This document shows positions 1 through 64,000 of a stretch of 64,000 bases of DNA, one piece after another. Position 1 is the stretch's first letter. Every line of letters starts with the position of its first letter. The translations under genes were made by a program, and so were the position numbers. The stretch spans positions 1 to 64,000 of the IMG/VR virus record IMGVR_UViG_3300049846_001717; one strand, written 5' to 3'. Source of the stretch: a virus. The notes beneath the pieces are model-generated. The model worked only from the letters and a program-made list of their open reading frames with translations, was not told where the DNA came from and searched no databases.

Positions 1-590
1 TTCCAGTTGATGTGAAATTCGAACGCCACCACGTTTTTGCTAGCCGTGGGATTCTTGTATTTCATGGTACTGGCTTCGTAGTACGACCGGGCAACAAAGT
101 AATTGAGTTTACCCGATTCATCATAAGACGGAATGATGATACGATTTTTGTAAGCACCATCAGTACAATAGCCAATCTGATACCGGAGAATATCGGCCGC
201 GGTCAATCCACGGTCGAGTGTATACCGCATAGCCGTTCGATATCCGAAATCCATGTTCGTCGGCGGCACGTATAACGGTTTGTACTCCGGCGGCAACGTC
301 AATATCGTAGTGGATGGCGTATATTCGGTGACGTTCGATGTGTCATCATTCAACAATCGATACAACTCCGACATTTCTTCCTTCGTACAATTCAATTTGT
401 GAAACAATGATACGAGTTTGCCGCCACGTTCATTACAATGCCAGCAATGCCACGCACCCCGTTTATCGAGGTTAATGGCTAATTTAGGACTGGAATGATG
501 ACAGAACGGACACGAATAGTAGAATTCGCCTTTGGGGTGCCGTTTGTGAGTACCGAGAATGCTATCAATTAGATTGAGTAGTTCTTGCAT
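1..590 (-). CDS. DNA primase (DnaG-type), N-terminal part, runs off the window
   Basis: Reading from ATG at 590 gives an open frame to the window edge, so the C-terminus is missing. A CHC2-type zinc finger is visible: CPFCHH near residues 27-32 and CWHC near 50-53. It is followed by text typical of the primase RNA-polymerase domain, such as RIIIPSYDESGKL. This family makes RNA primers for lagging-strand synthesis. The next gene but one encodes a separate TOPRIM protein, so this product may be one part of a split or duplicated primase. The zinc motif makes the identity fairly firm; whether a helicase domain follows cannot be seen. Confidence 0.85.
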   Translation of the reverse strand, partial: MQELLNLIDSILGTHKRHPKGEFYYSCPFCHHSSPKLAINLDKRGAWHCWHCNERGGKLVSLFHKLNCTKEEMSELYRLLNDDTSNVTEYTPSTTILTLPPEYKPLYVPPTNMDFGYRTAMRYTLDRGLTAADILRYQIGYCTDGAYKNRIIIPSYDESGKLNYFVARSYYEASTMKYKNPTASKNVVAFEFHINW

Positions 591-617
591 AGTTCGCGGA
601 GGAAGTTATGCTGAAAT

Positions 618-986
618 CTACTGTTCATCTACGGATTCGTCAAGTACCTTGGGTTGGATCAGATCCATAAAATGAGTCAATTCTATGGTGACATACGTCT
701 TACTTTTATTGCGCTTGAACACCAATAGCGGTTCGGTACCGGGTTTGGTATTGGCTTCGGCTTGTTCAAGGCACGACCAGATTGAAATTGATTCTTGATT
801 TTTGCATTCCACGGAATAGGGAAACTTTTTCCGTGCGGCGGGACTCAGTTTAATGTCGGTACCAGACGCACCCATCGATGTCGAAACCACATCATCGGGT
901 TCGAGTTCTGAAAATCGTTCAAGAATCAAATCACGTACTTCTTGTTGTAATCGACGACCTTTTGCTTTAGCTGAACTGGGACGCAT
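618..986 (-). CDS. PD-(D/E)XK nuclease, putative resolvase/endonuclease
   Basis: A 122-residue protein with a basic N-terminus (KAKGRRLQQEVRDLI), then SGTDIKLS and, after a short spacer, YSVECKNQE. A conserved E in the first helix, D in GTDI and E-x-K in VECKN form the PD-(D/E)XK active-site pattern seen in small phage resolvase-like and restriction-like nucleases. It lies between primase and TOPRIM genes, so a role in DNA replication or recombination is likely. It ends with TAG. The fold is well supported; the substrate is not known. Confidence 0.7.
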   Translation of the reverse strand: MRPSSAKAKGRRLQQEVRDLILERFSELEPDDVVSTSMGASGTDIKLSPAARKKFPYSVECKNQESISIWSCLEQAEANTKPGTEPLLVFKRNKSKTYVTIELTHFMDLIQPKVLDESVDEQ

Positions 987-1012
987 AAAACCTCACGGGT
1001 TGTTATCTATAA

Positions 1013-1765
1013 CTATCGTGGTCGAAGTTTGATGTTGTGCTTTTGTGCATAGGATGTAACCACTTTCATCGCAGATTTATATGCGGGGTGTGTTGCATCA
1101 TATCGAAGTGCGGTTTTAATGAGAATGTCATTACCCGTATCAGGATTCTTTACGGTTTGTGACAACACCGATTTGAGAGAACCACGTACGGAAGTATGTG
1201 AATCGGTTTTCGGCGGATAGCCCAGTTCCGTAATGAACATATTCACTTGTTCTTGAGACATCTCACCTAAATCTTTGAATCCCTCGGGTGGCACATAGGC
1301 TTCGTCCGTGAGATTGCCTAACTTCTTACCAGCAGCATCGTTGTCTGTGATGGCCACGGTTTTTTTATTGAGGATCTTGAACCACGGCAATAATGCCTTA
1401 GGATTGTTCGTTAGAACAGCAATGGCGGCGTGACCGGCGTTACGAAGTTTAACGGCATCGAACACACCCTCAACTACGAATAGAGTATCGGCATCTTTGG
1501 TGATGGATTCAGTGCCCCACACGGCCAATCGACTGGTGTTGTCACTTTCCTTGGCCACATACGAATAATACCGACCAAGCGTCGGATTATTGAATGCTGC
1601 TTTGTCGCCGTTTGGATTGTATTTCTGATATCCCACCATTTGGCCGGACAGGTTATACAACAAAAACGTAGCCTGATTGGTTTCTTTATCCATGATGACC
1701 TGTGTTCGGTCCGGATCCAATCCTCGACTGCGTAAATGTTGTTCGATATCTTCGATCGTTGCCAT
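1013..1765 (-). CDS. TOPRIM-domain protein, primase-like
   Basis: A 250-residue protein. FVVEG (96-100) and DNDAAGKKLG (141-150) are the two acidic signatures of a TOPRIM domain (E, then DxD-like), as in DnaG and phage primases. No zinc finger is seen. The C-terminus carries a separate module, VKNPDTGNDILIKTALRY, that recurs almost identically at the C-terminus of the upstream CCA-adding enzyme. The gene starts 1 nt after that gene ends, so the two are probably cotranscribed. It may supply the catalytic TOPRIM function to primer synthesis or act in another nicking or RNA-processing reaction. Confidence 0.75.
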   Translation of the reverse strand: MATIEDIEQHLRSRGLDPDRTQVIMDKETNQATFLLYNLSGQMVGYQKYNPNGDKAAFNNPTLGRYYSYVAKESDNTSRLAVWGTESITKDADTLFVVEGVFDAVKLRNAGHAAIAVLTNNPKALLPWFKILNKKTVAITDNDAAGKKLGNLTDEAYVPPEGFKDLGEMSQEQVNMFITELGYPPKTDSHTSVRGSLKSVLSQTVKNPDTGNDILIKTALRYDATHPAYKSAMKVVTSYAQKHNIKLRPR

Positions 1766-1766
1766 A

Positions 1767-3365
1767 TTACTGGCTCTGTTGAATCAATTTCATTGCGGCT
1801 TGGTGCGCGGCATGATCAGCCGGATATTTCAGTGCCGACTTGACGAGAATGTCATTGCCCGTGTCAGGGTTTTTGACTTTCTGGTTCATTACGTCCGTGT
1901 CGGAGGTAATGCTACCTGTTTGTTTCTCGTATTCCTTCTGAACAATGACCAACGCTTCATCAGGAGTCAATCCTGGATTTGCATACCACGCGTCTTCCAC
2001 AGCACTCAATAGATTCTTGATGATTGGACCCGGTTTGATACCCAAGGTTCGCATGATATCATTGCCATTGATAGGCAATGTGGGCTTATTGGCGGACAAG
2101 GCCATACTGGACCGTAGAGTGTCCATGCGGTGCTTGATGAATTCGATTTGGTTGGGCATGGAAGCATGTGCTGAATGCGATACATTGTCCGCTTGCATGG
2201 TTTTCAGCGCCGCATCCAAATCATCACCGAGGTCGGCCATGAACTTTCGGATGGCCTTGTCACTGATACCCGTGCCATCGGGACCGGCGGGCTTGAGTCG
2301 CATGTGTTCTTTGACAATTTTCGCCACCGAATTGATTTGATCCAACGGATATTTCAATCGGCGCATAGCCTCATTAGCAATTTCCGATCCCACATCCTCG
2401 TGTCGATAGAAATGAACACCGGTTTCATCCTCACTTTTCGTTTGAGGTTTGCCAATGTCATGAAATAACGACGCCAATCGGGCAGTGATGTCCGGTTCTG
2501 TGTTCTTCAACACTTTCATGATGTGATTGAACACATCGTCATCATGATACGCATTTTGGGACACACCCACGCACGCGTTCAATTCAGGTAGAACGTGTTT
2601 GTTCAATCCGGTAAAGACCAGCAACTTGATGGCCTTATCCGGTGCATCCGTCATCAACATCTTGTCCAATTCTTCTCGTACACGTTCTTTTGAAATGGTC
2701 TGTAACATGTCAGCATTCTTTCGTAACGCCTTGACCATGGAAATGGGCATCTTCCAATTGTATTTTACAGCAAATCGAATGGCCCGCAACATACGAAGCG
2801 GGTCATCTTTGAACGTAGAATCAGGATCCATCGGTGTTCGAACGATACCATCACGAATGTCGCTCAATCCCATACCCGTGAGATCCAAAACTTCGCCAGT
2901 GGACAGATTTTTGAAGAGTGAATTGACCGTCAAATCTCGACGAAAGGCATCTTCTTTCAGATCGGCGAATATTACTTCAGGCTTTCGGGAATTCTTTTCG
3001 TATGTCTCACCACGCGTCATAACCGATTCGATATCCACGTTGGATAGGTCTACCCCATTGTGTGTGACACCCCGAAGATTGAATTTTGCCGTGCCAAATC
3101 GCGGAAATACGACCGGATTGGCACCTTCGCGGAACGCCCCCACACGGCGGGTGATCCAATTCGCAAATGCAATACCACCGTCGGGCATAGGAATAACGAC
3201 ATCGATATCCTTAACGGGTTTGCCGAGAATTTGGTCGCGCACGGCACCACCGGCCAGCATGACCTTTCCTTCGTACGGAGTACCTTTCAATATCTTTGAA
3301 AAATAGTCCAACGCGGCGTCTTCTTTAGACGCATAATTCTCCAGCAACAATCGAAATCGGATCAT
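1767..3365 (-). CDS. cca: CCA tRNA nucleotidyltransferase with HD domain
   Basis: A 532-residue protein. The class-II nucleotidyltransferase head shows LAGGAVRDQILG near 37-48 and the metal-binding DIDVV just after. RRDLTVNSLF follows, and DPLRMLRAIRFA marks the RNA-binding neck. An HD phosphohydrolase domain with LFHDIGKP and later RHED comes next, the layout of bacterial multifunctional CCA enzymes. It adds or repairs the 3' CCA of tRNA. No phage tRNA that I folded encodes CCA, so this enzyme would be needed to mature the array at 26-45 kb. The C-terminal 40 residues hold the VKNPDTGNDILVKSALKY module shared with the next gene. Confidence 0.93.
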   Translation of the reverse strand: MIRFRLLLENYASKEDAALDYFSKILKGTPYEGKVMLAGGAVRDQILGKPVKDIDVVIPMPDGGIAFANWITRRVGAFREGANPVVFPRFGTAKFNLRGVTHNGVDLSNVDIESVMTRGETYEKNSRKPEVIFADLKEDAFRRDLTVNSLFKNLSTGEVLDLTGMGLSDIRDGIVRTPMDPDSTFKDDPLRMLRAIRFAVKYNWKMPISMVKALRKNADMLQTISKERVREELDKMLMTDAPDKAIKLLVFTGLNKHVLPELNACVGVSQNAYHDDDVFNHIMKVLKNTEPDITARLASLFHDIGKPQTKSEDETGVHFYRHEDVGSEIANEAMRRLKYPLDQINSVAKIVKEHMRLKPAGPDGTGISDKAIRKFMADLGDDLDAALKTMQADNVSHSAHASMPNQIEFIKHRMDTLRSSMALSANKPTLPINGNDIMRTLGIKPGPIIKNLLSAVEDAWYANPGLTPDEALVIVQKEYEKQTGSITSDTDVMNQKVKNPDTGNDILVKSALKYPADHAAHQAAMKLIQQSQ

Positions 3366-3371
3366 ACTGAA

Positions 3372-3680
3372 TTAGTTGGATCCGCGACCTGGGGTGTAGA
3401 ATGGCGTATCCGGTGAATATCGATTGAGTGGAATTGGGGATGTTGCGTCGCCCTGTGGTACGAAGCTCTGTGGTACCACCATCGTCTTCAACTCTTCGTT
3501 GAAATGTTGTACCGCTTTTTCGGTATAGTTACTTGGGTCGCCGGGCTTACGGGCCGTTGCATATTCATCTTGCCATTCGTTGTTTTGATCGACAAAATTG
3601 ACTTTGGCCTGTGGAATGGTGCGAGCTTCGGCCACTCGAGCCTTTTGGGAGTTATTGTACAGCTCTACAAGGTCACTCAT
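3372..3680 (-). CDS. Hypothetical protein, small virion-region protein
   Basis: A 102-residue protein, mostly polar, with a helical N-terminus (VELYNNSQKARVAEA) and a Pro-rich tail (SPDTPFYTPGRGSN). It lies 9 nt after the structural gene at 3690 and 6 nt before the CCA enzyme gene. No family is recognised. Its position suggests a minor structural or accessory protein of the tail operon. Confidence 0.6.
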   Translation of the reverse strand: MSDLVELYNNSQKARVAEARTIPQAKVNFVDQNNEWQDEYATARKPGDPSNYTEKAVQHFNEELKTMVVPQSFVPQGDATSPIPLNRYSPDTPFYTPGRGSN

Positions 3681-3689
3681 GGTGTCTCC

Positions 3690-4544
3690 TTACGCATCAA
3701 AACGAATGATGATGCTTTGTTGGGTGGTGGCTACTCGACTAATCGGAGATGGAACCTTTGCAATAGCCACTAATTCATACATATCGTTGTACAACCCCAC
3801 GGTAGTGAAATACGGAGTCAAAGTTCCACTGGCAATAAGGTCTTGTGCAGTGGATCCAGAACCTAATACGCTGCCACTGACCGTACGGTTTCGAGCCGAC
3901 GGATTCGAGGTGTAATTGAATTCGCCCGGATCCATCGTGCAAATCACCTGATGTTCGTAAATCGTATGAATGCCAGAGAATTGTACATTGATGGTCGATC
4001 CAGTGGTCATGAACAGACCACGGCTTGTAACCAGTGACCCACTGAATGAGCCCGTATCTTGTTGTATTACTGCCACGCCCACGCCGTAGAAAATGTTACC
4101 GATGACCGTGGTTGGTGCGGTACTCGATACCAATCGACCGTGCCCGTCATCATAAATACTTGCGGTACTGGCGGCCGACGTCAATCGGAATGTGCCCTCA
4201 CGAACCCCTTCTCCAAATTTTTGCTGTGCAATGTTCACAACATAGAAAGCCGACCCGGTCGGATAGAATCGGCGGGCATCGCCCGCGGGTACATAAACAC
4301 TTTCCGAGGTTCCGGTACTACCCGTATAGAACAAATGTTGTGCCGATCGATACAACAGTTGCTTATGTATCCCACTCGTGTTGACGTTGGTCCCGGATAC
4401 GAATGTATTCCAATTGGACGGGGGTGCCAACGCTAAATCGATGAACACTCCATCATTTACCGCTCCATACGTGTGACTGAACGTCCACGATTTATTGACG
4501 CGGAACGGTCGAATGGTGTAATTTTCAGGAGTAATGGATTTCAT
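3690..4544 (-). CDS. Virion structural protein, paralog of the next one upstream
   Basis: A 284-residue protein rich in Ser, Thr and Gly with alternating beta-type sequence, typical of tail or baseplate decoration proteins. Its C-terminus (TVGLYNDMYELVAIAKVPSP) matches that of the 357-residue protein at 4653 (TIGMYNDDNELLAVGKLSRP), so the two are paralogs. Both also share a central F-N-Y-S/T-N-N/P-P element. The exact role is not known. Confidence 0.7.
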   Translation of the reverse strand: MKSITPENYTIRPFRVNKSWTFSHTYGAVNDGVFIDLALAPPSNWNTFVSGTNVNTSGIHKQLLYRSAQHLFYTGSTGTSESVYVPAGDARRFYPTGSAFYVVNIAQQKFGEGVREGTFRLTSAASTASIYDDGHGRLVSSTAPTTVIGNIFYGVGVAVIQQDTGSFSGSLVTSRGLFMTTGSTINVQFSGIHTIYEHQVICTMDPGEFNYTSNPSARNRTVSGSVLGSGSTAQDLIASGTLTPYFTTVGLYNDMYELVAIAKVPSPISRVATTQQSIIIRFDA

Positions 4545-4570
4545 GAACGTAGTGTGTCAGGTAAATCGAA

Positions 4571-4618
4571 CGGCCCACTTAAAGTATAGTATTTTGATAT
4601 ACTACCAGTAGTGGGCCG
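4571..4618 (-). terminator. Strong hairpin after the 357-residue structural gene
   Basis: Nine perfect base pairs (4571-4579 with 4610-4618) close an AT-rich loop that itself contains AGTATA/TATACT. It lies just downstream of the gene at 4653. The flank is not U-rich, so it may act as an mRNA 3' end or processing stem rather than a classic rho-independent terminator. Confidence 0.5.
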
Positions 4619-4652
4619 GCCGATGATCAAAACCAACGCTAGCTAAGAATGC

Positions 4653-5726
4653 TTACCAATCGAGACGAACTCTCACAAGCAATTCACGATCGAAACTCTT
4701 CAACGTTGGACGACTCAACTTACCAACGGCCAACAGTTCGTTATCATCGTTGTACATACCGATGGTAGTGACATATACCTTCGGATCCTTGATGAACGAA
4801 TTGTAAATCAATGTACCGTTTGTGGCGTCATAGAACGTCGGATTGTTGGAGTAATTGAACTCCTTGTTACGAATACGAACGAAGTAGTTGGTGCTGGAGA
4901 TGGTTTCCGCGGATCGTGCCTGGAAATCGCCACCCAACTTGATCGAATTGTACAATCCGGCGTGGTTGTATTGATGTACGGCAGAGGAGGCCGTGTTCGG
5001 TGCGAACGGACGACTGCCCGAAGTGCTTGCAAATGCGCCAGAAATCAAACCGACGGACTCACTAATAGCATTTGGGTTGAGAATGATGATGCCGACCGAT
5101 GGATAGAACAATCCATATCCACCGTGGTTCACTGACCGCGATTGAGCAATGGTCGAACCTGACGCACCAGTCAAGCTACCCGATACTACATTGAATACCG
5201 TACCGGCAGTGCCCACAGTTGGGTCCAATGTCTGGCCCGAATCGTCAATGAAGGTACGAAGACCGTTCGATCCCGACAGACGAAGTACCCAATTGCCCGG
5301 ATCCAACGATTCGCGAACACGAGCACGAGCGATATTGATCGCGTAGATGTGATCGTGGCTCTTGTTGCCATCGAAAGTGAACTGTGTGTCTTCCGGCTCC
5401 AACAACAGATTACGATATTGTGAATATACCGCAGTGGTAGACAACGTAGCGGTATCACTATCGGTCAATGTCGGTGCGCCGCCACCATTACGGTTACCGT
5501 AGGCAACGGAGAATTGAACTTCAGGGATCGGAACGCTGCTGGCAACGTTCGGATCGGTCTGATAAACGTCCCAGTAATACTGGCCGGACGTTGAAGATGA
5601 TGCCTGAGCCGACGATGAGTAGAATGCTACGAGGCTACCGGTATCACCAGTCCACAGACCCGTAGTCACTTCACTGGCATTACCAGGAACTATATCGTCT
5701 TCAGAAAAACGTGCAAAAGTACCCAT
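4653..5726 (-). CDS. Virion structural protein, paralog of the 284-residue protein
   Basis: A 357-residue Ser/Thr/Gly-rich protein starting MGTFARFSEDDIVPG. It shares its final domain (MYNDDNELLAVGKL) with the downstream paralog and is longer in the middle. Proteins of this type are common in large-myovirus tail operons. The start is preceded by an SD-like AGGAG. I cannot tell whether it is a baseplate, fibre-adaptor or tail-surface protein. Confidence 0.7.
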   Translation of the reverse strand: MGTFARFSEDDIVPGNASEVTTGLWTGDTGSLVAFYSSSAQASSSTSGQYYWDVYQTDPNVASSVPIPEVQFSVAYGNRNGGGAPTLTDSDTATLSTTAVYSQYRNLLLEPEDTQFTFDGNKSHDHIYAINIARARVRESLDPGNWVLRLSGSNGLRTFIDDSGQTLDPTVGTAGTVFNVVSGSLTGASGSTIAQSRSVNHGGYGLFYPSVGIIILNPNAISESVGLISGAFASTSGSRPFAPNTASSAVHQYNHAGLYNSIKLGGDFQARSAETISSTNYFVRIRNKEFNYSNNPTFYDATNGTLIYNSFIKDPKVYVTTIGMYNDDNELLAVGKLSRPTLKSFDRELLVRVRLDW

Positions 5727-5740
5727 CGGTCAATCTCCTA

Positions 5741-6376
5741 TTAGGTTGTTGGCTCAGGTCGAATAGTGACCGGAATTGTAATCGTAGCTCCGGTTTCGTT
5801 GCCGATCAAAGTCAATTGCGTCGTAAGAGTCGTATCGACATCCTTTGGCGTCAATGTGAACTCAAGACCTCGTGCGACAACCGCATTTGCGCTACCGACA
5901 TCACCAAGGAACGTCGGAGACGTTGCGCCGGCGCTCGTCGAAAGACCCGTGCCCACCAACACCGCAGCATCCGAATCATACAAAATGGCGGTGTAACCAA
6001 ATCCAGGACCATTCAATCCCTGGGTCGTGGTCGGACGGATTGGCAATGCGTTGGACTGACCCGAAGTTAGGACAATCGTTGTAAATCCTACCGTGATGAT
6101 AGGCATTTGCTTGGTGCCCCGCGGCAACGTGACCAGTTTGTACTTCATTACCTGGGTTTCGTCCGGGGAAGCTTCGATCAGCGGCATATTTTCAATGATG
6201 CTGCCGTAGAAATTGGAGCCCAGTGGATGACTGGTCGTGTATAGACCATAATCTACTTCGTCATCGGCAAGGGCAAACTGACTGATTTTGAATCCAGTAC
6301 CCCGTGCTAGCAATTCTCGACCTTTGGTGGTCAAAATTGCATCGACGGTGGTTTCCGTATTATCAAGGTAGGCCAT
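5741..6376 (-). CDS. Virion structural protein
   Basis: A 211-residue protein starting MAYLDNTETTVDAILTTKGR, an N-terminus of a kind common in small baseplate or tail proteins of large phages. The rest is beta-rich with a Thr-rich C-terminus. A good SD (AGGAG) precedes the ATG, and a CTATTTATAG motif lies about 36 nt further upstream. The function within the virion is not known. Confidence 0.7.
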   Translation of the reverse strand: MAYLDNTETTVDAILTTKGRELLARGTGFKISQFALADDEVDYGLYTTSHPLGSNFYGSIIENMPLIEASPDETQVMKYKLVTLPRGTKQMPIITVGFTTIVLTSGQSNALPIRPTTTQGLNGPGFGYTAILYDSDAAVLVGTGLSTSAGATSPTFLGDVGSANAVVARGLEFTLTPKDVDTTLTTQLTLIGNETGATITIPVTIRPEPTT

Positions 6377-6411
6377 GGTGTTACTCTCCTGTTATACTAC
6401 AAAATTCATAC

Positions 6412-6421
6412 CTATAAATAG
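6412..6421 (-). promoter_or_regulatory. CTATTTATAG motif, candidate late promoter element
   Basis: The minus strand reads CTATTTATAG 36 nt before the start of the 211-residue structural gene. The same motif sits before the genes at 18631 and 56819 and before tRNA-Ser at 27228. Its reverse complement contains TATAAATA, the T4 late promoter core, but in the opposite orientation to the genes, so the assignment is tentative. Confidence 0.35.
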
Positions 6422-6435
6422 TAGGTCTGTGGTCA

Positions 6436-9400
6436 TTATCGAACGGTTAAAACGGGTCCTGATGCATTATTGTTGCGTTGGATAGGTTCGGCACCCGTGG
6501 AAACCACCAGTACATCGCCTGCCGATGGGATAATTTCGATAGCCGGACCACCATCGAAGGTGTCAATGTCCGTGGATTTGCACCCCAATCGCTTTCTACG
6601 CAACGTACCCAATCGACGATCCTCAAAAAACTTGTAATGTTTGGTATCATATCCGACGAACGGTGTATATCCGGCGCTCGCGGCGGTCAGTTCGACCCGT
6701 CCATTGACCTCGGATGCAACTCGAACGTCCCATCGGAACTCCGATACATACGTCATTTTGCGCCAGTTGTCCGTATCTAATGCCGGCGGGTTGTTACTTA
6801 CGAATGCCGTAGGAGATGGCGCGACGGTGCAGACGTACTCTATAGAATTTCCGAACTCAGCAGACCCCGTTTGTCCGGTTTGTACCACAAATTGACCAGC
6901 TCGATAGGTGGTTCCACGGGTCCATGTACCAGCATCCGTGAGTGCAGACTGATTTCGACGCACCACTGCAGACGATGGCACTCGGATCTTACCGGCAATT
7001 TGAGTAAAGTACGTTGTAGACCCCACATATTCAAAATCTACCGTCGGGTAAATGACATTGACCAATACATTTTCATCAAGATAATCATTTAGTCCCGTAT
7101 TGACCAACACGGTTGAACCAGGACGTAACGTTGACAATAATTGTACGAAATATGGCTGATATTGTGGTGGAATTTGTGGAATGCTGGTCGCGCCAAACCG
7201 ACGTAACAAGAAGTTGATGTACGCGCGACGAGATGAATCTTCGTCGATAGTGAGATTTTCGGCTTGTACCAAGTCATCTTGATTCAAATCGATGGTATCG
7301 TCCAAATTCAAGAAATATCCATCGATTATATCGGTCGGTGTAACAATAGGCGACGCTTCTAACGTATCATACGATCCTTCAACATTCATTGTATCGGCCG
7401 TAGTATCCAACACCGTATTCAATGTATCATACGTAGACGATACCGTGGTTGGTTGTGTGGTGACCGGCGTCGCTTCCCACATCGGAGTATCCAACTCTGG
7501 CAATGTATATTGAATCTTGTTACGTTCCAATATCGGAGATTCGAGTACGATACCCGTCAATAGGCGTGTTCGAGCTGGTACCAATTTCTTGGCTTGAAGG
7601 AATAACGATTCCAACAACGTGTCCACAAACCGAATGAACGTGTTGAAGTTGTAGCTGTATGCGTAATTGTTCCAATACAACGTATTCAGTGCCTTAAGGT
7701 CTGGATACGATGTGTCGTACAGATTTGATGGGTCGCCGATGTAATCCTGAATATCGATGTTGCCGATGGATCGAATGATACTATCGTTGATGGCGTCCGT
7801 GGTGGACAAGTAGAATCCAACTGTCGTGTCCGACTGAATTGCATCAAACTTATCGTCCAACACCACCATGCTCTTATTGTGGGACAAGACCGGACTACTA
7901 CCACTTGTGTTGAGGTATCGATATTGTGCTGGATCGGCGATGGAGATCTTGTTGCTTACAAATTGTGTACCGCCCACGTTTGGCGCGTAACGCAATACCG
8001 TACGCGTCTCCGTGTTCATACTATATGGATAGGTGGCTTCGTTTGTAAAGCCCGACGCGCTGAATTGCAACAGAGCGGCTGACGCGGTGTGGTATGCCAC
8101 GTATGGTGATTCATTGACCACAAATGGCGTGGTCCCGAGATTTCGTGGTTTGTTGAAACTCAAACGAACCAACAATTCATCTCGAGCCGAAGTAGTGGCA
8201 TTACCATTGTACAAGGCAGGATACTGTGTATGTAACGATAGTACCGAACTGGATAATGGTGTGGACCACATTCTAAACTCATCAACCGTGCCAATGAATG
8301 GCGCGGATGATCCGCTGGAACCGAGATATAGAGTTGTTCCGGCGGTCCAGAAACCTGGATCTGCGAAGGATGTGTACGCCTGTTCTACGATATCTCCATC
8401 ATCGTCTGCTCGCATGAGTGACATGCTGACCGTGGAGCCGTATCGAGTAAGGGCAAGATGGAAATATTCACCGGAGAACAGTTCTAATGCATCAGTTGAT
8501 TGTACTACACTTGCGCCATCGGTGAACGCCACACGGCCATATGTACCAGCGGTGGGTTGTACGTCAACATACCAGTTGTTGCCTACATTGAACAACGATG
8601 CACTACGTGCAGTTGATGTAGCAAACCGCAGCTGAATCGTGTTTGGTGTACTGAATGTACCACTGAACGGAATTCGAACATACGATCCACTCAATTCCAA
8701 CACGTTTGTCTGTTCTTCAAACACTTCGTATGACGCAGTCGTGTAGAACGACGGCGTAGCTGCTTCACGAATCTGTACGGTGGTTGGCAATACGCCATAC
8801 ACGTTCAACAACCCTCGTAGAGCAGTCGCGGTACCCTTGGTCTTCAACAAGTACATCTGATTGTGAAGGAATCGTTTCCACGTTTCCGCCACAGATGTAC
8901 GATAGACAGCCGGATCCACTTCGCTTTGTGCGCCGATGGTGTAATCGACTAGATTTTCGATCGCGTATTGATTTGGCAAATCGATGCCGAACGAATCGGC
9001 GATCGTCCATACCATGTCCGAAGACAAACCTTCCGTTGGATCACTATTACGATCATAAATTGATGACATGTTATCGGCATACAATTTGACCGTATCAAAA
9101 TGATGACCGACCATATCCACAAACGTGAGGAATGATTCCGATCGCTCATCTGACTGTAGGTATTCAGGAAGATTATTAGCCAGTCGATTGACATTCTGTA
9201 TGTCATACGCCATTGCGATGGCTTCAATGTTACTGATCCAGCCCGATGCACTGGCCGATGCGACCGTTACCACCGATCCACTGATCTTAGGCCACGTTGC
9301 GTCCGCAAGATAATACAATTCATCAACGGCACCACCATCACCAGAAAATGAGGATGAATACGGCACGTTCGATTCATAGTATAAGAATCGTTCGTATCCA

Positions 9401-10479
9401 TCAAATGATTGAATCAAATCGTTACGCTGTGTAACAATCGACTGAATTGCTGGATATACCGCTGATCCGGTGAAACCCGCGAGTCCACTGGATGATACAG
9501 CCGCAGCGACCGACGCCGATTGTTCGTTGATGATTCGGTTGAAATCCTCGATCGACAACAGTTTGTTTTTGAACGCGGCCAATCGATTGAGCGCAGAACT
9601 ATAGAATACGAACTGTGCAAAGTCCGCATAATCTACGTTCAACTCCGCACCCTCAAACGAACTTACAAACCATTGATCTCGAATTGGATCCGATGTGTTG
9701 ATTTTATCGAACGATCCGGTGGTGAACAACGTTTGTTTGGTGGCGTTTTCAATTTCCGCACCAGACCGACCCGCTACATATACGTTTCGATTTGGCGGTC
9801 GAAGATACGTGCGTGGTACGTCAACCTGTGTGTAGAATACGAAGATCTGATCCAACAGTGGTGTTGCCAATTCTCGAACAATCCAACCTGTCGAACGGAG
9901 GTTGACATCAACCGGCAGTGGTTGATACAGTTTGACAATTGCCGATGTTTGTGTGGTATCACCCGGTGCAGGTGCCCAATTCACCAACGTGGCTTGATAA
10001 TCTTGTCCGAAGTTCAGTAATGTCTTACCCCGACGCGATTGATCGAAGTAACGTTCAATACTCTGTGAGGTAAGTTTGTTGACGGCTGCTACTACCGCAT
10101 CAACCAACGGAATCTGAATCGGGTTGATCTGTAATGTGATAGGATACGTGGTTTGTATTGGCTTGTATGCCGGTACCGCCGCGCCTACTTGAATCTTTAC
10201 CGTTATGGTTTTATGTCCAGCTTTGACTTCCGGCCCCGGTATATCGATGGCCTGTGCAGCAGGCGGGAACGCCCGAACAACACCTAGAATTTTGTTGAGC
10301 TTTTCGACCGTGACCTGTGTATCAGGAATGGCATTTACTTGAGCACGTACCTGATTGCCCAAGAAATCCCAACCAACCACGAACACCAGAAAATCACCCC
10401 GTGTGTAAAAGTACGGAGTGTTGGTACGAATTCCATTATCGCGTCGAAGAACGGCAATCTGACTGGTAGTATACCGCAT
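6436..10479 (-). CDS. Large baseplate/tail structural protein with LamG-like domain
   Basis: A 1347-residue protein, the largest in the window. Residues about 595-755 look like a laminin-G/concanavalin-like jelly roll (IQLRFATS, YFHLALTRYGSTVSMSL, GTVDEFRMWSTPL). Such domains bind sugars in phage adsorption proteins. The N-terminal and central parts are tail-baseplate-like, with a stretch on DNMSSIYDRNSDPTEG reminiscent of long myovirus baseplate proteins. It directly follows the 151-residue gene with no gap. It may be the wedge or fibre-attachment protein that contacts the host surface; no exact T4 homolog can be assigned. Confidence 0.75.
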   Translation of the reverse strand: MRYTTSQIAVLRRDNGIRTNTPYFYTRGDFLVFVVGWDFLGNQVRAQVNAIPDTQVTVEKLNKILGVVRAFPPAAQAIDIPGPEVKAGHKTITVKIQVGAAVPAYKPIQTTYPITLQINPIQIPLVDAVVAAVNKLTSQSIERYFDQSRRGKTLLNFGQDYQATLVNWAPAPGDTTQTSAIVKLYQPLPVDVNLRSTGWIVRELATPLLDQIFVFYTQVDVPRTYLRPPNRNVYVAGRSGAEIENATKQTLFTTGSFDKINTSDPIRDQWFVSSFEGAELNVDYADFAQFVFYSSALNRLAAFKNKLLSIEDFNRIINEQSASVAAAVSSSGLAGFTGSAVYPAIQSIVTQRNDLIQSFDGYERFLYYESNVPYSSSFSGDGGAVDELYYLADATWPKISGSVVTVASASASGWISNIEAIAMAYDIQNVNRLANNLPEYLQSDERSESFLTFVDMVGHHFDTVKLYADNMSSIYDRNSDPTEGLSSDMVWTIADSFGIDLPNQYAIENLVDYTIGAQSEVDPAVYRTSVAETWKRFLHNQMYLLKTKGTATALRGLLNVYGVLPTTVQIREAATPSFYTTASYEVFEEQTNVLELSGSYVRIPFSGTFSTPNTIQLRFATSTARSASLFNVGNNWYVDVQPTAGTYGRVAFTDGASVVQSTDALELFSGEYFHLALTRYGSTVSMSLMRADDDGDIVEQAYTSFADPGFWTAGTTLYLGSSGSSAPFIGTVDEFRMWSTPLSSSVLSLHTQYPALYNGNATTSARDELLVRLSFNKPRNLGTTPFVVNESPYVAYHTASAALLQFSASGFTNEATYPYSMNTETRTVLRYAPNVGGTQFVSNKISIADPAQYRYLNTSGSSPVLSHNKSMVVLDDKFDAIQSDTTVGFYLSTTDAINDSIIRSIGNIDIQDYIGDPSNLYDTSYPDLKALNTLYWNNYAYSYNFNTFIRFVDTLLESLFLQAKKLVPARTRLLTGIVLESPILERNKIQYTLPELDTPMWEATPVTTQPTTVSSTYDTLNTVLDTTADTMNVEGSYDTLEASPIVTPTDIIDGYFLNLDDTIDLNQDDLVQAENLTIDEDSSRRAYINFLLRRFGATSIPQIPPQYQPYFVQLLSTLRPGSTVLVNTGLNDYLDENVLVNVIYPTVDFEYVGSTTYFTQIAGKIRVPSSAVVRRNQSALTDAGTWTRGTTYRAGQFVVQTGQTGSAEFGNSIEYVCTVAPSPTAFVSNNPPALDTDNWRKMTYVSEFRWDVRVASEVNGRVELTAASAGYTPFVGYDTKHYKFFEDRRLGTLRRKRLGCKSTDIDTFDGGPAIEIIPSAGDVLVVSTGAEPIQRNNNASGPVLTVR

Positions 10480-10935
10480 TTAGGTCACGGTCGAGGTAAT
10501 CTGTGGTATGTAAATAGGATTTACGTCAGCCGGAGGAGTTACCGTGAAGTAAATCTTGCTGGTTAGGCTTTGTTGTGACTGTGTGGACCGTTCCTTGGCC
10601 TCAACGGCATCGGGCACAAAGGTAATGTACACATCACGCAATGCGTCAACGGTGATGGTTGATTGTATCTGCGTGTCCGATATCTTGGTACGTGGATATC
10701 CAATATTCAAATAAGATGGATAATCCACCACAACCGTCAATGGTGCATTCGTGGTTTTGTTTTTGAAATAGTATCGTTTGAAGCTGGTTTGTGTTGATTC
10801 ACCCACATTGTACACCACCGGCATAGGATCCACCATATTCAAATCGTACATTTGTGCAGTTTGCATTGCACGAGTCGTTGATTCCGGATCGACGGCCGGA
10901 ATGGTTGTTATGGTTGACGTTGGTGCGAAACTCAT
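10480..10935 (-). CDS. Hypothetical virion-region protein
   Basis: A 151-residue beta-rich protein (RYYFKNKTTNAPLTVVVDYP, VDALRDVYITFVP). Its start codon overlaps the stop of the upstream 283-residue gene and its stop abuts the 1347-residue gene, so the three are translationally linked. No family is recognised. The sequence suggests an immunoglobulin-like or beta-sandwich tail component. Confidence 0.65.
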   Translation of the reverse strand: MSFAPTSTITTIPAVDPESTTRAMQTAQMYDLNMVDPMPVVYNVGESTQTSFKRYYFKNKTTNAPLTVVVDYPSYLNIGYPRTKISDTQIQSTITVDALRDVYITFVPDAVEAKERSTQSQQSLTSKIYFTVTPPADVNPIYIPQITSTVT

Positions 10936-11783
10936 GTCATCTGCTTCGTTGGGGTACTAGGTGAAGTAGTCACTTCATCAATTATTGTTGGAGATTCAAC
11001 AGTGGTGGTATCTTCTGGTCGTTTTGGACTCGATGGTAATTCTGGTTTTGGCGGTGATGGCACCGGCGTTGGAACTGGCGCCGGTGTTGGCACGGTAGGT
11101 GATTCCGGTGTAGAATTTTCAGCAGTCAAGTTAACAACAGTCGTGATAGTGGTGACTCCTTCGGGCAGTGCATCGATCATATTGATGTCAAACGTCAATT
11201 GCATCGTTGCAGTGGCACCGGGGAACAATGTTACATCCGATGGTACATAGTTGACACCCGGAATTTTGTTCACCGATGCCAACACCGTTATGGTATCTGA
11301 TGTATTGGTCAATTCAATCGTTGCCGGCAATACAGCGGTTTTTGATCCTTTGGTATATTGACGAACGATGGTGGAATTATTCACCGACACAAGGGAATCA
11401 AGATAGATCGTCGTGTCCGCCTCTGGCTCATTGACAATGTCAGTTGCCGATTGTGAATCGATAGCGTCCGTGATCGACTGTACCGACACGTATTGGAACG
11501 GTACGCCATCAACTCCCAACAACAATACGTTACCTGGCTCGCTCACTTTCTCAGGATCAGTACCAGCGGCCAGCGCGGTTTCAATTTCCAACGCTCGGTC
11601 TGCCGGAATGGTCAGATATTCCTTATTGTTGGTTAGTGTACCATCGGGTAGAATAAGCCACCCACTATACTTGGGCACAGCTTTATTCGCATTCTTTGCA
11701 AGAATGAATTGAATCGCTTCGTTTTGTTCTACCGTTCGTGCATCGGGTGCATCAGATGCTGGCGTGCCTGGTGGGAGAATCAT
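10932..11783 (-). CDS. Structural protein with Pro-rich C-terminal tail
   Basis: A 283-residue protein. The first about 210 residues alternate beta-type segments (ATIELTNTSDTITVLASVNK), suggesting a beta-sandwich domain. The last about 70 residues are a low-complexity Pro/Thr/Ser linker (PTPAPVPTPVPSPPKPELPS). Such tails usually act as flexible spacers in virion proteins. It overlaps the next gene by 4 nt. Confidence 0.65.
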   Translation of the reverse strand: MILPPGTPASDAPDARTVEQNEAIQFILAKNANKAVPKYSGWLILPDGTLTNNKEYLTIPADRALEIETALAAGTDPEKVSEPGNVLLLGVDGVPFQYVSVQSITDAIDSQSATDIVNEPEADTTIYLDSLVSVNNSTIVRQYTKGSKTAVLPATIELTNTSDTITVLASVNKIPGVNYVPSDVTLFPGATATMQLTFDINMIDALPEGVTTITTVVNLTAENSTPESPTVPTPAPVPTPVPSPPKPELPSSPKRPEDTTTVESPTIIDEVTTSPSTPTKQMT

Positions 11784-11794
11784 AATGAATTCAC

Positions 11795-12598
11795 TTAGTA
11801 TACGTTAAGTCGTGCATCAATCATGTTTGATGCTTGGTATTGCGTTAAAACTTCAACTACGGAGTCTCGAACATATTGGTCAAAATCCGCATCTTGAATT
11901 GACGGATTGGTGGTATCCAATGCCATATGATTGAGAATGCGAGGATACACATCTTGTATCAATTTATCAATCAACATTTGATACTGTGTGGTTACGTCAG
12001 CATAACTTACTTGTGTTCCCACCGACGATCGAAGTTCCTGCACTGCCGATTCCACCAATCCACGAGTTATCCCAGGTACGTCCAGCTTTCCAAACGTTCG
12101 GTCTACTAGTCCTTTTGCTTCCAATTTTGGCACGGATGGTACCACCCATTCTTGCAGTTCGGCACTCTTGGTGGTGTCCAACAACCGAAGACGTAGTTCG
12201 GTTCGGTCCGGACTAATAGCATCCACATACAATACTCGTTGGTCTGGCGAACCTACTTCGGTTCTGAAGAAATTCACCACAATTGAATATCGACCCTGTT
12301 CCAGTACCATATCTCGTACATACTGACCCATATCCAAGTTCACATATTCATACGTGCCCGTTATATCCACCACCGTGGTTAATGTGAGAGCGTTGCTGGT
12401 GGCCGGTATGTTAAGACTCGTTACAATATTACCATTGGAATCATATACCCACAGTTCGATCATGTCTCGTGGATCTGTGCCGAACCACACCGGCTTTACT
12501 CCCAATTGGAATAAATCGGTGTCCCGCGACGACAGTCGTGCCGGTCGGGTATTCAGTGTACTTGCAACGGAATCTGCAAAATTACGTTGATTGGCCAT
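11795..12598 (-). CDS. Hypothetical baseplate/tail protein
   Basis: A 267-residue protein starting MANQRNFADSVASTLNTRPA. The first half is beta-rich (IELWVYDSNGNIVTSLNIP); the second half is helical and ends in a predicted amphipathic region (VVEVLTQYQASNMIDARLNVY). It sits between baseplate genes and overlaps its upstream neighbour by 1 nt. The function is unknown; a baseplate wedge accessory is likely from context. Confidence 0.65.
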   Translation of the reverse strand: MANQRNFADSVASTLNTRPARLSSRDTDLFQLGVKPVWFGTDPRDMIELWVYDSNGNIVTSLNIPATSNALTLTTVVDITGTYEYVNLDMGQYVRDMVLEQGRYSIVVNFFRTEVGSPDQRVLYVDAISPDRTELRLRLLDTTKSAELQEWVVPSVPKLEAKGLVDRTFGKLDVPGITRGLVESAVQELRSSVGTQVSYADVTTQYQMLIDKLIQDVYPRILNHMALDTTNPSIQDADFDQYVRDSVVEVLTQYQASNMIDARLNVY

Positions 12599-12876
12599 TA
12601 GACAAAGTATTGAAATGTGGTACGTGATGCATCCATGACAATGTCATACTGTACTCGACTCCACACAGGAGTGGTCATGAGTATAGACATGTGTTGTTGT
12701 CGTGGATCGGCGCCATTGATCTGTATGAACGATGCCACATCTCGTGGCGCGGCCATTGATCCTGATGCCTGTGCTGTGACGGTGTCGGGCACAAATCGAC
12801 TATCCGTGGAATATTGAAGTTCGCCCTCGGCATAGCCATCGGTGTATACAATTTCCGGATTACGAATATTGGTCAT
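12598..12876 (-). CDS. Small hypothetical virion-region protein
   Basis: A 92-residue protein (MTNIRNPEIVYTDGYAEGEL...). It overlaps the upstream 355-residue gene by 4 nt and the next gene by 1 nt, typical of a tightly packed structural operon. No motif is recognised. Confidence 0.6.
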   Translation of the reverse strand: MTNIRNPEIVYTDGYAEGELQYSTDSRFVPDTVTAQASGSMAAPRDVASFIQINGADPRQQHMSILMTTPVWSRVQYDIVMDASRTTFQYFV

Positions 12877-13940
12877 CGATTCATGCTCACACGGAAGGTA
12901 TGTGCTAGATCAAATATCTGTTCATAATCTTGATCTACCACCTTGACCAACATCTTATAGTATCGACCTGGATACATTCCATGAATTGTGAACTTTGCAA
13001 AGCTTCCCGTTCCGTCCGATGAAATACGAGAGTAATCATCGAATGGAATGATAATGGTATTACTTTGTTGATCCACGATGCTGTAGTATGAGGTTACCGG
13101 CAGACGTTGTGTACCATCATAGTTGCTGAATTGTGTATCGAAGGTTCGAACTGGATATGTGTCCCGTACGGAGAAATCCACACGTACAACATCGTTCACA
13201 CGATATTCCGGTCGAAGATTTCGAGGCAACACGGACAATTGTGATGGAATGGACGATGCAGAAATAGAACCCGTGATGTACTGTTGGTCGTTCCATTTTG
13301 CAATCAGCTGTGGCGAATACACCGTGTGCGTGTTACGAGAGAAGAATCGAATATTGCCCCGATTGGTAATGTCCGCTTCACTTGATGATGGGAATCGTAG
13401 GCACAATCCATAGTTGTCCACGGTTCCCGAGATATGGGATCGAACGAAGGACGTAATATCAACGGTGATATCTTCTACTGGTTGTGCAATAGTGACCGAT
13501 TGTGTGGTAGCATAGGTTTCGCCGCCTGGTGTTGACCAGGTTGACCCCGATTGTCGAGATATCCACGTTACTCCATCGTTTTCAAAGTATCCACCTGCCG
13601 GCGCACGGCTGGAAGTGAATGGCGTGTTGGTATTTTGATAGTAATATCCCGTACCTTCTACCCAACTACGACTTACTTGTGCCAGTTCGAACGTCTGACC
13701 ATATCGAAGATCGTCCGCACGAGCAACAAATAGCTTTAGGTCAAATGATGCACTGGCAGGAATGGTACCGGCAGCAACACTGGCCGATAACGTGGGAATA
13801 TCAAATTGTATCAGTGATCGAATGATCTTTGCACCGGTGGCACTTTTACCGATCTCTAGAATTTCATCCAAACCGGTATTTCGCCAGTTGAACTCTTCAT
13901 AGAGTGACGCATCTTTCACGGGAACGTAGATTTTTCTCAT
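12873..13940 (-). CDS. DNRLRE-like beta-domain virion protein
   Basis: A 355-residue protein. Residues 1-220 resemble DNRLRE-type modules: a start with DASLYE, an IIRSLIQFDIPTL strand, an LAQVSRSWVEGTGYYY segment, and VDITSFVRSHISG with YGLCLRF. These modules occur in surface and stalk proteins of bacteria and some phages. The C-terminal third looks like a separate beta domain. It lies directly after the gp6-like baseplate gene, so a peripheral baseplate or fibre-network role is likely. Confidence 0.65.
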   Translation of the reverse strand: MRKIYVPVKDASLYEEFNWRNTGLDEILEIGKSATGAKIIRSLIQFDIPTLSASVAAGTIPASASFDLKLFVARADDLRYGQTFELAQVSRSWVEGTGYYYQNTNTPFTSSRAPAGGYFENDGVTWISRQSGSTWSTPGGETYATTQSVTIAQPVEDITVDITSFVRSHISGTVDNYGLCLRFPSSSEADITNRGNIRFFSRNTHTVYSPQLIAKWNDQQYITGSISASSIPSQLSVLPRNLRPEYRVNDVVRVDFSVRDTYPVRTFDTQFSNYDGTQRLPVTSYYSIVDQQSNTIIIPFDDYSRISSDGTGSFAKFTIHGMYPGRYYKMLVKVVDQDYEQIFDLAHTFRVSMNR

Positions 13941-13976
13941 ACCAAATGTATCCGAGTTTTATTATGGATGAACATG

Positions 13977-15911
13977 TTACTGTGACGCCGATCCAATAAT
14001 ATCACGTTCTGGATATCGGATTTCGAAAATCGTGGGATCCAACGACGGCCATATGATACCATTGTTCGTGGCCGACGGAATGTCATAAATGAAATCCTGA
14101 TAGTCGGAACCGTCTTTGTATTGATATCGATTGAAAATCTCAACGTTCACTACCGTTTGTACGCCCTCAACATTTCCCAATTCCAACCATACATCATTCA
14201 AAATGATTGGTTGGTTGATTTGCCAATTCTTTACATTGAAGAATTCCTGCATGGCATCGATACATCGTGCAATGACTTCATTCATGTTGTAGTTTTTGTA
14301 CACCACCACCTTGAATTTTACACCAATGTTGACCACGAACGCATCCAGAATACGGACGTTATCCGTTAGCATGCGATATTGATCAAGATATGACTTGAGA
14401 TTCTGTTTGGATTGTGAATTCAACGTGGTCAATGATCCGCGTGAATTGTATCCCAACACGTACAAGTTGATGATGCCCGGACCAGGTTGGTTCGAGACAT
14501 ACACACCTGAATTTGGTGCTTGTTGTTGTGAGGTTCGAAGAATTTCGTTGATCTGGTCATCTTTGGTAACGAATACCTTGGCCACCGATCCATATCGTGC
14601 AGGCATGGCATGTGTACGTGCGATGTAATCCTCGGCCGTAACCAATCGGTTCTGTGCGTTGAAGAAACCTAACGCACCCTGTCGAATTTCTTCGATGGTA
14701 TCACGACCCTTACCACCCGTAGCGGGTTCAGGATTATTGACCGCCAACGATTGAACTACATTACCCCACAATGCGCGTTCTTGTGGTGTAAATGCTGAAG
14801 TCGAGTTGGTTGGCGTGACCGTAATGACTTTGGTGATGGTATTTGACGCGGCATTGGATTCCACGCCACCACCCACGACATAACTGAACGTCAACGTGGT
14901 GTTGTTTGGTACCGAACCATACGAATTGGAGGATAGAAAATCCGATGGATCCAGTGAAGTGGAACCCAAGTTGGTTTGGTATTCACTGTTTGCCAACTTT
15001 CGTGGTTCTAGGTTAATGGTGGCATCCGAATCTTCAAGAATGCCTGATCCAAACTGTACTTCCAGCTGGAAGTCTTCGGTGTATCGTGTGACAAAACGGC
15101 GTGGCGTACGACGTAGCTTTAACACATATGACGGTGGTGTACTGAAATTGACATCATCATCCGATGCACTGGTGTTAACCGTGTCATCGAACACGAGATC
15201 TTGTGCTAGATAGTCCACTTGATGCCACGCGTTGTTGTCGCCGTCCACTACCGAGATGATATCAAGTACGTTAGTATCCGGTAATCGAATCGTGAGGAAT
15301 CGTTCTGGTGCACCAATTGTGACCGTGTGGGTCTTTATGGTACCCGCGACCACTCGTGCCTTTTTCTTGACCAAATACGTCAACGGACGATTGTTGATGT
15401 CCGTGGCATATACGGTAATTTCTCGATCGGCCGGATCGGCAAAGTTGACTTCTTCGATGGTTCGGAAATTCACCACAGGAGAGTCAACTGATGCAAAAAT
15501 TGCAGGCGGAGCCAATCGAACATAGTATTGTTCGTCGGGGACATAATCATCGGCCGCGCCCTTGGCCGGGCACAACTGGAACACATCCACATCGCATGTT
15601 GCGGCCGTGCCAGGATGTGGTTTGTAGCCCATCGATTGGGCAATAGCGATGACATTGTTTTCCTGTTGTGCATAGGACAACAGGTTTTCTCTGAAATTCG
15701 TGTCGATGTAGTAGCCTAACACATCACCGATATAGGCCGCCATATCCATAAACATCATGCCGGGACTTGCTTCGTTGAAATCGGCATTGGTGTTTGGGAA
15801 ATATACCTTTGCGTAATCGATCAGGTTTTGACGATGTTCAGCAAAAGTCTTGGCTAGATAACGTATATCACGCGACCGAGGTGCGAAGGACTTGTTAATT
15901 TTGACGGCCAC
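13977..15911 (-). CDS. Baseplate wedge protein, gp6/baseplate-J-like
   Basis: A 644-residue protein. The N-terminus has the gp6 pattern SRDIRYLAKTFAEHRQNLID with MMFMDMAAYIGDVLGYYID, found in myovirus gp6 proteins. Later, RLVTAEDYIARTHAMPARYGSVAKV is the baseplate-J signature. It forms the wedge ring around the tail tube. It lies 10 nt downstream of a gp25-like gene, the usual gp25-gp6 order. Confidence 0.88.
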   Translation of the reverse strand: MAVKINKSFAPRSRDIRYLAKTFAEHRQNLIDYAKVYFPNTNADFNEASPGMMFMDMAAYIGDVLGYYIDTNFRENLLSYAQQENNVIAIAQSMGYKPHPGTAATCDVDVFQLCPAKGAADDYVPDEQYYVRLAPPAIFASVDSPVVNFRTIEEVNFADPADREITVYATDINNRPLTYLVKKKARVVAGTIKTHTVTIGAPERFLTIRLPDTNVLDIISVVDGDNNAWHQVDYLAQDLVFDDTVNTSASDDDVNFSTPPSYVLKLRRTPRRFVTRYTEDFQLEVQFGSGILEDSDATINLEPRKLANSEYQTNLGSTSLDPSDFLSSNSYGSVPNNTTLTFSYVVGGGVESNAASNTITKVITVTPTNSTSAFTPQERALWGNVVQSLAVNNPEPATGGKGRDTIEEIRQGALGFFNAQNRLVTAEDYIARTHAMPARYGSVAKVFVTKDDQINEILRTSQQQAPNSGVYVSNQPGPGIINLYVLGYNSRGSLTTLNSQSKQNLKSYLDQYRMLTDNVRILDAFVVNIGVKFKVVVYKNYNMNEVIARCIDAMQEFFNVKNWQINQPIILNDVWLELGNVEGVQTVVNVEIFNRYQYKDGSDYQDFIYDIPSATNNGIIWPSLDPTIFEIRYPERDIIGSASQ

Positions 15912-15921
15912 GATAAATCTC

Positions 15922-16299
15922 CTAGAATGACAACGTTATGACGTCGGTGATTCTAACATTACTGAGTATAGAATACGCGATGGTGACACGTAGCCGATTG
16001 TATTCGGTGTTGGTGATAACCTGTACGTCGTCGATGGTGATGTAAGGCATCCAGGCACTGGCCGCCTCTTCAACGGATGCACGAACCTCCGATTGTATGT
16101 CATCGTCCATAGGTTGAAATATCACTTGATGGATATTGCAACCAAATTCCGGGAGCATCGGCCGTTCGCCCTTTCTTGTAAGTATCAAATTCGTGAGATT
16201 ACTCCGAACTTGTGTACGGACGTCGAATGCCTGTTCAAAATACCCGTTGTTGCCTCGCTGAATCGGAAGGCTCAGACCAATTGCGGCGGTATTAGCCAC
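15922..16299 (-). CDS. Baseplate wedge protein, gp25-like
   Basis: A 125-residue protein, normal for gp25/W-type sheath-initiator proteins. It shows NLILTRKGERPMLPEFGCNI, the hallmark of the family, followed by VRASVEEAASAWMPYI. It binds the inner baseplate ring and nucleates the sheath. It is placed next to gp6-like and gp5-like genes. The gene ends with TAG, so amber suppression would extend it. Confidence 0.9.
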   Translation of the reverse strand: MANTAAIGLSLPIQRGNNGYFEQAFDVRTQVRSNLTNLILTRKGERPMLPEFGCNIHQVIFQPMDDDIQSEVRASVEEAASAWMPYITIDDVQVITNTEYNRLRVTIAYSILSNVRITDVITLSF

Positions 16300-16825
16300 G
16301 TAACTTTCCCTTCTGCTTCATACGAGACATGAGTTCGGAATAATCTCTGGTGATGGCTTCCACTACATCCGGTGTTGCCATGGAATCTACTTGATCAATG
16401 GCGTCCAGTACGGAGGGCGTATCGTACATTGATGCATCGCCCATGCTGGCGGCGGTTTCTGCGAGAATGCCAGAGACACCAGAGAAGTTCGTTTCTGTCG
16501 ATTCTCCGATGCGGTCAATGGAGCCATATCCCAACTTCGACGCCATCGAGCGTCGGGCCGAGTCAGGCAGACCGCTTTTGAGGACGGCGGGTTGAATCGG
16601 TCGTGCCGGAGGGGTGCCAGAAGCGGCCGGGCGGGTGCCTGGCTGCGTCGGACGGCTCGGGCGAGGGGTTGGAGGGTTGACGATTCCTTCTGCCAGGAGG
16701 TTCGCCAGGGCGCCAGCCACAGCCTCTTGAACCAACGGTTTTACCAGTTTTGGTACAATTGACTTGACCTGTTTTTGTACCTCTTCGGCAATCATCTGTT
16801 GTAATTCTTGTTTCGTCATGGTCAA
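16292..16825 (-). CDS. Hypothetical helical/Pro-rich baseplate-region protein
   Basis: A 177-residue protein. The N-terminus is a predicted helix (KQELQQMIAEEVQKQVKSIV), then a Pro/Arg/Thr-rich linker (PTPRPSRPTQPGTRPA) and a helical end. The DNA of the linker is clearly more GC-rich than its neighbours. It overlaps the gp5-like gene by 4 nt and the gp25-like gene by 8 nt. It may be a chaperone or connector of the hub; this is inferred from position only. Confidence 0.6.
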   Translation of the reverse strand: MTMTKQELQQMIAEEVQKQVKSIVPKLVKPLVQEAVAGALANLLAEGIVNPPTPRPSRPTQPGTRPAASGTPPARPIQPAVLKSGLPDSARRSMASKLGYGSIDRIGESTETNFSGVSGILAETAASMGDASMYDTPSVLDAIDQVDSMATPDVVEAITRDYSELMSRMKQKGKLRG

Positions 16826-18249
16826 CTCTCTCTATATGAACTGATGGATCGAACGTCGCGGCCGGCATCATTCGATTTCACGGTGAAATTATCGTTGCTG
16901 AGGATCGATTCCAGTTGTGTACGAAGTCTCGAAAACTTAGCAGTATATGCAGCGCTAACCGCCGATGGTCCGCCGGTGGTGTTGGTGGCGTCCACGATGA
17001 TTCCTGGCGATCCCAATGCGTCCAACAGATCAGTCAATAGACGTTTCAACGCATCACCCAACACCAAAGGTTCGGCGGTTCCTGATTCAGAACCAATTAC
17101 TACACGGTTACTTACAATACTTATCTGGCCTTTTGCGGAAATCGTTTGATTTTGACCAGATGCCATCAGAATGTTCGATGTGGACGAGATATCCAAATCG
17201 CCGGTGGTCAATGTCCATTTATTCACCACACGATCCGTTCGGTTTCCGTTGGTCCAGGTGATGTGATCACCCGTGGCATCCATTGTAATATTTCCCATCG
17301 TGGTCCAGTGGATACCCGTTTTGCTGAATCCCATCAGTTTGCTGGCTTTTGCGTTGAGAATCAGTTGGCCACTGTTTTGAATCAGTTGCGATCCCTTGAA
17401 TTCCGTTGGAATGTCGGGTACACTGATGCCGTGAATTTTATCGTTTAAGGTGGCCGGCGTCAACGGTACTAGTTGATCGGATACCATCCACAGTGACGTA
17501 CTATCTCGATCGATGTCTTCGATCGTCGTGGCGAAAGTCGAATTGACGGATGTTGCACCGTTCACCGGTGGTCCGACTCGAATCAACATATTTGGAGATT
17601 GATCTACGGATGACGGAAACGGAATACCGGTCAAAGAATTGACTTTTCCGGATTTCCATGCACTACCGAATCGAATGGACTGGCCAGATCGACCTTCGTA
17701 GATGATATCACCTTCGATGTGTTTCAATCGATACACATTGGCGAGGTCCTGGAAATATGAACCCACAACATTAGTGGTAGGCGGCACCGATACGGTATAT
17801 GGTGCGGCCTGACCACTTCGAATGGTGTCCGTTCGAGCCGGCCCGGTATCAGGGGTCTTAGTTTCGGTTAATAACTCTTTCAGGTCCTGTGCCGTGACTC
17901 GGTTCGATACGTTGAATGTTGCAATGTACCAGAACCGGGTCATCGATTGAAAAACGTATACGATTTCACCTACCAATGGATACTGTGTTTGGTTGGGGTG
18001 CAACGGATACGCCCAACTCAGTACCGATTCATCCTTAAAATTACCATCGGTGAGTGGGCGAAATCGTACGGCGCCGACATTGTATCCGTCGGGGGAGTAT
18101 AGTTCGTGATCGTTGTTGATGATCGAATCCACGACAATCGCTTCTTGGAATTGATCATATTGGGTTTCCGTGCCAAGGCCTACCGGTGATAACGCTTGGA
18201 ATGGGTTGTATGATGCCCCGGCACGAATGTTACGATATCTTGGCTTCAT
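16822..18249 (-). CDS. Baseplate hub/spike protein, gp5-like
   Basis: A 475-residue protein. Residues about 20-110 look like a gp5 OB-fold (AIVVDSIINNDHELYSPDGY, NQTQYPLVGEIVYVFQSM). Later residues show short repeats suited to a spike stem (DHITWTNGNRTDR, DLDISSTSNILMASG, NQTISAKGQISIVSN). No lysozyme domain is seen between them, unlike T4 gp5. The lytic activity may come instead from the secreted lysozyme-like protein at 19726. Confidence 0.78.
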   Translation of the reverse strand: MKPRYRNIRAGASYNPFQALSPVGLGTETQYDQFQEAIVVDSIINNDHELYSPDGYNVGAVRFRPLTDGNFKDESVLSWAYPLHPNQTQYPLVGEIVYVFQSMTRFWYIATFNVSNRVTAQDLKELLTETKTPDTGPARTDTIRSGQAAPYTVSVPPTTNVVGSYFQDLANVYRLKHIEGDIIYEGRSGQSIRFGSAWKSGKVNSLTGIPFPSSVDQSPNMLIRVGPPVNGATSVNSTFATTIEDIDRDSTSLWMVSDQLVPLTPATLNDKIHGISVPDIPTEFKGSQLIQNSGQLILNAKASKLMGFSKTGIHWTTMGNITMDATGDHITWTNGNRTDRVVNKWTLTTGDLDISSTSNILMASGQNQTISAKGQISIVSNRVVIGSESGTAEPLVLGDALKRLLTDLLDALGSPGIIVDATNTTGGPSAVSAAYTAKFSRLRTQLESILSNDNFTVKSNDAGRDVRSISSYRES

Positions 18250-18631
18250 TTGGAATCTTGGTTACGGCCGACGACAGTTCGGTGGTTAGGGCCGTATCTT
18301 CGGCACGAGCATTAGCGATCAATCGAGCTTTTTCTTCTTCCGACATGAATCCTTCCGGATCCTCTTCAGTGTTTCGTTGGTATGCATCGGCAGAAATGAT
18401 ACGCTGGACGATGGTGGCGATTTTGACCAGTTGTTCATCACTTTTGACACCAACATCGATAAATTCACGAATCACGGGCGCAAGCATAACGGCATCACCG
18501 GGAGATTTGACCAGATCGGTCATCTTCTCGATTATGCCGTTAATTACTGCGCGTTTGGAGAGCGCATTGTTGTATATGTCTCTAAGTACGTCCGTCAGTT
18601 GGACTTGGTCAAAAATTACTGTGTCTTTCAT
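18230..18631 (-). CDS. Hypothetical protein in baseplate operon
   Basis: A 133-residue helical, acidic protein (DVLRDIYNNALSKRAVINGI). It overlaps the gp5-like gene by 20 nt. A good SD (GGAGG) precedes the start at 18631 and a CTATTTATAG motif lies 15 nt upstream, so it may be the first gene of the baseplate operon. No family is recognised. Confidence 0.6.
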   Translation of the reverse strand: MKDTVIFDQVQLTDVLRDIYNNALSKRAVINGIIEKMTDLVKSPGDAVMLAPVIREFIDVGVKSDEQLVKIATIVQRIISADAYQRNTEEDPEGFMSEEEKARLIANARAEDTALTTELSSAVTKIPNEAKIS

Positions 18632-18645
18632 ATAGCCTCCGTATA

Positions 18646-18655
18646 CTATAAATAG
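18646..18655 (-). promoter_or_regulatory. CTATTTATAG motif before the baseplate operon
   Basis: This ten-base motif is centred about 20 nt upstream of the ATG at 18631 and is followed by GTATACGGAGG. Its place between the late sigma gene and the baseplate genes is what a late promoter would need. Confidence 0.35.
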
Positions 18656-18670
18656 GAGACTGATATGGTT

Positions 18671-19456
18671 TTATTGACGTTTGGAGTACGTGAAGAACTT
18701 GTTTTCTCGATGCGTTATTCGACCTTCCGCTCGAAACTGTTCAAGGTGAATGATAACATGATCTCGCATCTTGTTGACCACTTTGGTAATACATGAGGTC
18801 TTACAATCGGTCATTTCCCGAATCATCAAGTACAACGCTTTCTTGTTGTAGTTTTCGATCTTGTCGGCCCGTTTGAACAGTTCAATGACGGCGATAGCAA
18901 TGTCAATGTCTCGTTTCTTCTTGAACACACGAGCGATGTTAGCCTCCCAGTAGTCAATCATCAACTTGACGAATTCACGAAAGTCATCTGAGGTTTCTGA
19001 AGACTCCGTCTGCAAGTCCGTCATCTCTTCCAGTGACACGTAATTTTCGTTGACAATGTCCGATAGATACACCGATCGTTTCTCTTGCTTGTATCCCTTA
19101 TCGTTGTGGAGAATCAGATAGTTCTTTGCAATGACCGAGAAGTATGAAAACGATTTGTTTCGTTCTCCATCTTCACGAATCGGCTTGTATTTCGACAGGT
19201 TCATTACCAAAAATCCAATGACCTGTTTTTTGGTTTCGTCGAAACTATCGTTGATGTATGGAAATTTGAACCGATTGATGATACTTTCGGACATCTTGTC
19301 CAGTGGATAGTATAGATGTTCTCGAAAAATTCGTTCTCGGAACTCCATATCTTCACTTTCGTTGTATTGCACGATGTAGTCGTCCAGTTCCGATGGCCAA
19401 TAAACCCCGGTATTACGAACGGGTTCAAGTTCGTCGGCAGTGGACTTATTTTTCAT
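18671..19456 (-). CDS. Late-transcription sigma factor, T4 gp55-like
   Basis: About 261 residues from the chosen start at 19456 (MKNKSTADELEP); a start at 19486 would add 10 residues but overlaps the upstream gene more. The segment EHLYYPLDKMSESIINRFKF, then LSKYKP, SFSYFSVIAKNYLI and a basic stretch matches the sigma-2-like core of gp55-type factors. In T4 such factors direct host RNA polymerase to late promoters with sliding-clamp help. It stands at the head of the structural operons. The family is likely from motif order; the homology is distant. Confidence 0.75.
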   Translation of the reverse strand: MKNKSTADELEPVRNTGVYWPSELDDYIVQYNESEDMEFRERIFREHLYYPLDKMSESIINRFKFPYINDSFDETKKQVIGFLVMNLSKYKPIREDGERNKSFSYFSVIAKNYLILHNDKGYKQEKRSVYLSDIVNENYVSLEEMTDLQTESSETSDDFREFVKLMIDYWEANIARVFKKKRDIDIAIAVIELFKRADKIENYNKKALYLMIREMTDCKTSCITKVVNKMRDHVIIHLEQFRAEGRITHRENKFFTYSKRQ

Positions 19457-19718
19457 CAGTGCCACTACGTGATAGAATAAACACATCTAATGCGTCTACC
19501 ATTCCCTTCAACTGCTTGAAGGTGTCACCAACTTCATCATCGGCCTGGAAGGATCCTCTGATGTCGATCTTGGTCATTCCCTCTATCGTTGATTTCAGCG
19601 TGGTTTGCATCTGTTCGAAGAAACTATCATACGTTTCCAACTGCCGTAGCGCAAGCATGATACCAAATATCGCAACGCCGTTGATTATGATCGACAGTAT
19701 CAATAGAAAAAGTAACAT
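19446..19718 (-). CDS. Small membrane-anchored protein
   Basis: A 90-residue protein with an N-terminal transmembrane helix (LLFLLILSIIINGVAIFGIM) and a helical cytoplasmic or periplasmic tail. It overlaps the sigma gene start by 11 nt. It precedes the lysozyme-like gene, so a holin or spanin-like role is possible but not shown. Confidence 0.6.
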   Translation of the reverse strand: MLLFLLILSIIINGVAIFGIMLALRQLETYDSFFEQMQTTLKSTIEGMTKIDIRGSFQADDEVGDTFKQLKGMVDALDVFILSRSGTDEK

Positions 19719-19725
19719 ACCTACC

Positions 19726-20301
19726 TCACAAATGTGTTAAATCGTAATCGGCAAATTTTTTCATGTACACCGAAACATGTACTCCATTTCCATCGGACAC
19801 CGGGTATGAATATCGTTCCGGTTCAAAATACGCACGAATGCCGCCGGCGCCAATAAGATGTGCCCCGGCCAAGATGCCCGATTTGGTGATACGAACTCCC
19901 TGATATACCGTGCCTTCAAATTTGGCGATGATCGTACGAAGACTTCTCGCATTGTCTCGCAAGTAGATGATCATCACACTATCTTGCAACGTAGAATCTT
20001 TCAGAAATTCATCGGGACTTACATCAACGCCCATCGCCTTGATGGTCTTCAAACTGAACTGATACTTACCTAGATACTTTTTGTTGTATCCACCAACTAT
20101 ATCATACTGTCCACCGGATTCCGCGTTGCCCATCTTATCAAGAAAGGCGTACAAGTCACCACGGCCAGGAACCAATCCTCGATTGTTTCGATACACCGGT
20201 GTGACCGGTGGGTCCTGTTGGATTTGTGGGGAGGGGGTCGAACTCATTACCGCTACGGCCAGACATAATGCGAGGCCTTTTGTTACGGCATTTGATTTCA
20301 T
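19726..20301 (-). CDS. Secreted lysozyme/transglycosylase-like protein
   Basis: A 191-residue protein. An N-terminal signal-like segment (GLALCLAVAVMS) is followed by NAESGGQYDIVGGY, with a likely catalytic Glu, then LGKYQF and GAHLIGAGGI, as in lytic transglycosylase or T4-lysozyme-like folds. It would cut peptidoglycan outside the cytoplasm, as an endolysin or for entry. The neighbouring small membrane protein could be its export partner. Confidence 0.7.
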   Translation of the reverse strand: MKSNAVTKGLALCLAVAVMSSTPSPQIQQDPPVTPVYRNNRGLVPGRGDLYAFLDKMGNAESGGQYDIVGGYNKKYLGKYQFSLKTIKAMGVDVSPDEFLKDSTLQDSVMIIYLRDNARSLRTIIAKFEGTVYQGVRITKSGILAGAHLIGAGGIRAYFEPERYSYPVSDGNGVHVSVYMKKFADYDLTHL

Positions 20302-20309
20302 ACTTGCTC

Positions 20310-21092
20310 CTATCGCTGTAATGTTGCGTAGTACGCGTTCTGTTTCTCTTGTCGTTTGATTTCCTTGTGATGCAAAATCGCCAAACTGGTTTCACCCGGT
20401 GGAATCATACCGAACGTCGTATGGCCCGTCAATCGTTCATGTACTTTGTTGATCCATCGAATTTCTGGCTTGTTTCTGAATAATCTGAACTGATAATCGG
20501 GGTACATGATGATCGGCTCATAGTACGTAACGTGTGCTTCCGTTACATTTGGGATCACCGAAGCAAATGTCGGACCGGTGTTTATCACGTATCCATAACC
20601 CATTAACATTTCATATTCGGGTCCATTCACATTCAATTCTCGAACCTTGATAAATTCGTCCATCTTTGTGATGACCCATCCATACTCTTGGATATGTCTC
20701 AACGTCAGCCCTTCAACGGTATTGATACGAGGCAGACCCACGGCTTCAAGTTGGGGATTGGTATCAATGAATAACGGCAAAAATCCCAACAAATCATCCG
20801 TGACCATTTCATCCGCGTCCAAATTCAGAATCCAATCGCCGGTACAGTGACGAATGAGTTCATTCTTATGTTCTGCATAGTCACCATTCAACCTGTGGGA
20901 GTACAGATGAATTTTTGGATTAAATTCTTCGAGAATCTTGATGGTTTCTGGATCGGTGGAGAAGTCATCCAACACCACAATTTCCCACTCCACCTTAGAT
21001 CTATCCGTTGCAATAAACGTGGTCAAATGTGTCAATAATTGACGAATGTAATACCCTTCGTTGTGAGTACAGATAGCCAGAGATATTTTCAT
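20310..21092 (-). CDS. Family 2 glycosyltransferase
   Basis: A 260-residue protein with a GT-A fold: ISLAICTHNEGYYIRQLL at the N-terminus, IVVLDDFSTD, and the metal-binding DxD motif in NLDADEM. The C-terminal part (HYEPIIMYPDYQFRLFRNKP) is typical of GT2 enzymes such as WcaA/KdtX-like proteins. It could modify phage DNA bases, virion proteins or host surface sugar. It lies in the late region. Confidence 0.85.
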   Translation of the reverse strand: MKISLAICTHNEGYYIRQLLTHLTTFIATDRSKVEWEIVVLDDFSTDPETIKILEEFNPKIHLYSHRLNGDYAEHKNELIRHCTGDWILNLDADEMVTDDLLGFLPLFIDTNPQLEAVGLPRINTVEGLTLRHIQEYGWVITKMDEFIKVRELNVNGPEYEMLMGYGYVINTGPTFASVIPNVTEAHVTYYEPIIMYPDYQFRLFRNKPEIRWINKVHERLTGHTTFGMIPPGETSLAILHHKEIKRQEKQNAYYATLQR

Positions 21093-21134
21093 AGAAATCC
21101 TTGGTGGATATACTGAATGATACTACGTGTTCGT

Positions 21135-22082
21135 TTAATTGTCAAGTGGTGACATGCCCAATCGAGCAAGATAGTGTCTTGCGTCTTCGTCAGTTTTCCA
21201 TCGGTCATCAGTCTTCCAATTAAAATCCGAGCGCATGTAATACGGCATGTCGTCGAGTGGCTGTGATGAACTAGATTCCGGCTCGATTATCGATTCGTGC
21301 GAAATCGCTTTCGGCGACAAAACAGGAGCGAGATCGCTCGCCAATTCTTTATTTCGAATTATGTTATAACCAAAAAACAAACAAATGCTAACCGGATCGA
21401 ACACTAACACAATAATTAGAATAAACCACTTAACCACCGTGTCCAATGGAATACCAAACGATTCGGCGACATAATAAAACGAACCAATCTTGCCGGCGGT
21501 ACTGATGCTGTTTCGAACGGTCAATGTGGCCAATGCCAACGAATCACGAGTCGCTGATAAGGTTGATAGCTGTTTTTGTATGTTGATCAGTTCTGCATCT
21601 TGTTCACGAATGATACGTTGTTGCGTAGTAATGCTACGACCATTCGCCAGCAACGAGTCCAGCCGATTTTCTTGCTGACCACGGGTGGTTTGTAGTTGTT
21701 GTGAACGAGACGATAGTCGTGCCATGGACTCTTCTATGCCGGTTCGTTGTGTCTCGTGCATGAGAATCGTGTTCTGTTTAGTTTGAATGTCTGCGGCGCC
21801 GGTGGCGTACGCACTGGACAGATACCCATAAATACCGACAGAGGTAATCCCCGTCAGAATCACCAGTCCCGCGACTAGGTAGTATCGAATCAATCGTGGA
21901 ATGTCCGACCAATATCGATAGAGCAAACTCACCGATATGATCTTACCCAATTCCAGTGACGTTGCCATGATGCCGGTAAGCAATACCGCACCAGTGAACA
22001 ATTGTGCAATGCCCGTGACCGAGAACGTAGCGGCGCATATGGCAATGAATACTGCGGTGAACAACACGACATATTTGAACAT
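21135..22082 (-). CDS. Membrane protein with periplasmic coiled coil
   Basis: A 315-residue protein with about three N-terminal membrane helices (VVLFTAVFIAICAATFSV, LFTGAVLLTGIMATSL, YLVAGLVILTGITSVGIY), a coiled coil of about 110 residues (LSSRSQQLQTTRGQQENRL), and a fourth helix (WFILIIVLVFDPVSICLFF). The tail is acidic and Ser-rich. No family is recognised. The layout resembles phage membrane proteins that anchor to the host envelope. Confidence 0.65.
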   Translation of the reverse strand: MFKYVVLFTAVFIAICAATFSVTGIAQLFTGAVLLTGIMATSLELGKIISVSLLYRYWSDIPRLIRYYLVAGLVILTGITSVGIYGYLSSAYATGAADIQTKQNTILMHETQRTGIEESMARLSSRSQQLQTTRGQQENRLDSLLANGRSITTQQRIIREQDAELINIQKQLSTLSATRDSLALATLTVRNSISTAGKIGSFYYVAESFGIPLDTVVKWFILIIVLVFDPVSICLFFGYNIIRNKELASDLAPVLSPKAISHESIIEPESSSSQPLDDMPYYMRSDFNWKTDDRWKTDEDARHYLARLGMSPLDN

Positions 22083-22101
22083 AAGTTCCCCATAAAGTCG
22101 A

Positions 22102-22124
22102 GGAGCCTAGCGATGCCAGGCTCC
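22102..22124 (-). terminator. Hairpin near the start of the coiled-coil membrane gene
   Basis: GGAGCCT at 22102-22108 pairs with AGGCTCC at 22118-22124 around a 9-nt loop, in the gap between two minus-strand genes. It could be part of a 3' end, or a 5' leader structure for the gene at 22082. Confidence 0.4.
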
Positions 22125-22138
22125 CCGGTACTATGATA

Positions 22139-22164
22139 TAACCAGAATGATCACCTCCTGGTTA
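22139..22164 (-). promoter_or_regulatory. Hairpin exposing an 11-nt Shine-Dalgarno-like sequence
   Basis: TAACCAG/CTGGTTA (7 bp) encloses AGGAGGTGATC on the minus strand, fully complementary to the usual 16S rRNA 3' end. No ATG or GTG at normal spacing opens a frame longer than a few codons. It may be a leader ribosome-binding decoy for the gene at 22082. Confidence 0.3.
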
Positions 22165-22280
22165 ATATCTGTGCTTCACTATTCCTGAATCCGAAAAGAA
22201 CACGAACATACGTTACCTCATTGAATGTGTACATACTACACTGAGAACGTAGGCTCCTATGGTGAAAAGGTGAAACGACA

Positions 22281-22308
22281 ATAGGAGTGCCGGTGATGGC
22301 ACTCCTAT
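22281..22308 (-). terminator. Strong hairpin, likely terminator
   Basis: An 11-bp stem (ATAGGAGTGCC with GGCACTCCTAT) around a 6-nt loop, just downstream of the gene ending at 22316 on the minus strand. The following bases are moderately T-rich. This is the most likely 3' end of the HD-hydrolase mRNA. Confidence 0.6.
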
Positions 22309-22315
22309 ATACGTA

Positions 22316-22594
22316 TCATTTACTATTGTTTATCCGACTGATTATTTCTTTGAATTTCGTAAATTCTTCATCGGTCAGTGACGGCAGTTTCATCTTGACC
22401 GTCAACTTGATCTCACGATCAGATTTGGTGGGCGGCATTGGTTCTGGCGTAGCCGATCCCTCTCGACGTTGTTCTTTCGGTGGAAACGGCGTCTTCTGCG
22501 GCATCTCAACGGCTTCGATATTGTCGAATGAACTCAGGACTGTATCCCACAAACTATCAATCACTTCGCCAAGGTCACGGCGTTTATTCGTCAT
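22316..22594 (-). CDS. Small hypothetical protein
   Basis: A 92-residue protein (MTNKRRDLGEVIDSLWDTVL...) with a Pro-rich central segment and a helical C-terminus (LTDEEFTKFKEIISRINN). It overlaps the HD-hydrolase gene by 11 nt, so the two are coupled. No family is recognised. Confidence 0.6.
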   Translation of the reverse strand: MTNKRRDLGEVIDSLWDTVLSSFDNIEAVEMPQKTPFPPKEQRREGSATPEPMPPTKSDREIKLTVKMKLPSLTDEEFTKFKEIISRINNSK

Positions 22595-23291
22595 CGGTAG
22601 TGTTCTCCACAGTCAATGACTCCACGAATTCCTGCTTCATCGGGTCGCGTTCGATGGTGGCGCTCAAGTGGTCCGCCCAATGAATGACGTACGGCAGATT
22701 CGTGTGCATCGGAAACTTACCGTGATTCATCAGGTACGCCTTGTTGGCGTCATCATACAAGCCGTCTGAAAGCTTGATGGCGAGAGTTTCCTTGTGTGTT
22801 AAGGTGATGCCGTACTGTTGGAGAATGAACAGCGCGCCATCGGTCACCTTCATGAACGGCAGGCGTTCATTGTGTTTGTACATCGATCCCTGATTCTTTC
22901 GATGCCAGTCCGATTCTTCAATCAGATAGTAGGGTTCGCCGTTAGGCATCCCGAGCTTCCACAGGTCGTGATGTAATGCGGCCATGACCAATTCGGCCAT
23001 TGTATAGTCCAACCACCCACCCATCTTCCGCAGGGTCTTGGTATGTTCCAAGGCGGCGTCATGTACGTGCAAAACGTGCTCCAAATAGCCGCCGGGGAAC
23101 GCGTTGTGATAATGGGATCGACTGGAGGCCGGAGCCGTCAACAGACGATCGCCATAGTCTTCATACATCTTTGTAAGCTTGGCCAGTCGATCGGCGTCCT
23201 TTGCGAACGCATCGGCCATCAATTTGAAAAACCGTTCCTTTTGTTCTGCTATGAGTTCGGCTTCGGTTTTTTGCACTGTCTCGGTCATCAT
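22584..23291 (-). CDS. HD-domain hydrolase
   Basis: A 235-residue protein with an HD phosphohydrolase pattern: SRSHYHNAFPGGYLEHVLHV, then AALHHDLWKLG (the HD pair) and later VIHWADHLSATIERD. Enzymes of this shape cleave nucleotides or nucleic acid phosphoesters. Large phages often carry them, but the substrate cannot be told here. A rho-independent terminator separates it from the upstream HNH gene. Confidence 0.75.
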   Translation of the reverse strand: MMTETVQKTEAELIAEQKERFFKLMADAFAKDADRLAKLTKMYEDYGDRLLTAPASSRSHYHNAFPGGYLEHVLHVHDAALEHTKTLRKMGGWLDYTMAELVMAALHHDLWKLGMPNGEPYYLIEESDWHRKNQGSMYKHNERLPFMKVTDGALFILQQYGITLTHKETLAIKLSDGLYDDANKAYLMNHGKFPMHTNLPYVIHWADHLSATIERDPMKQEFVESLTVENTTDDE

Positions 23292-23303
23292 ATCCTCAAT
23301 GTG

Positions 23304-23345
23304 AAAAATGCCTATAGATGAAAGCTATCTCATCTATAGGCATTT
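23304..23345 (-). terminator. Rho-independent terminator after HNH gene
   Basis: A 15-bp perfect stem (23306-23320 with 23331-23345) around a 10-nt loop. On the minus strand it ends in CATTTTTCAC, giving the U-run. It terminates the transcript of the HNH gene at 23355. Confidence 0.8.
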
Positions 23346-23354
23346 GGCAAGGGG

Positions 23355-23882
23355 TTAGAACTTCTCGTTTTTTCCGCGCTTGCTACCGGCACGGGACCAC
23401 AATTCGAAGATCGTCGGCACCAACGGCTTCTTTTTCAACGTCATGCCCGTTTCCTCCAGGAGCATGTCTGCCTTGAAATTGTTACACTTGGAGCACGCCG
23501 TGGTGACGTTTTCCCATACGTCCTTACCGTTCTTGGACTGTGGGATGATGTGGTCACGAGTGAGGAATTCACTGCTCTTCAATTGTGAACGGTGACGTCC
23601 ACAGTATTGACAGGTGTAGCCGTCACGAAGGAACAGGTTTCGCTGTGTCAGAATCGCCTTGATACGGTGTGTGGAACGACTCTTGACGAATTCCTTCAAC
23701 ACGATTTGTGTCGGAATCGGCCAAATGTCCTTAGCCGAGTGAATCACATGTTGTGGGTGTTCTTCGGTGATCGTCGCCTTACCTTCAAACACGAGAATCA
23801 ATCCACGCTTTGCCGAAACGACCGCTAACGGCTCGTAACTGGCATTCAGTACAGTACAACGAGTCGTGTCAAGAACAGACAT
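23355..23882 (-). CDS. HNH endonuclease-like protein
   Basis: A 175-residue protein with a clear HNH motif: CQYCGRHRSQL, TRDHIIPQSKNG, NVTTACSKCNNFKAD. The N-terminal 70 residues (MSVLDTTRCTVLNASYEPLA) match the RNA/DNA-processing HNH type found in many bacteria and phages. It is a free-standing gene, not an intron product. DNA cleavage is likely. Confidence 0.85.
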   Translation of the reverse strand: MSVLDTTRCTVLNASYEPLAVVSAKRGLILVFEGKATITEEHPQHVIHSAKDIWPIPTQIVLKEFVKSRSTHRIKAILTQRNLFLRDGYTCQYCGRHRSQLKSSEFLTRDHIIPQSKNGKDVWENVTTACSKCNNFKADMLLEETGMTLKKKPLVPTIFELWSRAGSKRGKNEKF

Positions 23883-23895
23883 ACATACCTCGAAC

Positions 23896-24333
23896 CTACA
23901 CAGTGTTATGAAGTTGCTGAATCAGGTCGCGACAGACGGTCGCGGATTCATAGTCTTCGATTTTGACGAAATATTCCATCATCAACTTCAAGTGATGTTC
24001 ATATCCCGGCTTAGTGAGTTGTGCAACTTTATCCGTGTTTCCGAACTGGAACAGTGGCAACGTCTCCATCTTGTTACGAATGGCACGTTTCATTTTCTTC
24101 AACACGTAATGATACACTAAATGCTTATTGTTTTCCGTGAAGGATGGCATCAACTGCGGATTGTCGAACGGCAATACAATGATGTGATGTCCACCGAGCA
24201 TTCGAGTCGTCGCTGATGCTCGCTTCGGCACGGACACTTTGGTACGTTGGATGTCAACCGTTGTTGCTTTGGGGGTGACCGGAACGGCACGACCAAAAAT
24301 CAAATCATGAATGAGCGTCCATAGATATTTCAT
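23896..24333 (-). CDS. UVR-motif-like small protein
   Basis: A 145-residue basic protein. The last about 35 residues (KLMMEYFVKIEDYESATVCRDLIQQL) resemble the UVR motif of UvrB/UvrC and Clp adaptors. This may mean protein-protein contact with a host repair or protease factor. The rest is not recognised. It overlaps the next gene upstream by 29 nt. Confidence 0.55.
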   Translation of the reverse strand: MKYLWTLIHDLIFGRAVPVTPKATTVDIQRTKVSVPKRASATTRMLGGHHIIVLPFDNPQLMPSFTENNKHLVYHYVLKKMKRAIRNKMETLPLFQFGNTDKVAQLTKPGYEHHLKLMMEYFVKIEDYESATVCRDLIQQLHNTV

Positions 24334-24553
24334 TTGTCATTCTCCCGCGATGACTTTGGATCGCCAACGCTTGATATTCGATAAGTCGAGCTAAATCATC
24401 GTGGAGAATAGGCACTACTTCGGCAGGCAACTGTTGTTCGTACAATGCAACATATTGTCGAGCCGTCTCTAATTGATCCACGGTAGTACAACTACGAATA
24501 ACCTTACATACATCCGGGTATGAACCGATTAAATCCGTTTCTGGATTTGTCAT
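24305..24553 (-). CDS. Small hypothetical protein
   Basis: About 82 residues when started at 24553, where a strong SD (AGGAG) fits; a longer reading frame upstream overlaps its neighbour. Sequence MTNPETDLIGSYPDVCKVIR is helical overall. No motif is recognised. Confidence 0.55.
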   Translation of the reverse strand: MTNPETDLIGSYPDVCKVIRSCTTVDQLETARQYVALYEQQLPAEVVPILHDDLARLIEYQALAIQSHRGRMTNEISMDAHS

Positions 24554-24564
24554 ACGGTCTCCTG

Positions 24565-24816
24565 TTATACGATCTCCACCGACGCCCAATTCGTGGACGG
24601 GGGTACACGGAGTTCGTGTTTTTGACACAACCGATCGATCTGGTCAATGACTTTTTTGTAATCTGCGGGGTCGTATTGATACTTCTCAGGATGTTCAATA
24701 ACAGCCTGTACTGCACGAATCAACATTACCAGAGTTTGATAGTCTACGAGTTCATCGTTCGCGTCTTTAATTGCGGTTTGGCATTCTGTCACTCGGTCTG
24801 ATATTTTGAGTTCCAT
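24565..24816 (-). CDS. Small helical hypothetical protein
   Basis: An 83-residue protein (MELKISDRVTECQTAIKDAN...) with predicted helices and a Tyr/Asp-rich centre. It follows the tmRNA gene directly and precedes another small gene by 11 nt, so it may be transcribed with the tmRNA. Confidence 0.6.
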   Translation of the reverse strand: MELKISDRVTECQTAIKDANDELVDYQTLVMLIRAVQAVIEHPEKYQYDPADYKKVIDQIDRLCQKHELRVPPSTNWASVEIV

Positions 24817-24841
24817 GCGTATCTACCTGTGTCAAAGTGAA

Positions 24842-25194
24842 TGGATCCGGGCGGAATCGAACCGCCGTCCGAAATACCGTACTAACAGTATCTTCTCCGT
24901 GCGCAGATGGGTGTCTTATTTCGGTGTACGATGTCACACTCATCGAAGCCATCGTACACCTAGTTCATAAGGCATTCATACGATATGAACGTCTCGTATG
25001 AATTTACTCATCTATCGGTTTCCCGTTCCGTCAATTCAGTACGATGAGAGAACTGAACGAGGATTCGCATACTCTTAAGCAGCGAGAGGAAGTGCTGTGT
25101 TTGCACTTGAATTTTTGACGACAGTTACGGATGTACGTCCTTTCCGGCACGCTTCATTCTGTGTTCGTGTTTCCGTCGAAACCAGGTCGGACCC
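24842..25194 (-). ncRNA. ssrA: tmRNA (ssrA), tag peptide ANTALPLAA
   Basis: The minus-strand 5' end reads GGGTCCG then ACCTGGTTTCGACGG, the tmRNA start box. The 3' end has a T-arm (GGCGG, TTCGATT, CCGCC) and acceptor strand CGGATCC-A, which pairs over 7 bp with the 5' end. A reading frame from GCA at 25104 to TAA at 25075 encodes ANTALPLAA, the length and LAA ending of ssrA tags, preceded by an A-rich resume region. Several stable stems between the tag and the tRNA part fit pseudoknots (GTACGATG with CATCGTAC). tmRNA frees stalled ribosomes and tags the product for proteases. No CCA is encoded. It lies just after the gene ending at 25194. Confidence 0.95.
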
Positions 25195-25505
25195 TAACGT
25201 TTTACTGCAAAACTTCGATCTACCAATGCATCCAATGCGGCTACAATTGATGGTTTGGATCGATTGCTGGGATGCAACATCTTGCGTTCGTACCGCCACA
25301 CCAGTTCACAGATTTCATCCACCGTCATCCATTTACGAGAGTTGAGTGCACGGAGAATGTCACCATGTTGTTTTGCTACTTCTAGATAAATAGCGGGCTT
25401 GATGTTCGGGCGGATGGTGCCGCTCGCAGTATACACATTGAGTCTATACTGCGAGTCGGCCACTGACCTCTGTACATCGATTGTGATGTTGATTTCTGTT
25501 GTCAT
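25194..25505 (-). CDS. Hypothetical protein, possible winged-helix
   Basis: A 103-residue protein. The C-terminal half (WMTVDEICELVWRYE, SIVAALDALVDRSFAVKR) looks like a small winged-helix. SD GGAG precedes the ATG. Its stop codon TAG overlaps the first base of the tmRNA gene, so transcription into the tmRNA is likely. Confidence 0.6.
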   Translation of the reverse strand: MTTEINITIDVQRSVADSQYRLNVYTASGTIRPNIKPAIYLEVAKQHGDILRALNSRKWMTVDEICELVWRYERKMLHPSNRSKPSIVAALDALVDRSFAVKR

Positions 25506-25529
25506 ATCTGCTCCGACTATACATAGTCA

Positions 25530-26210
25530 TTACACGTACCGTACTTGGTAAATGTCAAGAATGTATGCATTTTCGGCGAACTGAATGTCCCGGTGCATAT
25601 GACCGCAGATCATCGCGGGTTTGTCCAAACGATTCCACACATCTTCCACGATGACACCGTTTGGATCCGTCCAATCAACCGGCACACCAAAATCCAACTT
25701 GGTCATGGGGTCAAAATACTTACGAATGACCCAATTCGGTGGAATGTGCGTCACCAACAAATCAACCTTGGGATTGCCCATCTTGTTCAAATTCTCGAAC
25801 AGTCGGTCCCGTTCTTCCGGTTGAATATCTTCCCGCGCGTCCCAGTGCCAGCCGTTCTTGAGTCGGTCGGCCTTATCAATAGACGAGGCGCCTCCGAGGA
25901 ACGCAACCACACGACCATCCAATTCCATCACCGTGCCACGAGGCACGTAGAACAAGTTGGGTGCGATTTCCGATACTTCTTGTAGATGATAGAAGTTTTG
26001 AAAATACTCATGATTGCCATCTACGAAATACACACGCTTCTTGAGCGGATTCTTTTGCAGAAAGACAAGATCTGATAATTTAAATCCCAAATCGCCTACT
26101 TGGATACAACTGAGATCGTTGTTTCCACCATTTACGTCGTTGACCGCGTCCACGATACCAGACAACACCCGTACATTACCGTGAATATCACCGATACCAA
26201 CCAATGCCAT
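25530..26210 (-). CDS. Calcineurin-like metallophosphoesterase
   Basis: About 226 residues from an ATG at 26210 that has a strong SD (GGAGG); a longer frame upstream lacks one. The metal motifs are all present: GDIHG, GDLG, GNHE, THIPP and GHMH. It probably hydrolyses nucleic acid or nucleotide phosphoesters. A hairpin separates it from the upstream tRNA-Ser. Confidence 0.88.
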   Translation of the reverse strand: MALVGIGDIHGNVRVLSGIVDAVNDVNGGNNDLSCIQVGDLGFKLSDLVFLQKNPLKKRVYFVDGNHEYFQNFYHLQEVSEIAPNLFYVPRGTVMELDGRVVAFLGGASSIDKADRLKNGWHWDAREDIQPEERDRLFENLNKMGNPKVDLLVTHIPPNWVIRKYFDPMTKLDFGVPVDWTDPNGVIVEDVWNRLDKPAMICGHMHRDIQFAENAYILDIYQVRYV

Positions 26211-26228
26211 ATAACCTCCAAAAAATAA

Positions 26229-26253
26229 ACCCATCGACGGGAGTGCCAATGGG
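26229..26253 (-). terminator. Weak hairpin before the metallophosphoesterase gene
   Basis: AACCCAT (26229-26235 region) pairs with ATGGGTT, followed on the minus strand by TTATTTTTT. This gives a small hairpin with a U-rich end just after tRNA-Ser and may terminate the tRNA transcript. Confidence 0.5.
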
Positions 26254-26263
26254 TTACGAGTAA

Positions 26264-26350
26264 CGGAAAGTAAGAGATTCGAACTCTTGATCCCTTTAGA
26301 GGGGACACACCGTTTTCAAGACGGGCTCCTAGACCAACCGGACACTTTCC
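26264..26350 (-). tRNA. tRNA-Ser(UGA)
   Basis: Standard class-II fold with a long variable arm. The anticodon loop CTTGAAA gives UGA. The acceptor stem has 7 bp and N73 is G. No CCA is encoded. Confidence 0.92.
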
Positions 26351-26431
26351 AAGTATATGTAACCTTCATTCTACTTTGTCATTCTACATGCAAGATTGCT
26401 CCATTTGGGTAATCACCGTAATCTACTCTAT

Positions 26432-27124
26432 TCAACCTTTGTTGGCAAGTAGCTTGTCCAACCGCCACCAGTACGTTTGATATTCGCCCTTAATTTGCAA
26501 CTTCTGCTTGAACAACGGATAGTCGGCGGCGTACTTATCGTTCTTTTCGCCTTCCGTTGCGTTGGCCAATCGATCACAGAGCTTTACGAATACAGCTTCA
26601 CGATCGGTATTAATTCGATCATAATAGCTGGTATTGGATTCCTTCGGTCGTTTGGTTACAAGGTCAACGATGTGTGCCACTTTTGGACCAAATTGTTTTT
26701 CCAATTGTTCCTTAGTGATGGATGTATCTTCCAACACATCATGCAACAATGCGGCCTGTCGTGACGCTGTTGTGCCGCCCTGTGCTAGTTGAAATACTTT
26801 GAGCAAATGATATTTGTATGGCTTATTTCCATACATCTGATCGCCATGGGCTCTGAGCGCAAAGTTGAGAGCCGACCCATAGTTTTGCTGTAGGTGACTG
26901 TCCGGAGCTTTCCCGGCTCGTCCTGATCTACCCGATGATCTATGTTGTGGATGATCGGGGTCCGTTTCTTTATCAAAGATATACTCTAACTTCCCATCCA
27001 CCGTTCGGGCCACGATCTCACCAGATGAATTGGCCCAATAACCCCACCCCTTACTGATCAAGCCACGCTTTTTAGCCTCGTCGCTGGCAGTAGATTCATT
27101 GAATATTTCAAGTAGTAGGATCAT
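26432..27124 (-). CDS. RelA/SpoT-type HD hydrolase (possible ppGpp hydrolase)
   Basis: A 230-residue protein. Residues about 85-200 match the hydrolase half of RelA/SpoT or MESH1: FALRAHGDQMYGNKPYKYHL, AALLHDVLEDT (the HDxxED motif), YDRINTDREAVFVKLCDRLANAT. No synthetase domain is seen. It may lower host (p)ppGpp during infection. The N-terminal 75 residues hold a separate domain (GWGYWANSSGEIVARTVDG). It lies between two serine tRNAs. Confidence 0.78.
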   Translation of the reverse strand: MILLLEIFNESTASDEAKKRGLISKGWGYWANSSGEIVARTVDGKLEYIFDKETDPDHPQHRSSGRSGRAGKAPDSHLQQNYGSALNFALRAHGDQMYGNKPYKYHLLKVFQLAQGGTTASRQAALLHDVLEDTSITKEQLEKQFGPKVAHIVDLVTKRPKESNTSYYDRINTDREAVFVKLCDRLANATEGEKNDKYAADYPLFKQKLQIKGEYQTYWWRLDKLLANKG

Positions 27125-27145
27125 GCGATTCTCTATTCGATTAAA

Positions 27146-27228
27146 CGGAATGCCAGGGAATCGAACCCTGTTGTCCTTGCGGACGTACCTCGGTTCCAGC
27201 GAGGCTCCTAGCCAATCGGTTACATTCC
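27146..27228 (-). tRNA. tRNA-Ser(GGA)
   Basis: Class-II fold with a long variable arm. Loop CTGGAAC gives GGA. The acceptor is GGAATGT with GCATTCC. A CTATTTATAG motif lies about 106 nt upstream. No CCA is encoded. Confidence 0.92.
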
Positions 27229-27333
27229 AACGCGTTCACCTTTACCCATGACCATCGAGGTCATTTCACCCCATTCTATTCATGCACGCCCAACTAACGG
27301 TCCTAAGTTCGAATGGTATGGAACGCAAGGTAT

Positions 27334-27343
27334 CTATAAATAG
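27334..27343 (-). promoter_or_regulatory. CTATTTATAG motif upstream of tRNA-Ser(GGA)
   Basis: Same motif as the copies at 6412, 18646 and 56850, here between the MazG-like gene and tRNA-Ser. It may start a tRNA transcript. The assignment rests only on recurrence. Confidence 0.3.
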
Positions 27344-27344
27344 G

Positions 27345-27632
27345 TTACTTGGATGCTTTCGCCGCTCGCAAATCCATATCCTTCTGGATCATGGAGGCAA
27401 GGGCGAAAATACAGCCAACCGCAACGTCCATCAGTTCGTTGCCTGTTTCGATGGGGTCGTTCTGCTTGACAGCATCCATCAGTTCGAAATATTCTTCGGT
27501 GATGATGCCAAGTGATTCGTGGCTACTGATATACGCGCCGGTGCCATGCTTTTCGATCTTCTGGCCTAGTGCAACGGTCGCGGCTTCAATCGCCTTGAGT
27601 AGAGCGTCATCAGATACTTTCGGTCGTTCCAT
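27345..27632 (-). CDS. MazG-like nucleotide pyrophosphohydrolase
   Basis: 95 residues from ATG at 27632, which has SD GAGG; a longer frame exists but is not needed. TEEYFELMDAV followed by NELMDVAVGCIFAL is the ExxE...ExxD pattern of the MazG family. Such enzymes clear (p)ppGpp-related or modified nucleotides. Together with the RelA/SpoT-type HD hydrolase nearby this suggests control of host nucleotide alarm signals. Confidence 0.75.
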   Translation of the reverse strand: MERPKVSDDALLKAIEAATVALGQKIEKHGTGAYISSHESLGIITEEYFELMDAVKQNDPIETGNELMDVAVGCIFALASMIQKDMDLRAAKASK

Positions 27633-28062
27633 GTGTAACCTCGGGTGTGGGCCAGACATACGGGAGGTCGTCTGGCATGTTTTTGAAATACTTGGAGTAG
27701 TGCTTGAAATCCTTTCGGAGCAGATTGGACTTGTGTGAACGATGTAGCGGCTTTCGGGGGCCGATCCACGGCGGGAAGCCAGTGAAATTCCGAGACACTC
27801 GAGCTTGGAAATACGGCAACAGGCTGTCGTTGTAGCCGCGGCGCCGCCATTCCAAACAGATATACATGCCGTACAGTGCCAACGCACCTTCGTAACCGGT
27901 CCACATCTTGACGGCAGGGTGGTTGCGCCAGCCCTTGGTCTGCGTCTCGTTCAGTAGGATTTGTAGGATCTGCTTGGCTTCAACACGTTGCTTGCCAAGC
28001 CGGCGGTAGTCGAGGACACGGGCCGTGCGCTCGAAATCGGGATATGGAAGGAATGTCTGCAT
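27610..28062 (-). CDS. MSMEG_6728-like protein
   Basis: A 150-residue protein beginning MQTFLPYPDFERTARVLDYR, then LGKQRVEAKQIL and WRNHPAVKMW. This is the conserved start of a family of bacterial and phage proteins annotated as pyrimidine-dimer-glycosylase-like or MSMEG_6728. The activity is not proven. It overlaps the MazG gene by 23 nt. Confidence 0.75.
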   Translation of the reverse strand: MQTFLPYPDFERTARVLDYRRLGKQRVEAKQILQILLNETQTKGWRNHPAVKMWTGYEGALALYGMYICLEWRRRGYNDSLLPYFQARVSRNFTGFPPWIGPRKPLHRSHKSNLLRKDFKHYSKYFKNMPDDLPYVWPTPEVTHGTTESI

Positions 28063-28136
28063 ACCCGTAAACTAACCTTTCGGCACGCGCCTGGCAACCC
28101 TCCGGCACGCGCCAGGCTTGCGTCTGGCCGTCTAAA

Positions 28137-28209
28137 AACCCCCGGTGGGACTCGAACCCACATCTCCTGTTACGGTGGCCCGTTTAGGAAACGGGACCGA
28201 TACGGGGGG
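28137..28209 (-). tRNA. tRNA-Arg(CCU)-like, D-arm replaced
   Basis: A standard T-arm (GTGGG, TTCGAGT, CCCAC) and a 5-bp anticodon arm with loop TTCCTAA (CCU) are clear, and the acceptor pairs over 6 of 7 bp. Only TATCGGT links acceptor and anticodon arm, too short for a D-arm. CGGT pairs with ACCG beyond the arm, so a stem encloses the anticodon arm. The two Ile(GAU) genes share this plan. Confidence 0.7.
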
Positions 28210-28216
28210 CAACTGT

Positions 28217-28429
28217 TTATCGAGGGTCGGTGTTGTTTTTGAACGCGTGGATTGCGATCTCGGCCTCCCACAACTTGTTTTCTACGTGTTCATCGTATGG
28301 ATATCCGTTTTGCTTCTTCGATTCATCCAACCAATATCGATACGAGTCGATTAGAACTCGTAGGATAGCTTTGGACTGAGGCGATTTAACCGACGCCTCT
28401 ATTGCGTCCAGTTCGTCATAACTGATCAT
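28217..28429 (-). CDS. Small hypothetical protein
   Basis: A 70-residue helical protein (MISYDELDAIEASVKSPQSK...). Its ATG overlaps the stop of the upstream amber-containing gene (ATGA), so translation is coupled to it. No family is recognised. Confidence 0.6.
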   Translation of the reverse strand: MISYDELDAIEASVKSPQSKAILRVLIDSYRYWLDESKKQNGYPYDEHVENKLWEAEIAIHAFKNNTDPR

Positions 28430-28659
28430 GTGATACGTGCCTCAGACTTGCCGTTGACGGTGATGATTTCGAGCGTGCCCTTGAACTTGATACTACCCTT
28501 CGTGTGAGGGTTATCCGGCGTTTCCTTCGTAGAAAACCCGACCTGTGAATCTACATGCCACACGTAATGAGTTTGGCCCTTGTGTTTGATGACCCACGGA
28601 GGAATGCCCTACGGATCAGTGATATGAGCCTTGTTGAAATGAAAGACGATGGTATCCAT
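28426..28659 (-). CDS. Small protein gene with in-frame amber (TAG) codon
   Basis: From ATG at 28659 the frame reads MDTIVFHFNKAHITDP, then TAG at 28609-28611, then stays open for 60 more codons (GIPPWVIKHKGQTHYVWHVD...) to TGA at 28426. That stop overlaps the ATG of the next gene. The downstream half has no other start codon. A phage tRNA with anticodon CUA lies 0.9 kb upstream on the same strand, so the codon could be read through. A decayed gene is the plain alternative. Confidence 0.65.
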
Positions 28660-28660
28660 G

Positions 28661-28840
28661 TTACTTAGTGTCCAATTTATTAGCCAATGTTTTTAACTTT
28701 CTAAGAGCAGATTTATACTTCGTCACAGCAAGTTTCCATTCAGGGGATGAATATGTTCCACGTCGATAGGCATTTCCCCATTCATCAAGAATATTTTCCA
28801 TTTCATTCATTATAACATCATTTTTGTTAAGATTTTTCAT
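28661..28840 (-). CDS. Small helical hypothetical protein
   Basis: 59 residues from the ATG at 28840, which overlaps the TAA of the upstream gene (TAATG) and follows SD GAGGAG. It is Lys-rich and helical (SALRKLKTLANKLDTK). Its base composition is more AT-rich than the structural genes, as with the next two genes. Confidence 0.6.
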   Translation of the reverse strand: MKNLNKNDVIMNEMENILDEWGNAYRRGTYSSPEWKLAVTKYKSALRKLKTLANKLDTK

Positions 28841-29061
28841 TACCACTCCTCGTATGAGGTAACATCCAATGTTTCATTGGTTAATGCATCATGAATTTTA
28901 ACAATGGTTCCCAAGCCAGTAGGCGTAAAACTATAAGTAAATCTACCACCAGCGGCACCGGTGCGGCGCGATATCTTCTTTTCTTTAATTATCGTATCCA
29001 AAAATTCTACCCACTTTTCAATTTTTGGAGCGGCATCAAGTGGTATATTAAATAGAGTCAT
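28840..29061 (-). CDS. Small hypothetical protein
   Basis: A 73-residue protein (MTLFNIPLDAAPKIEKWVEF...) with a Gly/Arg patch SRRTGAAGGRFTYSF. It overlaps the Pth2-like gene by 4 nt. No family is recognised. Confidence 0.6.
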   Translation of the reverse strand: MTLFNIPLDAAPKIEKWVEFLDTIIKEKKISRRTGAAGGRFTYSFTPTGLGTIVKIHDALTNETLDVTSYEEW

Positions 29062-29417
29062 TTCACAAGTGATAGATGTTTAAGTGCTTTTGCCTCTTCT
29101 CGGGTCAATGGACCGATACCAAGTGCAGTCATAATAGGGTTGCCATCAAAGTGAGGAGGCATAACATGGCCAGAATCAATGATGAGACTGTGTGGCCACC
29201 CATTGGCCTTCGCCAGTTTGACCAAGGCACGTATATCGGTGACAGAGCCTTCTAGAGTGACCTTCGTACCCAATCCACCCTTCTGATAGAGCCTGGCACG
29301 CCTGGGATTGAGTTGAACACACTCCAAATACGAATTAAGGAAAGCGTGACCCGCTTGAGCGGCCAGCTTTCCTGTCGGCATGTGTAAATCTTTACGAACT
29401 ATGGCATAGAGCTTCAT
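29058..29417 (-). CDS. Peptidyl-tRNA hydrolase, Pth2 type
   Basis: A 119-residue protein: KLYAIVRKDLHMPTGKLAAQ, AGHAFLNSY, TKVTLEG, LIIDSGHV and TALGIGPLTREEAKAL. The last two are the Pth2 fingerprint (usually TVLGIGP near the end). Pth2 frees tRNA from dropped peptides and is typical of archaea and eukaryotes but also occurs in phages and some bacteria. It fits the phage tRNA and tmRNA equipment around it. Confidence 0.88.
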   Translation of the reverse strand: MKLYAIVRKDLHMPTGKLAAQAGHAFLNSYLECVQLNPRRARLYQKGGLGTKVTLEGSVTDIRALVKLAKANGWPHSLIIDSGHVMPPHFDGNPIMTALGIGPLTREEAKALKHLSLVK

Positions 29418-29442
29418 GTTGACTTCATCTTCCTAGAACATA

Positions 29443-29529
29443 TTATTTGGTCTTTTTGTTATGGGTTTTAGCGTGTTTTAACGCTTGTTTCATGGACTTC
29501 ATGAGTTCTTTAAATAGTTTCTTTTTCAT
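29443..29529 (-). CDS. Short Lys-rich peptide
   Basis: A 28-residue frame (MKKKLFKELMKSMKQALKHA...) ending TAA. It is strongly basic and helical, suited to binding RNA. It starts 2 nt before the suppressor tRNA gene ends and precedes the Pth2 gene, which supports but does not prove translation. Confidence 0.5.
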   Translation of the reverse strand: MKKKLFKELMKSMKQALKHAKTHNKKTK

Positions 29530-29530
29530 A

Positions 29531-29602
29531 AGCTCGTGGCGAGGCTTGAACTCGCTTCTTTCGTTTTAGAGACGAAGGCACCGGCCGATATACCACACGA
29601 GC
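29531..29602 (-). tRNA. Amber suppressor tRNA, anticodon CUA
   Basis: All four arms fold: acceptor GCTCGTG/CACGAGC, D-arm, anticodon stem TTCGT/ACGAA with the 7-nt loop CTCTAAA, short variable loop and T-arm GCGAG/CTCGC. U33 is kept and positions 34-36 read CUA, pairing with UAG. N73 is U. The first 20 bases resemble the neighbouring tRNA-Val(GAC). The amino acid it carries cannot be told. Confidence 0.9.
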
Positions 29603-29618
29603 GTTTTCAAAATAATAG

Positions 29619-29691
29619 TGCTCACGGAAAGGATCGAACTTTCTGTCTCTACTATGTCAAAGTAGCGTGTTAGCCGGTACACCACGCGAGC
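29619..29691 (-). tRNA. tRNA-Val(GAC)
   Basis: Standard class-I fold with anticodon stem CTACT/AGTAG and loop TTGACAT. No CCA is encoded. It shares its acceptor and D-region pattern with the suppressor tRNA downstream. Confidence 0.9.
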
Positions 29692-29771
29692 GATCGAGAG
29701 TTCACGAAATTTAACGTTCTTGGTACTCACAACTTTCTTTACGAACGTATAATCTGTGCACAGATTATAAG

Positions 29772-29858
29772 AGGATCGGACAGGATTCGAACCTGTGATT
29801 AAGTCTTTCGACTATATGGTTTTGCAGACCATTGCGTTGGCCACTTCGCTACCGATCC
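29772..29858 (-). tRNA. tRNA-Cys(GCA) with long variable arm
   Basis: Anticodon loop CTGCAAA gives GCA. The variable region is AGTC-GAAA-GACT, a class-II arm with a GNRA loop, unlike the usual short variable loop of tRNA-Cys. Acceptor and T-arm are standard. A long arm is a SerRS recognition feature, so charging with Ser or Cys is open. Confidence 0.85.
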
Positions 29859-29863
29859 AAAAG

Positions 29864-29956
29864 AGCGATTTCCTGAGTCGAACAGGTCTTCGTACCTGGA
29901 GGGGTACGCGTGCTGATGGATCATCTTGCGACAACCCGCCGTTACACTAAAACCGC
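29864..29956 (-). tRNA. tRNA-Trp(CCA)-like with D-region hairpin insert
   Basis: The acceptor GCGGTTT/AAATCGC and T-loop TTCGACT are present, though only four T-stem pairs form. Between the D-loop start (GTGTAACGG) and D-stem end (GCAC) lies an insert with a GCAA-loop hairpin (TTGTC-GCAA-GATGA). The anticodon stem CGTAC/GTACG has an 8-nt loop CCCTCCAG, or a 6-nt loop if extended. CCA is the best anticodon reading. A normal tRNA-Trp exists at 44270. Confidence 0.6.
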
Positions 29957-30096
29957 AAATTGGCGCAAAGGGTGGAATTGTACATCCACTACAGAATTGA
30001 ATCCCCTTGCATATTACTGGCGGCAGGCGAAGGATCTACCCCTTCATACATAGTCAATGCTAGCCCGCCAAACTGATTTTCACGAGGTTGTTACAA
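29957..30096 (-). other. Structured spacer between tRNAs, unassigned
   Basis: TTGGCG near 30072 can pair with CGCCAA near 29958, and hairpins GAAGG/CCTTC and GTGGA/TCCAC lie within. No canonical T-arm or anticodon loop is found. It looks tRNA-sized but cannot be assigned. Confidence 0.3.
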
Positions 30097-30170
30097 TAGC
30101 GGAGGTTGGATTTGAACCAACGTCCTTCCGGTTATGAGCCGGACGCGCTGCCGGGCTGCGCCACTCCGCG
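30097..30170 (-). tRNA. Initiator-type tRNA-fMet(CAU)
   Basis: The sequence closely follows bacterial initiator tRNA: CGCGGAG start, D-arm GCGCAGCCCGGCAGCGCG, loop CTCATAA, T-loop TTCAAAT. Positions 1 and 72 are C and U, a mismatch as in initiators. The anticodon stem ends in two G:C pairs, not the usual three. No CCA is encoded. Confidence 0.85.
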
Positions 30171-30219
30171 TCAATGTTACTTTAACTGTCGAACTTTGAT
30201 CTCATACGTCCCTGTGGGG

Positions 30220-30555
30220 GTTGGATGCCAATAGCCAGGATTCTGTATAATGACAATCATTTGACTCAGTCCTCTTGCGAGGACCGCCCCACGTTTATAG
30301 TGAGGTGCTCTCAACCCGATACCTTTGGTCAGACGGACCCGTATCTGCTCGAGATTGCAGCGCCTATCCTGTCGCCCGTTTCATCCACCGCGTTATCGTG
30401 GCTCGTTTCTGTTGCCGTGACTCCATTTCGGAAAATACGAATTTCTCCATAAGATTCCTTATAGGGGAGCAGCTTCCACTCTAGGCTGTCTTGTGCTGTC
30501 CTGAACTTCCTCAACGTACAATCTAGTGTACGCCGCGATTGTCTAGGCATCCAAC
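30220..30555 (-). ncRNA. rnpB: RNase P RNA (M1-like)
   Basis: The ends pair over 10 bp (GTTGGATGCC with GGCATCCAAC, P1). GACAATC pairs with GATTGTC (P2), and CAGGA with TCCTG (P4). Conserved boxes are recognisable: GAGGAAGTTCAGG (CR-I), GGCAACAGAAACGA (CR-III), GATGAAACGG, CTCGAGCAGA (CR-IV) and CAAATGATTGTC...ACAGAATCCTGGCTA (CR-V). The P4 pairs differ from E. coli in a compensated way. It is about 336 nt, a normal size. RNase P makes tRNA 5' ends; the gene sits inside the tRNA array. The protein subunit was not found in this window. Confidence 0.93.
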
Positions 30556-30695
30556 TGTTTTACGATGTCCCGCAATTCCTTCCATTCGTCCTTCGTGAAT
30601 TCCGAACCATCCTTGTACATCGGACCGACAAACGTGTCACCCGAATGTAGTCTAACATGTTCGATGAACTTTGTCAAGAGCGATTTGTAGTTCAT
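30543..30695 (-). CDS. Small protein upstream of RNase P RNA
   Basis: A 50-residue frame (MNYKSLLTKFIEHVRLHSGD...) with SD AAGGA. Its last four codons and TAG overlap the P1 strand of RNase P RNA, so the two must come from one transcript or compete for it. No family is recognised. Confidence 0.65.
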   Translation of the reverse strand: MNYKSLLTKFIEHVRLHSGDTFVGPMYKDGSEFTKDEWKELRDIVKQLDA

Positions 30696-30734
30696 TGTAA
30701 TCCTTACTTCTTGGGAACTTATACTGCATGGAGA

Positions 30735-30831
30735 GGTCAGGTGCTAGCCATGTCTGGCAGAAGGTGTCTTAGTAGTCTTGCAGGCATCCCTGTAGTGTCT
30801 ATAAGCATAATCTTCTTTTGCATACCTGACC
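30735..30831 (-). other. Stem-closed intergenic element between tRNA-Pro and a small gene
   Basis: GGTCAGGT (30824-30831) pairs with ACCTGACC (30735-30742), closing about 80 nt. A 28-codon frame starting ATG at 30823 (MQKKIMLIDTTGMPARLLRH...) lies inside. It may be a small peptide or a non-coding spacer; the stem starts 3 nt after tRNA-Pro. Confidence 0.35.
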
Positions 30832-30834
30832 AAG

Positions 30835-30907
30835 TCGGAAAGACAGGACTTGAACCTGCAACCCCCTGGTCCCAAACCAGGTGATCTGCCAATTGATCTA
30901 CTTTCCG
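30835..30907 (-). tRNA. tRNA-Pro(UGG)
   Basis: Standard fold with stem CCTGG/CCAGG and loop TTTGGGA, anticodon UGG. The acceptor is CGGAAAG with CTTTCCG. A second UGG gene lies at 38401. No CCA is encoded. Confidence 0.9.
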
Positions 30908-31247
30908 AGTAGAGGGGAACGGGCTGAGAATACACCCGTTCTAGTCATCCTTTTGAACCATTATCCATCCCACATCCCTGTGAGACGTTCGATTCGTTTC
31001 CACGGTGACTCTCACCGTCGATGACCACAGCGACCTTTTTTAAAGTGTGGCGTTTCACTTGTCGTCTAGCACTTCTCGACACTTCTCCTACCGTCTGCCT
31101 TGCGAGCAGTACACAGTCGCTAAACCGTTACGTGCGGGTCTATATCGAAGACTCTCTGGCTTGGGGCCATCGAATCCGCCGTCTTCCTTGCGGGACGGCA
31201 TTACGCTGTTTATCATGCTTAGACCGAGGAAGTCTTTCCGTTTTTGG
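30908..31247 (-). ncRNA. Structured non-coding stretch, candidate large RNA
   Basis: 340 nt without a credible gene. It contains several GCAA-loop hairpins (near CCCGCAAGG and CTCGCAAGG) and a GACGGTGA/TCACCGT stem. Its density of hairpins resembles large phage-associated RNAs, but no family could be matched by eye. Confidence 0.35.
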
Positions 31248-31318
31248 ATTCGTATGATGGATTTGAACCACCATTAAATTGTTAATAGCAATGTGCCTTA
31301 CCGTTAGGCAAATACGAC
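31248..31318 (-). tRNA. tRNA-Asn-like (anticodon AUU)
   Basis: T-arm GGTGG/CCATC with loop TTCAAAT, D-arm GCC/GGC, and anticodon loop CTATTAA on a 4-bp stem. Positions 34-36 read AUU, with an unusual A34, and the first acceptor pair is mismatched (G:A). This may be a decaying gene. Two normal Asn(GUU) genes are at 40894 and 40996. Confidence 0.55.
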
Positions 31319-31933
31319 TTTGAACGAAGTGCTTCCTCAGTTGTTCCAATGACTTTTGATCATCAGAATGCAACACTCCGCGGCTACCGTTCCCCCTGAA
31401 CAGGGTACTACGTCATACGTCACGAACTCGGGCTGGCCTCTTAATAGCGGACAGCTCAGTTCATTAGTATTCCTGTGAAGCTCTTGGTTTCAAGGCCTCG
31501 AACCTCACAAGTATCTGTTACCTATCTGTTCTCGCGTGTGGGTTGAAATGGAGCCCGGCACCACCCGTCAGACTTCATGAACTTGCTTTCCTTCCCGAAG
31601 GAAGGGGCGTCAGCCCACGTTTTTCCCATTTCCACGCTTCGAACCTATCACCGAACCTTCGCCCGATGCTACTGGCTTCGAACCAGTAAAGGCCAGACTT
31701 GTTTGGATGAACCGTCTTGCGACGGCCCGGGTTACAAAGATAGCCCGGTTTATAGGCCTTACGACCTACTGTTCTTACGGAGTCCAAACACCCCGTTGTT
31801 TCGATTATCAAACAACACTACAATATGGCGGTGTAAAATCAAACTCGATTGTTACAACCCAATCAAGAATTGCCCTGATCGTAAATCCCGTAGTTGCGTT
31901 AGAGTTTCACGACCCTATTGATTTCACACCATA
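31319..31933 (-). ncRNA. Long structured non-coding stretch with tRNA-like fragment
   Basis: 615 nt with no supported gene. At 31667-31756 a T-arm (ACTGG, TTCGAAG, CCAGT) follows a D-like region with a GCAA hairpin (CCGTC-GCAA-GACGG) that matches the insert in the tRNA at 29864; no anticodon loop is visible. The rest holds several long stems. It may be one large RNA together with 30908-31247. Confidence 0.35.
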
Positions 31934-32005
31934 TAGCTCTTACGGGTATCGATCCCGTTTTCACAGCTTGAAAGGCTGTTGTCCTAGCCAGTAGACGAAA
32001 GAGCC
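31934..32005 (-). tRNA. tRNA-Glu(UUC)
   Basis: Standard fold with stem ACAGC/GCTGT and loop CTTTCAA, anticodon UUC. The first acceptor pair is G:U. The T-loop ATCGATA lacks T54, as in the Asp and His genes of this array. Confidence 0.9.
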
Positions 32006-32182
32006 ATCGTTTCCTACTCATGTAACCTAATATATCGAACCCCATTTGGCAAGGGGTGAAACAACAGTAAGAAAACGGCACCGTTTATCTCGTGCGATAC
32101 GGCCTAGGCAATTCACACGCCGCAGAATCCTGACTGGACTTACCCGATCCGGTGCGTGCCGAATCGTTGTTGTTTCAAAAAC
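32006..32182. other. Intergenic, no gene seen
   Basis: This stretch holds a short stem (ACCCC/GGGGT) and no reading frame with a start signal on either strand. I see no further feature in it. Confidence 0.4.
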
Positions 32183-32289
32183 GAAACTATAGGCGGGATT
32201 CGAACCCAGCTCTCCGGCATTTGCGTGCCTACTCCACCGCGTGGGTGTCTCGGACTTCCGATGTGCTTCCAGTTACACTACTATGTTTC
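32183..32289 (-). other. tRNA-like element with several extra hairpins
   Basis: The ends pair (GAAAC-ATAG with CTAT-A-GTTTC, one bulge), a T-loop TTCGAAT and a D-like GTGTAACTGGAAGCAC are present. No 7-nt anticodon loop is found between them. Three short hairpins lie there instead. It may be a tRNA remnant or tRNA-mimic. Confidence 0.4.
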
Positions 32290-32292
32290 AAG

Positions 32293-32365
32293 AGCGAATG
32301 AAGGGACTCGAACCCTCAACAACCACCTTGGCAAGGTGGTACTCTGCCAATTGAGTTACATTCGC
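32293..32365 (-). tRNA. tRNA-Gly(GCC)
   Basis: Standard fold with stem CCACC/GGTGG and loop TTGCCAA, anticodon GCC. A second GCC gene is at 44580. No CCA is encoded. Confidence 0.92.
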
Positions 32366-32373
32366 AACTTCTG

Positions 32374-32661
32374 TTACTTCACTGCCAATACGTTGGATTC
32401 CGGCAATACGTAGAACTTCTCGCCGTTGTCTTCCACTTCGAACGCATTGAACTTCTGGAACCAGATCGTGTCACCGACCTTCAAATCCACGGGCGTTCGT
32501 TCGCCGGTTGACGACCACTTGCCTCTGCCCACAGCAACCACTTCGCCGGTGATGACTTGGCCCGTATTCGCCGACGTTTCGGGAATATACAAACCAGCAG
32601 CGGTAGTCTGTGATCCAGCGGTACGTACTCGTACCATCACATTATCGTTCAGAACTCGCAT
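32374..32661 (-). CDS. groES: Co-chaperonin GroES-like
   Basis: A 95-residue protein, the usual GroES size. It shows VMVRVRTAGSQTTAAGLYIP (mobile-loop region), TGEVVAVGRGKW and KVGDTIWFQKF. It caps GroEL-type chaperonins to fold proteins. Phages such as T4 carry a GroES substitute (gp31) for capsid folding; here a full GroEL lies 13 kb away at 45708. It is flanked directly by tRNA genes, an odd place for a chaperonin gene. Confidence 0.9.
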   Translation of the reverse strand: MRVLNDNVMVRVRTAGSQTTAAGLYIPETSANTGQVITGEVVAVGRGKWSSTGERTPVDLKVGDTIWFQKFNAFEVEDNGEKFYVLPESNVLAVK

Positions 32662-32683
32662 GAAACCTCTTGGTTGTCGTACA

Positions 32684-32753
32684 TAGCCCCTGGGGGAATC
32701 GAACCCGCATTCGCTGATCCAAAGTCAGCTGTCCTACCATTGAACGAAGGGGC
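32684..32753 (-). tRNA. tRNA-Gln(UUG)
   Basis: Fold complete with stem GCTGA/TCAGC, loop CTTTGGA, anticodon UUG. The acceptor starts G1 rather than the U1 of the two other Gln genes at 41379 and 41453. No CCA is encoded. Confidence 0.88.
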
Positions 32754-32759
32754 AATAAT

Positions 32760-33017
32760 TCAAACTTTTCGCAACTTGAACATCGTATCGATGCCGTTGG
32801 CATCCGTACCGTGTCGTAAGAATACGATAGGTGTATCCACTCCGTCAAACTTGACACCAACCGCTTCGAACGATAACTGTGGTTGATCCGTGGCTTTGAT
32901 CACAAGACCGCGGGTTCCTGTGAGGAGGAACGTTGGTGCGGCCGATGCACCGTCCAGATGATAGACTGTATCTTCCGTTATTTCCACAACATCGTTTACT
33001 TGTAACTGTGTATTCAT
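32760..33017 (-). CDS. Small hypothetical protein
   Basis: An 85-residue beta-rich protein (MNTQLQVNDVVEITEDTVYH...) that could form an SH3- or Tudor-like barrel (GTRGLVIKATDQPQLSFEAV). It sits between two tRNA genes. No family is recognised. Confidence 0.6.
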   Translation of the reverse strand: MNTQLQVNDVVEITEDTVYHLDGASAAPTFLLTGTRGLVIKATDQPQLSFEAVGVKFDGVDTPIVFLRHGTDANGIDTMFKLRKV

Positions 33018-33020
33018 AAG

Positions 33021-33093
33021 AGCAAGTAGCGGGATTCGAACCCGCGACGTCCTGCTTGGAAGGCAGGCATTCTAGCCACTGAATTATACTTGC
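33021..33093 (-). tRNA. tRNA-Gly(UCC)
   Basis: Standard fold with stem CCTGC/GCAGG, loop CTTCCAA, anticodon UCC. A stem-closed element lies 3 nt upstream of its 5' end. No CCA is encoded. Confidence 0.92.
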
Positions 33094-33095
33094 AT

Positions 33096-33176
33096 TGACC
33101 CTATCTTGAATGCCGTTTTTTAGCGAGGACTTCCAAAACCTCGTACTATCTCTCGACTCAAATCATTAATAGGGTC
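33096..33176 (-). other. Stem-closed element before tRNA-Gly(UCC)
   Basis: A 10-bp perfect terminal stem (TTGACCCTAT with ATAGGGTCAA) closes about 60 nt containing a CGAGG/CCTCG hairpin with a 10-nt loop. No T-loop or frame is seen. Similar elements lie at 30735, 33505 and 38108. Confidence 0.4.
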
Positions 33177-33224
33177 AACCCGCATTAAATCTCAGAGGAT
33201 TTGGTAATGGGGCAAGTTATGATT

Positions 33225-33452
33225 CTATCGAGAATTTCGTGATTTAATATGTCTGGAGTAAGTTTCTGTTTGCGAATGGCAATTGGGACAGAGTAATCTT
33301 AGATTCGATGACAAATTATTCTTGTTATCGCCGTCGATGTGATCTAATTGAAGAACCAATCTCTTACCTCTAAAGATCGAACAGTGACTAACAATTCGAA
33401 ACGGAGCAATATCAATCCTATCGGAAGTGGTCAGGGTGGGATTCGAACCCAC
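33225..33452 (-). CDS. HNH endonuclease fragment
   Basis: The last about 45 residues carry an HNH core (QLDHIDGDNKNNLSSNLRLL, CPNCHSQTE). The frame continues upstream into tRNA-Val, so the true start must lie downstream of about 33427, and no good ATG or SD is visible there. It is AT-rich and may be a truncated homing endonuclease. Confidence 0.5.
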   Translation of the reverse strand: MGSNPTLTTSDRIDIAPFRIVSHCSIFRGKRLVLQLDHIDGDNKNNLSSNLRLLCPNCHSQTETYSRHIKSRNSR

Positions 33453-33502
33453 GGGATGCCGCGGTGTAGGCGCGGTGCACTAGGCCTCTATGCGACCCGA
33501 CC
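33428..33502 (-). tRNA. tRNA-Val(UAC) with C33
   Basis: Stem CCGCG/CGCGG encloses loop CCTACAC, giving UAC at 34-36, but position 33 is C instead of the near-universal U. Other arms are standard. No CCA is encoded. Confidence 0.8.
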
Positions 33503-33504
33503 AT

Positions 33505-33638
33505 TATGTTGTGTGGACTGCTGTAGACTGTAGTAAGGAAGCTCTACGTCGCCGTGAACTCATTAAGTGGCTACAGATTTGGAATTCATTGAAGTTGTCT
33601 TTTGACGGGTGGATTACCCACTTCGTTAAATTCCTACC
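33505..33638 (-). other. Stem-closed element before tRNA-Val(UAC)
   Basis: TTGTGTGG pairs with CCACACAA over 8 bp, closing about 118 nt. Its 3' end is 2 nt before the tRNA 5' end. Internal stems (GTGGGT, CTGTAG/CTACAG) are seen, but no T-arm or gene. Confidence 0.4.
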
Positions 33639-33648
33639 ACACAACAAG

Positions 33649-33732
33649 TACCGGAGAAGGGAGTCGAACCCTTAGAGCCGAAGCCCACTCGATCTTAAGC
33701 CGAGCGTGTACTGCCAATCCCACCACACCGGT
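33649..33732 (-). tRNA. tRNA-Leu(UAA)
   Basis: Class-II fold with stem CTCGG/TCGAG and loop CTTAAGA, anticodon UAA. The variable arm is long, as expected for Leu. One acceptor pair is U:U. No CCA is encoded. Confidence 0.9.
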
Positions 33733-33739
33733 ATATCAG

Positions 33740-33813
33740 TGCCGGCCACGAGACTCGAACTCGTAAGATCCTGTTTTTGAGACAGGAATGTCTGCCAATT
33801 GCATCAGACCGGC
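33740..33813 (-). tRNA. tRNA-Leu(CAA) anticodon, short variable loop
   Basis: Stem CCTGT/ACAGG, loop CTCAAAA, anticodon CAA. The variable loop is only ATCTT, a class-I length, while bacterial Leu tRNAs are class II. A normal class-II CAA gene lies 84 nt away. The gene at 37721 (CAG) has the same plan. Confidence 0.8.
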
Positions 33814-33896
33814 ATATTGAATCTAGAGCTTCCCGCCCGAATACCAGGGACACGGTTATCTCAGCGTAGAGTGGCCACTCTCGCTTTTCGACTCAG

Positions 33897-33978
33897 TGCT
33901 CCAGAAGGGACTCGAACCCTTAAGCCGTTGGGGCAGAAGTTTTTGAGACTTCCGTGTATACCATTCCACCACCGGAGC
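33897..33978 (-). tRNA. tRNA-Leu(CAA), class II
   Basis: Stem GAAGT/ACTTC with loop CTCAAAA, anticodon CAA, and a variable arm of about 14 nt. Acceptor GCTCCGG/CTGGAGC. No CCA is encoded. Confidence 0.9.
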
Positions 33979-34040
33979 ATTGTGTAATCGTTGATCACGG
34001 AGCATTACGACTCCGGCCTTTCGGCTATGGTCCAACAAAA

Positions 34041-34148
34041 TACCGGTGGATGGATTTGAACCATCACTTATCGAAAGGTAATGAGCCTCTCAGTTGACAT
34101 GTTCACCAGCTGTGTGAACACCGCTTCTTCCAATTGAGCGACACCGGC
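34041..34148 (-). tRNA. tRNA(CAU) with hairpin insert after the D-arm
   Basis: Acceptor GCCGGTG/CACCGGT region, T-loop TTCAAAT and anticodon arm with loop CTCATTA (CAU) are standard. Between D-arm (GCTCAATTGGAAG) and anticodon stem about 33 extra nt form a 7-bp hairpin (TGTTCAC/GTGAACA). Met or lysidine-type Ile is possible. Confidence 0.7.
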
Positions 34149-34152
34149 ATTT

Positions 34153-34302
34153 CTATTTCTTCTTTGCGACGTACTTGTGATTTGGATGAAACCACGTGCA
34201 GGCACACGGTTTACCAATCGTGCTATGACACTGACCTTCACTTAAGTGGTGATATTTGGCCGTATGACCACAATCACACTTCACGTTCTTTGGAATCGTC
34301 AT
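34153..34302 (-). CDS. Small Cys/His-rich protein, zinc-binding
   Basis: A 49-residue frame (MTIPKNVKCDCGHTAKYHHL...), with CDCGH, QCHS, CACTWFH and HKY giving a likely zinc site. Its start lies 2 nt from the tRNA-Leu(UAG) 3' end. A similar class of Cys-rich mini-proteins is found at 36154 and 36297. Confidence 0.7.
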   Translation of the reverse strand: MTIPKNVKCDCGHTAKYHHLSEGQCHSTIGKPCACTWFHPNHKYVAKKK

Positions 34303-34303
34303 A

Positions 34304-34386
34304 TGCGGATGAAGGGAGTCGAACCCTTAACCTATTCAGTACTAGATCCTAAGTCTAGCGCGTACTGCCAATCCCGCCACACCCGC
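34304..34386 (-). tRNA. tRNA-Leu(UAG)
   Basis: Class-II fold with stem CTAGA/TCTAG, loop CTTAGGA, anticodon UAG and a long variable arm. The anticodon pairs with CUA codons and is not a suppressor. No CCA is encoded. Confidence 0.9.
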
Positions 34387-34607
34387 GTATCGTACGTTTT
34401 TGGTAGAACGTACAAACTATCCGAGAGATGCCCCTCCGGCCAATCCATTTTGACGGAATGGATAAACCGTGTTGTTTCCCCGCTACCAAATGATGGTCCT
34501 GTCTATCGGATGCCTTGTCAGTGCGCCGTCATTACGGCGTGCGTCAGAATCGATGAACGTTTCCTAGGACATTCATAAACCCCTCGGCCCTTACTCCTAT
34601 AAGTATA
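34387..34607 (-). other. Intergenic region between AAA+ gene and tRNA-Leu(UAG)
   Basis: A GTACGTT/AACGTAC hairpin lies next to the tRNA. GTATACTTATAG near 34595 resembles the TATTTATAG motif and might start the tRNA transcript. No gene is supported on either strand. Confidence 0.35.
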
Positions 34608-35990
34608 CTACATCACCGCGTTTTTGGCAAGCCCCGGTCGATTTTTCAGTTTATTCCGAAATCGAAATATTGGAGTTTGCTGTTCCACCGGGGTCGGTTC
34701 AACCGTGGTCGGTGGGGTTGCCACGAACTCGACGGGTTGAAGGGCTTCCGTTACCGTATCTCGCATCATTATGAACAGTTCACCCTGTGCGGCCGCCATG
34801 CTGATCTCTCGTTCCTTGTACTTCTGGCTGAACCGTTCTGCGCCGTCGGTATCACCAGGAAAGAACTTCAAATAGAGCTTGACGAGTTGTTGCCGTGATG
34901 CGTTGTCCACCAGAATCCGTCGGTCAATGCGACCAGGTCGAATCAACGCCGGATCCAAATGTTCGATATGGTTGGTGGTCATGATGATGATACGGGGCGA
35001 ATCGGACACCATAACACCATCGATGGAATTCAAGACTTCACTGAACGAGGCCGTGCGCTTCTTTGGCGCGTCCTCTTTCTTATCACCAGAAGAGGGTTCG
35101 GGCTCTTCGTTCATCAAAATCGTTGACGACCGCGAACTCATACCCAACAACGTGGCGTCTACATCTTCAATCAAGAGGATGCTATTACCCGGCAAACTAC
35201 TCAACGACACATCCATTTTCATCATCTGTTCCGACGTATATCGGCAGATGGTCATATTGAGTTCAGATGCCAACGTTCGAACCAACGTGGTTTTACCGTT
35301 GCCCGGCGGGCCATATAGGATGTAGCCGCGGCGAAATGGCACACCCAATCCCAAATACCAATCTTTCTTTGCAAGAAACTGACGAATGTCTGTGGCCAAC
35401 ATGTCGATGGTATTGTTGTCATCGATGACCGTTTCCTTGCTTCGTTTTGCGGTATACCCGACGACCACCCATCCGTTTTGTGACGTCCATTGCATGACCG
35501 GAACCGTGTCCGTTCGCAACGATGCATTGTATGCATCCGTCATGTGTTTGAGAAACGATTCCACAATCTTTCGACTGTTGCGACCCGTTCGGGCCAGATG
35601 GATCTTTCGAACTTCCATTGTCGATTCTTTATTGGCTTTTTCCGAGGAGAACGACACGAAGATTCGTTTTCCTTCATGAAGAATCTTGAACGAACCGGTT
35701 TTTGGACGAAGACGGGGCGTATAGACGTAGGTACCGTTTTTCTGTCGTGTGTAATCCCATGTGGTGTTCATCACGTTGATCCGTCGATCCGTGTGATGAT
35801 TATCGAAATACCAATTGACGACTACGCTGACTTCCAGTTCGGTCGAAAATCGAAAGTACGAGAATGCTCTAGACCAATATTTGCTAAACGTCGATTTTGC
35901 CAGTGTAACGGCCGTACCCATCAATCCAAGAACAAAGCCACCTTGGAACAGTGGATTCTGCGTCAATCCTTCAAATAACGGTAACGTCAT
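34608..35990 (-). CDS. BCS1-like AAA+ ATPase with N-terminal membrane helix
   Basis: A 460-residue protein. A hydrophobic helix near residues 18-33 (GFVLGLMGTAVTLA) is followed by a BCS1-type middle domain and a AAA+ core: Walker A YGPPGNGKTTL, Walker B ILLIEDVDA, and TTNHIEHLDPALIRPGRID (sensor/second region of homology). BCS1-type ATPases translocate folded proteins in mitochondria. Homologs occur in large phages, with unknown roles. The C-terminus is Pro-rich. Confidence 0.85.
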   Translation of the reverse strand: MTLPLFEGLTQNPLFQGGFVLGLMGTAVTLAKSTFSKYWSRAFSYFRFSTELEVSVVVNWYFDNHHTDRRINVMNTTWDYTRQKNGTYVYTPRLRPKTGSFKILHEGKRIFVSFSSEKANKESTMEVRKIHLARTGRNSRKIVESFLKHMTDAYNASLRTDTVPVMQWTSQNGWVVVGYTAKRSKETVIDDNNTIDMLATDIRQFLAKKDWYLGLGVPFRRGYILYGPPGNGKTTLVRTLASELNMTICRYTSEQMMKMDVSLSSLPGNSILLIEDVDATLLGMSSRSSTILMNEEPEPSSGDKKEDAPKKRTASFSEVLNSIDGVMVSDSPRIIIMTTNHIEHLDPALIRPGRIDRRILVDNASRQQLVKLYLKFFPGDTDGAERFSQKYKEREISMAAAQGELFIMMRDTVTEALQPVEFVATPPTTVEPTPVEQQTPIFRFRNKLKNRPGLAKNAVM

Positions 35991-36154
35991 TGGTCCGTGT
36001 GTGTAGGGTTTTCAAATTCAGGAGCACCAAGCTCTGCCGCGAATTCCGGATCCACCGCGGCTAATTGTCGATGGGCCGACACTTGTAGGAATATTGACTC
36101 TCGTTCTTTTTCAGTCATATCGTCTACATCGATATATTTGATCATATCGAACAT
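35987..36154 (-). CDS. Small acidic hypothetical protein
   Basis: 55 residues from the ATG at 36154, which overlaps the TAA of the zinc-ribbon gene (TAATG); a longer frame begins upstream but conflicts with it. Sequence MFDMIKYIDVDDMTEKERES is helical and acidic. Its stop overlaps the AAA+ gene start by 4 nt, so the small genes are coupled. Confidence 0.6.
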   Translation of the reverse strand: MFDMIKYIDVDDMTEKERESIFLQVSAHRQLAAVDPEFAAELGAPEFENPTHTDQ

Positions 36155-36300
36155 TAGTAACAGCCACCACACCAACTTTGATGATAACTATGACGGTCTT
36201 CCCATTCAACCGGCCGTGGTGCCGGACGTCGTTCTCGGTATTCTGCAACCCGTCCACACCCGGGACATTCGTATACCGTGATGAAGTACCAGCATTTCAC
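36154..36300 (-). CDS. Small zinc-ribbon protein, GTG start
   Basis: 48 residues read from GTG at 36300, overlapping the TGA of the previous gene. ECPGCGRVAEY and SWCGGCY form two CxxC knuckles. This is a probable nucleic-acid or protein-binding mini zinc ribbon. Confidence 0.6.
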   Translation of the reverse strand: MKCWYFITVYECPGCGRVAEYRERRPAPRPVEWEDRHSYHQSWCGGCY

Positions 36301-36452
36301 GGCTTTTGATGTTTGTTTTTGGGTCGATGATGACAGCTTGAACACTTTTCCCCCGGCCGTACTTTGGCCATATCACATGAACACCACTGACTTCGAGCAC
36401 CTTTCGGGGTGGTTTTCTTCACCCGATTTTCTTTTTTGAGCGGATATTTCAT
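36297..36452 (-). CDS. Small Cys-rich protein
   Basis: 51 residues, start 36452, basic N-terminus (MKYPLKKENRVKKTTPKGAR), then WCSCD and CSSCHH as a likely zinc site. The start is 2 nt after the tRNA-Arg(UCU) 3' end. No family is recognised. Confidence 0.65.
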   Translation of the reverse strand: MKYPLKKENRVKKTTPKGARSQWCSCDMAKVRPGEKCSSCHHRPKNKHQKP

Positions 36453-36453
36453 A

Positions 36454-36527
36454 CGCCCCCGGCAGGATTCGAACCTGCACTAATGGAGATTAGAAGTCTC
36501 CCTGACTGTCCTGTTGCCGACGGGGGC
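36454..36527 (-). tRNA. tRNA-Arg(UCU)
   Basis: Stem GGAGA/TCTCC and loop CTTCTAA give UCU. The acceptor is GCCCCCG/CGGGGGC and the D-stem is only 3 bp. N73 is G. No CCA is encoded. Confidence 0.88.
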
Positions 36528-37200
36528 TTATTGTAATAGTTCGAGTTGACCTCGGAGTACGTCTTTCAACCGGACTTTCTTATCCGATCGATGATCGGTG
36601 ACGATACCGTCCTGTTCCCGATACGTTCGAATCTTATCGCCTCGCATTCCCGAACCTACAAGCTGTTTGCGGTCACCATCGGCTTGCCGTTTCGATTGTT
36701 CGGCCATATACGTGGCTACTCGATGTTCCAACAGTTCACGAGCAGTACGACGATTCTGATGTTGACTCTTCTCTGCGGCTTTCGCTTCGATCTTTGTTGG
36801 TTCGTGCCGCATGATGACACATGATTCAGTCTTGTTACGATGTTGACCGCCGGGGCCGGAATCCTTAGTGGTAAACGTCGTAATGTCTGATTCCTTCAAT
36901 CGCCATGACGCAGGTTCTTTGATCTCAAAGACGGCTACGGTGACGGTTGATGTGTGAACCCGACCACGACGTTCGGTGGGCGGAATACGTTGCCATCGAT
37001 GACCACCTGATTCATTCATCAATAATCGGAGCTTTGAATCGGTGCCTTCGATGATCAGGTCAAAGACTACCTCGGTTCTCCGAAATCACGGACGCGCCGA
37101 GACGAGAGGCAAACGACAGATAGATGTTGGCTTGGTTGGACACGAGCAGTTTTGCATCAGTGCCACCTTCACCAGGTCGGATTTCTACGAGGTATTTCAT
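36528..37200 (-). CDS. Class-I peptide release factor with prfB-like +1 frameshift
   Basis: Frame 1 starts at 37200 (MKYLVEIRPGEGGTDAKLLV...) and stops at TGA 37060-37062 after 46 codons. Skipping one T of CTT-TGA-C continues in +1 frame as DLIIEGTDSKLRLLMNESGG and ends at 36528, about 223 residues in total. The catalytic GGQ is in SGPGGQHRNKTES, and the recognition segment RIPPTERRGRVHTS has PPT, like RF1's PxT, not RF2's SPF. GAGGT sits 3 nt before CTT, as in bacterial prfB. The N-terminal domain 1 is absent. Confidence 0.85.
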
Positions 37201-37222
37201 CGAAATTCTCATTAAAGGAAAG

Positions 37223-37299
37223 TGCTCCTAGTGGGACTCGAACCCACACTTGACGGCTTCTCGAACCGTTGACTCTGCCTGAGATTGGTCTACAGGAGC
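37223..37299 (-). tRNA. tRNA-Leu(GAG)-like
   Basis: Acceptor GCTCCTG/TAGGAGC, T-arm GTGGG/CCCAC, D-arm GAC/GTC. The best anticodon arm is ACGGT/GCCGT with loop TCGAGAA, so 34-36 read GAG and position 33 is C. The variable loop is short. Other loop alignments are possible, so the isotype is uncertain. Confidence 0.6.
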
Positions 37300-37343
37300 A
37301 TTAATGTCGGTTTTGAGAGAACCGACAAACTCGTATGACTCGC

Positions 37344-37613
37344 TTAGGCGATCGTCCATTCGGAAATGGAGCGGCCCTTTGCAGCGGGACGGCTCGAGTA
37401 CGTATACCCGACCTGTTCGAAGCCATTGCTGAATGCAGCATTGATGAAGCTCAAACGAGTACGGACCTTCATTTCATCGATGCCGTTCTTGCCGAGGTAG
37501 TTGTGCGCGTCATCGGCCGTTACAACGCCCGACGAACGACGATTTGCGAGGCTACGTAGATAGCCACGGAGGCCCGATACCATCTTTTCACGCTTCTGAT
37601 TTGACATAGACAT
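37344..37613 (-). CDS. Hypothetical protein
   Basis: 89 residues from ATG at 37613 (SD AAGGAG); a longer frame starts at 37652. Sequence MSMSNQKREKMVSGLRGYLR is basic and the centre (VVTADDAHNYLGKNGIDEMK) could be a helix-turn-helix. DNA or RNA binding is possible. Confidence 0.6.
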   Translation of the reverse strand: MSMSNQKREKMVSGLRGYLRSLANRRSSGVVTADDAHNYLGKNGIDEMKVRTRLSFINAAFSNGFEQVGYTYSSRPAAKGRSISEWTIA

Positions 37614-37720
37614 TAGTGTCTCCTTGATTACAATGTGAAGGTGATTCTCCACATCATACCGAAAGATAGTTCACATGTCGTCTTCTGTCAAGTCGTTGAT
37701 ATTACCTAGATTGTAGACAA

Positions 37721-37794
37721 TGCACTCGGTGGGACTCGAACCCACAAGATTTCGCTTCTGAGACGAAAATGTCTGCCAATTGCATCACGAGTGC
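37721..37794 (-). tRNA. tRNA(CAG), Leu anticodon, short variable loop
   Basis: Stem TTCGT/GCGAA with loop CTCAGAA, anticodon CAG. The variable loop is ATCTT, as in the CAA gene at 33740, with which it shares D-arm ATGCAATTGGCAGACAT. These two form a sub-family. Confidence 0.8.
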
Positions 37795-37797
37795 GTA

Positions 37798-37871
37798 TAG
37801 CGCTTATGGGAATCGAACCCATCATCAACTGATTGAAAGTCAGTGGTCCAGAACCGATAGACGGAAGCGCC
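37798..37871 (-). tRNA. tRNA-Glu(UUC), second copy
   Basis: Stem ACTGA/TCAGT, loop CTTTCAA, anticodon UUC. It differs from the copy at 31934 in acceptor and T-arm, so it is not a recent duplicate. No CCA is encoded. Confidence 0.9.
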
Positions 37872-37942
37872 GTGCAGGGTTGTTGTTCGCTAGTCATCGG
37901 CCGATGGCATCGCTCCCGCCAGTAACTCCCCAAACTGGCTCA

Positions 37943-38014
37943 TAGCTCTAACGGGAATCGAACCCGTCTTTGCGCCTTGAGAGGGCGCCGTCCTCGCCGA
38001 TAGACGATAGAGCC
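37943..38014 (-). tRNA. tRNA-Glu(CUC)
   Basis: Stem GCGCC/GGCGC and loop CTCTCAA give CUC. The acceptor GGCTCTA is almost that of the UUC gene at 31934. No CCA is encoded. Confidence 0.9.
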
Positions 38015-38029
38015 ATACATTAATACATA

Positions 38030-38106
38030 GTCGAAGTGGCGAGATTTGAACTCGCATGATGTCCTGTATCCGAAACAGGCGACTTGCCAATTAGTCCACA
38101 CTTCGA
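38030..38106 (-). tRNA. tRNA-Pro(CGG)
   Basis: Stem CCTGT/ACAGG, loop TTCGGAT, anticodon CGG. Acceptor TCGAAGT/ACTTCGA with C73. A long structured element ends 2 nt before its 5' end. Confidence 0.88.
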
Positions 38107-38107
38107 T

Positions 38108-38372
38108 TTGGTGTAATAAACCATCCGGCGGCGAATTCTGCCCCACAACCACCGACGCTAGACCGAGAGGAGTTGCCATGCCGTAGGTAAAGAATCTCGG
38201 ATCTCCCACGAGTTTAGCTGAGCACCCGGCATTGGGAGTGGACTAAGTTGCCCGTATCGAAGGCGAGAAACTGGATTCGACCGACACGACCTCGGTATAC
38301 AGTGACTAACGCGTGCTAAACTCGTATCCATTGCATGTTTCTGCGGTCTTCATATCTACTACACCAATTACT
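38108..38372 (-). ncRNA. Stem-closed structured RNA candidate before tRNA-Pro(CGG)
   Basis: TTGGTGTA pairs with TACACCAA (8 bp) around about 250 nt. Inside, ACGAGTTTAGC pairs perfectly with GCTAAACTCGT (11 bp). No frame is supported. Its closing stem ends 1-2 nt from a tRNA, like the elements at 33096 and 33505. Confidence 0.45.
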
Positions 38373-38400
38373 TGGAAACTTCAAACGTTATTCCAAATAA

Positions 38401-38477
38401 GTCGGAGTGGTGAGAATCGAACTCACTCGAATACCCTGATTCCAAGTCAGGGAGGCTCCCGGCGCCTTTCACTCCGA
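38401..38477 (-). tRNA. tRNA-Pro(UGG), second copy
   Basis: Stem CCTGA/TCAGG, loop CTTGGAA, anticodon UGG. Acceptor TCGGAGT/ACTCCGA, C73, closely like the Pro(CGG) gene. No CCA is encoded. Confidence 0.9.
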
Positions 38478-38553
38478 TACTACTCTAGATAGATCTTCAC
38501 TACTTCTCCGATATTCCGCCTCGGGCAATGTCGCCTCGGTACCGTGCGTTCCG

Positions 38554-39240
38554 CTATGCCGCATCCTCGTGAAGATCAAAATCGGACTCCAACATCGCTG
38601 CGCCGTACTTATTCTGCATTTTCGGATTTCGGGAGTTGTCCTTGTTGTGCTGACTCCATCCCATCGACTTGCTGACCTTCCCGTACAGACCACCCTTGAA
38701 AATCTTGTTGTGCAACTCCTGGTGCCGGCTATCGTAGGTCGTGTCCGGAATCCAATGATGGGTGATGATGTTCGGCGTGATCGCCAACACGAACCAATAG
38801 TCATGTTTGACGAAGTAGCCTTTCTTGTCGATCTTTTTCTTGTACGGAAATCCGACGTAGTCGGACCACTCACGATATTGAAAATACGACTTCAACTTCT
38901 CGCTCAGCGATTCGTATTTCTCGACTGTGATCCATCCCAACTTCTGGTTCCGAGGTTCCAACTGGCCGGTACGCCAGTTCATCCACAGAAAATCCTCACG
39001 ACGCGAGAACTGATCGCTGTTGACCAAATCCAACGCCTGCCGAATGTCTCGAGCATCCGTGCGATTGCGGATGTCTTCCCGCAACACGAATCGCCGTGTC
39101 CATCCGTTCTGATAATGCTCCACCGGTTCCCAGTGTCCTGCGCTTTCGTCACGCGCCCATCGGTTTCGGCGCGTCTTTTCGTACTCCGCCCACAACTTCC
39201 GCAACTTCTTTTCTTCTTCGTCCTTATGTGTACGTTTCAT
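38554..39240 (-). CDS. Hypothetical protein
   Basis: About 228 residues from ATG at 39240 (SD GAGG); a longer frame extends to 39264. It is basic and aromatic-rich (WFVLAITPNIITHHWIPDTT) and ends SDFDLHEDAA. No motif is recognised. It is the largest protein gene inside the tRNA array apart from the AAA+ ATPase. Confidence 0.65.
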   Translation of the reverse strand: MKRTHKDEEEKKLRKLWAEYEKTRRNRWARDESAGHWEPVEHYQNGWTRRFVLREDIRNRTDARDIRQALDLVNSDQFSRREDFLWMNWRTGQLEPRNQKLGWITVEKYESLSEKLKSYFQYREWSDYVGFPYKKKIDKKGYFVKHDYWFVLAITPNIITHHWIPDTTYDSRHQELHNKIFKGGLYGKVSKSMGWSQHNKDNSRNPKMQNKYGAAMLESDFDLHEDAA

Positions 39241-39258
39241 AGAACCTCGTAAAGAAAG

Positions 39259-39332
39259 TGCCAACTCTCGGAATCGAACCGAGCCATGCGGCTCTTCAGA
39301 CCGCCGTTCCGCACCACGTAAACTTAGTTGGC
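39259..39332 (-). tRNA. tRNA-Phe(GAA)
   Basis: Stem GCGGT/GCCGC, loop CTGAAGA, anticodon GAA. Acceptor GCCAACT/AGTTGGC. No CCA is encoded. Confidence 0.9.
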
Positions 39333-39472
39333 TTGGAGCGGGACCGGCTTTTCATTCCGTCAAGGGCTCCCGCTGGACCTGTATATGTGAATGATGGGCG
39401 GTCTTTTGACGGGCCGTTCACAAGAGGCGCCCTGAATCTCGTTACTGAGCCGATTTCACCCATCAAAATGGT
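39333..39472. other. Intergenic, hairpins only
   Basis: GAGCGGGA pairs with TCCCGCT, and another stem lies near 39398. No gene with a start signal is seen on either strand. Confidence 0.35.
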
Positions 39473-39545
39473 GTTCGTATGGTAGTCGGGACCACGCATA
39501 GTGGGCATCGGTCATCCTCCCACAGCTAATCACTACCATACGAAC
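39473..39545 (-). other. 14-bp stem element after tRNA-Ile(GAU)
   Basis: GTTCGTATGGTAGT pairs perfectly with ACTACCATACGAAC around 45 nt. It begins 3 nt after the tRNA 3' end, so it could guide 3' processing or protect the transcript. No U-run follows. Confidence 0.45.
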
Positions 39546-39548
39546 AAG

Positions 39549-39625
39549 TCCGCCCAGTAGGAGTTGAACCTACGTGCAACCAACTAGCCTTTCTACCGTG
39601 TATCAGACGGAGGGCATATGGGCGG
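39549..39625 (-). tRNA. tRNA-Ile(GAU)-like, D-arm replaced
   Basis: Acceptor CCGCCCA/TGGGCGG and T-arm CGTAGG region with TTCAACT are standard. The anticodon arm CCGT/ACGG has loop CTGATAC (GAU). Only TATGCCC precedes it; GCC pairs with GGC 5 nt after the arm. The second GAU gene has ACC/GGT at the same place, a covarying pair that supports this fold. Confidence 0.7.
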
Positions 39626-39681
39626 TTATCTGAGTTACATGCGGATATACTTCAATCTACTACGATCCATCTTGTGTGGCA

Positions 39682-39754
39682 AGCTCCCACCCGGTTCTGA
39701 CCCGGGCTCTCTGCTTTACCAAAGCAGAATGTCAACCACGATCACTATAGGAGC
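39682..39754 (-). tRNA. tRNA-Thr(GGU) with GUC-type T-loop
   Basis: Stem CTGCT/AGCAG, loop TTGGTAA, anticodon GGU. T-stem CCCGG/CCGGG is perfect but the loop is GTCAGAA, lacking the usual TTC start. Acceptor GCTCCTA/TGGGAGC. No CCA is encoded. Confidence 0.8.
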
Positions 39755-39773
39755 GTTCGTGAAACCATTGTAA

Positions 39774-39845
39774 AGCTCCATATGGGAGTTGAACCCATTT
39801 ATCCCGCTTACGAGGCGGGTACATCACCCTTTATGCTTATGGAGC
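39774..39845 (-). tRNA. tRNA-Thr(CGU)
   Basis: Stem CCCGC/GCGGG, loop CTCGTAA, anticodon CGU. All arms are standard. No CCA is encoded. Confidence 0.9.
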
Positions 39846-39914
39846 ATGTGGCTGTGAGATTTTGCACGTTCCCACATTTACTCTCCTCGACTGCTTCTTC
39901 GGAGTACCATCGAA

Positions 39915-40056
39915 CCGCGGGCGTGTTCTGCCATTGAACTATATGTGTACGAGAAGCTGGGCACGGACTGGCACTAAGTATTCCATATTATTCCACACCG
40001 CGTGGCACCGTCTTCAAACTACTCATACGAGGAATTGAACCTCGATCTCACCCTCA
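39915..40056 (-). tRNA. Putative circularly permuted tRNA
   Basis: In transcript order a 3' half comes first (40056-40020): GGGTG, variable AGAT, T-arm CGAGG/CCTCG with TTCAATT, acceptor TATGAGT, A73. After 71 nt the 5' half follows (39948-39915): ACACATA, TA, D-arm GTTC/GAAC, A, CGCCC. Swapped back, the acceptor pairs 6 of 7 and the anticodon stem CGCCC/GGGTG pairs fully. If the split is inside the loop it would read GCGG+TGA, anticodon GGU with C33. Neither half has a partner in normal order. Confidence 0.5.
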
Positions 40057-40129
40057 CGCTAACGGTCAGATTCGAACTGACGGCATCCTCATTACAAGTG
40101 AGGTGCATTGGCCTCTATGCTACGTTAGC
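40057..40129 (-). tRNA. tRNA-Thr(UGU)
   Basis: Stem CCTCA/TGAGG, loop CTTGTAA, anticodon UGU. Acceptor GCTAACG/CGTTAGC with G73. Its 3' end directly abuts the 3' half of the putative permuted tRNA. Confidence 0.9.
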
Positions 40130-40132
40130 AAG

Positions 40133-40208
40133 TCGGCCCGACTGGAGTTGAACCAGTGTGCACCGTCTAACCTTTCAACCGCTTATCAGGCGGAGGGTAT
40201 ACGGGCCG
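40133..40208 (-). tRNA. tRNA-Ile(GAU)-like, D-arm replaced, second copy
   Basis: Acceptor CGGCCCG/CGGGCCG, T-loop TTCAACT, anticodon arm CCGC/GCGG with loop CTGATAA (GAU). TATACCC precedes and GAAAGGTTAG follows the arm, so ACC/GGT form the enclosing stem. The middle 30 nt align with the copy at 39549. Confidence 0.7.
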
Positions 40209-40355
40209 GTAGCCGCCTTTTACTGTGGGCCTTCCCACACCGGCTCATGGCCGGAGGTACTCTACGGTTGCCTAATTGGTTGAATGTGGCCAGGTCACTG
40301 ATACGTAGGCACAGCCCTTTCGGGCATCAATACGCACTTCCTCACTGCACATTCA
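40209..40355. other. Intergenic, unassigned
   Basis: 147 nt with a CCGGC/GCCGG hairpin and no supported gene or tRNA arm on either strand. Confidence 0.35.
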
Positions 40356-40429
40356 TGGACACCACGGGAATCGAACCCGTCACATCGTCATTGCGAATGA
40401 CAATCGCCACCCTTGGTACATTGGCGCCC
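40356..40429 (-). tRNA. tRNA-Ala(CGC)
   Basis: Stem TGTCA/TGACG (one G:U), loop TTCGCAA, anticodon CGC. Acceptor GGGCGCC/GGTGTCC includes two G:U pairs. No CCA is encoded. Confidence 0.85.
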
Positions 40430-40499
40430 GAGCCCGCAACCGGCGATGTCCCGGCGAGTTGACCTCCCTTCAACTCTTTCATGCGGCGGATTATTTCAA

Positions 40500-40621
40500 C
40501 GGCGATGGCAGGATTCAAACCTGCATTCGTGTAACTCAAAGCGCTTTGAGAAAGACCATACGGCCACCATGCATAGCAACCGAACGTTCGAACCACGTCT
40601 TATCAGTTAGATGACACCGCC
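40500..40621 (-). tRNA. tRNA-like gene with long insert, isotype unclear
   Basis: The acceptor GGCGGTG/CATCGCC and T-arm GCAGG/CCTGC with loop TTTGAAT are sound. After a D-like segment about 45 nt are inserted. The candidate anticodon arm CTCAA/TTGAG has a 6-nt loop AGCGCT, which does not give a sure anticodon. At 122 nt it is the longest tRNA-like gene here. Confidence 0.5.
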
Positions 40622-40624
40622 AAA

Positions 40625-40695
40625 TGGACCGAGTGGGAATCGAACCCACGAGTGCGCCATGCCATGGCGCCAGTTTCCCGTTAGCTTACCGGCCC
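40625..40695 (-). tRNA. tRNA-Ala(GGC)
   Basis: Stem GCGCC/GGCGC, loop ATGGCAT, anticodon GGC. Acceptor GGGCCGG/TCGGTCC with G:U pairs. No CCA is encoded. Confidence 0.88.
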
Positions 40696-40715
40696 GAACA
40701 ATGCTTCTAATTTCA

Positions 40716-40786
40716 TGGACCCGGGGAGAATCGAACTCCCATTATCTCGGTGCAAGCGAGATGTCCTCCCATTAAACGACGGGCCC
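40716..40786 (-). tRNA. tRNA-Ala(UGC)
   Basis: Stem TCTCG/CGAGA, loop CTTGCAC, anticodon UGC. Standard arms. With CGC and GGC this completes an Ala set. No CCA is encoded. Confidence 0.9.
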
Positions 40787-40893
40787 AAATATCTAAACAA
40801 ACTGGACTGCCTTGTGGAACACCAGTCCGCCCTCCATGTTATTTTTCTCGACTTTCATCGGCCACCTATTGATGGGGCAATCCATTTAGACAA

Positions 40894-40968
40894 CGCACCG
40901 TAGAGGAATCGAACCTCTCTATCACTGTTTAACAGACAGTCGTAATCTACCAGACATACCAACGGTGC
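40894..40968 (-). tRNA. tRNA-Asn(GUU)
   Basis: Stem ACTGT/ACAGT, loop CTGTTAA, anticodon GUU, standard short variable loop. Acceptor GCACCGT/ACGGTGC with G73. Confidence 0.9.
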
Positions 40969-40995
40969 ATAATTCATTACATTTTCTACGGTTAA

Positions 40996-41076
40996 ATCAC
41001 CGGGTGGGAATTGAACCCACGTAGGCTTGCGCCACTGATTAACAGTCAGTTGCCTGAACCATTAGGCTACCGGTGA
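40996..41076 (-). tRNA. tRNA-Asn(GUU) with long variable arm
   Basis: Stem ACTGA/TCAGT, loop CTGTTAA, anticodon GUU. The variable region GGC-GCAA-GCC-TAC forms a hairpin, unlike the class-I copy at 40894. Acceptor TCACCGG/CCGGTGA. No CCA is encoded. Confidence 0.8.
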
Positions 41077-41378
41077 GTAACTACCTCTTGACCCCATTAA
41101 ACGATTCGGTTCTAAACCGAGGGAACTCTTGCGAGAAGAAGTACAGATCGTGTGTCGTGTGTAAATGGTGGACCCTGGGATTTCTCAATCCCACAAGTAA
41201 CGTAACCTCGGGACACGACTCCCATTACGGTGCTTGACATGAAACATTCTTGGAGCCCTTAATTCATGTGTCGTGCGACAGTGGAGGCCCGTGTTCAACC
41301 TACTTCAAGGCACGACCCTTGATACAGTGATTGACTCGGTCTTGTAAAATCTTCTTAGGACTCTACACACAGGCCATA
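41077..41378 (-). ncRNA. Structured non-coding stretch between tRNA-Asn and tRNA-Gln
   Basis: About 300 nt with several stems, including TCGGTT/AACCGA and GGGATT/AATCCC, and repeats of CACGACACA. No supported gene. Function unknown. Confidence 0.35.
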
Positions 41379-41451
41379 TAACCGCACTCGGATTCGAACC
41401 GAGATTCAGAGGGTCAAAGCCTCTTGTCCTAAACCGTTGGACGATGCGGCA
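41379..41451 (-). tRNA. tRNA-Gln(UUG), second copy
   Basis: Stem AGAGG/CCTCT, loop CTTTGAC, anticodon UUG. U1:U72 mismatch opens the acceptor end, as GlnRS prefers weak first pairs. Only 1 nt separates it from the CUG gene. Confidence 0.88.
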
Positions 41452-41452
41452 G

Positions 41453-41525
41453 TTGCTCTTCTAGGGATCGAACCTAGAGTTTCCTGGGTCAGAGCCAGGC
41501 GTGTTGCCAGTTACACTAAAGAGCA
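41453..41525 (-). tRNA. tRNA-Gln(CUG)
   Basis: Stem CCTGG/CCAGG, loop CTCTGAC, anticodon CUG. Acceptor TGCTCTT/AAGAGCA. The TAG stop of an HNH gene overlaps its 5' end by about 10 nt. Confidence 0.9.
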
Positions 41526-41848
41526 AAATGTTCTTTTCTATGACAGTTGGAACATAGTACAATACATTTTTCAACTTCTTGTAAAATTCTTGTCTTACCC
41601 CACGATCCCGCAGAAACCATTGATCCGATGTTACCGTGTTTAATGTTTGGATCTGTATGATGAAAATCTAGACATGCCGGATGTGATTCGGGGCATCGTT
41701 CACATTTCAATGTAGACTTGAATTGTTTCCACCATTCTTGCATTTCCTTACGACGGGTCTGTTTTCTTTGCAAGTACGAATCTTTATTGTTCAGATAATG
41801 TTGTTTGTTATACTGATCTTTCTGTTTTTTGGACCACTTATTTGACAT
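41516..41848 (-). CDS. HNH endonuclease, free-standing
   Basis: 110 residues from ATG at 41848, which has SD TGGAGAG; upstream codons belong to a leader. Zinc and HNH signatures are CERCPESHPACLDFHHTDP and CIVLCSNCHRKEH. The N-terminus is Lys/Gln-rich (KWSKKQKDQYNKQHYLNNKD). It is AT-rich compared with the structural genes and runs into tRNA-Gln(CUG), the usual context of a homing endonuclease in a tRNA array. Confidence 0.8.
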   Translation of the reverse strand: MSNKWSKKQKDQYNKQHYLNNKDSYLQRKQTRRKEMQEWWKQFKSTLKCERCPESHPACLDFHHTDPNIKHGNIGSMVSAGSWGKTRILQEVEKCIVLCSNCHRKEHFAL

Positions 41849-41915
41849 AATACTCTCCAATTTTGAGAGGTTGTTATGTATAAGTAGTCTGACCCAAACA
41901 GTTTCAGTCAGATAA

Positions 41916-42101
41916 TTACAACTCACTACATGGGATACAGAATGGTGCTGCGACCTGACGTTTCTTTTCTTCATCGAATCCAACGTCAATGAATTCGATT
42001 TTGTCTTCCGGGATGAAATCCGAACAGTTGACGCAAATCCACGAAATCTGTGATTTACCGTTTTCGATGACCTGCTTCACATTGCGTTTACGAACCAACA
42101 T
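41916..42101 (-). CDS. Small zinc-binding hypothetical protein
   Basis: 61 residues (MLVRKRNVKQVIENGKSQIS...), with CVNCSDF and PFCIPC as two CxxC pairs. SD AAAGG precedes the ATG. It is probably a small RNA- or protein-binding zinc ribbon. Confidence 0.65.
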   Translation of the reverse strand: MLVRKRNVKQVIENGKSQISWICVNCSDFIPEDKIEFIDVGFDEEKKRQVAAPFCIPCSEL

Positions 42102-42125
42102 ACGACCTTTCTACGTTAAAGTTGA

Positions 42126-42201
42126 TACCAGTGATGGGTGCCGACCCCATTTCAATTCCGCTTATGAGGCGGACGCCGATGCCGACCGGCTTCCCACTGG
42201 C
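42126..42201 (-). tRNA. tRNA-Met/Ile(CAU) with GUC-type T-loop
   Basis: Stem TCCGC/GCGGA, loop CTCATAA, anticodon CAU. T-stem ATGGG/CCCAT with loop GTCGGCA. Acceptor GCCAGTG/CACTGGT. Whether it is elongator Met or lysidine-modified Ile cannot be told. Confidence 0.75.
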
Positions 42202-42238
42202 GTAATGCTATTCCACCCAGGGTATTGCAGAGTAACAG

Positions 42239-42318
42239 TGGTGTGGGAGGGATTCGAACCCACAGGCCGAAGCGCCGGTTTTACAGACCGGTGTTAATTC
42301 CAACATAACTTCCACACC
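42239..42318 (-). tRNA. tRNA-Tyr(GUA)
   Basis: Class-II fold, stem CCGGT/ACCGG, loop CTGTAAA, anticodon GUA. The long variable arm fits bacterial Tyr. A single G34C change would give the loop of the amber suppressor at 29531, but the bodies differ. Confidence 0.9.
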
Positions 42319-42748
42319 ATAGATATGTGAGTGCAGTCTCGTTCACCAGTTCCCTGCACTTTCGTTTCACACGTTACGTCACTACAAAGAGTGATGGATT
42401 TTGTTTTCTCACGTTCTCAGAGGAGTATCAGTCCTCTGAGTGCTAAGACATATGACACAACCTACTCTCTAGAATTCCTTTGTGCCACTTCCGGTTCCAT
42501 CAACCGGTCGTCTTGTGTGTTGAATTACGTGGTGATGATCCCTCGTTACGAATCGCACGTAACATTGCAATTTAGATGAGTCGCCACCGTCAATCAACTA
42601 GTATGTACGCTGAAAGTGGCCAGCATTTATTTGGTCTGCACATTTAAGACTCTCGCCCAAACTACTTCCCGGCCTTTGCCGCCTTACGGGTATCTCCGGT
42701 TTTCGCCTCATCACCTAGTCATTGCCCAGGTATACTACGTAATTCAAG
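42319..42748 (-). ncRNA. Structured non-coding stretch with an anticodon-like hairpin
   Basis: 430 nt without a gene. The hairpin CTCAGAGGA/TCCTCTGAG (9 bp) has loop CTGATAC, exactly the loop of the tRNA-Ile(GAU) gene at 39549. Other stems lie around it. A large RNA, a tRNA mimic or a remnant are all possible. Confidence 0.4.
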
Positions 42749-42821
42749 GGTGATATACCGGTATCGATCCGGTACTCGCGGAGTCACAGTCCACTGTGCA
42801 GGCCACTACACTAATATCACC
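42749..42821 (-). tRNA. tRNA-His(GUG)
   Basis: G-1 opposite C73 and a perfect acceptor GTGATAT/ATATCAC are the His hallmarks. Stem GTGGA/TCCGC, loop CTGTGAC, anticodon GUG. T-loop ATCGATA. Confidence 0.92.
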
Positions 42822-42932
42822 ATAGGTGCAACCCCTAGGCCATCAGTTATTCACCGGCTGGGATGACTCCGCGCAGTGCCGGTCCAGATGCTCTCGTTGT
42901 CAGGGTTGCTGGAGAGCCCACGCTATGCTACA
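42822..42932. other. Intergenic structured spacer
   Basis: GCTCTC/GAGAGC and ACCGGC/GCCGGT hairpins, no gene. It may be part of the tRNA-His leader or processing region. Confidence 0.35.
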
Positions 42933-43006
42933 TGCTTCGGCTGAGATTCGAACTCAGAAGACTTCCGATTAAGAGTCGGATGCTTTACCTGATAAGCTTA
43001 CGAAGC
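42933..43006 (-). tRNA. tRNA-Lys(CUU)
   Basis: Stem TCCGA/TCGGA, loop CTCTTAA, anticodon CUU. Acceptor GCTTCGT/CCGAAGC. No CCA is encoded. Confidence 0.9.
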
Positions 43007-43045
43007 GTAGGAAGGTTGTTTACGGTCTAACCTACAAAGACCACA

Positions 43046-43120
43046 TGCCTCGGGTGGGACTCGAACCCACAACTTACCGCTTAAAAGGCGGCTACTCTGC
43101 GCTATTGAGTTACCAAGGCG
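43046..43120 (-). tRNA. tRNA-Lys(UUU)
   Basis: Stem CCGC/GCGG with loop CTTTTAA, anticodon UUU. Standard T-loop TTCGAGT. No CCA is encoded. Confidence 0.9.
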
Positions 43121-43124
43121 TTAT

Positions 43125-43195
43125 GCTTCCGGCCGATCCTGACACGGCAACGTGCTGTTTAAAAGACAGCTGTGATTCCTTTTCACCACGGAAGC
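43125..43195 (-). tRNA. tRNA-Lys(UUU) with GUC-type T-loop
   Basis: Stem GCTGT/ACAGC, loop CTTTTAA, anticodon UUU. The T-arm GCCGT/TCGGC has loop GTCAGGA and a U:U pair. It lies 4 nt from the normal Lys(UUU) gene. It shares the GUC T-loop with genes at 39682 and 42126. Confidence 0.75.
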
Positions 43196-43401
43196 GCTGG
43201 TGCCTCAATGTCGCGGTCACGTTGAGGCGCCGTGAGTGTGCAATATTGCATTTCTGGGACCGCTCACACACGGTCGTGCAATACTGTCCGCTGCTTCTTC
43301 GATTAACCAGTTTTGATGCCCGAAATAAATCCGACGTTCGTTATAGGAACGTTCGGGAAGCAGACTATCGACCTGAACAGAAGTCGGCTCGTACTGCCTA
43401 A
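43196..43401. other. Hairpin-rich spacer
   Basis: GCCTCAA/TTGAGGC and CGTTC/GAACG hairpins. A long minus frame crosses it (ending 43217) but begins inside tRNA-Arg and lacks a start, so no gene is called. Confidence 0.35.
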
Positions 43402-43473
43402 TGCCCACGGAAAGATTCGAACTTTCTCGGAGAGTTTCGTAGACTCTAATGCTATCCGTTACATCACGAGGGC
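43402..43473 (-). tRNA. tRNA-Arg(ACG)
   Basis: Stem AGAGT/ACTCT, loop CTACGAA, anticodon ACG; A34 is normally changed to inosine by TadA. Acceptor GCCCTCG/CGTGGGC has one U:U. No CCA is encoded. Confidence 0.88.
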
Positions 43474-43555
43474 GTTGACGGTGTTTAGTGTGGTTCGCCG
43501 TCACCACTCAATATACAACATCTGTCTTCAGTTGTCAAGTAGCAAACTTCAAAAG

Positions 43556-43641
43556 CGGAAACGATAGGAATTGAACCTACAAGTGCTTATTAGGCACCGA
43601 CTGTTTTCGAGACAGCTTATCGCACCAATGATCGCGTTTCC
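43556..43641 (-). tRNA. tRNA-Ser(CGA)
   Basis: Class-II fold, stem GCTGT/ACAGT, loop CTCGAAA, anticodon CGA. Acceptor GGAAACG/CGTTTCC with G73. Confidence 0.9.
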
Positions 43642-43755
43642 AGATTGCAGCAACAAGCACCAACTTTGTATGCATCCGGTGTGCATACCCTTTAATTCGG
43701 CTCCCGTCAGGGGTTGGTTAAAGCTCGACGCCCTCCCCATTCTTGTTACTACAAA

Positions 43756-43842
43756 CGGAAAGTAAGGGATTCGAACCCTTTCCCCGAATTAACGGGGCTG
43801 GTTTAGCAAACCAGTGTAGCGCACCGACTCTACCGACTTTCC
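43756..43842 (-). tRNA. tRNA-Ser(GCU)
   Basis: Class-II fold, stem CTGGT/ACCAG, loop TTGCTAA, anticodon GCU. Variable arm CCCCG/CGGGG is strong. With UGA, GGA and CGA this gives four Ser tRNAs. Confidence 0.92.
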
Positions 43843-43894
43843 TTCGCCCGAAGAGGGACTTTCACCCTCTCTTTCCGTTCGGGCAGGACGGAAG

Positions 43895-44059
43895 TTACTT
43901 TGTAGCTACCCGTTCTGCGTGCTGACACGCTTTACGATATGCCTCTACGGCTCGTTTGATTCGTTTTACATCTTCCGGCTTTGCAAACTCGTCGATCATC
44001 GTATAGATTTTCTTACGCGCCACAACTGCCTTATGTACTGCCTGCTCTCCGGCGGTCAT
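43895..44059 (-). CDS. Small basic helical protein
   Basis: 54 residues (MTAGEQAVHKAVVARKKIYT...) with SD GAGG. Basic and helical, suited to RNA binding. A 28-codon frame just upstream (44056-44142, MKNTAPSSGDTRRLMTATRS...) overlaps its start as ATGA and may be a leader. Confidence 0.65.
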   Translation of the reverse strand: MTAGEQAVHKAVVARKKIYTMIDEFAKPEDVKRIKRAVEAYRKACQHAERVATK

Positions 44060-44158
44060 ACAACCTCATTAAGTTGGAGTCCAGAACGAGTTGCGGTCAT
44101 GAGCCTTCTCGTATCTCCGCTCGATGGAGCGGTATTCTTCATTTAAACTATCCGGACA

Positions 44159-44230
44159 TACCCTCGGAGGGAATTGAACCCCCTATACTTGGTTCGAAGC
44201 CAAGCGTGATATCCGGTCCACTGCGAGGGC
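44159..44230 (-). tRNA. tRNA-Arg(UCG)
   Basis: Stem CTTGG/CCAAG, loop CTTCGAA, anticodon UCG. Acceptor GCCCTCG/CGAGGGT. With ACG, UCU and the CCU-like gene this gives four Arg tRNAs. Confidence 0.9.
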
Positions 44231-44269
44231 GTAGTTTGTTACACTTTGATCAAAACGTTCACCTACAAC

Positions 44270-44342
44270 ATGTCCGACAGGATTCGAACCTGCAACAACT
44301 CGTTTTGGAGGCGAGCACCATTAGCCAGTTTGGTTCCGGACA
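44270..44342 (-). tRNA. tRNA-Trp(CCA)
   Basis: Stem CTCGC/ACGAG (one C:A), loop CTCCAAA, anticodon CCA. Acceptor TGTCCGG/TCGGACA. This is the regular Trp gene; the gene at 29864 has the same anticodon letters in an odd loop. Confidence 0.85.
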
Positions 44343-44579
44343 TATACTACGATGGGAGGCGGGCTGGGCACGGGCCGTCAATCGATGCGTCCATCGACGG
44401 TGAGCATTCGCGAAAATACTCACTTCCCGATATTAGTTTGTAACGTACAACACCGTCCCGACACTCCACTAACTTTGAGACGCGTCCACACTCGGACCAC
44501 AAGGCATAGCTGGGGTCGCATCGCCTTGACGGGGAGTAGGCACCCCGTTCTCGTCTCCACTGCGGATCTTACGATCCAG
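44343..44579. other. Structured spacer
   Basis: 237 nt with CCGTC/GACGG and GACGGGG/CCCCGTT stems and no supported gene. Unassigned. Confidence 0.35.
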
Positions 44580-44655
44580 AGCCGCTAACCGGATTCGAAC
44601 CGGTACTTCTACATTGGCAATGTAGCGTGCTCAATCCGTTGAACACTATAACGAC
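44580..44655 (-). tRNA. tRNA-Gly(GCC), second copy
   Basis: Stem CTACA/TGTAG, loop TTGCCAA, anticodon GCC. Acceptor GTCGTTA/TAGCGGC with two G:U pairs. Confidence 0.88.
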
Positions 44656-44662
44656 TTACTTA

Positions 44663-44734
44663 CGGTGTATGCGGGTATCGATCCCGCTTCCTTCCCGTGA
44701 CAGGGGAAGATCCTAGCCAGTAGACGAATACACC
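44663..44734 (-). tRNA. tRNA-Asp(GUC)
   Basis: Stem TTCCC/GGGAA, loop CTGTCAC, anticodon GUC. T-loop ATCGATA. It lies directly downstream of a terminator, so it probably begins a transcript. Confidence 0.92.
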
Positions 44735-44741
44735 AACGTAT

Positions 44742-44793
44742 CAAAAAACAAGAAACCCCATTCACGGTTTTCAAGGCCGGTGAAGGGGGTTTC
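44742..44793 (-). terminator. Rho-independent terminator
   Basis: A stem with 13 of 14 pairs (GAAACCCC...CTTCAC with GTGAAT...GGGGTTTC), then TTGTTTTTTG on the minus strand. It ends the transcript of the 40-residue gene. Confidence 0.85.
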
Positions 44794-44817
44794 GGGAAAA
44801 CTTCGGGCGGTTACTGC

Positions 44818-44940
44818 TTAGTTTGCGCCGCCACCCATCCCATCCCCTTCGATTGTATCTTCAATACTGCGCGTACCGAAGGCTTGCTTCGATGCGGGCA
44901 TTGTATTGACTTTATACTGCCAAGTGGTATGGGTAAACAT
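44818..44940 (-). CDS. Small Gly-rich hypothetical protein
   Basis: 40 residues (MFTHTTWQYKVNTMPASKQA...) ending GMGGGAN. SD AGGA precedes. No family is recognised. It has its own terminator. Confidence 0.55.
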   Translation of the reverse strand: MFTHTTWQYKVNTMPASKQAFGTRSIEDTIEGDGMGGGAN

Positions 44941-45067
44941 AGGGAAATCCTAGGAGTTGGGTGATTCTGGACTATACATAGTGAGCACGTTCAGAAAACG
45001 GTCACTTTCTTCATATGGTGAAGTCTAACACATCGGCCGCCGTTTGGCAAGCGTCAGTTTTAACTAG

Positions 45068-45140
45068 TTGGCCCGGAGGGATTTGAACCCCCGCACTTTC
45101 CATTATGAGTGGACCGCTCTGACCGCTGAGCTACGGGCCA
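45068..45140 (-). tRNA. tRNA-Met(CAU), elongator type
   Basis: D-arm GTAGCTCAGCGGTCAGAGC, stem TCCA/TGGA, loop CTCATAA. The acceptor first pair is U:A, unlike the initiator gene. It is the most standard of the four CAU tRNAs. Confidence 0.85.
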
Positions 45141-45143
45141 ATA

Positions 45144-45506
45144 TCACCCGATTGGAATATTCGGGGATTTGGATTTGAGTACGTCAATGACACGATCAAA
45201 GCCCCATCGACCGAACATGATGCCACAACATAGGAACAACAACCAGAACATCGGCCAGGTCCAGACCTCATCCATATTACGAACAGACCGAACGATGCCG
45301 GTAAACAACACCGTACATGAAATGCCAAATGCCATCATTTTCGTCGCACTGGGCCGCCCATCAGTTCCGAGCAGGTCCGCGAGGGCCAAGATTTGACGCC
45401 ATCGGGCGTAGATCCATCGAAACACCGGACCGCCACGACTATATGGTCGTTGTACGGAAGGTACTTCAATGGTCTGTTGTCCAACTGGTCGATAGGTCAC
45501 GTTCAA
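45144..45506 (-). CDS. Membrane protein, two helices
   Basis: A 120-residue protein with membrane helices near residues 57-72 (MMAFGISCTVLFTGIV) and 84-99 (WPMFWLLFLCCGIMF). The N-terminus is basic. It could be a holin-like or envelope protein. It lies 3 nt from tRNA-Met. Confidence 0.65.
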   Translation of the reverse strand: MNVTYRPVGQQTIEVPSVQRPYSRGGPVFRWIYARWRQILALADLLGTDGRPSATKMMAFGISCTVLFTGIVRSVRNMDEVWTWPMFWLLFLCCGIMFGRWGFDRVIDVLKSKSPNIPIG

Positions 45507-45544
45507 CTCCCGTGTGGGGAATGTAACCGACTATGACCGTTTTA

Positions 45545-45635
45545 TACTCCCGGTGGGACTCGAACCCACATATTGCGTATCTCAGACGCTGACCGTATCA
45601 TAAGTACGGGGGCTTAACCATTAACCGACAGGAGC
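45545..45635 (-). tRNA. tRNA-Ile(UAU)-anticodon, long variable arm
   Basis: Stem CCGTA/TACGG, loop CTTATGA, anticodon UAU. A variable arm of about 23 nt contains GCGT/ACGC, a class-II plan not expected for Ile. Acceptor GCTCCTG/CGGGAGT. It is the first tRNA after GroEL. Confidence 0.8.
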
Positions 45636-45707
45636 GTACATCCATAAGTATACCCTATGGATGATTATTTGGCAAGCGTGGATTTTCTAGCCATGTCCAG
45701 CTTGTCA

Positions 45708-47330
<1,623 letters not shown>

Positions 47331-47377
47331 TTAGAAACCTTTGAGGGAAGTAATACTGAAATCTATATTACCAGTTG

Positions 47378-47743
47378 TTATCTGGCAAGAGCAGTGATGT
47401 ATTCGAACTGTGCTTTGTTTTCGATAATCACCGTTCGCTGCTTTACATCGAACTTCATCGGAAACAATTCACCTGACGGCACAACGATGGTAGTTCGGGC
47501 TTTCGTTGGTCGAGATACCTTGTTATTTCGTCGATATTTGTAGTAACTACTCTTCATCGTTGCAATTCGCTTCGTCTTGTTGTCTTCCGAAACGTTATAG
47601 AGACCTGACTTGACTGGATTGTTGAGAATGCCGGTGACGAATTTATCGACTACGTCTTCGACTGATTGATTATCAGCCCGCGCATCCACCAACTTGTAAA
47701 TCACATCCATATCTTCGTGAGCAACTCTTGGCTTCTTTTTCAT
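47378..47743 (-). CDS. Hypothetical protein
   Basis: A 121-residue basic protein (MKKKPRVAHEDMDVIYKLVD...) with an N-terminal helical part and a beta-like end (RTTIVVPSGELFPMKFDVKQ). Possibly a nucleic-acid binder. No family is recognised. Confidence 0.6.
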   Translation of the reverse strand: MKKKPRVAHEDMDVIYKLVDARADNQSVEDVVDKFVTGILNNPVKSGLYNVSEDNKTKRIATMKSSYYKYRRNNKVSRPTKARTTIVVPSGELFPMKFDVKQRTVIIENKAQFEYITALAR

Positions 47744-47756
47744 TGAAATGATTGGA

Positions 47757-48092
47757 TTAAGGGAATTCTAGCAGATAGTGACGCAGTCGATGGCACGTTG
47801 CACATCGTAGTTCACACTTGTCGAGTTCTTTCTTGAGTTCTTCCCATCGGAAGATGTACTTACCACTGATCTTGAATTCTTTTACCGTGGGATCCATATG
47901 GTCAAAATCGTAACAGACCGGATGGAAGGTTTTCTTGCAGTCCACGCAGATGCCGCCGAGATAAGCAACGGCTTTGATTTTGACCTCGGCGGACCTTGTA
48001 GCTTTGATACAGGTCGAACATTTGACACGAGTGTCGTGGTACTTGGGCTTAGGAATGTATTCCTTGCCACAATCACATCGATATAGTTTCAT
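47757..48092 (-). CDS. HNH/zinc endonuclease-like protein
   Basis: A 111-residue protein with YRCDCGKEYIP and CSTCIKAT (zinc ribbon), then CVDCKKTFHPVCYDFDHMDP and CELRCATCHRLRHY, an HNH core. It resembles the free-standing HNH gene at 41516 in its second half. Probable DNA endonuclease. Confidence 0.78.
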   Translation of the reverse strand: MKLYRCDCGKEYIPKPKYHDTRVKCSTCIKATRSAEVKIKAVAYLGGICVDCKKTFHPVCYDFDHMDPTVKEFKISGKYIFRWEELKKELDKCELRCATCHRLRHYLLEFP

Positions 48093-48136
48093 GCGACTCC
48101 ATATAGAGAATCCAACCTCTATACGTATCGCCGAAA

Positions 48137-48388
48137 TTACGCGGAAATGACCATTGTTTGATCACCACAAGTCAAATTGATTGACTGAGTGATTTCCTTG
48201 GCAACTTCGTGGAGCGTGGCGAAATCCGTCATGTCAAGATCGCCATACCAGAAATCACCTGACTCGGTAGTTGAGAGCACCGAATTCGGGTAAACCGTCT
48301 CGGTGAGTGGATGAATGATGCGTCCCTGGGTCAGCCCCTTGGACTTCATGGAACGGCTGGCCTGGTCCTGCACGTGTTCGTCGTACAA
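48137..48388 (-). CDS. Small hypothetical protein, TTG start
   Basis: About 83 residues from TTG at 48388, which has SD GAGGT 7 nt upstream (M)YDEHVQDQASRSMKSKGL; a longer upstream frame overlaps the previous gene. Acidic C-terminal half. No family is recognised. Confidence 0.5.
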   Translation of the reverse strand: MYDEHVQDQASRSMKSKGLTQGRIIHPLTETVYPNSVLSTTESGDFWYGDLDMTDFATLHEVAKEITQSINLTCGDQTMVISA

Positions 48389-48389
48389 T

Positions 48390-48719
48390 TTACACCTCGT
48401 TAATGAATGTTGCGTAGTGAGTGATGCAGAGCGGCGGTTTGCCGTCATGTTCTTTGCGTCGGATGCCGAATTTTCCACAGACCATACAGGTACGAGCGGT
48501 TTCTTGAAGAATCGATTTAGCAAACCGTTTGAAGATTTCTGAATGGGGTGATGTACCATCATCTTCCAGATACAACACCCCGTCCTTGATTTCCACCCGC
48601 GTCAATCGTACTTGTAACGTCTGTACTGCATCACGAATGACGTCAACGGTATGGGCCCATCCCGGTGGCAACGTACCGAGTGTGTGATGGGTTTGAAGAT
48701 AGCTCTTGATAGTAGACAT
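48390..48719 (-). CDS. Small protein with C-terminal zinc motif
   Basis: A 109-residue protein. CMVCGKFGIR and LCITH near the end form a likely zinc site of a type seen in small phage proteins. Its start overlaps the stop of the ABC ATPase gene, linking it to that operon. Confidence 0.6.
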   Translation of the reverse strand: MSTIKSYLQTHHTLGTLPPGWAHTVDVIRDAVQTLQVRLTRVEIKDGVLYLEDDGTSPHSEIFKRFAKSILQETARTCMVCGKFGIRRKEHDGKPPLCITHYATFINEV

Positions 48720-49549
48720 TACGCCAACGTCTTGAATCGAGTTTTGATCTCACGAACCGTGTCAGCGAAATTCGGCTGTTTGTCCGGTTCGGGATGCCAA
48801 CAAATGTTACGTTCGATCAGATTGTATTCTTCCACGATTCGAGCACCGGGAATCGATGATCCATCGGGATTGTGATCTCGACCCAACAACCAGATATGAT
48901 CGGCAACTGACACGGCGGCCGTAACGTCGTGGGTGACCACAACAATCGTGTTGAAATCCGCAACGTTACCTAGTGCATGGATCATATCCATAACCTGTCG
49001 TTGAACAATCAAGTCCAGTCCAGAAAACGGTTCGTCCATGGACAAGAAATGTTCGGAACACATCATCTGCTGGGCGATGGACACTCGTTGGCGCTGACCA
49101 CCCGACAACTGTGCCGGATATACGTCTCGCTTATCGGTCAGTCCAAATCGTTCAAGGAACGATTGAATTTTGTCTCGAAGCGCCGCGCCCTTCAATCCTG
49201 CTTGTGCACCAGCAATAGCAAGATTGTCATAGACTGTACGCCAATCGAACAACAGATAATTCTGTGGCACCTTGCCAACGAGGCCTGCTCGTACCGGCAC
49301 GCCGTCCGGTCCCAACAAGACTTCACCCGATGTGGGCGCCCGAAGACCCGTGAGTACCTGTAATAGCTGGGTTTTGCCGATGCCACTGGGTCCGAGCAAT
49401 CCAATGATCTGTCCTTGTGCCATGTCCGGCCGTTTGATATCCCGAACGGTTAGATTGACATCACGAAGGATCGGATTACCACCCAACGTCAAATTGACAT
49501 TGCGGACTTGGAGAATGGTGGCGTCATATTTGTATGCAAAGTCACTCAT
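48719..49549 (-). CDS. ABC transporter ATPase, nitrate/taurine (SsuB/TauB) type
   Basis: A 276-residue protein with Walker A GPSGIGKT, signature LSGGQRQRVSIAQQ, Walker B FLSMDEPFSG and H-loop VVVTHDVTA. It powers an importer of the sulfonate/nitrate type. Genes for the permease, a periplasmic protein and coiled-coil proteins precede it on the strand. Such a full set in a phage is unusual. Confidence 0.9.
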   Translation of the reverse strand: MSDFAYKYDATILQVRNVNLTLGGNPILRDVNLTVRDIKRPDMAQGQIIGLLGPSGIGKTQLLQVLTGLRAPTSGEVLLGPDGVPVRAGLVGKVPQNYLLFDWRTVYDNLAIAGAQAGLKGAALRDKIQSFLERFGLTDKRDVYPAQLSGGQRQRVSIAQQMMCSEHFLSMDEPFSGLDLIVQRQVMDMIHALGNVADFNTIVVVTHDVTAAVSVADHIWLLGRDHNPDGSSIPGARIVEEYNLIERNICWHPEPDKQPNFADTVREIKTRFKTLA

Positions 49550-49550
49550 A

Positions 49551-50342
49551 TTACTTACGTCCTGCTGTAGTTAGTGACGCGTGTGGACAGAGTTGCCGTT
49601 TGAGATAGACGAAGAATCCATCCTGCAACAAGCCGAACAATAGAAACATGAGTTGAATGGCGAAGATGATTTCGAGATTCAAATGTCGTTCTTGATTTGC
49701 AAGAACCACACCTACACCACCCTCGTATCGAACCAATACCTCAACACTGGTCAACATCATCCAGACCATTGCGGCATTGCCTCGAATCAAGTCAAGCATT
49801 TTGTCCAGTGTGCCTAGTACGAGAACTTCCCACACAATATGCCACTCCGACATGCGAAGGGTTCGGGCGTGTTCGAATCGTTCAGTCGGCACATTTTGAA
49901 GTACATCATCCACCGACGGCAACAGGAATACGACACCGAAGAAGGTCAGAAGGAAGATTTTCAACTCATGTCCGTCGGCCGCGAGGAAATTAAAGAGCAA
50001 TCCAAGGCCTGCCATTGCGAGAAATCGACCCAGCGAAATGGCTTTGACAATCGGACGAAACACTGGCAGTGCCGTAAGATACCCGAGCGCCAGTGAAATA
50101 CCAACGACAAGGCCCACCGCTTCGAAATTTGTCCATAGACTACTGAGCATGGACGCGGCGAAGCTCGTGTTATCCAGTTCAAGACTCCATAACTGAGTCC
50201 ATGTAACGAGAATGGCCCACGGAGACGGAAAAATCGCCGGGAGCAACGTCCAGGCCAGCAGAAATGCGGCCAGCTCGACCATGGCGATCTTAGTGAATGT
50301 TACTTTGTTGATGCTTTGATTTGGAACAAACCATCCACGCAT
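49551..50342 (-). CDS. ABC transporter permease
   Basis: About 263 residues from ATG at 50342 (a longer frame begins at 50393). Membrane helices include LAAFLLAWTLLPAIF, AVGLVVGISLALGYLTALPV, LGRFLAMAGLGLLFNFLA and IFAIQLMFLLFGLL. The loop FEHARTLRMSEWHIVWEVLVLG carries the EAA motif that docks to the ATPase. It lies 2 nt from the ATPase gene. Confidence 0.85.
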   Translation of the reverse strand: MRGWFVPNQSINKVTFTKIAMVELAAFLLAWTLLPAIFPSPWAILVTWTQLWSLELDNTSFAASMLSSLWTNFEAVGLVVGISLALGYLTALPVFRPIVKAISLGRFLAMAGLGLLFNFLAADGHELKIFLLTFFGVVFLLPSVDDVLQNVPTERFEHARTLRMSEWHIVWEVLVLGTLDKMLDLIRGNAAMVWMMLTSVEVLVRYEGGVGVVLANQERHLNLEIIFAIQLMFLLFGLLQDGFFVYLKRQLCPHASLTTAGRK

Positions 50343-50405
50343 TATGAAACTCGGAATGAGGCGGTGTAGTGGGGCCGTGGAATACGACCCCACTCACCAA
50401 CCAGT

Positions 50406-52223
50406 TTACTTGCCTTCGCCGATGACGATTTCGACACGGCGATTGAGAGCACGACCCTCGCTGGTGTTGTTGTCAGCACGCGGCGCACGTGATCCCATAC
50501 CAAGAGCACGGAGTCGGCCCGGCGGGAAGTCCGACGGCGACTTCTGTTCCAACCACTCCTGTACCGCATTGGCACGAAGCTGTGACAACGCCTCGTTCGT
50601 CGCATCACTGCCCACATTATCCGTGTGTCCGTTGATCTGGACATAGGAACCACGTGCGATAACCAAATGATTGTACAGTTCATTCAATACACGGATCGAC
50701 TGCGGCGTGAATTCTGCCGATCCGGTTCGGAACGTGATGGTATACGAACCACGAGCGAACACATTGGTCATCTGTGCGGCGCCTGAGTACGTAACCTGTT
50801 CGGCCGAGGCGGTAACCGTCGGCGTCATGGCACGCGCCGCATTCACCGCGCCGAGATAGACCACCGATTCCAACGGTGGATAACTCGGATACAAATTCGG
50901 ATACTGCTGAACTACGATATCACCGAACGTAATGTAGGTCGCGGCGAACGAACCATTACGAAGACCCGTCTCCAGGCCGAAGGCATCGATGTTGTCCGCG
51001 AGATTGGCAACACGACTTCCGCCGAGTTCCACCATCAATCCCTGTACGTCCTTCTCTACGACGCCCTTGAAATACTTCTCCCAATACTTGTAATCATTTT
51101 CGGCGTAAAGGGCGGCCGACGCCTTCATTGCGGCCGTGAGAGCGGACGGATAGGCATTGATCTGATCCGCGGCTTCCCACGTTGCGGCCAACATTTCGGC
51201 CACCGCCTGAGTATTCTCCACCGCCACCTTACGGATCATAATGACCGTAGTCGGCATCTGCAACGTCCACTGACGGGTAGACGCGATATTCACCAGTCCA
51301 CCCTTTTGACGGGCCACATTCACATCGCCCGGCGTCCACGTTACCGTGCCGTCAACACAAACACGCTTCCGTTCACCGGTACGCTTACCTTCCCGTACCA
51401 CAGGACGTTCTTCGCAGTAGCCAGCAATGTACTTGGCCGGCGCATCAAGGAAGTCCTTCGCGTTGACCCAGTTCACAGCGTCCGGATCATAGGTGGTCAT
51501 GTCCGGGTTGTTTCGAAGGTCATTTGCCTGACTATATCGCATTGCGATATTCCAGTCACCATCGGGTACATAACCCGAAATCAATGCACCACGCATCGAC
51601 TGTGGATTATCACGCCAAATCTGCGGTCCCATCAACTTGTCTTCACCGTGTGAGTAGCCGATGATACCAACAACATTGGCTACGTATTCCGGTCCAATCT
51701 TCTCCAACTGTGGATTGATGCCAGCAAGAAAAGCGCCGGCACCGTCACCCATGATGGTGACAAACGCCACACCATCCGACTGCGCGGCCCGACCTGCTTC
51801 GAGATCGGTCGCGTACTTCAATAGATCCTGCTGCATCTTCGCGACGTCATCCTGTCGGCGGAGAGACACGTTGACTCCTCGACGTTCGGCGATACTACCC
51901 TTCATCGGCACCGCGCCACCAAGGGCACCGATGAGTGCAGCGTTGCCGTTCCACGCCCAGATTTCACCAGGAATACGAGGCGTGGATAGAGCCGCCGGCA
52001 CCGAGCTTGGGAGCGGGAGCTGTGCGACCTGTGGTCGGACTCGACGAGTCGTGCCTGAATCGGTCAACGCCTCGGCCGCGATACGGTTCGGCACCAGCGA
52101 TGCCATGGTCTGTCCAAGGTATCCGCGTTCCGCGCCGAACTTGATACCGGCGCCGATGAGGGCGAGGACGGCGATGAGCCCAAGATTCTTGAGCAACTTG
52201 TGAGCCTTCGGAGTTAATGCCAT
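50406..52223 (-). CDS. Periplasmic ABC-binding-like protein fused to OmpA domain
   Basis: A 605-residue protein. An N-terminal membrane anchor (LGLIAVLALIGAGIKFGAE) leads to a domain of about 350 residues like sulfonate/nitrate-binding proteins (TVIMIRKVAVENTQAVAEML). The last 110 residues are an OmpA-like peptidoglycan-binding domain (ITFRTGSAEFTPQSIRVLNE, INGHTDNVGSDATNEALSQL, RALNRRVEIVI). The fusion would hold a substrate-binding protein at the cell wall next to the phage permease. Confidence 0.85.
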   Translation of the reverse strand: MALTPKAHKLLKNLGLIAVLALIGAGIKFGAERGYLGQTMASLVPNRIAAEALTDSGTTRRVRPQVAQLPLPSSVPAALSTPRIPGEIWAWNGNAALIGALGGAVPMKGSIAERRGVNVSLRRQDDVAKMQQDLLKYATDLEAGRAAQSDGVAFVTIMGDGAGAFLAGINPQLEKIGPEYVANVVGIIGYSHGEDKLMGPQIWRDNPQSMRGALISGYVPDGDWNIAMRYSQANDLRNNPDMTTYDPDAVNWVNAKDFLDAPAKYIAGYCEERPVVREGKRTGERKRVCVDGTVTWTPGDVNVARQKGGLVNIASTRQWTLQMPTTVIMIRKVAVENTQAVAEMLAATWEAADQINAYPSALTAAMKASAALYAENDYKYWEKYFKGVVEKDVQGLMVELGGSRVANLADNIDAFGLETGLRNGSFAATYITFGDIVVQQYPNLYPSYPPLESVVYLGAVNAARAMTPTVTASAEQVTYSGAAQMTNVFARGSYTITFRTGSAEFTPQSIRVLNELYNHLVIARGSYVQINGHTDNVGSDATNEALSQLRANAVQEWLEQKSPSDFPPGRLRALGMGSRAPRADNNTSEGRALNRRVEIVIGEGK

Positions 52224-52253
52224 TTGAAACTGTTCTCCTATTGGAGTGAAAGA

Positions 52254-53252
52254 TTACTTCTTGACGGAAAGGAAATCGGAAAGTGCTGCGTCCGGAGTTG
52301 ATACAACCAACTGGGCAGGAACATTCGACGGGGTTCCGGCAGTCAGGAGACCCTGACTTCCCATCGTACCCAACTGCTTCTTAAGGTCGGCAAGACCTTC
52401 GTTACGAAGGGCTCGCTTGTTCAGGTCAATAGACCCAGCGGCCGTTCGTGACGTTTCTACGAGGATTTCGAGCTTCGCACGCTTCTCATTGTACTGCGTA
52501 CGGATTCGATCGGTCGCGGCGTCATACATTTCACGCTTGGCACCACCCGCAAGAACGGCCGAGATCTTGTTGTTCGCGGAACCCATCGCCTGGGCCGCCG
52601 CATGTCGCTGCGTCTCCAGCTGAACCTGTGTCTTGGTCGTGCTGATTTCGTAGTCCACACGCTTCAGCGCTTCGATGAGGTCTGCAATACCACTGTCCAG
52701 ATCGACGCTCATTTCGGCCAGTTCATCACTGGCTCGCTTGATGGCCGCGGCGTTTTCCAACGCGGCGTTCACCGAGAGGTCTTCTTCCACCGATGTACCA
52801 GCAGCGGCGTGATCGCGAATGCCGGCTTCGGCCTGACTCTGATATTCCTTGATATTCTTCCGATACGCGGCGACCTGCATATCCAACGTACGCTTGGCGC
52901 CCTGTACTTCGGAAATCGCTTCCACCAACTTCGCCCGCTGGTCGATGGCGAACGCAAGGAAGGACTGCATGATGGACACCGGGTCCAAATCAATGACGAG
53001 ACTCGTCATCCATCGGCTGATCATCTGAAAGAGATACCAGGCCGTGTCACTTGTCACGATCTTGTAAATCAGACCCAGTCCCGCCAACAGACCACCCAAC
53101 ATATAGATGTTGGTGGCGGCGGTGATGAGAATCGGAAATACGAGATTGATCAATAGTGCGGCCGGTACGGCTAACACAGCGAGTAGAATGTAACCCGCTT
53201 TACCTTCCGGACGCTTCCAAAAGGACGTAGTGTTCGTATCAGAAGTGTTCAT
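52254..53252 (-). CDS. Membrane protein with long coiled coil
   Basis: A 332-residue protein. Membrane segments at about 19-38 (AGYILLAVLAVPAALLINLV) and 40-65 lead to a helical, Ala/Glu-rich coiled coil (LVEAISEVQGAKRTLDMQVA). It resembles envelope-stress (PspA-like) or scaffold proteins in overall shape. It overlaps the next gene by 4 nt and probably partners the ABC cassette. Confidence 0.7.
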   Translation of the reverse strand: MNTSDTNTTSFWKRPEGKAGYILLAVLAVPAALLINLVFPILITAATNIYMLGGLLAGLGLIYKIVTSDTAWYLFQMISRWMTSLVIDLDPVSIMQSFLAFAIDQRAKLVEAISEVQGAKRTLDMQVAAYRKNIKEYQSQAEAGIRDHAAAGTSVEEDLSVNAALENAAAIKRASDELAEMSVDLDSGIADLIEALKRVDYEISTTKTQVQLETQRHAAAQAMGSANNKISAVLAGGAKREMYDAATDRIRTQYNEKRAKLEILVETSRTAAGSIDLNKRALRNEGLADLKKQLGTMGSQGLLTAGTPSNVPAQLVVSTPDAALSDFLSVKK

Positions 53253-53872
53253 GAAATGAGATTGGCTGAAATGAGGTCGCGGTCGTGTTCAAGTTGAGAC
53301 GCCACTACATTCGCCGCCATCTGTAGTTGCGCTTGTTTCGTACGAAGTTCAGCATCGATCGATTGACGCTGGGATTCTGCCGTAGCCACCTTCACTCGAA
53401 GTTCGGTGATGGCCACTTCCAACTTTGCCCGTTCTGCGTTCAACGTATTGATTTCGGTGGTCTTCGCCGTAATCTGGTCGGTCAGTAGATTGGACAAACT
53501 GGACTGTAGATGTTCCGTTGCTGACTTCAGCAACCGGATTCGATCGGTGACCGAATCGAGAATCTGTTGTGCCGTGAGCGATCGGAGGCGCATCACGCTC
53601 TTCATCGCGGTTCGTGCTCGGACATTTGGATCGGCGATGTCCTGTGCCAGATCACCATTCATCGTGACGAAATCGGTATATCCGGGAACCGAAGACTGAT
53701 TGATCTTGTCTTGGATGATTCGTAGCGCCCGGTCATCCATTGGAACACTAGACGTCGTTGCGGCCGTTACCGTTGGCGGTAACGTCGAGGAAGGAATAGA
53801 CGAAACAGGCTTCGGAGCCGGCACATCATCCGTCACTAATCCCTGATCACGAAGAAAATCTCTGATACCCAT
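53249..53872 (-). CDS. Coiled-coil protein of the ABC cassette
   Basis: A 207-residue protein: Pro/Thr-rich N-terminus, then a long coiled coil (EINTLNAERAKLEVAITELR). It overlaps the membrane coiled-coil gene. It is the first gene after the intergenic inverted repeat, so it may be under its control. Confidence 0.65.
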   Translation of the reverse strand: MGIRDFLRDQGLVTDDVPAPKPVSSIPSSTLPPTVTAATTSSVPMDDRALRIIQDKINQSSVPGYTDFVTMNGDLAQDIADPNVRARTAMKSVMRLRSLTAQQILDSVTDRIRLLKSATEHLQSSLSNLLTDQITAKTTEINTLNAERAKLEVAITELRVKVATAESQRQSIDAELRTKQAQLQMAANVVASQLEHDRDLISANLIS

Positions 53873-53893
53873 ATAACTCGTTGTTGAAGTGAA

Positions 53894-54119
53894 TCATGTA
53901 AAACTGAGTGATCCGACTATACTGTAGTGTTGTGAGCAAGCGACGGTTCAAAAATCAACAGTCAACATGCAAATGACAATGTCAGTATACGGAAAAACCC
54001 CGTGTCAATCAAAATCTGAGTGATGGGATACTCGTAGGTCAACGACATTCCGCCTCGAATATTTAAGAGCCGTTGCTCTCCAAGACTGCAATACACCCGA
54101 ATCACTCAGTTTTACATGA
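53894..54119 (-). promoter_or_regulatory. Regulatory region with inverted repeats before the ABC cassette
   Basis: A perfect 19-bp inverted repeat (53894-53912 and 54101-54119, containing ATCACTCAGTTTTACATGA) flanks about 190 nt. A third ATCACTCAGATTT copy lies near 54011. TTGACA with TATACT-like bases lies between on the minus strand, though at short spacing. The repeats may be operator sites. Confidence 0.5.
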
Positions 54120-54121
54120 CG

Positions 54122-54703
54122 TTAGATCATGCGTTCGGCTTGAAGTACCGCCAATTCCGCATCGGATAGCAGAATGGTTGTAGTCGCGTTGAGAGACTCC
54201 AACGCATCCTGCAACAGATCAATGTTCTTTTGTAGAGTGTGTGCCATTTCCGCCGCAGCGTTGATGGTGTCCTGTGACAGGACCGAATACGACGCAATTT
54301 CCGGCGATGCGCCGTAGGATAGGGACTGGGCATTTCGGGCAGCTTCAACGCGAGCGCGGAGCTGTTCTTCGGTCGGCACCACTGATGCCATAGCGAGGGA
54401 CCGATACGTGGCCAGGCGACCCGCAAGAGCGGCCTGACGCGTGAGAAGGTCCGTAATGCCTGAGGTGGCATTGGCCTGACCAATTTTGATACGAACGATT
54501 TCCAACGTGGAACTGAGCGTCTCGTACTGCGCGATCGCCGCACGATGCTTTTCTTCGGCCTCACGAACCTGTGTTAGAAAATCAGGATCGTGGATATTGA
54601 ACCGGACCATCGACGACTGCGACTCACGTTGCAGTTCCTGCAGACGAGCGGCAATACGGTTACGAATCTTGGCGGCGCGGCGGAGCGAAACGGTCTGTGT
54701 CAT
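54122..54703 (-). CDS. Coiled-coil hypothetical protein
   Basis: A 193-residue, almost fully helical protein (SLRRAAKIRNRIAARLQELQ, LEIVRIKIGQANATSG). It resembles the coiled-coil genes of the ABC cassette, which lies beyond the inverted repeat. No family is recognised. Confidence 0.6.
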   Translation of the reverse strand: MTQTVSLRRAAKIRNRIAARLQELQRESQSSMVRFNIHDPDFLTQVREAEEKHRAAIAQYETLSSTLEIVRIKIGQANATSGITDLLTRQAALAGRLATYRSLAMASVVPTEEQLRARVEAARNAQSLSYGASPEIASYSVLSQDTINAAAEMAHTLQKNIDLLQDALESLNATTTILLSDAELAVLQAERMI

Positions 54704-54803
54704 GAAACCTGTTGGGTTGATGTTGCGGATTGTGGTTCGAATGATTGAAGTCTAGTACCGAACGTCTAGAAAATCAAGTCCCTTCTAACTGTACACATTG
54801 TGT

Positions 54804-54962
54804 CTATTTGAGCTGTTTTAACCATTTCAGTACAATAGCCCGAGCTACTTCTCTGGTCAAATCATATTTGGCCTGTAACGCACACCGGAGCGTGCCTACG
54901 GTAAGCTTTTCAGATGCGTGCAAGTTATCCAAAAACTCGAAGTATTGTGTATCGGTGTTCAT
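54804..54962 (-). CDS. Small hypothetical protein
   Basis: 52 residues (MNTDTQYFEFLDNLHASEKL...) with a helix-rich sequence. It follows the metallopeptidase-like gene by 7 nt. No family is recognised. Confidence 0.55.
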   Translation of the reverse strand: MNTDTQYFEFLDNLHASEKLTVGTLRCALQAKYDLTREVARAIVLKWLKQLK

Positions 54963-54969
54963 ACAAGAC

Positions 54970-55284
54970 TCAGTTGGAAATATTGTCAGCCAATCTGCAC
55001 AGAATGTTTCGAACCTGTCGTGGGGTCAACTTGGCAACGATTTTGCTTTCCATACGAAGGATCCACGCTTCCGATGCCTCAGGATAGAAATAGTGCAGCG
55101 TTTCATGTACTAGGGTAGAAATAATCTCATCCCGTGGATCAAGCCAGATTTCCGTTGGGAAAATATTCGTATAAACGTGGCCCCGAGAATTTCGCATCTT
55201 TCGGAACGATATTTTATGACCGTCGGCCAGAAATCTATACAGCCGTTGTGTATATCGATCGACATAAGGCTTGGTTACCGTCAT
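54970..55284 (-). CDS. Putative zinc metallopeptidase (HExxH)
   Basis: 104 residues from ATG at 55284 (SD GGAG). STLVHETLHYFYPEASEAWI contains HExxH with a downstream Glu, a zinc-peptidase site of the SprT/M78 kind. A longer frame upstream could add a short signal, including a Cys, but lacks an SD. Confidence 0.6.
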   Translation of the reverse strand: MTVTKPYVDRYTQRLYRFLADGHKISFRKMRNSRGHVYTNIFPTEIWLDPRDEIISTLVHETLHYFYPEASEAWILRMESKIVAKLTPRQVRNILCRLADNISN

Positions 55285-55595
55285 GGACGAATCTCCGGAA
55301 GAAGAACAGCCCATAGATATCAGTGGTCCAGCCTTACCACCCAAAGTAGTAAAATCTACTATCAGATTGTACAAATTCTAGAGAATTGTGCCTCACAGAG
55401 GTTTTAACTCTTTATCGGTGGTCTTTAATGTATGGAGAGTTGTTGGAATGTTAGCACATTCTTTCTTTGGCCGCACCTTTCTTTCTTGGAGCCGGGAAAG
55501 ACGCGCAGGCGGGAGTCGAGAATGTAAGAACTCAATATTACATACTCGGAACCGGCCACAAACAAAGCGTCTAGAACGTAAGTTGTGGTTATGTT
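55285..55595. other. Intergenic, no gene called
   Basis: About 310 nt. A + strand frame (55388-55612) has odd Arg/Ser-rich composition and no SD, and no minus frame is credible. I see no clear feature here. Confidence 0.4.
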
Positions 55596-55862
55596 TTAGT
55601 GCAACTGGCTAACTTCGGACCGCATCCACAATGACCATCCAGCGTCGGGAATCTTCACCGACCATAAGGTATCATCGTGTGTGGACCGGGACCAGCCATC
55701 CAGCGCCGGTAGAATCGTGGCGACCTCATCGGTCCACGCGTGTTCCACCAGCCATTCGTTCATATGGTGTACCAACTTACTACGGGTCGGGGCCACAAAT
55801 GTTTCCGTGGTGCCGTCCTGATGTACAGCGCCGCCGACATAGATACGTTGGGTTTCAGTCAT
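55596..55862 (-). CDS. Small hypothetical protein
   Basis: 88 residues from ATG at 55862 (MTETQRIYVGGAVHQDGTTE...); the earlier ATG overlaps the previous gene. Trp-rich C-terminal half (GWSLWMRSEVSQLH). No family is recognised. Confidence 0.55.
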   Translation of the reverse strand: MTETQRIYVGGAVHQDGTTETFVAPTRSKLVHHMNEWLVEHAWTDEVATILPALDGWSRSTHDDTLWSVKIPDAGWSLWMRSEVSQLH

Positions 55863-55867
55863 ATCAG

Positions 55868-56245
55868 TTACTTCTGCCAATTTTCGGTGGGTTCATCATC
55901 GTCCTCATCCGGCATTTGCATGATTTTGTCGAACACAGATTGAATCGTTTCGATCTCATCTTTACTGAGCGGACCATCCGGATCGGCAGACATTTGTTGT
56001 AACAGCTCGTCAAAGCTGTTCGCTTGGTATTTGCCGTCAGCACTACGCCAGATTTTGGTATTTGCGCCATTCAGCTCCATACCAACGTCCGCAACCAATT
56101 GTTGGGTCAGCATCTCCACGTTCAACAATCGGGAGATGATTTCTGGCGTCTTGGATGTTTCCTTGGACAACAACAGGATAGCGATGAACAACACGCCGAA
56201 TCCAAACAACATCACCATCAGCAATGCTAATGTATCTGTAGACAT
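55868..56245 (-). CDS. Single-span membrane protein
   Basis: A 125-residue protein with an N-terminal helix (LALLMVMLFGFGVLFIAILL) and an acidic tail (MQMPDEDDDEPTENWQK). It is in a run of small membrane proteins at 55.6-58.4 kb, which may form a lysis or superinfection module. Confidence 0.65.
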   Translation of the reverse strand: MSTDTLALLMVMLFGFGVLFIAILLLSKETSKTPEIISRLLNVEMLTQQLVADVGMELNGANTKIWRSADGKYQANSFDELLQQMSADPDGPLSKDEIETIQSVFDKIMQMPDEDDDEPTENWQK

Positions 56246-56282
56246 ATGTCAACCTCGTTGAATTGATGCATATAACTATCAG

Positions 56283-56444
56283 TTACGCTGGGTCAAATAT
56301 GCTGTATAGAATGCGTGTGGCGTAATACGAAATGATGGGTAATACATCTTGCGATGCAAAAACCAGTGGAATGATGATGATCGCGGTTCCCATCCACCAC
56401 AAATTTCGTTGGATAAACGGGCGAGCGGTGGATATAGATACCAT
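56283..56444 (-). CDS. Small membrane protein
   Basis: 53 residues with helices NLWWMGTAIIIIPLVF and VLPIISYYATRIL. SD AAGGAG precedes. Possible holin-like or inner-membrane protein. Confidence 0.6.
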   Translation of the reverse strand: MVSISTARPFIQRNLWWMGTAIIIIPLVFASQDVLPIISYYATRILYSIFDPA

Positions 56445-56447
56445 AGG

Positions 56448-56819
56448 TTACTCCTTGTCGAGAGATTCGTTTGCGATCAACGTTTCAATCTTGGTTTGTA
56501 GGGTTCGCACGGTATCCGTCAACTCGACGATTTTGTGTTCATCCGAGTCGGAGATCGCGTACGCTTCCCAATACTTCTTCTGCCATTTGGCGGCCGCACG
56601 ACGAGCTGCATCAAGTTCATCACGTAATGCATCGACTTCCAATTGATGGGTTTTATCGATTTCTTGACGTAGTGCCGTGATTTCTGACTTATGTTCTTCC
56701 GTTTCTTTCGTCGGTCGTGAGGCGATCCATTTTTCAAAACCTTTGACGATTACTGCGCCAACGGCGGCCGCGATGGCCGCTAACACTTCCGGTGATGCAG
56801 ATTGAAGACTTGACATCAA
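56448..56819 (-). CDS. Membrane-anchored coiled-coil protein
   Basis: A 123-residue protein: hydrophobic segment LAAIAAAVGAVIVKGFEKW, then a long charged helix (TALRQEIDKTHQLEVDALRD). The shape fits a spanin-like or holin-linked protein. A CTATTTATAG motif lies 31 nt upstream. Confidence 0.65.
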   Translation of the reverse strand: MMSSLQSASPEVLAAIAAAVGAVIVKGFEKWIASRPTKETEEHKSEITALRQEIDKTHQLEVDALRDELDAARRAAAKWQKKYWEAYAISDSDEHKIVELTDTVRTLQTKIETLIANESLDKE

Positions 56820-56849
56820 TGGCTCCCATCCATCTGATGAACATAACGT

Positions 56850-56858
56850 CTATAAATA
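56850..56858 (-). promoter_or_regulatory. TATTTATAG motif
   Basis: The minus strand reads TATTTATAG before the gene at 56819. This is the fourth copy of this motif; see 6412, 18646 and 27334. Confidence 0.3.
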
Positions 56859-56898
56859 TCAAAACGTGATAGGAACCCGTAATAACTACTATGAACTA

Positions 56899-57171
56899 CT
56901 ATTCAATAAAATCCGTCACCACACGTGCCGCGGCTTTGCCCACCGTTTTGAATGTGGCGAGTGGTGTTAGTGTGTCGTTGACTTTGCGTCGTGCTTCATA
57001 TTGTCGCTTGCCCACCACTTCAATCGTACCAATTTCCTTGCCATTCAAGAACACCACTCCGGTATTCGGAATGTCCGGTGCGACTTCAATACTCACATGT
57101 AGATGTTCGTAAATGCCATGATCCTTGACCACGCCATATTGAATGTAATGATCTCCAAATTTCTTTAACAT
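56899..57171 (-). CDS. Small hypothetical protein
   Basis: 90 residues (MLKKFGDHYIQYGVVKDHGI...) with beta-type centre (TGVVFLNGKEIGTIEVVGKR). Its start overlaps the stop of the next gene. No family is recognised. Confidence 0.55.
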   Translation of the reverse strand: MLKKFGDHYIQYGVVKDHGIYEHLHVSIEVAPDIPNTGVVFLNGKEIGTIEVVGKRQYEARRKVNDTLTPLATFKTVGKAAARVVTDFIE

Positions 57172-57500
57172 TATGATTTATCCGGAAGAGGAAATAGCCA
57201 CCACATAGTGCCTGCCTTATCAGCGTATGCCCACAGAATCGTGCCGGGCAATTCATATTGAAACACAGGAATTACCTCGGTTGGAATAGAGGGTCTATAG
57301 ATCATACGATTCGATGTATTCAATGGAATGAACCGAGCGAGTTCACCGACATACCATTTACTATGGAGACTTATACGTATGTCTTTTTGTATGCGAACGA
57401 TGGCTGGCAACGGTACTTCGAGGGGAACATCACTGTGGATCATGCTATTGACCAATACATTGATTATATGTTTGGATGAGATCGTATCGAAGGTTGACAT
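57171..57500 (-). CDS. Hypothetical protein
   Basis: 109 residues from ATG at 57500 (MSTFDTISSKHIINVLVNSM...), following a stop by 1 nt; a longer frame starts at 57527. Beta-rich second half (VIPVFQYELPGTILWAYADK). No family is recognised. Confidence 0.55.
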   Translation of the reverse strand: MSTFDTISSKHIINVLVNSMIHSDVPLEVPLPAIVRIQKDIRISLHSKWYVGELARFIPLNTSNRMIYRPSIPTEVIPVFQYELPGTILWAYADKAGTMWWLFPLPDKS

Positions 57501-57501
57501 A

Positions 57502-58047
57502 TCAAATCGCCCCGTCGGTGTCTTCACCCGGCCCGTCCGTCAGATATAGGTCTTCTGGTAACAGGGTACCATCAAGGGCGGATCGCAATGGATTCTGTCG
57601 AGCATCAGTTCGCGTGTTCGTTTGTTTATGTAAGATGTCGAGTGTCGCGGCAGCAATGGAAATCGGATTATCCGACAGCGTCTCCCGGCCGGCGGCCGTA
57701 CGAATCGATTCCACTTCTGCCGCATGTTGAGTTTGTAGTTGATCTAACATCGACTTGGTTATTTTTGAAATATTCGCGCGCAGTTTCTGCTCATGAATTT
57801 TACGAATTGTGTGCATGATGTTCACGGCCACCAAATCAATGGTGAACAATGTCATCAACATAACCATAACAATGGATAACACCGACCGTGGAATGACCGA
57901 CCATGCATAATATATTATATACACTGGCGGCAGAACATACCAAATGGATTGTATGATCAGTTTGGCCCACAACGTGAGATTTTCTTTCCGGGTTTCATGC
58001 GGCCATAGCATAACACGAAGTTCGGGCCACGAGATTCGCAGGTTCAT
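57502..58047 (-). CDS. Membrane protein, two helices
   Basis: A 181-residue protein with membrane helices LIIQSIWYVLPPVYIIYYAW and VLSIVMVMLMTLFTIDLVAV and a cytoplasmic helical tail. It overlaps the next gene upstream by 4 nt. No family is recognised. Confidence 0.65.
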   Translation of the reverse strand: MNLRISWPELRVMLWPHETRKENLTLWAKLIIQSIWYVLPPVYIIYYAWSVIPRSVLSIVMVMLMTLFTIDLVAVNIMHTIRKIHEQKLRANISKITKSMLDQLQTQHAAEVESIRTAAGRETLSDNPISIAAATLDILHKQTNTRTDARQNPLRSALDGTLLPEDLYLTDGPGEDTDGAI

Positions 58048-58238
58048 ACCAACCCCAAGAGTTTACGTTCAAGCATCGTATATTTCTGTACCACGGTGCC
58101 GGAACCGTCTCGAACGAATTCTCGAAGTTCGGCCAACAGTTTGGCGTTCTGTTCATCTGCCGTGGTAGATGTGCCGACGGAAGTATACGACGAATTCGTC
58201 GAATCCATCGTATAGTAGGTGATTTTATAATCGGTCAT
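58044..58238 (-). CDS. Small hypothetical protein
   Basis: 64 residues from ATG at 58238 (SD GAGGAG), overlapping the TAA of the next gene (TAATG). Ser/Thr-rich start (MTDYKITYYTMDSTNSSYTS). No family is recognised. Confidence 0.55.
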   Translation of the reverse strand: MTDYKITYYTMDSTNSSYTSVGTSTTADEQNAKLLAELREFVRDGSGTVVQKYTMLERKLLGLV

Positions 58239-58393
58239 TAATACTCTCCTCGAAAGAACATCACTACGTAGGGAATCCAGTTCCATGCCACCGGATGCAG
58301 GTCTGCACGTGGGATATGGTCACAATACACCAACCCCCATGCTATACAATATCCCGTGGTTATATACCAGCCTATCAGAAATATGAATGTCAT
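58238..58393 (-). CDS. Small membrane protein
   Basis: 51 residues with a hydrophobic N-terminus (MTFIFLIGWYITTGYCIAWG). It is overlapped at both ends by neighbouring genes in the same operon, which supports its reality. Confidence 0.55.
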   Translation of the reverse strand: MTFIFLIGWYITTGYCIAWGLVYCDHIPRADLHPVAWNWIPYVVMFFRGEY

Positions 58394-58821
58394 CCAAAAT
58401 ATTCAGTGTCGAAAAAGACGAATCGATTGTTGTGAAATCCTACATTTCCTGGCCCAATGTCGAACAGAGACAACTTATCCGACAACCGGTGAATCGCAGA
58501 CGCATGACGAAGATATTGACTATCCGTCAACACCGTCACACGTTGTTGTACCAATACGCCGTCAATCAACGTCGTATAGGGCACATGATCTCGATATTTG
58601 GACCGTCGGACGGATTGAATGAAGTACAGTTCATCCTCTAATGGTTGATGTGCACCATCCCATCGGGTCTTCAATACCCAGTGGTCATTCATTACACAAT
58701 ACCGACTGACCCCAGCTGCAAATTCGGTGAATCCTAATCGTTGTAATGTTGGATCGGCCACCGGATCCGACGACTGTCGAACATGGGGCGCAGCCGAACG
58801 AACGTGAACAGGTAAGTACAT
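58390..58821 (-). CDS. Minimal protein-kinase-fold protein
   Basis: A 143-residue protein. VLKTRW gives a possible nucleotide-binding Lys, EDELYFIQSV a helix-C Glu, FDIGPGNVGF the catalytic-loop pattern DxGxxN, and FVFFDTEYFG a DFG-like site. Kinase-like phage proteins of this kind are small and may be inactive. The pattern is suggestive but short. Confidence 0.55.
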   Translation of the reverse strand: MYLPVHVRSAAPHVRQSSDPVADPTLQRLGFTEFAAGVSRYCVMNDHWVLKTRWDGAHQPLEDELYFIQSVRRSKYRDHVPYTTLIDGVLVQQRVTVLTDSQYLRHASAIHRLSDKLSLFDIGPGNVGFHNNRFVFFDTEYFG

Positions 58822-58880
58822 GAAGGAAAGATAGTGGAAGGAACGAACGAAATCAAGAGCAGTTTAACTGTGTCAAATGC

Positions 58881-59135
58881 TTAGATCACACATTTGAACT
58901 GATCGGCTATAATATTTTTCCGTACTGGAAAGGACGCACGATGTATAAGTCGATTACCATCCCGGCTCTGCACAGAATCCTCCACAATATAGTTTGGAAT
59001 CTTATTGGTGAACACGTTCGCCACATAGTTGATCGTGCCGCTACCCAGGTAAAACTCCACGTAACACCGGCCATCCGTCACATACAGATCGTACGGTAAC
59101 ACACCGGCGCTACAAGCAATGATGTATTCAGTCAT
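58881..59135 (-). CDS. Tandem-family protein, copy 1
   Basis: 84 residues (MTEYIIACSAGVLPYDLYVT...), end FPVRKNIIADQFKCVI. The core AN-V...KIPNYIVE replaces the common SIAGV...DIP. It lies furthest downstream and is among the most divergent. Confidence 0.75.
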   Translation of the reverse strand: MTEYIIACSAGVLPYDLYVTDGRCYVEFYLGSGTINYVANVFTNKIPNYIVEDSVQSRDGNRLIHRASFPVRKNIIADQFKCVI

Positions 59136-59386
59136 GGTAATATGATTTCAAAGTCTGCCGCCGTGATACCAGGTCTGACCGGAAAACTCACGACATATCG
59201 TCGTAGACCGGCGATCGGGCTAACCTCATATAGTTGCATCTCAAGATCCGGGATTTCACCAAAGTCCACGTTCGCAACGGACCAGATGGTACCCGTATCG
59301 ATTTCAAATTCCAAATAGCACCGATTGTTGTAAACTTCTATATCCGATGGCGGATTGTCGGTACATGCAATGGGATAGGGTTTCAT
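59132..59386 (-). CDS. Tandem-family protein, copy 2
   Basis: 84 residues (MKPYPIACTDNPPSDIEVYN...), core SVANVDFGEIPDLEM, end FPVRPGITAADFEIILP. It overlaps copy 1 by 4 nt and is its closest relative. Confidence 0.78.
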   Translation of the reverse strand: MKPYPIACTDNPPSDIEVYNNRCYLEFEIDTGTIWSVANVDFGEIPDLEMQLYEVSPIAGLRRYVVSFPVRPGITAADFEIILP

Positions 59387-59628
59387 TGGAGCACAATGTA
59401 AAAGTCCGCCGACGTCACTTCGGGACGAAGACTAATCGTCACAATGACGTCACTTGGTGAACGCGTGATCGTTTTGACTTGGTCCGGGATATCAACCCAA
59501 TCAATCCCCGCGATCGAATATAAACACGGATTCCCCGTCAGCGGTTTGGTCCATCGCAGATATAACGTGTGAGTACCCACGGACATATAGTCAGGACGAA
59601 TGCCGCATACAATTTTGTATTTGCTCAT
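59383..59628 (-). CDS. Tandem-family protein, copy 3
   Basis: 81 residues (MSKYKIVCGIRPDYMSVGTH...), core YSIAGIDWVDIPDQV, end LRPEVTSADFYIVLQ. It overlaps copy 2 by 4 nt. Confidence 0.8.
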   Translation of the reverse strand: MSKYKIVCGIRPDYMSVGTHTLYLRWTKPLTGNPCLYSIAGIDWVDIPDQVKTITRSPSDVIVTISLRPEVTSADFYIVLQ

Positions 59629-59885
59629 ATGATATGATATGTAAAATCATCCAATGTAATACCGGGACGAAGTCGTAAGATTGCGGTCATGTCGATGCCA
59701 CGCGACTTGGATACATACGTCATTCCAAACGAGTTGGAGGGAATATCACGCCAATGAACACCCGCGATCGACGCCAATGGATCCACGCCAGGGGCTAGAT
59801 GCAGCCATTCAATAATCAGTAGATTCTCTTCGGTTCTGATACTGATCGGATACCGGGTCATGAGAATTTCGTAACGACCGTTCAT
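59625..59885 (-). CDS. Tandem-family protein, copy 4
   Basis: 86 residues (MNGRYEILMTRYPISIRTEE...), core ASIAGVHWRDIPSNSF, end LRLRPGITLDDFTYHII. It overlaps copies 3 and 5. Confidence 0.8.
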   Translation of the reverse strand: MNGRYEILMTRYPISIRTEENLLIIEWLHLAPGVDPLASIAGVHWRDIPSNSFGMTYVSKSRGIDMTAILRLRPGITLDDFTYHII

Positions 59886-60142
59886 TAGTATAACCGAAAT
59901 TGAAAATCGGATAGTGTCACGCCAGTACGAAGATGCAGCATCATCTGCAAATGTCCCGTGTCATCGTACTGTTGTTGTCGTATCAATCGGGACTCCGGAA
60001 TTCGATGTATCGGCACTTCGGCAATCGACAGTAATGGTTCTATCTTTGATGATATGTTGAACCATGACAAGATCAAGTATCCATTTGTCACCTGACAATG
60101 ATCCGGCATGTGTTTGACGACAATCGTGTATTTGCCGATCAT
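59885..60142 (-). CDS. Tandem-family protein, copy 5
   Basis: 85 residues from ATG at 60142 (MIGKYTIVVKHMPDHCQVTN...); the longer frame upstream belongs to copy 6. Core LSIAEVPIHRIPESRL, end LHLRTGVTLSDFQFRLY. Confidence 0.78.
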   Translation of the reverse strand: MIGKYTIVVKHMPDHCQVTNGYLILSWFNISSKIEPLLSIAEVPIHRIPESRLIRQQQYDDTGHLQMMLHLRTGVTLSDFQFRLY

Positions 60143-60402
60143 ACGACCACCATTGTGAAATCGTACTGGGTCACAGTTTCTCGAAGGTATACGAACATTG
60201 TAATTTGTACACTCCCGTCGGCAAATGCCACACGACGGACGAATCGACAATGTCGAGGAATATGCGTGAACGGCACTCCAGCGATCGTCACGGCCGGAAA
60301 TGTACGATCCGGTAATCGTTCCCAATTCAAAATTAATTGATGTTGCCACACCGCCCATCGATCGATGGCGTGTGACGTGCGAATTTCATACGGACCATTC
60401 AT
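60139..60402 (-). CDS. Tandem-family protein, copy 6
   Basis: 87 residues from ATG at 60402 (MNGPYEIRTSHAIDRWAVWQ...), core VTIAGVPFTHIPRHCR, end VYLRETVTQYDFTMVVV. It overlaps copy 5 by 4 nt. Confidence 0.78.
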   Translation of the reverse strand: MNGPYEIRTSHAIDRWAVWQHQLILNWERLPDRTFPAVTIAGVPFTHIPRHCRFVRRVAFADGSVQITMFVYLRETVTQYDFTMVVV

Positions 60403-60659
60403 ACAATTTTCACGATGAAATCGTCGTTGGTCAATCCCACACGGAGGTTCAGAATCATGACAGAATTCACCAGACCGTCCGAACGGAGGGCCGTGTGTGT
60501 TCGATACACGGAGAACGGAATGTCCATGACAGACACACCGGCAATGGAAAGCACCGGTACGGTAGGATCGGATAATGCGAACCACATCAACTTCAATTGC
60601 TGCTGATCTACCCAACCTTGTGTCGGCGATATCGTACATCGAATCTCATAAGGCTTCAT
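60399..60659 (-). CDS. Tandem-family protein, copy 7
   Basis: 86 residues from ATG at 60659 (MKPYEIRCTISPTQGWVDQQ...), core LSIAGVSVMDIPFSVY, end LNLRVGLTNDDFIVKIV. It overlaps copies 6 and 8 by 4 nt each. Confidence 0.78.
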   Translation of the reverse strand: MKPYEIRCTISPTQGWVDQQQLKLMWFALSDPTVPVLSIAGVSVMDIPFSVYRTHTALRSDGLVNSVMILNLRVGLTNDDFIVKIV

Positions 60660-60938
60660 ACCAGCTCCATAATGAAATCCGCCGTCCGGATTCCCGGTCG
60701 CACCGGAAAGGCAACCAGCCATCGATAGTGATAGGGGGAGCCGTTCGAGCAGACGACCCCGTCGCGGAACGGCGATTCGATCCACACCACATCCGGAATA
60801 TCCGTAATTGGAATACCACACACTGTGCGCCGGACACGGGCCAGACCGTGTGGACCACCATGTGAGATACATCACGCCGCTGATAATACTGGTGGCATGG
60901 GGTGACCGGGTACACCGGACCGGATATCGTGCGGTCAT
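60656..60938 (-). pseudogene. Tandem-family copy 8, frameshifted
   Basis: Starts at 60938 (MTARYPVRCTRSPHATSIIS...) and matches copy 9 up to CPAHSV, then the frame is lost. The family text VCGIPITDIPDVVWIESP continues in another frame to RPGIRTADFIMELV and TGA at 60656. The length is 3n+1, so one extra base (or two lost) lies near 60835. It may be a dead copy, a sequencing error or a slippage switch at GTGTGTG. Confidence 0.7.
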
Positions 60939-61198
60939 ACCACCACCAATTCGAAATCCTTCGACAGAACTCCCGATCGCACCGGAAAGCCGAGAGTCCA
61001 TCGATATCGATTGGGTACGCCAAGGATCAGAGTCTCATCACACTGTACACCCGGGATATCTTCGATCGGGATCCCACAGACCGAGATCGCCGGACACCTT
61101 ACTTGGCCCGTGAAATACCAAATGAAATAGACATTGTCGTTGAGCTTATATCGGGAGTCCGGCAGTCGGATACACCGGACCGGATATCGTGCGGTCAT
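60935..61198 (-). CDS. Tandem-family protein, copy 9
   Basis: 87 residues from ATG at 61198 (MTARYPVRCIRLPDSRYKLN...), core ISVCGIPIEDIPGVQC, end FPVRSGVLSKDFELVVV. Close relative of copies 8 and 10. Confidence 0.8.
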   Translation of the reverse strand: MTARYPVRCIRLPDSRYKLNDNVYFIWYFTGQVRCPAISVCGIPIEDIPGVQCDETLILGVPNRYRWTLGFPVRSGVLSKDFELVVV

Positions 61199-61452
61199 AC
61201 AATCCTCACTTCGAAATCCTCTGGCATCACGCCGGCCCGGACTGGAAAACCCACCGTCCACCGATGTGAGTCCGTGATCACGCTGGATTGCGGATCTTCA
61301 TGGCACCACACCCGTGGAATATTTGCAATCGGAACATCACAAACCGTGAGTGCCGGACACGGGCTGCGAAATTTAGTCCACCACACGAAATAGATACAGT
61401 CTTCGAGCTTATATCGAGTATAGGGGACTTGGGTACAATGGAGAGGGTACAT
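61195..61452 (-). CDS. Tandem-family protein, copy 10
   Basis: 85 residues (MYPLHCTQVPYTRYKLEDCI...), core LTVCDVPIANIPRVWC, end FPVRAGVMPEDFEVRIV. A gap of about 100 nt follows before copy 11. Confidence 0.8.
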   Translation of the reverse strand: MYPLHCTQVPYTRYKLEDCIYFVWWTKFRSPCPALTVCDVPIANIPRVWCHEDPQSSVITDSHRWTVGFPVRAGVMPEDFEVRIV

Positions 61453-61555
61453 ATTTACCTAAATGTGTATAACAGTTCTGGCTGATTTTACCTATCGCCT
61501 ACAGGAAAACGGACTAGGTCGGGGTATTCGCAATGCGATCCTGTTTGGGCCCTAT

Positions 61556-61840
61556 TTATTCAACACCGAAATCCTGGATGGTCAAGCCCTCACGGATCGG
61601 AAATCTGATTTTGATGCCGATCCGATCCTGAACGGCCCGATCCTGAACGGCGAACTCCGGCAGGCCGTCAATGTAGTATGTGATCTCACATCGGGGGATC
61701 TGATCCACAATCCGGCCACAGACCGTCACGATCCATGCGTCGTTTGGCTTCATACCCAACACGATCTCGGCCCATCCCTCACAAAATGTGCATCGCCACA
61801 GGCTCGTGCCGATGATGCGTACTGGATATTTGACTACCAT
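61556..61840 (-). CDS. Tandem-family protein, copy 11
   Basis: 94 residues, the longest copy (MVVKYPVRIIGTSLWRCTFC...), with a direct repeat AVQDRAVQDR not seen in other copies. End FPIREGLTIQDFGVE. Confidence 0.75.
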   Translation of the reverse strand: MVVKYPVRIIGTSLWRCTFCEGWAEIVLGMKPNDAWIVTVCGRIVDQIPRCEITYYIDGLPEFAVQDRAVQDRIGIKIRFPIREGLTIQDFGVE

Positions 61841-62073
61841 GAGAAATCCTTAAATTGAACGCCGGGCCTCACATTGAAGAAGAAAATATAGCCGGAGTGA
61901 TCGGTCGAGGGCCGCCAGGTGCCGCGTGGGATCAGGTTGGCATCGACATCACAGACGGTCAGGATGATCTCATGTGGATCGCCGATATGTTCGATCAGGA
62001 TGGCGGCGACGCCGTTAAAGACGTCCATTTCAAGGATCCGCTTATTGCAGACGACCGGATATTTGGCTACCAT
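61834..62073 (-). CDS. Tandem-family protein, copy 12
   Basis: 79 residues, the shortest copy (MVAKYPVVCNKRILEMDVFN...), core LTVCDVDANLIPRGTW, end FNVRPGVQFKDFSW. Confidence 0.75.
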   Translation of the reverse strand: MVAKYPVVCNKRILEMDVFNGVAAILIEHIGDPHEIILTVCDVDANLIPRGTWRPSTDHSGYIFFFNVRPGVQFKDFSW

Positions 62074-62321
62074 GTGAAATCATCCGCGCCGACGCCGGAT
62101 CGGACCGGAAATGCGATGGTGACCGTATTGGTGCCGTAGATATTCCAATTCGGGATATCAACGAATGACACGCCACACACGGTCAATTCGATCTTATTCA
62201 TGAGCCGTGCGGCCAAATGCACCATGATGTGCGTGCGTTCGACGCCGCGACTGAATGAGGTCTTGACCGTTTGTGAGACGCCCAGAATGGGGTGATTGGC
62301 AACGATCGTGTACTGTTTCAT
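62067..62321 (-). CDS. Tandem-family protein, copy 13
   Basis: 84 residues (MKQYTIVANHPILGVSQTVK...), core LTVCGVSFVDIPNWNI, end FPVRSGVGADDFTW. It overlaps copy 12 by 7 nt and follows the helical gene directly. Confidence 0.78.
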   Translation of the reverse strand: MKQYTIVANHPILGVSQTVKTSFSRGVERTHIMVHLAARLMNKIELTVCGVSFVDIPNWNIYGTNTVTIAFPVRSGVGADDFTW

Positions 62322-62668
62322 TACATGTCCAGTGCTTCCCGATCCGGGTAGCGGGCCTCGCTCGAGATATGGGAGAACATCGGCAGGTCGATGGCCTCGG
62401 CCAACTGGCCTCGCAGGGCGATCAGGTCCGCCAGATGTTTGTCGAACTTGACCAGATGCGCTCGTGCCTTCGCCGAATCACTGGCGGATGCGGACAGGTT
62501 GGCATCAAAGGTATTTTCGTCGCCGCGCCGAGCTGACTCGGATGCCATCTGATCCGTTTCGATAGACCAGGTCAGGCAGGCATCCAGCTTCCCTGCGGCT
62601 TCGTGGAGATAAGAGGCCTTCGAGGTCATGGCCGAGATCAGTTTCAGGTCCGGATAGGATCGGGGCAT
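62321..62668 (-). CDS. Helical hypothetical protein within the tandem array
   Basis: 115 residues, mostly helical (MTSKASYLHEAAGKLDACLT), unlike the family. It overlaps both neighbours by 1 nt. No family is recognised. Confidence 0.6.
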   Translation of the reverse strand: MPRSYPDLKLISAMTSKASYLHEAAGKLDACLTWSIETDQMASESARRGDENTFDANLSASASDSAKARAHLVKFDKHLADLIALRGQLAEAIDLPMFSHISSEARYPDREALDM

Positions 62669-62916
62669 TAGTACACTTCCTCGTATTCGACGTTGGTGAA
62701 GCCCAGATCCGTGAAGACCTGCTTCAACAGTTCGTGTGACTCTTCCTGATCGATGGAATATCGCTTGTTGTTGACCATGATGGCAACGCGGCCGGCCTCA
62801 TCCTCGATCCGGATGGGGGTTGTCATTCGTGCCCGCAACGCGATCAATTCGGCTCGATCATCGTTCTGGGCTTTGATGTTGGCGGCGTTGATCGCCGTAC
62901 GCTTGGGATTGGACAT
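62668..62916 (-). CDS. Small hypothetical protein within the tandem array
   Basis: 82 residues (MSNPKRTAINAANIKAQNDD...), with a short beta segment (RVAIMVNNKRYSID) and a final FTNVEYEEVY. Not related to the family by sequence. Confidence 0.6.
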   Translation of the reverse strand: MSNPKRTAINAANIKAQNDDRAELIALRARMTTPIRIEDEAGRVAIMVNNKRYSIDQEESHELLKQVFTDLGFTNVEYEEVY

Positions 62917-62918
62917 GG

Positions 62919-63173
62919 TTACACGATCTCCACTTCGAAGTCATCCTCAGTGAGGGATGGACGGACGGCAACGCTATGTTGGGGGCCTTCCATATAACGG
63001 CCGAGTGCGTCCGGGTTGATCACACTCGACATCACGGGAATGTCATCATACGCCACCCCGGCAATGGAAATGATCCGATGTCGGCGTTCGGCGATCGAAA
63101 TCCAGAACCGTCGCATTGATGCCGAGCGCTCGAACAACACTCGGCCCGTTGCTACGATCTTGTACTTAGGCAT
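62919..63173 (-). CDS. Tandem-family protein, copy 14
   Basis: 84 residues from ATG at 63173 (MPKYKIVATGRVLFERSASM...), core ISIAGVAYDDIPVMSS, end VRPSLTEDDFEVEIV. Confidence 0.8.
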   Translation of the reverse strand: MPKYKIVATGRVLFERSASMRRFWISIAERRHRIISIAGVAYDDIPVMSSVINPDALGRYMEGPQHSVAVRPSLTEDDFEVEIV

Positions 63174-63435
63174 TGACGATCTCCACTTCGAAGTCCTCGA
63201 GCGTGAGGGATGACCGGATGGCCAACGCCGGCTCGCCGTTGAAGGTAACGGTCCTGCCGAACATGCCACGCCTTCGGAAGGAGAAATCCCCTACTTTGGG
63301 AATGTCCTCCCACAGAACACCAGCCACCGAAATGATTTTGTCGTGGTGAACGGCCGGCGCGACCCATACCCGTTCACTTCTGACGGATGGTTCGATCTTG
63401 ATAGGGCCAGTGGCGACGATCTTGTATCTAGGCAT
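63166..63435 (-). CDS. Tandem-family protein, copy 15
   Basis: 89 residues (MPRYKIVATGPIKIEPSVRS...), core ISVAGVLWEDIPKVGD, end IRSSLTLEDFEVEIVNA. Copies 14-17 form a recent subgroup, sharing KYKIVATG starts. Confidence 0.82.
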   Translation of the reverse strand: MPRYKIVATGPIKIEPSVRSERVWVAPAVHHDKIISVAGVLWEDIPKVGDFSFRRRGMFGRTVTFNGEPALAIRSSLTLEDFEVEIVNA

Positions 63436-63700
63436 TCACGATCTCCACTTCAAAGTCATCGGCCGTGAGCGACCAGCGAACGGCGACGTATTGCCACGGA
63501 CGGCCCACCCGATCTTCATCACGCCGACCCAACCACGGCGGCGACTCCAATGACAGAAGTTCGGGAATATCTTCCCACATCACGCCCGCCACCGAAATGA
63601 TCCGGTAATCTACCCTGTCCGGGTAGATCCACAGTCGGTTCACATTGTCGGAATATGCAAAGGACACCGGGCCAGTGGCCACGATCTTGTACTTAGCCAT
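63428..63700 (-). CDS. Tandem-family protein, copy 16
   Basis: 90 residues (MAKYKIVATGPVSFAYSDNV...), core ISVAGVMWEDIPELLS, end VRWSLTADDFEVEIVNA. It overlaps copies 15 and 17 by 8 nt. Confidence 0.82.
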   Translation of the reverse strand: MAKYKIVATGPVSFAYSDNVNRLWIYPDRVDYRIISVAGVMWEDIPELLSLESPPWLGRRDEDRVGRPWQYVAVRWSLTADDFEVEIVNA

Positions 63701-63959
63701 TGACGATCTCGATCTCGAAGTTCTGCTGCGACAACATGGGTCGGACTGCCACGCCCTGCCGGTCTACGTAGCCTGTGACATCGCGGCCATAGACCCTTTC
63801 ATGGCCGTTCAACGTGGGGATCTTATCCCACGGCACTCCAGCGATCGACAGAATACGAACGTCGGCCGATTCCGCCTCGATCCACGTGCGTTCTGATGTG
63901 CTCGTGAATCGGAGCTCACCGGTGGCGACGATCTTGTACTTACGCGTCCGGATCGTCAT
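63693..63959 (-). CDS. Tandem-family protein, copy 17
   Basis: 88 residues from ATG at 63959 (SD GAGGGG); it overlaps the end of the upstream partial gene. Core LSIAGVPWDKIPTLNG, end VRPMLSQQNFEIEIVNG. Confidence 0.78.
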   Translation of the reverse strand: MTIRTRKYKIVATGELRFTSTSERTWIEAESADVRILSIAGVPWDKIPTLNGHERVYGRDVTGYVDRQGVAVRPMLSQQNFEIEIVNG

Positions 63960-64000
63960 CGTCCATCCCCTCGAAGTCCTGCTCATCGAACGGGACGAAC
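63940..64000 (-). CDS. C-terminus of an upstream gene, partial
   Basis: The last about 19 codons before TAA at 63940 read VPFDEQDFEGMDDDDPDA. It may be another family member or a different gene; the rest is outside the window. Confidence 0.5.
   Translation of the reverse strand, partial: FVPFDEQDFEGMDDDDPDA

What the first reader, a model, noticed from the sequence alone, without database searches (positions are those of the whole stretch)
24842..45635. A phage tRNA-production and translation-rescue module
Seen directly: some 58 tRNA or tRNA-like genes covering all 20 amino acids, an initiator tRNA, an amber suppressor tRNA, tmRNA, RNase P RNA, Pth2 and a release factor, plus a CCA-adding enzyme at 1767. 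None of the folded tRNAs encodes CCA, so the CCA enzyme and RNase P RNA would be used on these very tRNAs. Phage tRNA arrays and single rescue genes are known, but such a full set in one genome looks exceptional. That the parts form one pathway is inference.
Basis: partly seen in the sequence, partly recalled or inferred. Interest (0 to 1): 0.92.

Follow-up and report, generated by a model that had tools for sequence, protein, structure and literature searches.

The report
Phage tRNA array with RNase P
A large phage carries about 50 transfer-RNA genes together with its own tRNA-processing ribozyme RNA and genes for finishing tRNAs, rescuing ribosomes and ending translation, and its termination-factor gene can only be read by a ribosome that slips at an internal stop codon, a trick shared in varied form by dozens of other phages.

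Summary
The window (part of a 98-kb virus record) holds about 50 tRNA genes for all 20 amino acids, an amber-suppressor tRNA, tmRNA, RNase P RNA, Pth2, a release factor and a CCA-adding enzyme. Two things go beyond the finding. (1) RNase P RNA is not a one-off: full-length class A RNase P RNA occurs in 50 of 50 further IMG/VR records chosen from a pattern scan, many with dense tRNA arrays. None of the 50 has 16S rRNA and none of 60 records has the RnpA protein, so the RNA would need a host protein. (2) The release factor is an RF1-type protein without domain 1. Its gene has an in-frame UGA inside an RF2-type +1 frameshift site (GAGGU-AGU-CUU-UGA-C). Of 47 clusters of viral relatives, 42 also need recoding: 41 at UGA, by this frameshift or by readthrough, and one at UAG. 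Full-length RF1 relatives are intact. I found no report of either point in the library searched. That the parts form one pathway, and that the UGA senses host RF2, remain inference.

The parts
1767..3365 (-). CCA-adding tRNA nucleotidyltransferase
   Evidence: PF01743 2.4e-20, PF12627 3.2e-16; best NCBIfam model TIGR02692 actinobacterial CCA enzyme, 268 bits, below its cut-off of 439
24839..25194 (-). tmRNA, tag ANTALPLAA
   Evidence: ARAGORN; RF00023 120.2 bits, full length
26263..45635 (-). tRNA array, about 50 tRNA genes, all 20 amino acids
   Evidence: ARAGORN 46 plus four found only by Rfam
29058..29417 (-). Pth2-type peptidyl-tRNA hydrolase
   Evidence: PF01981 1.6e-17 over residues 1-117
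29531..29602 (-). amber-suppressor tRNA, anticodon CUA
   Evidence: ARAGORN; RF00005 48.7 bits
30097..30170 (-). tRNA-Met, initiator-like (1-72 unpaired)
   Evidence: RF00005 62.6 bits; sequence
30217..30554 (-). RNase P RNA, bacterial class A
   Evidence: RF00010 72.8 bits, model 1-367 of 367; folding z -3.1
30921..31383 (-). GOLLD RNA with a tRNA-like gene (anticodon AUU, 31245-31318) in it
   Evidence: RF02032 172.3 bits; tRNA by ARAGORN
36528..37212 (-). RF1-type release factor without domain 1, 227 aa after +1 frameshift
   Evidence: frame-corrected protein matches PRK00591 RF1 at 1.4e-54 from model position 106
37059..37073 (-). frameshift site: SD-like GAGGT (37073-37069), AGT spacer, slippery CTT-T, stop TGA (37062-37060), C
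   Evidence: sequence; same layout in relatives

Best explanation
This is a translation-support locus of a large tailed phage. The phage makes nearly a complete second set of tRNAs during infection. Its own RNase P RNA joins the host RnpA protein (none is encoded) to trim 5' ends, and its own CCA enzyme finishes 3' ends that lack encoded CCA. Pth2 and tmRNA recover stalled or dropped peptidyl-tRNA and ribosomes. An RF1-type release factor without domain 1 adds termination at UAA and UAG. That factor is made only when a ribosome pauses at an internal UGA and slips +1 at CUU-U (here) or reads the UGA as a sense codon, probably Trp (in relatives). UGA is the stop read by host RF2, so the phage factor should rise when RF2 is overloaded; by taking over UAA stops it would free RF2 for UGA, which closes a negative feedback loop. 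Shown by sequence: identity of the parts, absence of RnpA, need for recoding, recurrence. Inferred: expression, use on these tRNAs, codon specificity, the feedback logic.
For: Parts. RNase P RNA full length in 50/50 chosen phage records (37 above cut-off), 16S in 0/50, RnpA in 0/60, terminase in several. Recoding. Viral relatives: 42 of 47 clusters need recoding; full-length RF1 relatives 0 of 8. Tree: recoded versus intact 3 changes, frameshift versus readthrough 9. Base after a readthrough UGA is A or C in 45 of 46 sites, never U. UGA is an ordinary stop in sampled phages. Readthrough relative folds as ribosome-bound RF1, TM 0.86. PPT and GGQ kept.
Against: No expression data. The window's RNase P RNA scores below Rfam's gathering threshold. 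The RF1-type PxT motif predicts no reading of UGA, so the internal UGA cannot give simple autoregulation and the feedback needs an indirect route through shared UAA. Each element also occurs without the others. SmpB is absent in 15 of 16 records tested, including this one. Five viral relatives are intact. The record is a linear fragment without a detected terminase.
Confidence: 0.68

Rival explanations
1. The RF1-like factor is a ribosome-rescue factor (PrfH- or ArfB-like, acting on stalled or damaged ribosomes), not a stop-codon termination factor; the UGA site couples its synthesis to termination failure.
For: It lacks domain 1, like PrfH, and sits with tmRNA and Pth2, other rescue parts.
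Against: RF1 models score 185 bits against 67 for PrfH and 33 for ArfB; the stop-reading PPT motif and neighbouring Gln are invariant or nearly so; fold matches RF1 best.
Confidence: 0.17
2. The parts are independent acquisitions held together by selection on the tRNA array as a replacement for tRNAs cut by host defence or degraded after takeover; there is no joint maturation and rescue pathway.
For: The elements are separable: many phage records have RNase P RNA without RF, tmRNA or CCA enzyme, and megaphages have the RF without RNase P RNA. Phage tRNAs that evade tRNA-cutting defences are reported (PMC10264068, abstract).
Against: Co-occurrence of RNase P RNA, recoded RF, tmRNA and CCA enzyme in the window record, in G037 and in G030/G055.
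Confidence: 0.3
3. The phage RNase P RNA does not process tRNAs; it titrates host RnpA or otherwise blocks host RNase P.
For: No RnpA is encoded; the window copy is divergent (72.8 bits).
Against: Many phage copies score 200-308 bits and keep the catalytic core; they lie among tRNAs that need processing.
Confidence: 0.1
4. The in-frame UGA is an artefact: sequencing error, pseudogene, or a phage genetic code in which UGA means Trp.
For: Other phages with reassigned stop codons exist (own knowledge); readthrough sites lie where RF1 has Trp.
Against: Same stop, in a restricted set of positions, in 42 of 47 clusters, with CTT before every viral frameshift stop; standard code gives normal coding density with many UGA-ended genes; the same genes hold 79 UGG codons; full-length RF1 relatives are intact.
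Confidence: 0.03

Closest known systems
Translation gene sets of huge phages (Al-Shayeb et al. 2020, PMC7162821)
   Same: Many tRNAs, CCA enzyme, release factors, tmRNA and SmpB are reported there.
   Different: RNase P RNA is not mentioned in that main text, nor is stop-codon recoding of the release-factor gene; four of five phages of 595-735 kb in the phage collection carry in-frame UGAs in theirs.
RF2 (prfB) programmed +1 frameshift (Prince et al. 2025, PMC12421855)
   Same: SD-like purine run, three bases, CUU-U, UGA, often C.
   Different: Here the protein is RF1-type without domain 1. That paper found no conserved frameshift in prfA. Many relatives replace the shift by UGA readthrough.
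Release factor of a giant virus of amoeba, with readthrough and frameshift (cited in Atkins et al. 2016, PMC5009743)
   Same: A viral release-factor gene that needs stop-codon recoding.
   Different: A virus of a eukaryote; the bacterial counterpart with in-frame readthrough was stated to be unknown.
GOLLD RNA (PMC12286853)
   Same: Phage-encoded, near tRNA islands, with a tRNA in the linker.
   Different: Ordinary new member; only 7 of 60 records have one.
Bacterial RNase P RNA, class A
   Same: Full-length match with conserved core.
   Different: Encoded by phages within tRNA arrays without RnpA; many copies, including this one, are divergent.

Membership tests
Bacterial RNase P RNA class A (RF00010) | Full-length covariance match above the curated cut-off | tested here: inconclusive
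   Window copy full length at 72.8 bits, below cut-off 100, E about 1e-20; 37 of 50 phage relatives are above it
Bacterial RNase P RNA class A (RF00010) | Catalysis on pre-tRNA with RnpA | not testable with these tools
   Needs biochemistry; no RnpA encoded
tmRNA | tRNA-like and mRNA-like parts with a tag reading frame | tested here: met
   120 bits full length; tag ANTALPLAA
GOLLD | Covariance match above cut-off 150 | tested here: met
   172.3 bits
Release factor RF1 (prfA) | PxT stop-reading motif and GGQ catalytic motif | tested here: met
   PPT and GGQ in the alignment
Release factor RF1 (prfA) | Domain 1 and score above the RF1 equivalog cut-off | tested here: not met
   Match starts at model position 106; 185 bits against 400; so it is RF1-type, not a canonical prfA
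PrfH | Best match to the PrfH model above its cut-off | tested here: not met
   67.5 bits against 166.7
RF2-type programmed frameshift | SD-like run three bases before CUU-U and an in-frame UGA | tested here: met
   GAGGT AGT CTT TGA C at 37073-37059
RF2-type programmed frameshift | Product terminates at UGA, giving direct autoregulation | not testable with these tools
   The RF1-type motif predicts it does not
CCA-adding enzyme | Nucleotidyltransferase head plus RNA-binding domain over Pfam cut-offs | tested here: met
   PF01743 73.6 bits, PF12627 59.3 bits
Pth2 | PTH2 domain over Pfam cut-off | tested here: met
   64.2 bits against 23; below the NCBIfam equivalog cut-offs

The most novel reading that the evidence does not exclude
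Phages carry a distinct class of domain-1-less RF1 whose synthesis almost always depends on recoding an internal UGA, by +1 frameshift or by readthrough, the mode switching repeatedly while the UGA is kept. The gene thus senses host RF2 capacity and sets termination during infection. Alongside it, such phages run their own RNase P RNA in a tRNA maturation line that borrows only host proteins they lack.
Probability: 0.5. Interest if true: 0.93.

Novelty: new variant of a known kind. Interest (0 to 1): 0.86.

Why it matters
RNase P RNA as a recurrent phage gene appears unreported in the library searched and widens what viruses bring to translation. The recoded RF1 family supplies a case that a review of recoding said was unknown in bacterial release factors (in-frame stop readthrough), and extends RF2-type frameshift control to RF1-type proteins. 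It makes an open question testable: why phages encode release factors, and whether the host's UGA termination capacity sets their dose. It also warns that standard gene callers truncate these genes.

Tried and rejected
(1) That L15 of the phage RNase P RNA is tuned to tRNAs without CCA: by a rough search, GGU seems absent in many phage copies whether or not the tRNAs encode CCA, so no claim is made. (2) Genome-wide UGA recoding: rejected. (3) An opal-suppressor tRNA behind the readthrough: none among 1206 tRNAs in the loci held. (4) RNase P hits as host contamination: rejected for the 50 chosen records by absence of 16S rRNA and RnpA and by terminase in several; the other pattern hits, mostly with few or no tRNAs and a canonical core, look bacterial and were left out. 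(5) A Microcystis phage record with a partial hit is probably contaminated with bacterial DNA, judged by its neighbours. (6) A scan for relatives of the AAA/BCS1-like gene found none. (8) RNase P RNA in five phages of 595-735 kb: none found. (9) Matches to the tmRNA model below its cut-off are tRNAs and were ignored.
Full report
What is there. The window is part of a 98,055-base linear virus record. A 644-aa protein at 13977-15911 matches baseplate wedge proteins, so this is most likely a contractile-tailed phage; the terminase model tried did not match in the record. ARAGORN finds 46 tRNAs and a tmRNA on the minus strand between 24.8 and 45.6 kb; Rfam adds four tRNAs. All 20 amino acids are represented, with tRNA(CUA) at 29531. 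By locating positions 74-76 from the T-loop, 41 of 42 measurable tRNAs lack encoded CCA; the exception is the tRNA-like gene inside GOLLD. The CCA enzyme (1767-3365) is most like the actinobacterial type, though below that model's cut-off.

RNase P RNA. RF00010 matches 30217-30554 over its full length with 72.8 bits, below the gathering score but with E about 1e-20; the stretch folds better than 100 of 100 shuffles. To ask whether this is a freak I scanned IMG/VR for a core pattern drawn from this copy, the copy in L010 and the canonical sequence. There were 82 hits, many with dense tRNA arrays. In 50 chosen records RF00010 matched full length in all, above the curated cut-off in 37. None has 16S rRNA, and none of 60 records has the RnpA protein although bacterial controls ring. 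Terminase was found in long members such as G021, G036, G037, G042 and G046. So RNase P RNA is a recurrent phage gene that must borrow a host protein or act alone. In L010 it ends a few tens of bases before the release-factor gene. The records are contigs, so co-occurrence counts are lower bounds, and absence says little.

The release factor. The obvious ORF (36528-37022) holds only the C-terminal part of a release factor. Upstream, in another frame, lies the start of domain 2 (MKYLVEIRPGEGG) followed by an in-frame UGA in the context GAGGT-AGT-CTT-TGA-C. A +1 slip at CUU-U restores a 227-aa protein that matches RF1 at E 1.4e-54 from model position 106, that is, without domain 1; PrfH scores 67 bits and ArfB 33. 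Its PPT and GGQ motifs are those of RF1.

Relatives. Five viral relatives from a first scan all had a UGA at an equivalent place: two with CTT-TGA, three with UGA in frame 0. A profile scan then gave 337 relatives in viral contigs (best 80 fetched) and 73 in genome contigs. A frame-aware search classed 105 viral loci, some of them repeats of one record: 81 with one UGA read through, 3 with two, 1 with UAG, 15 with a CTT-TGA +1 frameshift, 5 intact. At 80% identity 42 of 47 clusters need recoding. Loci from the genome collection, mostly Myxococcota and other proteobacterial records, include 29 CTT-TGA and 10 CTT-TAG frameshifts and 11 UGA readthroughs. Of 19 intact genome loci, 8 are full-length RF1 with domain 1 and 11 are domain-1-less without a stop, most from Roizmanbacteria. 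On a 97-row tree, recoded versus intact changes at least 3 times and frameshift versus readthrough at least 9 (a quick tree with many weak branches). Four of five phages of 595-735 kb in the phage collection also have one or two in-frame UGAs in this gene.

Is UGA simply recoded in these phages? No. In 20-kb samples the standard code gives coding densities of 0.66-0.96 with many UGA-ended genes, and the samples from the largest phages lose nothing under the standard code. The readthrough genes hold 79 UGG beside 40 UGA codons. The base after the UGA is A in 30, C in 15, G in 1 and never U among 43 cluster representatives; +4U is the context that reduces readthrough (PMC5289835, abstract). No tRNA with a UCA anticodon was seen among 1206. 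The readthrough relative L107 folds with mean pLDDT 88 and matches ribosome-bound RF1 at TM 0.86.

How it may work. Domains 2 to 4 carry stop reading and catalysis (established for RF1), so a domain-1-less factor could terminate at UAA and UAG. With an RF1 motif it should not read UGA. The internal UGA would then be read by host RF2, and production would rise when UGA termination is slow. Because RF1-type factors and RF2 share UAA, extra RF1 activity would relieve RF2, which gives feedback through the UAA load. This step is inference. The genome-collection members with CUU-UAG could be autoregulated directly.

Known and new. Phage tRNA arrays, CCA enzyme, release factors, tmRNA and SmpB are known (PMC7162821). 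RNase P RNA is not mentioned in that paper's main text, and in megaphages described by Lui et al. [quoted passage not shown] Library searches found no report of phage RNase P RNA. The RF2 frameshift is classic, but Prince et al. 2025 found none in prfA, and Atkins et al. 2016 state that an RF2 gene with in-frame UGA readthrough was not known, citing only a giant virus of amoeba for a release factor with readthrough. The library holds open-licence papers only, so novelty is stated within that limit.

One pathway? G037 (369 kb, with terminase) and the look-alike pair G030/G055 carry RNase P RNA, recoded RF, full-length tmRNA and CCA enzyme, as the window does, which favours a selected set. But each element also occurs without the others, and SmpB was found in only one of 16 records tested. 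The joint pathway remains inference.

Noticed in passing
window 26432-27124 (-): HD-domain protein like the (p)ppGpp hydrolase part of RelA/SpoT, beside the tmRNA; it could lift a stringent response and so also bear on translation.
   Followed up: no
window 34608-35990 (-): AAA ATPase resembling mitochondrial BCS1 (AAA, BCS1 lid and weak BCS1_N matches) inside the tRNA array; no viral relative found.
   Followed up: partly
window 45708-47327 (-): Complete GroEL; no GroES was recognised among the small ORFs tested beside it.
   Followed up: partly
window 40356-40451 (-): Odd tRNA with long variable arm that ARAGORN can only read with a four-base anticodon ACCA.
   Followed up: no
window 31245-31318; L134 13267-13339: The tRNA-like gene inside GOLLD has anticodon AUU here and in the 360-kb phage G036; here it is the only one with encoded CCA.
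   Followed up: partly
window 29058-29602; L004, L006, L007: pth2 and a tRNA(CUA) gene are close neighbours in the window and in three of four viral pth2 relatives; in the fourth, L005, tmRNA is the neighbour.
   Followed up: partly
L159, L162, L163, L177, L179, L181, L189, L191, L206, L218: Bacterial-collection relatives of the RF use CTT-TAG instead of CTT-TGA; for an RF1-type factor that would be direct autoregulation.
   Followed up: partly
L188, L192, L196, L197, L200, L202, L204, L205, L208, L209, L216: Domain-1-less RF1 without any internal stop, mostly in Roizmanbacteria.
   Followed up: partly
L134 9353-10280: Phage G036 (360 kb) has two tRNA(CUA) and one tRNA(UUA) close together, near RNase P RNA and GOLLD.
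   Followed up: no
G014:C1:178405-178860, G057:C1:454428-454883, G041:C1:203310-203741: CCA-enzyme head domain inside open frames of about 1500 aa, far longer than a usual CCA enzyme.
   Followed up: no
window 27610-28062 (-): Pyrimidine-dimer DNA glycosylase (PF03013), a DNA repair gene between the tRNAs.
   Followed up: no

Follow-up and report, generated by a model that had tools for sequence, protein, structure and literature searches.

A conserved early stop codon in two small phage genes, beside a matching suppressor tRNA, suggests a translational gate

The window, the stretch of 64,000 nucleotides analysed here, comes from a virus record of 98,055 bases and carries a small gene that we have called HFNK after a conserved motif of its protein (FHFNK). 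The gene lies on the minus strand, which the original prediction did not give, and is listed with its neighbours in Table 1. Translated from 28659 to 28426, the frame reads MDTIVFHFNKAHITDP up to an in-frame TAG and GIPPWVIKHKGQTHYVWHVDSQVGFSTKETPDNPHTKGSIKFKGTLEIITVNGKSEARIT from there to the terminal stop. As had been claimed, this TAG (28611-28609) is the only internal stop and readthrough would give 77 residues, the frame is open on either side of it (a single protein family matches both halves, without a change of frame), and the gene is coupled to the next one by ATGA, its terminal TGA overlapping the ATG of the ORF at 28429-28217. Between the window and the closest relative of the gene (L002, a 105-kb contig of another phage; 70% identical), substitutions at the first, second and third codon positions number 2, 2 and 7 before the TAG and 14, 11 and 37 after it; the third-position excess on both sides indicates that both sides are constrained and that the frame is more than chance. 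In these two phages, the TAG lies within the gene, at a predicted loop, as an additional codon that most relatives lack. Because the reading frame does not change across it and no more than one codon is added, we set aside a cryptic intein, intron or frameshift.

Table 1. Features of the HFNK and Pth2 region of the window
Feature	Position	Strand	Remarks
HFNK gene, one in-frame TAG, 77 residues if read through	28426..28659	-	predicted all-beta fold, pLDDT 92
Amber codon within the HFNK frame (codon 17)	28609..28611	-	predicted loop, residues 15-21
70-aa ORF, joined to the HFNK gene by ATGA	28217..28429	-	no Pfam match
61-aa ORF immediately upstream of the HFNK gene	28661..28846	-	no Pfam match
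73-aa ORF between Pth2 and the HFNK gene, overlaps the Pth2 end	28840..29061	-	no Pfam match
Pth2 gene (PF01981) from the upstream ATG	29058..29441	-	PF01981 E 1.6e-17 for 29417-29061
TAG in the extended Pth2 frame (codon 3), the second in-frame TAG	29433..29435	-	in-frame ATG 5 codons later
tRNA, anticodon CUA, presumed amber suppressor	29531..29602	-	ARAGORN (label tRNA-Pyl)

A confident structure prediction gives the HFNK product a small, beta-rich fold. The product has no significant match in sequence searches of Pfam, PHROGs or the PDB, and Foldseek gave no match in the PDB (best E 0.77) and, in BFVD, only phage proteins that are unnamed or doubtfully named (best E 2e-3). A second structure model, of a 188-residue form, has a pLDDT of 82; the Foldseek results stem from the other model.

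The original prediction was right that a TAG-bearing gene lies here, but the operon holds a second one, outside its view. By profile this gene is Pth2, peptidyl-tRNA hydrolase 2, with a predicted hydrolase activity; PF01981 scores 64.2 bits in the window, 27.5 in L004, 25.8 in L010 and 31.5 in the phage LRRHood, against a curated cut-off of 23. The upstream frame of the window Pth2 runs ATG-TTC-TAG-GAA-GAT-GAA-GTC-AAC-ATG, where the second ATG, at 29417, is the plain start, and the stop is ambiguous because this ATG lies in frame just past it. Further Pth2 genes with a stop are found in metagenomic phages and in huge phages, and the stop is in Pth2, in the HFNK gene or in both, varying between phages. 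Four relatives whose HFNK gene has no TAG (L004, L014, L015 and L051) have one in the upstream gene, Pth2. We note that two different phages, L173 and L123, have an internal Pth2 TAG at the same place (..FP#.., with # for the stop), which could be a moved lock or mark a recoded phage.

An IMG/VR search gave 60 HFNK relatives; no relative was present in a search of genome contigs. In L002 the TAG is at precisely the codon where the window has it; 48 of the 59 other IMG/VR relatives have an in-frame TAG too, usually 1-9 codons past the ATG. Most relatives had seemed to be without a start codon because the TAG parts the gene from an ATG 1 to 9 codons earlier (for example, ATG-TCA-TAG-ATT-GAA-TAC). 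Since L002 keeps the TAG at the identical codon and most others have it within a few codons of the ATG, it is not specific to one strain. Altogether 50 members, Rhizobium phage RHph_I1_18 among them, carry the stop in 30 distinct contexts, and in all 50 it is TAG. An ordinary nonsense mutation that leaves the gene dead or truncated in this strain, the alternative first offered and what a single genome with one TAG in a small gene looks like, is thus for practical purposes refuted by the conservation of the stop at the L002 codon and across the 50 family members, by the third-position excess on both sides, and by the absence from the family of TAA and TGA, which would be equally expected.

The CUA tRNA of the window is on the same strand as the HFNK gene, in a large cluster of tRNAs with a tmRNA gene among them; L002 likewise has a tmRNA gene, and its CUA tRNA is 377 bp upstream of the HFNK gene. 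Of the HFNK loci, 45 have a CUA tRNA by ARAGORN, in every case on the strand of the gene and at a median distance of 337 bp, and in 22 of the 45 it is the only tRNA. The program misses odd tRNAs: a CUA tRNA is legible but uncalled in L015, L032, L043, L050 and L181. Several observations on other tRNAs are recorded here in their own right. A tRNA-like sequence at 28137-28209 of the window (minus strand), uncalled by ARAGORN, has by eye the anticodon CCU (Arg), and L002 has a tRNA-Arg(CCU) at the matching place. At 40356-40451 of the window (minus strand), ARAGORN calls a tRNA whose anticodon has four bases (acca); the gene may be degenerate or may encode a frameshift suppressor. A tRNA-like gene in L186 (5405-5499; contig G010 85405) has a palindromic insert, CCTAGGTCCTAGG, at the anticodon loop, and in L061 (5968-6144) a truncated HFNK gene is fused right behind the 3' end of a CUA tRNA.

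Conservation of the stop within families would also be expected if it inserted a chemically needed residue, in the manner of selenocysteine or pyrrolysine. We consider this highly improbable. The stop moves between codon 2 and codon 17 and several members do without it; its place is a loop or the N-terminus, which is variable; and the tRNAs are diverse and of ordinary shape (69-78 nt), with a window discriminator that differs (U73, against A73 in most of the 26 aligned CUA tRNAs).

In cultured phages, a Pth2 stop and a CUA tRNA are found together in Sinorhizobium phage Phosso, Serratia phage BF (MTH#NDKTW), Pectobacterium phage CBB (MAQ#NEKTW), Cronobacter phage GAP32 and Salmonella phage Arash, while RHph_I1_18, with its stop in the HFNK gene, also encodes the cognate tRNA. 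Several of these genes are unannotated in the phage records or annotated from an internal start. The tRNA called tRNA-Phe in the Arash record (L268 4310-4384) has the anticodon CTA by ARAGORN. Agrobacterium phage Atu_ph07 has a TGA in its Pth2 frame (SD..ATG-ATT-GGC-GAA-CAC-TTT-TGA-ATT), and ARAGORN on the whole genome gives 30 tRNAs, of which one has a UCA anticodon and none has CUA; our pattern search for TGA/UCA tRNAs had missed the UCA tRNA, which is already published (PMC6102473). Pattern searches of phages whose Pth2 has a plain start (phiM12, phiCbK, Gurke, SCTP-2, prophi86-1 and RaK2) found no suppressor tRNA. LR756511, at first an exception, has a second Pth2, MTH#VETP.

Counted by record, stop and cognate tRNA occur together in 57, the stop alone in 6, the tRNA alone in 4 and neither in 8 (p = 6e-5), and for named phages the same table reads 9, 0, 3 and 6 (p = 0.009); these numbers, deduplicated by hand, are a guide, and the p values overstate independence, since the records are related. 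A stop was present and the cognate tRNA not found in L024 (a 188-kb contig), in L055 and L170 (14-kb fragments), and in LR756504 and LR745206, for which ARAGORN scanned about 80 kb around the gene. The 84-kb fragment L051 has a Pth2 TAG and no CUA tRNA; it has two UCA tRNAs (L206, contig 54520 and 56932). Conversely, a CUA tRNA is present and a stop in Pth2 or HFNK absent in L017, RAS14 (L121), Astolliot (L131) and XacN1 (L234), the last of which has a Pth2-like domain without a stop. For Stenotrophomonas phage Summit, Pth2 was not found, nor was HFNK by tblastn of the phage collection. Summit does have a short ORF (SD-ATG-AAG-TAG-GTC-TAC-AAG-CCG-CCG-TAA; L091 49440-49942) upstream of gene 069, perhaps an amber-controlled leader, and gene 069 ends 6 bp before the suppressor tRNA of the phage.

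An unbiased scan of all loci for an ATG, a few codons, a TAG and an open frame, with hits clustered by homology, ranked the HFNK cluster first and Pth2 second (49 and 20 loci with TAG). When TGA or TAA replaced TAG in control scans, the largest clusters had 4 and 3 loci, respectively. The remaining clusters were set aside as antisense frames or as a plain stop followed by the next gene. The HFNK and Pth2 families together give 57 distinct stop contexts, in which the stop matches the anticodon of the phage's suppressor tRNA: 56 are TAG, with a CUA tRNA in most records, one is TGA, with a UCA tRNA, and none is TAA. TAA is nonetheless the commonest terminator in the fetched loci, where the 1046 ORFs that reach 80 aa end in TAA 652 times, in TGA 268 times and in TAG 126 times. 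An A stands directly 3' of the gated stop in 51 of the 57 sites; the ordinary TAG stops of these loci have it in 24 of 75 (p = 1e-11). A or G following UAG favours amber suppression.

A CUA tRNA is the hallmark of phages in which TAG has become a sense codon throughout (code 15), the window phage has such a tRNA, and a further internal TAG is present in the Pth2 of LR756501 and of L173. Global reassignment nevertheless has very little to recommend it: TAG still ends ORFs, not only the 126 in the loci but also 25 of 141 in the window genome, and the genomes G000 and G001 share no second in-frame TAG in a gene-sense frame, other matches between them being antisense or in tRNA-rich stretches.

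A more serious alternative is that translation starts past the stop, at ATT, GTG or another codon, and that ATG-x-TAG is only a leader or a minigene, which might supply Pth2 with peptidyl-tRNA as substrate. The codon after the gated stop is mostly ATT (AT in 45 of 57 sites), and the window Pth2 has its second ATG after the TAG. LRRHood, Myrna and Phabba, all mycobacteriophages, have a start codon, TAG and GTG in direct succession, with a CUA tRNA just downstream; the GTG is an annotated or possible start, and as it may be the true one, we regard these three as weaker cases. (A leaderless mRNA for the mycobacteriophage Pth2, from TTGACA-N18-TACCGT before the ATG, is still a guess; a strict promoter scan was empty.) However, the TAG in the window and in L002 comes after 16 conserved codons that include the FHFNK motif, so a later start would remove conserved sequence. 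In phages that use Shine-Dalgarno sites, such a site stands at a fixed spacing to the HFNK ATG, with the TAG 1 or 9 codons on, and not to the post-stop codon (for example, in L033), which disfavours an ATT start; the post-stop codon itself varies (AAT, AAC, ACA, CTT, CCC and GGC also occur). Since a downstream start would in addition leave the exclusive use of TAG and the TGA/UCA pair unexplained, we suggest that it is unlikely.

The TAG is probably a selected functional stop that is read as an amino acid by the phage's own CUA suppressor tRNA. Suppression by this tRNA had been proposed from the window, and it is by far the best reading of the sequence comparisons: the stop is conserved, its codon matches the suppressor, the tRNA is close, one phage has switched to TGA and UCA, and the open frames are constrained. 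The expectation that would have told against it, a sense codon in the relatives, fails. As read from the genomes, an early stop is found in the same two small genes of many unrelated large bacterial viruses, beside a matching tRNA, and the two genes appear to be switched on only once the phage tRNA has been made. We infer that readthrough occurs and is needed, that it serves to time expression or to hold down leak, and that an amino acid is inserted at the gated stop. Early in infection, host RF1 (RF2 for TGA) would stop ribosomes within a few residues; after production and charging of the phage tRNA, some of them would get past the stop, and Pth2 and HFNK would appear. Translation would then need both the mRNA and the suppressor tRNA, which would make it an AND gate and amount to a coherent feed-forward delay with low leak. 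Early Pth2 might harm early translation by hydrolysing peptidyl-tRNA, but this is speculation.

The stop might instead belong to a feedback sensor, in which the product would act on suppression, RF1 or peptidyl-tRNA and the stop would measure the activity of the suppressor or RF1, somewhat like the frameshift autocontrol of RF2. One of the gated proteins is a peptidyl-tRNA hydrolase, an enzyme of translation quality, and the tmRNA genes of the window and L002 point the same way. However, the fold search for HFNK gives no function. A plain gate, in which expression needs the tRNA, fits the data equally well as the sensing of suppressor level, and we hold the feedback sensor to be possible but doubtful. 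Returning to the gate, we think it reasonably probable, though less so than the functional stop itself, that a widespread natural circuit is at work, with a nonsense codon as the lock on an operon of Pth2 and a beta-rich protein, and the adjacent suppressor tRNA as the key. Lock and key would change together (from TAG/CUA to TGA/UCA), and the lock would move within a gene or between the genes of the operon.

If true, the circuit would give a general reason for suppressor tRNAs in phages of standard code. To our knowledge, the use of a tRNA as a translational switch has otherwise been known only in engineered systems and in global changes of the code. Candidate targets for phage suppressor tRNAs can now be named in cultured phages, so the question is directly testable in laboratory strains, and early nonsense codons in phage genes, we would warn, need not be mutations. 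We found no prior report in the open-access literature of Pth2 or HFNK as targets of a suppressor tRNA. A stop very near the start codon leads gene callers to drop or truncate the gene, and searches that extend annotated genes consequently miss it.

Lone suppressor tRNAs of the same kind have been described, with the target unnamed, in the standard-code phages Summit (PMC9022506), XacN1 (PMC5852040), Atu_ph07 (PMC6102473) and RsoM2USA (PMC8504454); targets were sought and not found in the first two reports. Atu_ph07 is one of the present cases, for which we propose Pth2 as the target where PMC6102473 names none. Code 15 phages (PMC9523058, PMC10607447, PMC13037316) resemble the present ones in that a phage CUA tRNA reads TAG, but there TAG is sense in many genes, whereas here it is an ordinary stop and, in one or two small genes, a putative readthrough stop. 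In tRNA-dependent lysogeny (PMC10865867), a phage tRNA also has a dedicated role; unlike in the proposed gate, it replaces a host tRNA lost by integration and no stop codon is involved. The closest likeness is to a synthetic feed-forward 'leak dampener' (PMC7969014), in which translation of a gene that has a nonsense codon near its start likewise has to wait for a suppressor tRNA, and of which that report also describes an opal version. The leak dampener was engineered in E. coli, whereas the phage arrangement, known here from sequence, is natural and has conserved target genes.

Follow-up and report, generated by a model that had tools for sequence, protein, structure and literature searches.

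TAG-recoded phages, including crAss-like, Lak and code-15 jumbo phages, carry suppressor tRNAs with a CUA anticodon (PMC9523058, PMC8346664, PMC13037316). Stenotrophomonas phage Summit, a relative of DLP5, is a published example of a phage that has an amber tRNA and the standard code; its authors sought targets of the tRNA and found none (PMC9022506). Huge phages encode the release factors RF1 and RF2, CCA-adding enzymes and tmRNA. A term search of the main text of that study finds neither suppressor tRNAs nor RNase P, and an in-frame UGA gate is absent from its passages about release factors (Al-Shayeb 2020, PMC7162821). In bacteria, the RF2 gene prfB is controlled by a +1 frameshift, and no control of this kind was seen in prfA when more than 12,000 bacterial genomes were surveyed (PMC12421855).

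We analyzed a stretch of 64,000 nucleotides (the window) from a 98,055-base IMG/VR virus record, which is a genome fragment. The source is a large tailed phage with baseplate genes, and no near DNA relative was found among GenBank phages. The tRNA island of this phage includes a tRNA with a CUA anticodon (Table 1). We propose that this tRNA is a working amber decoder that is added to the cell while the genetic code stays unchanged, and we give this reading a probability of about 0.5.

Table 1. Translation-related features of the window discussed in the text.
Feature	Position	Strand	Basis or remark
CCA-adding tRNA nucleotidyltransferase	1767-3365	-	TIGR02692 E 1e-79 (below curated cut-off); phrog_2244 E 9e-59
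tmRNA	24839-25194	-	tag ANTALPLAA
tRNA island, ~47 tRNAs	26263-45635	-	all on minus strand
Peptidyl-tRNA hydrolase PTH2	29058-29417	-	PF01981 E 1.6e-17; next gene downstream of the CUA tRNA
Amber tRNA, anticodon CUA (CTA in DNA)	29531-29602	-	ARAGORN, Rfam, fold, arm-by-arm layout
tRNA-Val(GAC)	29618-29691	-	tandem, 15 nt upstream of the CUA tRNA
RNase P class A RNA-like	30217-30554	-	full model, 72.8 bits, E 1e-20; below the Rfam cut-off of 100
RF1-class release factor	36528-37212	-	without domain 1; PPT (PxT-type) and GGQ motifs
Frameshift site GAGGU AGU CUU UGA C	37059-37073	-	SD-like stretch, 3-nt spacer, slippery CUU UGA C

The amber tRNA is called by ARAGORN and scores 48.7 bits against the Rfam tRNA model (cut-off 29; E 2e-7), and its cloverleaf folds at -24.5 kcal/mol, below shuffled sequences (z -2.5). 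All helices are intact. The acceptor stem GCTCGTG/CACGAGC is paired at 7/7 positions and the anticodon stem TTCGT/ACGAA at 5/5, U8 and the D arm are present, the variable loop has 4 nt, and the T arm reads GCGAG-TTCAAGC-CTCGC. The full cloverleaf with U33 and a CUA anticodon, reported in an earlier note made from the letters of the window, is thus borne out. The anticodon loop CTCTAAA (CUCUAAA in RNA) consists of C32, U33, CUA, A37 and A38. Natural amber suppressors that work efficiently typically have A37 and A38 next to an anticodon whose last base is A, and the loop is of the strong-suppressor type. Position 73 is U, the first acceptor pairs are G1:C72, C2:G71 and U3:A70, and CCA is not encoded.

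TAG serves as an ordinary stop in this phage. A gene caller based on codon usage placed 149 genes on the minus strand, which end in TAA (72), TGA (59) or TAG (18); the TAG-ended genes include those of an AAA protein (460 aa) and of a protein of 741 aa. The examples of TAG ends named in the earlier note (618, 15922 and 41516) are confirmed as TAG on the minus strand, the last being a weak example because its ORF overlaps a tRNA-Gln gene. In a stricter set of 81 strong ORFs, 15 have TAG as their stop, compared with a TAG share of 21% among stop trinucleotides; therefore, TAG is not avoided. No credible internal TAG was found in the genes of this phage, and internal TAGs with coding flanks lie only on the strand opposite to the genes. 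Internal TAG candidates in two of the compared loci (L111 and L065) proved on reading to be neighboring genes in one frame, or antisense. The pattern that defines code 15, with frequent in-frame TAG in conserved genes and no TAG stops, is absent here. The closest large relative (G018, 345 kb) has a CUA tRNA of its own, and across its entire sequence 20 of 237 strong ORFs (8.4%) stop at TAG and none contains it internally. In a related phage without an amber tRNA (G065), the share is 8.2%, so that stop usage shows no visible effect of the amber tRNA. On the stop usage, the flank coding tests and G018, we rejected TAG recoding for the fragment, in line with the earlier view that the genome is not fully recoded. 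That view came with the expectation that suppression would extend proteins in part. Extension as such follows from decoding, but the frames stay open past the TAG stops for a median of only 17 codons (maximum 46), none is followed by coding-like sequence, and no extension has a positive coding score. Because the extensions are so short and unlike coding sequence, we see no sign that extension is the function.

The combination of an amber tRNA with TAG stops, which the earlier note had singled out as a mixed case of interest, is less special than it seemed, since Summit had already been published (PMC9022506) and most of the amber-tRNA loci sampled in IMG/VR are likewise free of recoding. A pattern search for the amber loop and T arm matched at least 120 stretches of IMG/VR, and 79 of 80 loci among the matches listed hold a CUA tRNA by ARAGORN. 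Among those matches, 71 loci were long enough to test, and about 10 show TAG recoding, defined as a coding gain with TAG read as sense that clearly exceeds the gain with TGA, a coarse test on short loci. The direction is nevertheless clear: in this sample, amber tRNAs mostly come without recoding. Therefore, a CUA tRNA by itself is no evidence of recoding in a phage, which matters for annotation. The CUCUAAA loop recurs on differing tRNA bodies in many large phages, in a set chosen partly by a pattern that includes this loop. The amber tRNA described here is genuine and belongs to a type that is already known and fairly common. A 735 kb phage has two CUA tRNAs in tandem (L102:10586-10739, LR756501.1), and a 636 kb phage has a tRNA with an 8-nt anticodon loop, in which ARAGORN reads the four-base anticodon UCUA (L109:5046-5121, LR756504.1).

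Which amino acid the tRNA might carry was approached with a reference of ~2,000 elongator tRNAs from the same loci, which were assigned correctly in 79-81% of cases when left out. The profile of the amber tRNA is closest to Thr, with a weak score of 2.3 (15th percentile of elongators), followed by Cys and Gly, all of which are U73 classes. U73, G1:C72 and C2:G71 would point weakly to Thr, then to Cys or Gly. Phage CUA tRNAs as a group fit the elongator classes poorly (median best score 2.2 versus 7.4), and these low scores suggest that charging of the amber tRNA may be poor. Since they are also scattered over many classes, they seem to have had many separate origins. A search for class IIa synthetases (PF00587) found none in this phage's record or in G018.

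The surroundings of the amber tRNA, to which the earlier note had given no attention, include a release-factor gene, an RNase P RNA-like element, a peptidyl-tRNA hydrolase and a CCA-adding enzyme (Table 1). The RNase P RNA-like element would be an RNase P RNA borne by a phage, and matches similar to it occur in three relatives found via the release factor (G019, G023 and G059). The region also holds a GOLLD RNA (172 bits; 30921-31383, minus strand), whose match encloses a tRNA at 31245-31318, and a tRNA-Arg with anticodon CCU at 28135-28210 (minus strand), recognized by eye and listed by neither ARAGORN nor Rfam. Also on the minus strand are genes for GroES (32374-32661) and GroEL (45708-47327), and a cluster (48719-52223) encoding an ABC-transporter ATPase, a likely permease and a solute-binding-like protein with an OmpA-like end.

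The release-factor gene lies ~7 kb upstream of the amber tRNA, on the same strand and within the same tRNA island. Its C-terminal part (36528-37019) matches the NCBIfam models of RF1 (E 5e-47) and RF2 (E 2e-27), and comparison with the PDB places RF1 structures first (E 1e-38; RF2 E ~1e-18). The SGPGGQ and PPT motifs are invariant across 8 phage release-factor proteins. The protein begins at domain 2, near position 85 of RF1, and so falls short of a full-length factor; its relatives have a short N extension. The N-terminal frame (37060-37212) ends at CUU UGA, and a +1 shift at GAGGU-AGU-CUU-UGA-C joins it to the C-terminal frame, which ends at 36528. Full-length release factor would therefore require a predicted +1 frameshift past UGA. 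A prfB-type site, in which an SD-like stretch, 3 nt and CUU UGA C are followed by the +1 frame, is present in the window, L061, L121 and L175; in L122 the site has UGA G instead of UGA C.

A search with eight such release-factor proteins gave 381 relatives in IMG/VR, of which the best 80 were kept. We read 85 phage RF1-class genes, the relatives among them being these best 80 of 381. In 75, the reading frame is interrupted by in-frame UGA (one in 64 genes, two in 11), all in the same domain-2 loop; four have a CUU-UGA +1 frameshift, one has UAG (L114:10001-10669) and five are uninterrupted. These counts are not independent events because many loci are close relatives. Loci read later added a fifth frameshift gene (L175) and a gate made of UGA plus UAG (L309). 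In a further locus (L311, G091), the RF1-class gene has a broken frame, lacks the loop and is without the CUU UGA motif. UGA recoding was rejected as the cause of the gate, TGA being the commonest stop in L110, L111 and L175. Reinitiation past the gate is unlikely: among 75 distinct contexts, the interval from the stop to the conserved GGHR is free of ATG, GTG and TTG in 42 and contains an ATG in only 5. Because UGA is a normal stop in these phages and mostly no start codon follows the gate, recoding at UGA is the best reading. The motif predicts that the factor reads UAA and UAG; the UGA gate would then be sensitive to RF2 and not to the gene's own product. Among release factors, only RF2 is known to have a gene under programmed recoding, and our literature search found no report of RF1-class phage genes gated by UGA or a frameshift. 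Specialists would be surprised by the stop-gated RF1-class factor rather than by the amber tRNA. If true, a UGA-gated RF1-class factor in ~80 phage genes would represent viral cross-control between two termination pathways.

Amber tRNAs are enriched in records with an RF1-class gene. Of 47 such records, 20 contain a CUA tRNA, compared with 2 of 23 controls selected through a tRNA-Trp pattern (Fisher p = 0.003, kinship ignored). The reverse test, for the release factor in carriers of CUA tRNAs, gave 13 of 44 versus 2 of 17 (p = 0.13, not significant). In a group of genes with two UGAs (L116, L137, L145, L148, L151 and L167), the CUA tRNA lies 1-4 kb downstream of the release-factor gene. Neither contig with a UAG-gated release-factor gene (G026, 146 kb; G065, 318 kb) contains a CUA tRNA; a candidate in the latter (L190) was a false pattern match and not a tRNA. 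The link is thus an association only, since the reverse test is not significant, kinship is uncorrected and the UAG-gate contigs are without an amber tRNA.

Several other explanations of the amber tRNA can be weighed against this evidence. It might be an inactive relic, or an uncharged copy drifting within the array, for instance of the adjacent tRNA-Val, which is its nearest array tRNA in sequence (61% of compared positions) and which its 5' end resembles. The poor isotype fit, the empty search for target genes and the unaffected stop usage would all be expected of a relic, but every stem is intact and the loop retains U33, A37 and A38. In addition, drift would not be expected to yield the same CUCUAAA loop on differing bodies, even in a set partly chosen by a pattern containing it. 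We therefore consider a relic doubtful, although it deserves serious thought. The pyrrolysine type, suggested by the ARAGORN label 'Pyl', has practically no chance of being correct. That label reflects the anticodon CTA and nothing more, and the CUA anticodon is all that speaks for it. tRNA-Pyl has a 6-pair anticodon stem, a 3-nt variable loop and G73; here, the anticodon stem has 5 pairs, the variable loop has 4 nt and position 73 is U, and there was no Rfam call of tRNA-Pyl.

The amber tRNA might instead serve late genes, recoded at TAG and located beyond the 98 kb fragment, as in code-15 phages. Recoding can be confined to late genes, the contig is a fragment, and the minority of recoded amber-tRNA loci among the matches listed provides precedents. 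However, normal stops end the window's tail and baseplate genes, and G018, with its 345 kb, its CUA tRNA and its 20 TAG stops, has no internal TAG. The release factor, which by its motif would read UAG and UAA, is moreover the opposite of the RF2 of some recoded jumbo phages (PMC13037316). Late-gene recoding is thus unlikely. Very unlikely, in our judgment, is a single switch in which the amber tRNA decodes in-frame UAG gates of the phage release factor or of another regulatory gene. The position of the CUA tRNA shortly downstream of the release-factor gene in the double-UGA group and the UAG in two gates (L114 and L309) fit such a switch, but the window's own gate consists of UGA and has no UAG, and the two UAG-gate contigs, being without the tRNA, give no support to it as the decoder of their release-factor genes.

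We therefore favor a working amber decoder under an unchanged code. The tRNA would be transcribed with the array, receive its CCA end from the phage-encoded enzyme and obtain its amino acid through a host synthetase. At UAG codons it would compete with host RF1 and with the phage RF1-class factor, and it may insert an amino acid at a minority of them. Because phage proteins would gain only short tails, the tRNA more probably pays off through host messages, by making amber mutations tolerable or by a general influence on termination. More phage release factor is expected when UGA termination by RF2 is slow, because the full-length protein needs the +1 frameshift at CUU UGA C. The island might thus be a phage-run kit for termination and translation, with the amber tRNA as one optional piece. 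More broadly, and only tentatively, large phages may control their own termination through an RF1-class factor that lacks domain 1, is nearly always gated by UGA, through readthrough or a +1 frameshift, and appears as host RF2 falls; many may add an amber tRNA that shifts the balance at UAG without recoding.

The closest described system is Summit. Like the phage studied here, it has a CUA tRNA, the standard code and genes with TAG stops, and neither an in-frame downstream gene nor a coding-like readthrough product was found in it (PMC9022506). Summit has 5 tRNAs in 95.7 kb (PMC9022506), whereas this phage encodes ~47 and, besides them, tmRNA, an RF1-class factor and a CCA-adding enzyme. TAG-recoded phages share the CUA anticodon and its place in phage tRNA arrays, but they have many in-frame TAGs, while this phage uses TAG only as a stop (PMC9523058, PMC8346664, PMC13037316). 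Several of the release-factor genes scanned here come from huge-phage records like those of Al-Shayeb 2020 (PMC7162821). Like bacterial prfB (PMC12421855), the phage gene has a purine-rich SD-like stretch, a 3-nt spacer and CUU UGA C. Unlike the prfB product, its protein is RF1-class (PPT, nearest to RF1) and lacks domain 1, and most of its phage relatives have an in-frame UGA in place of the frameshift.
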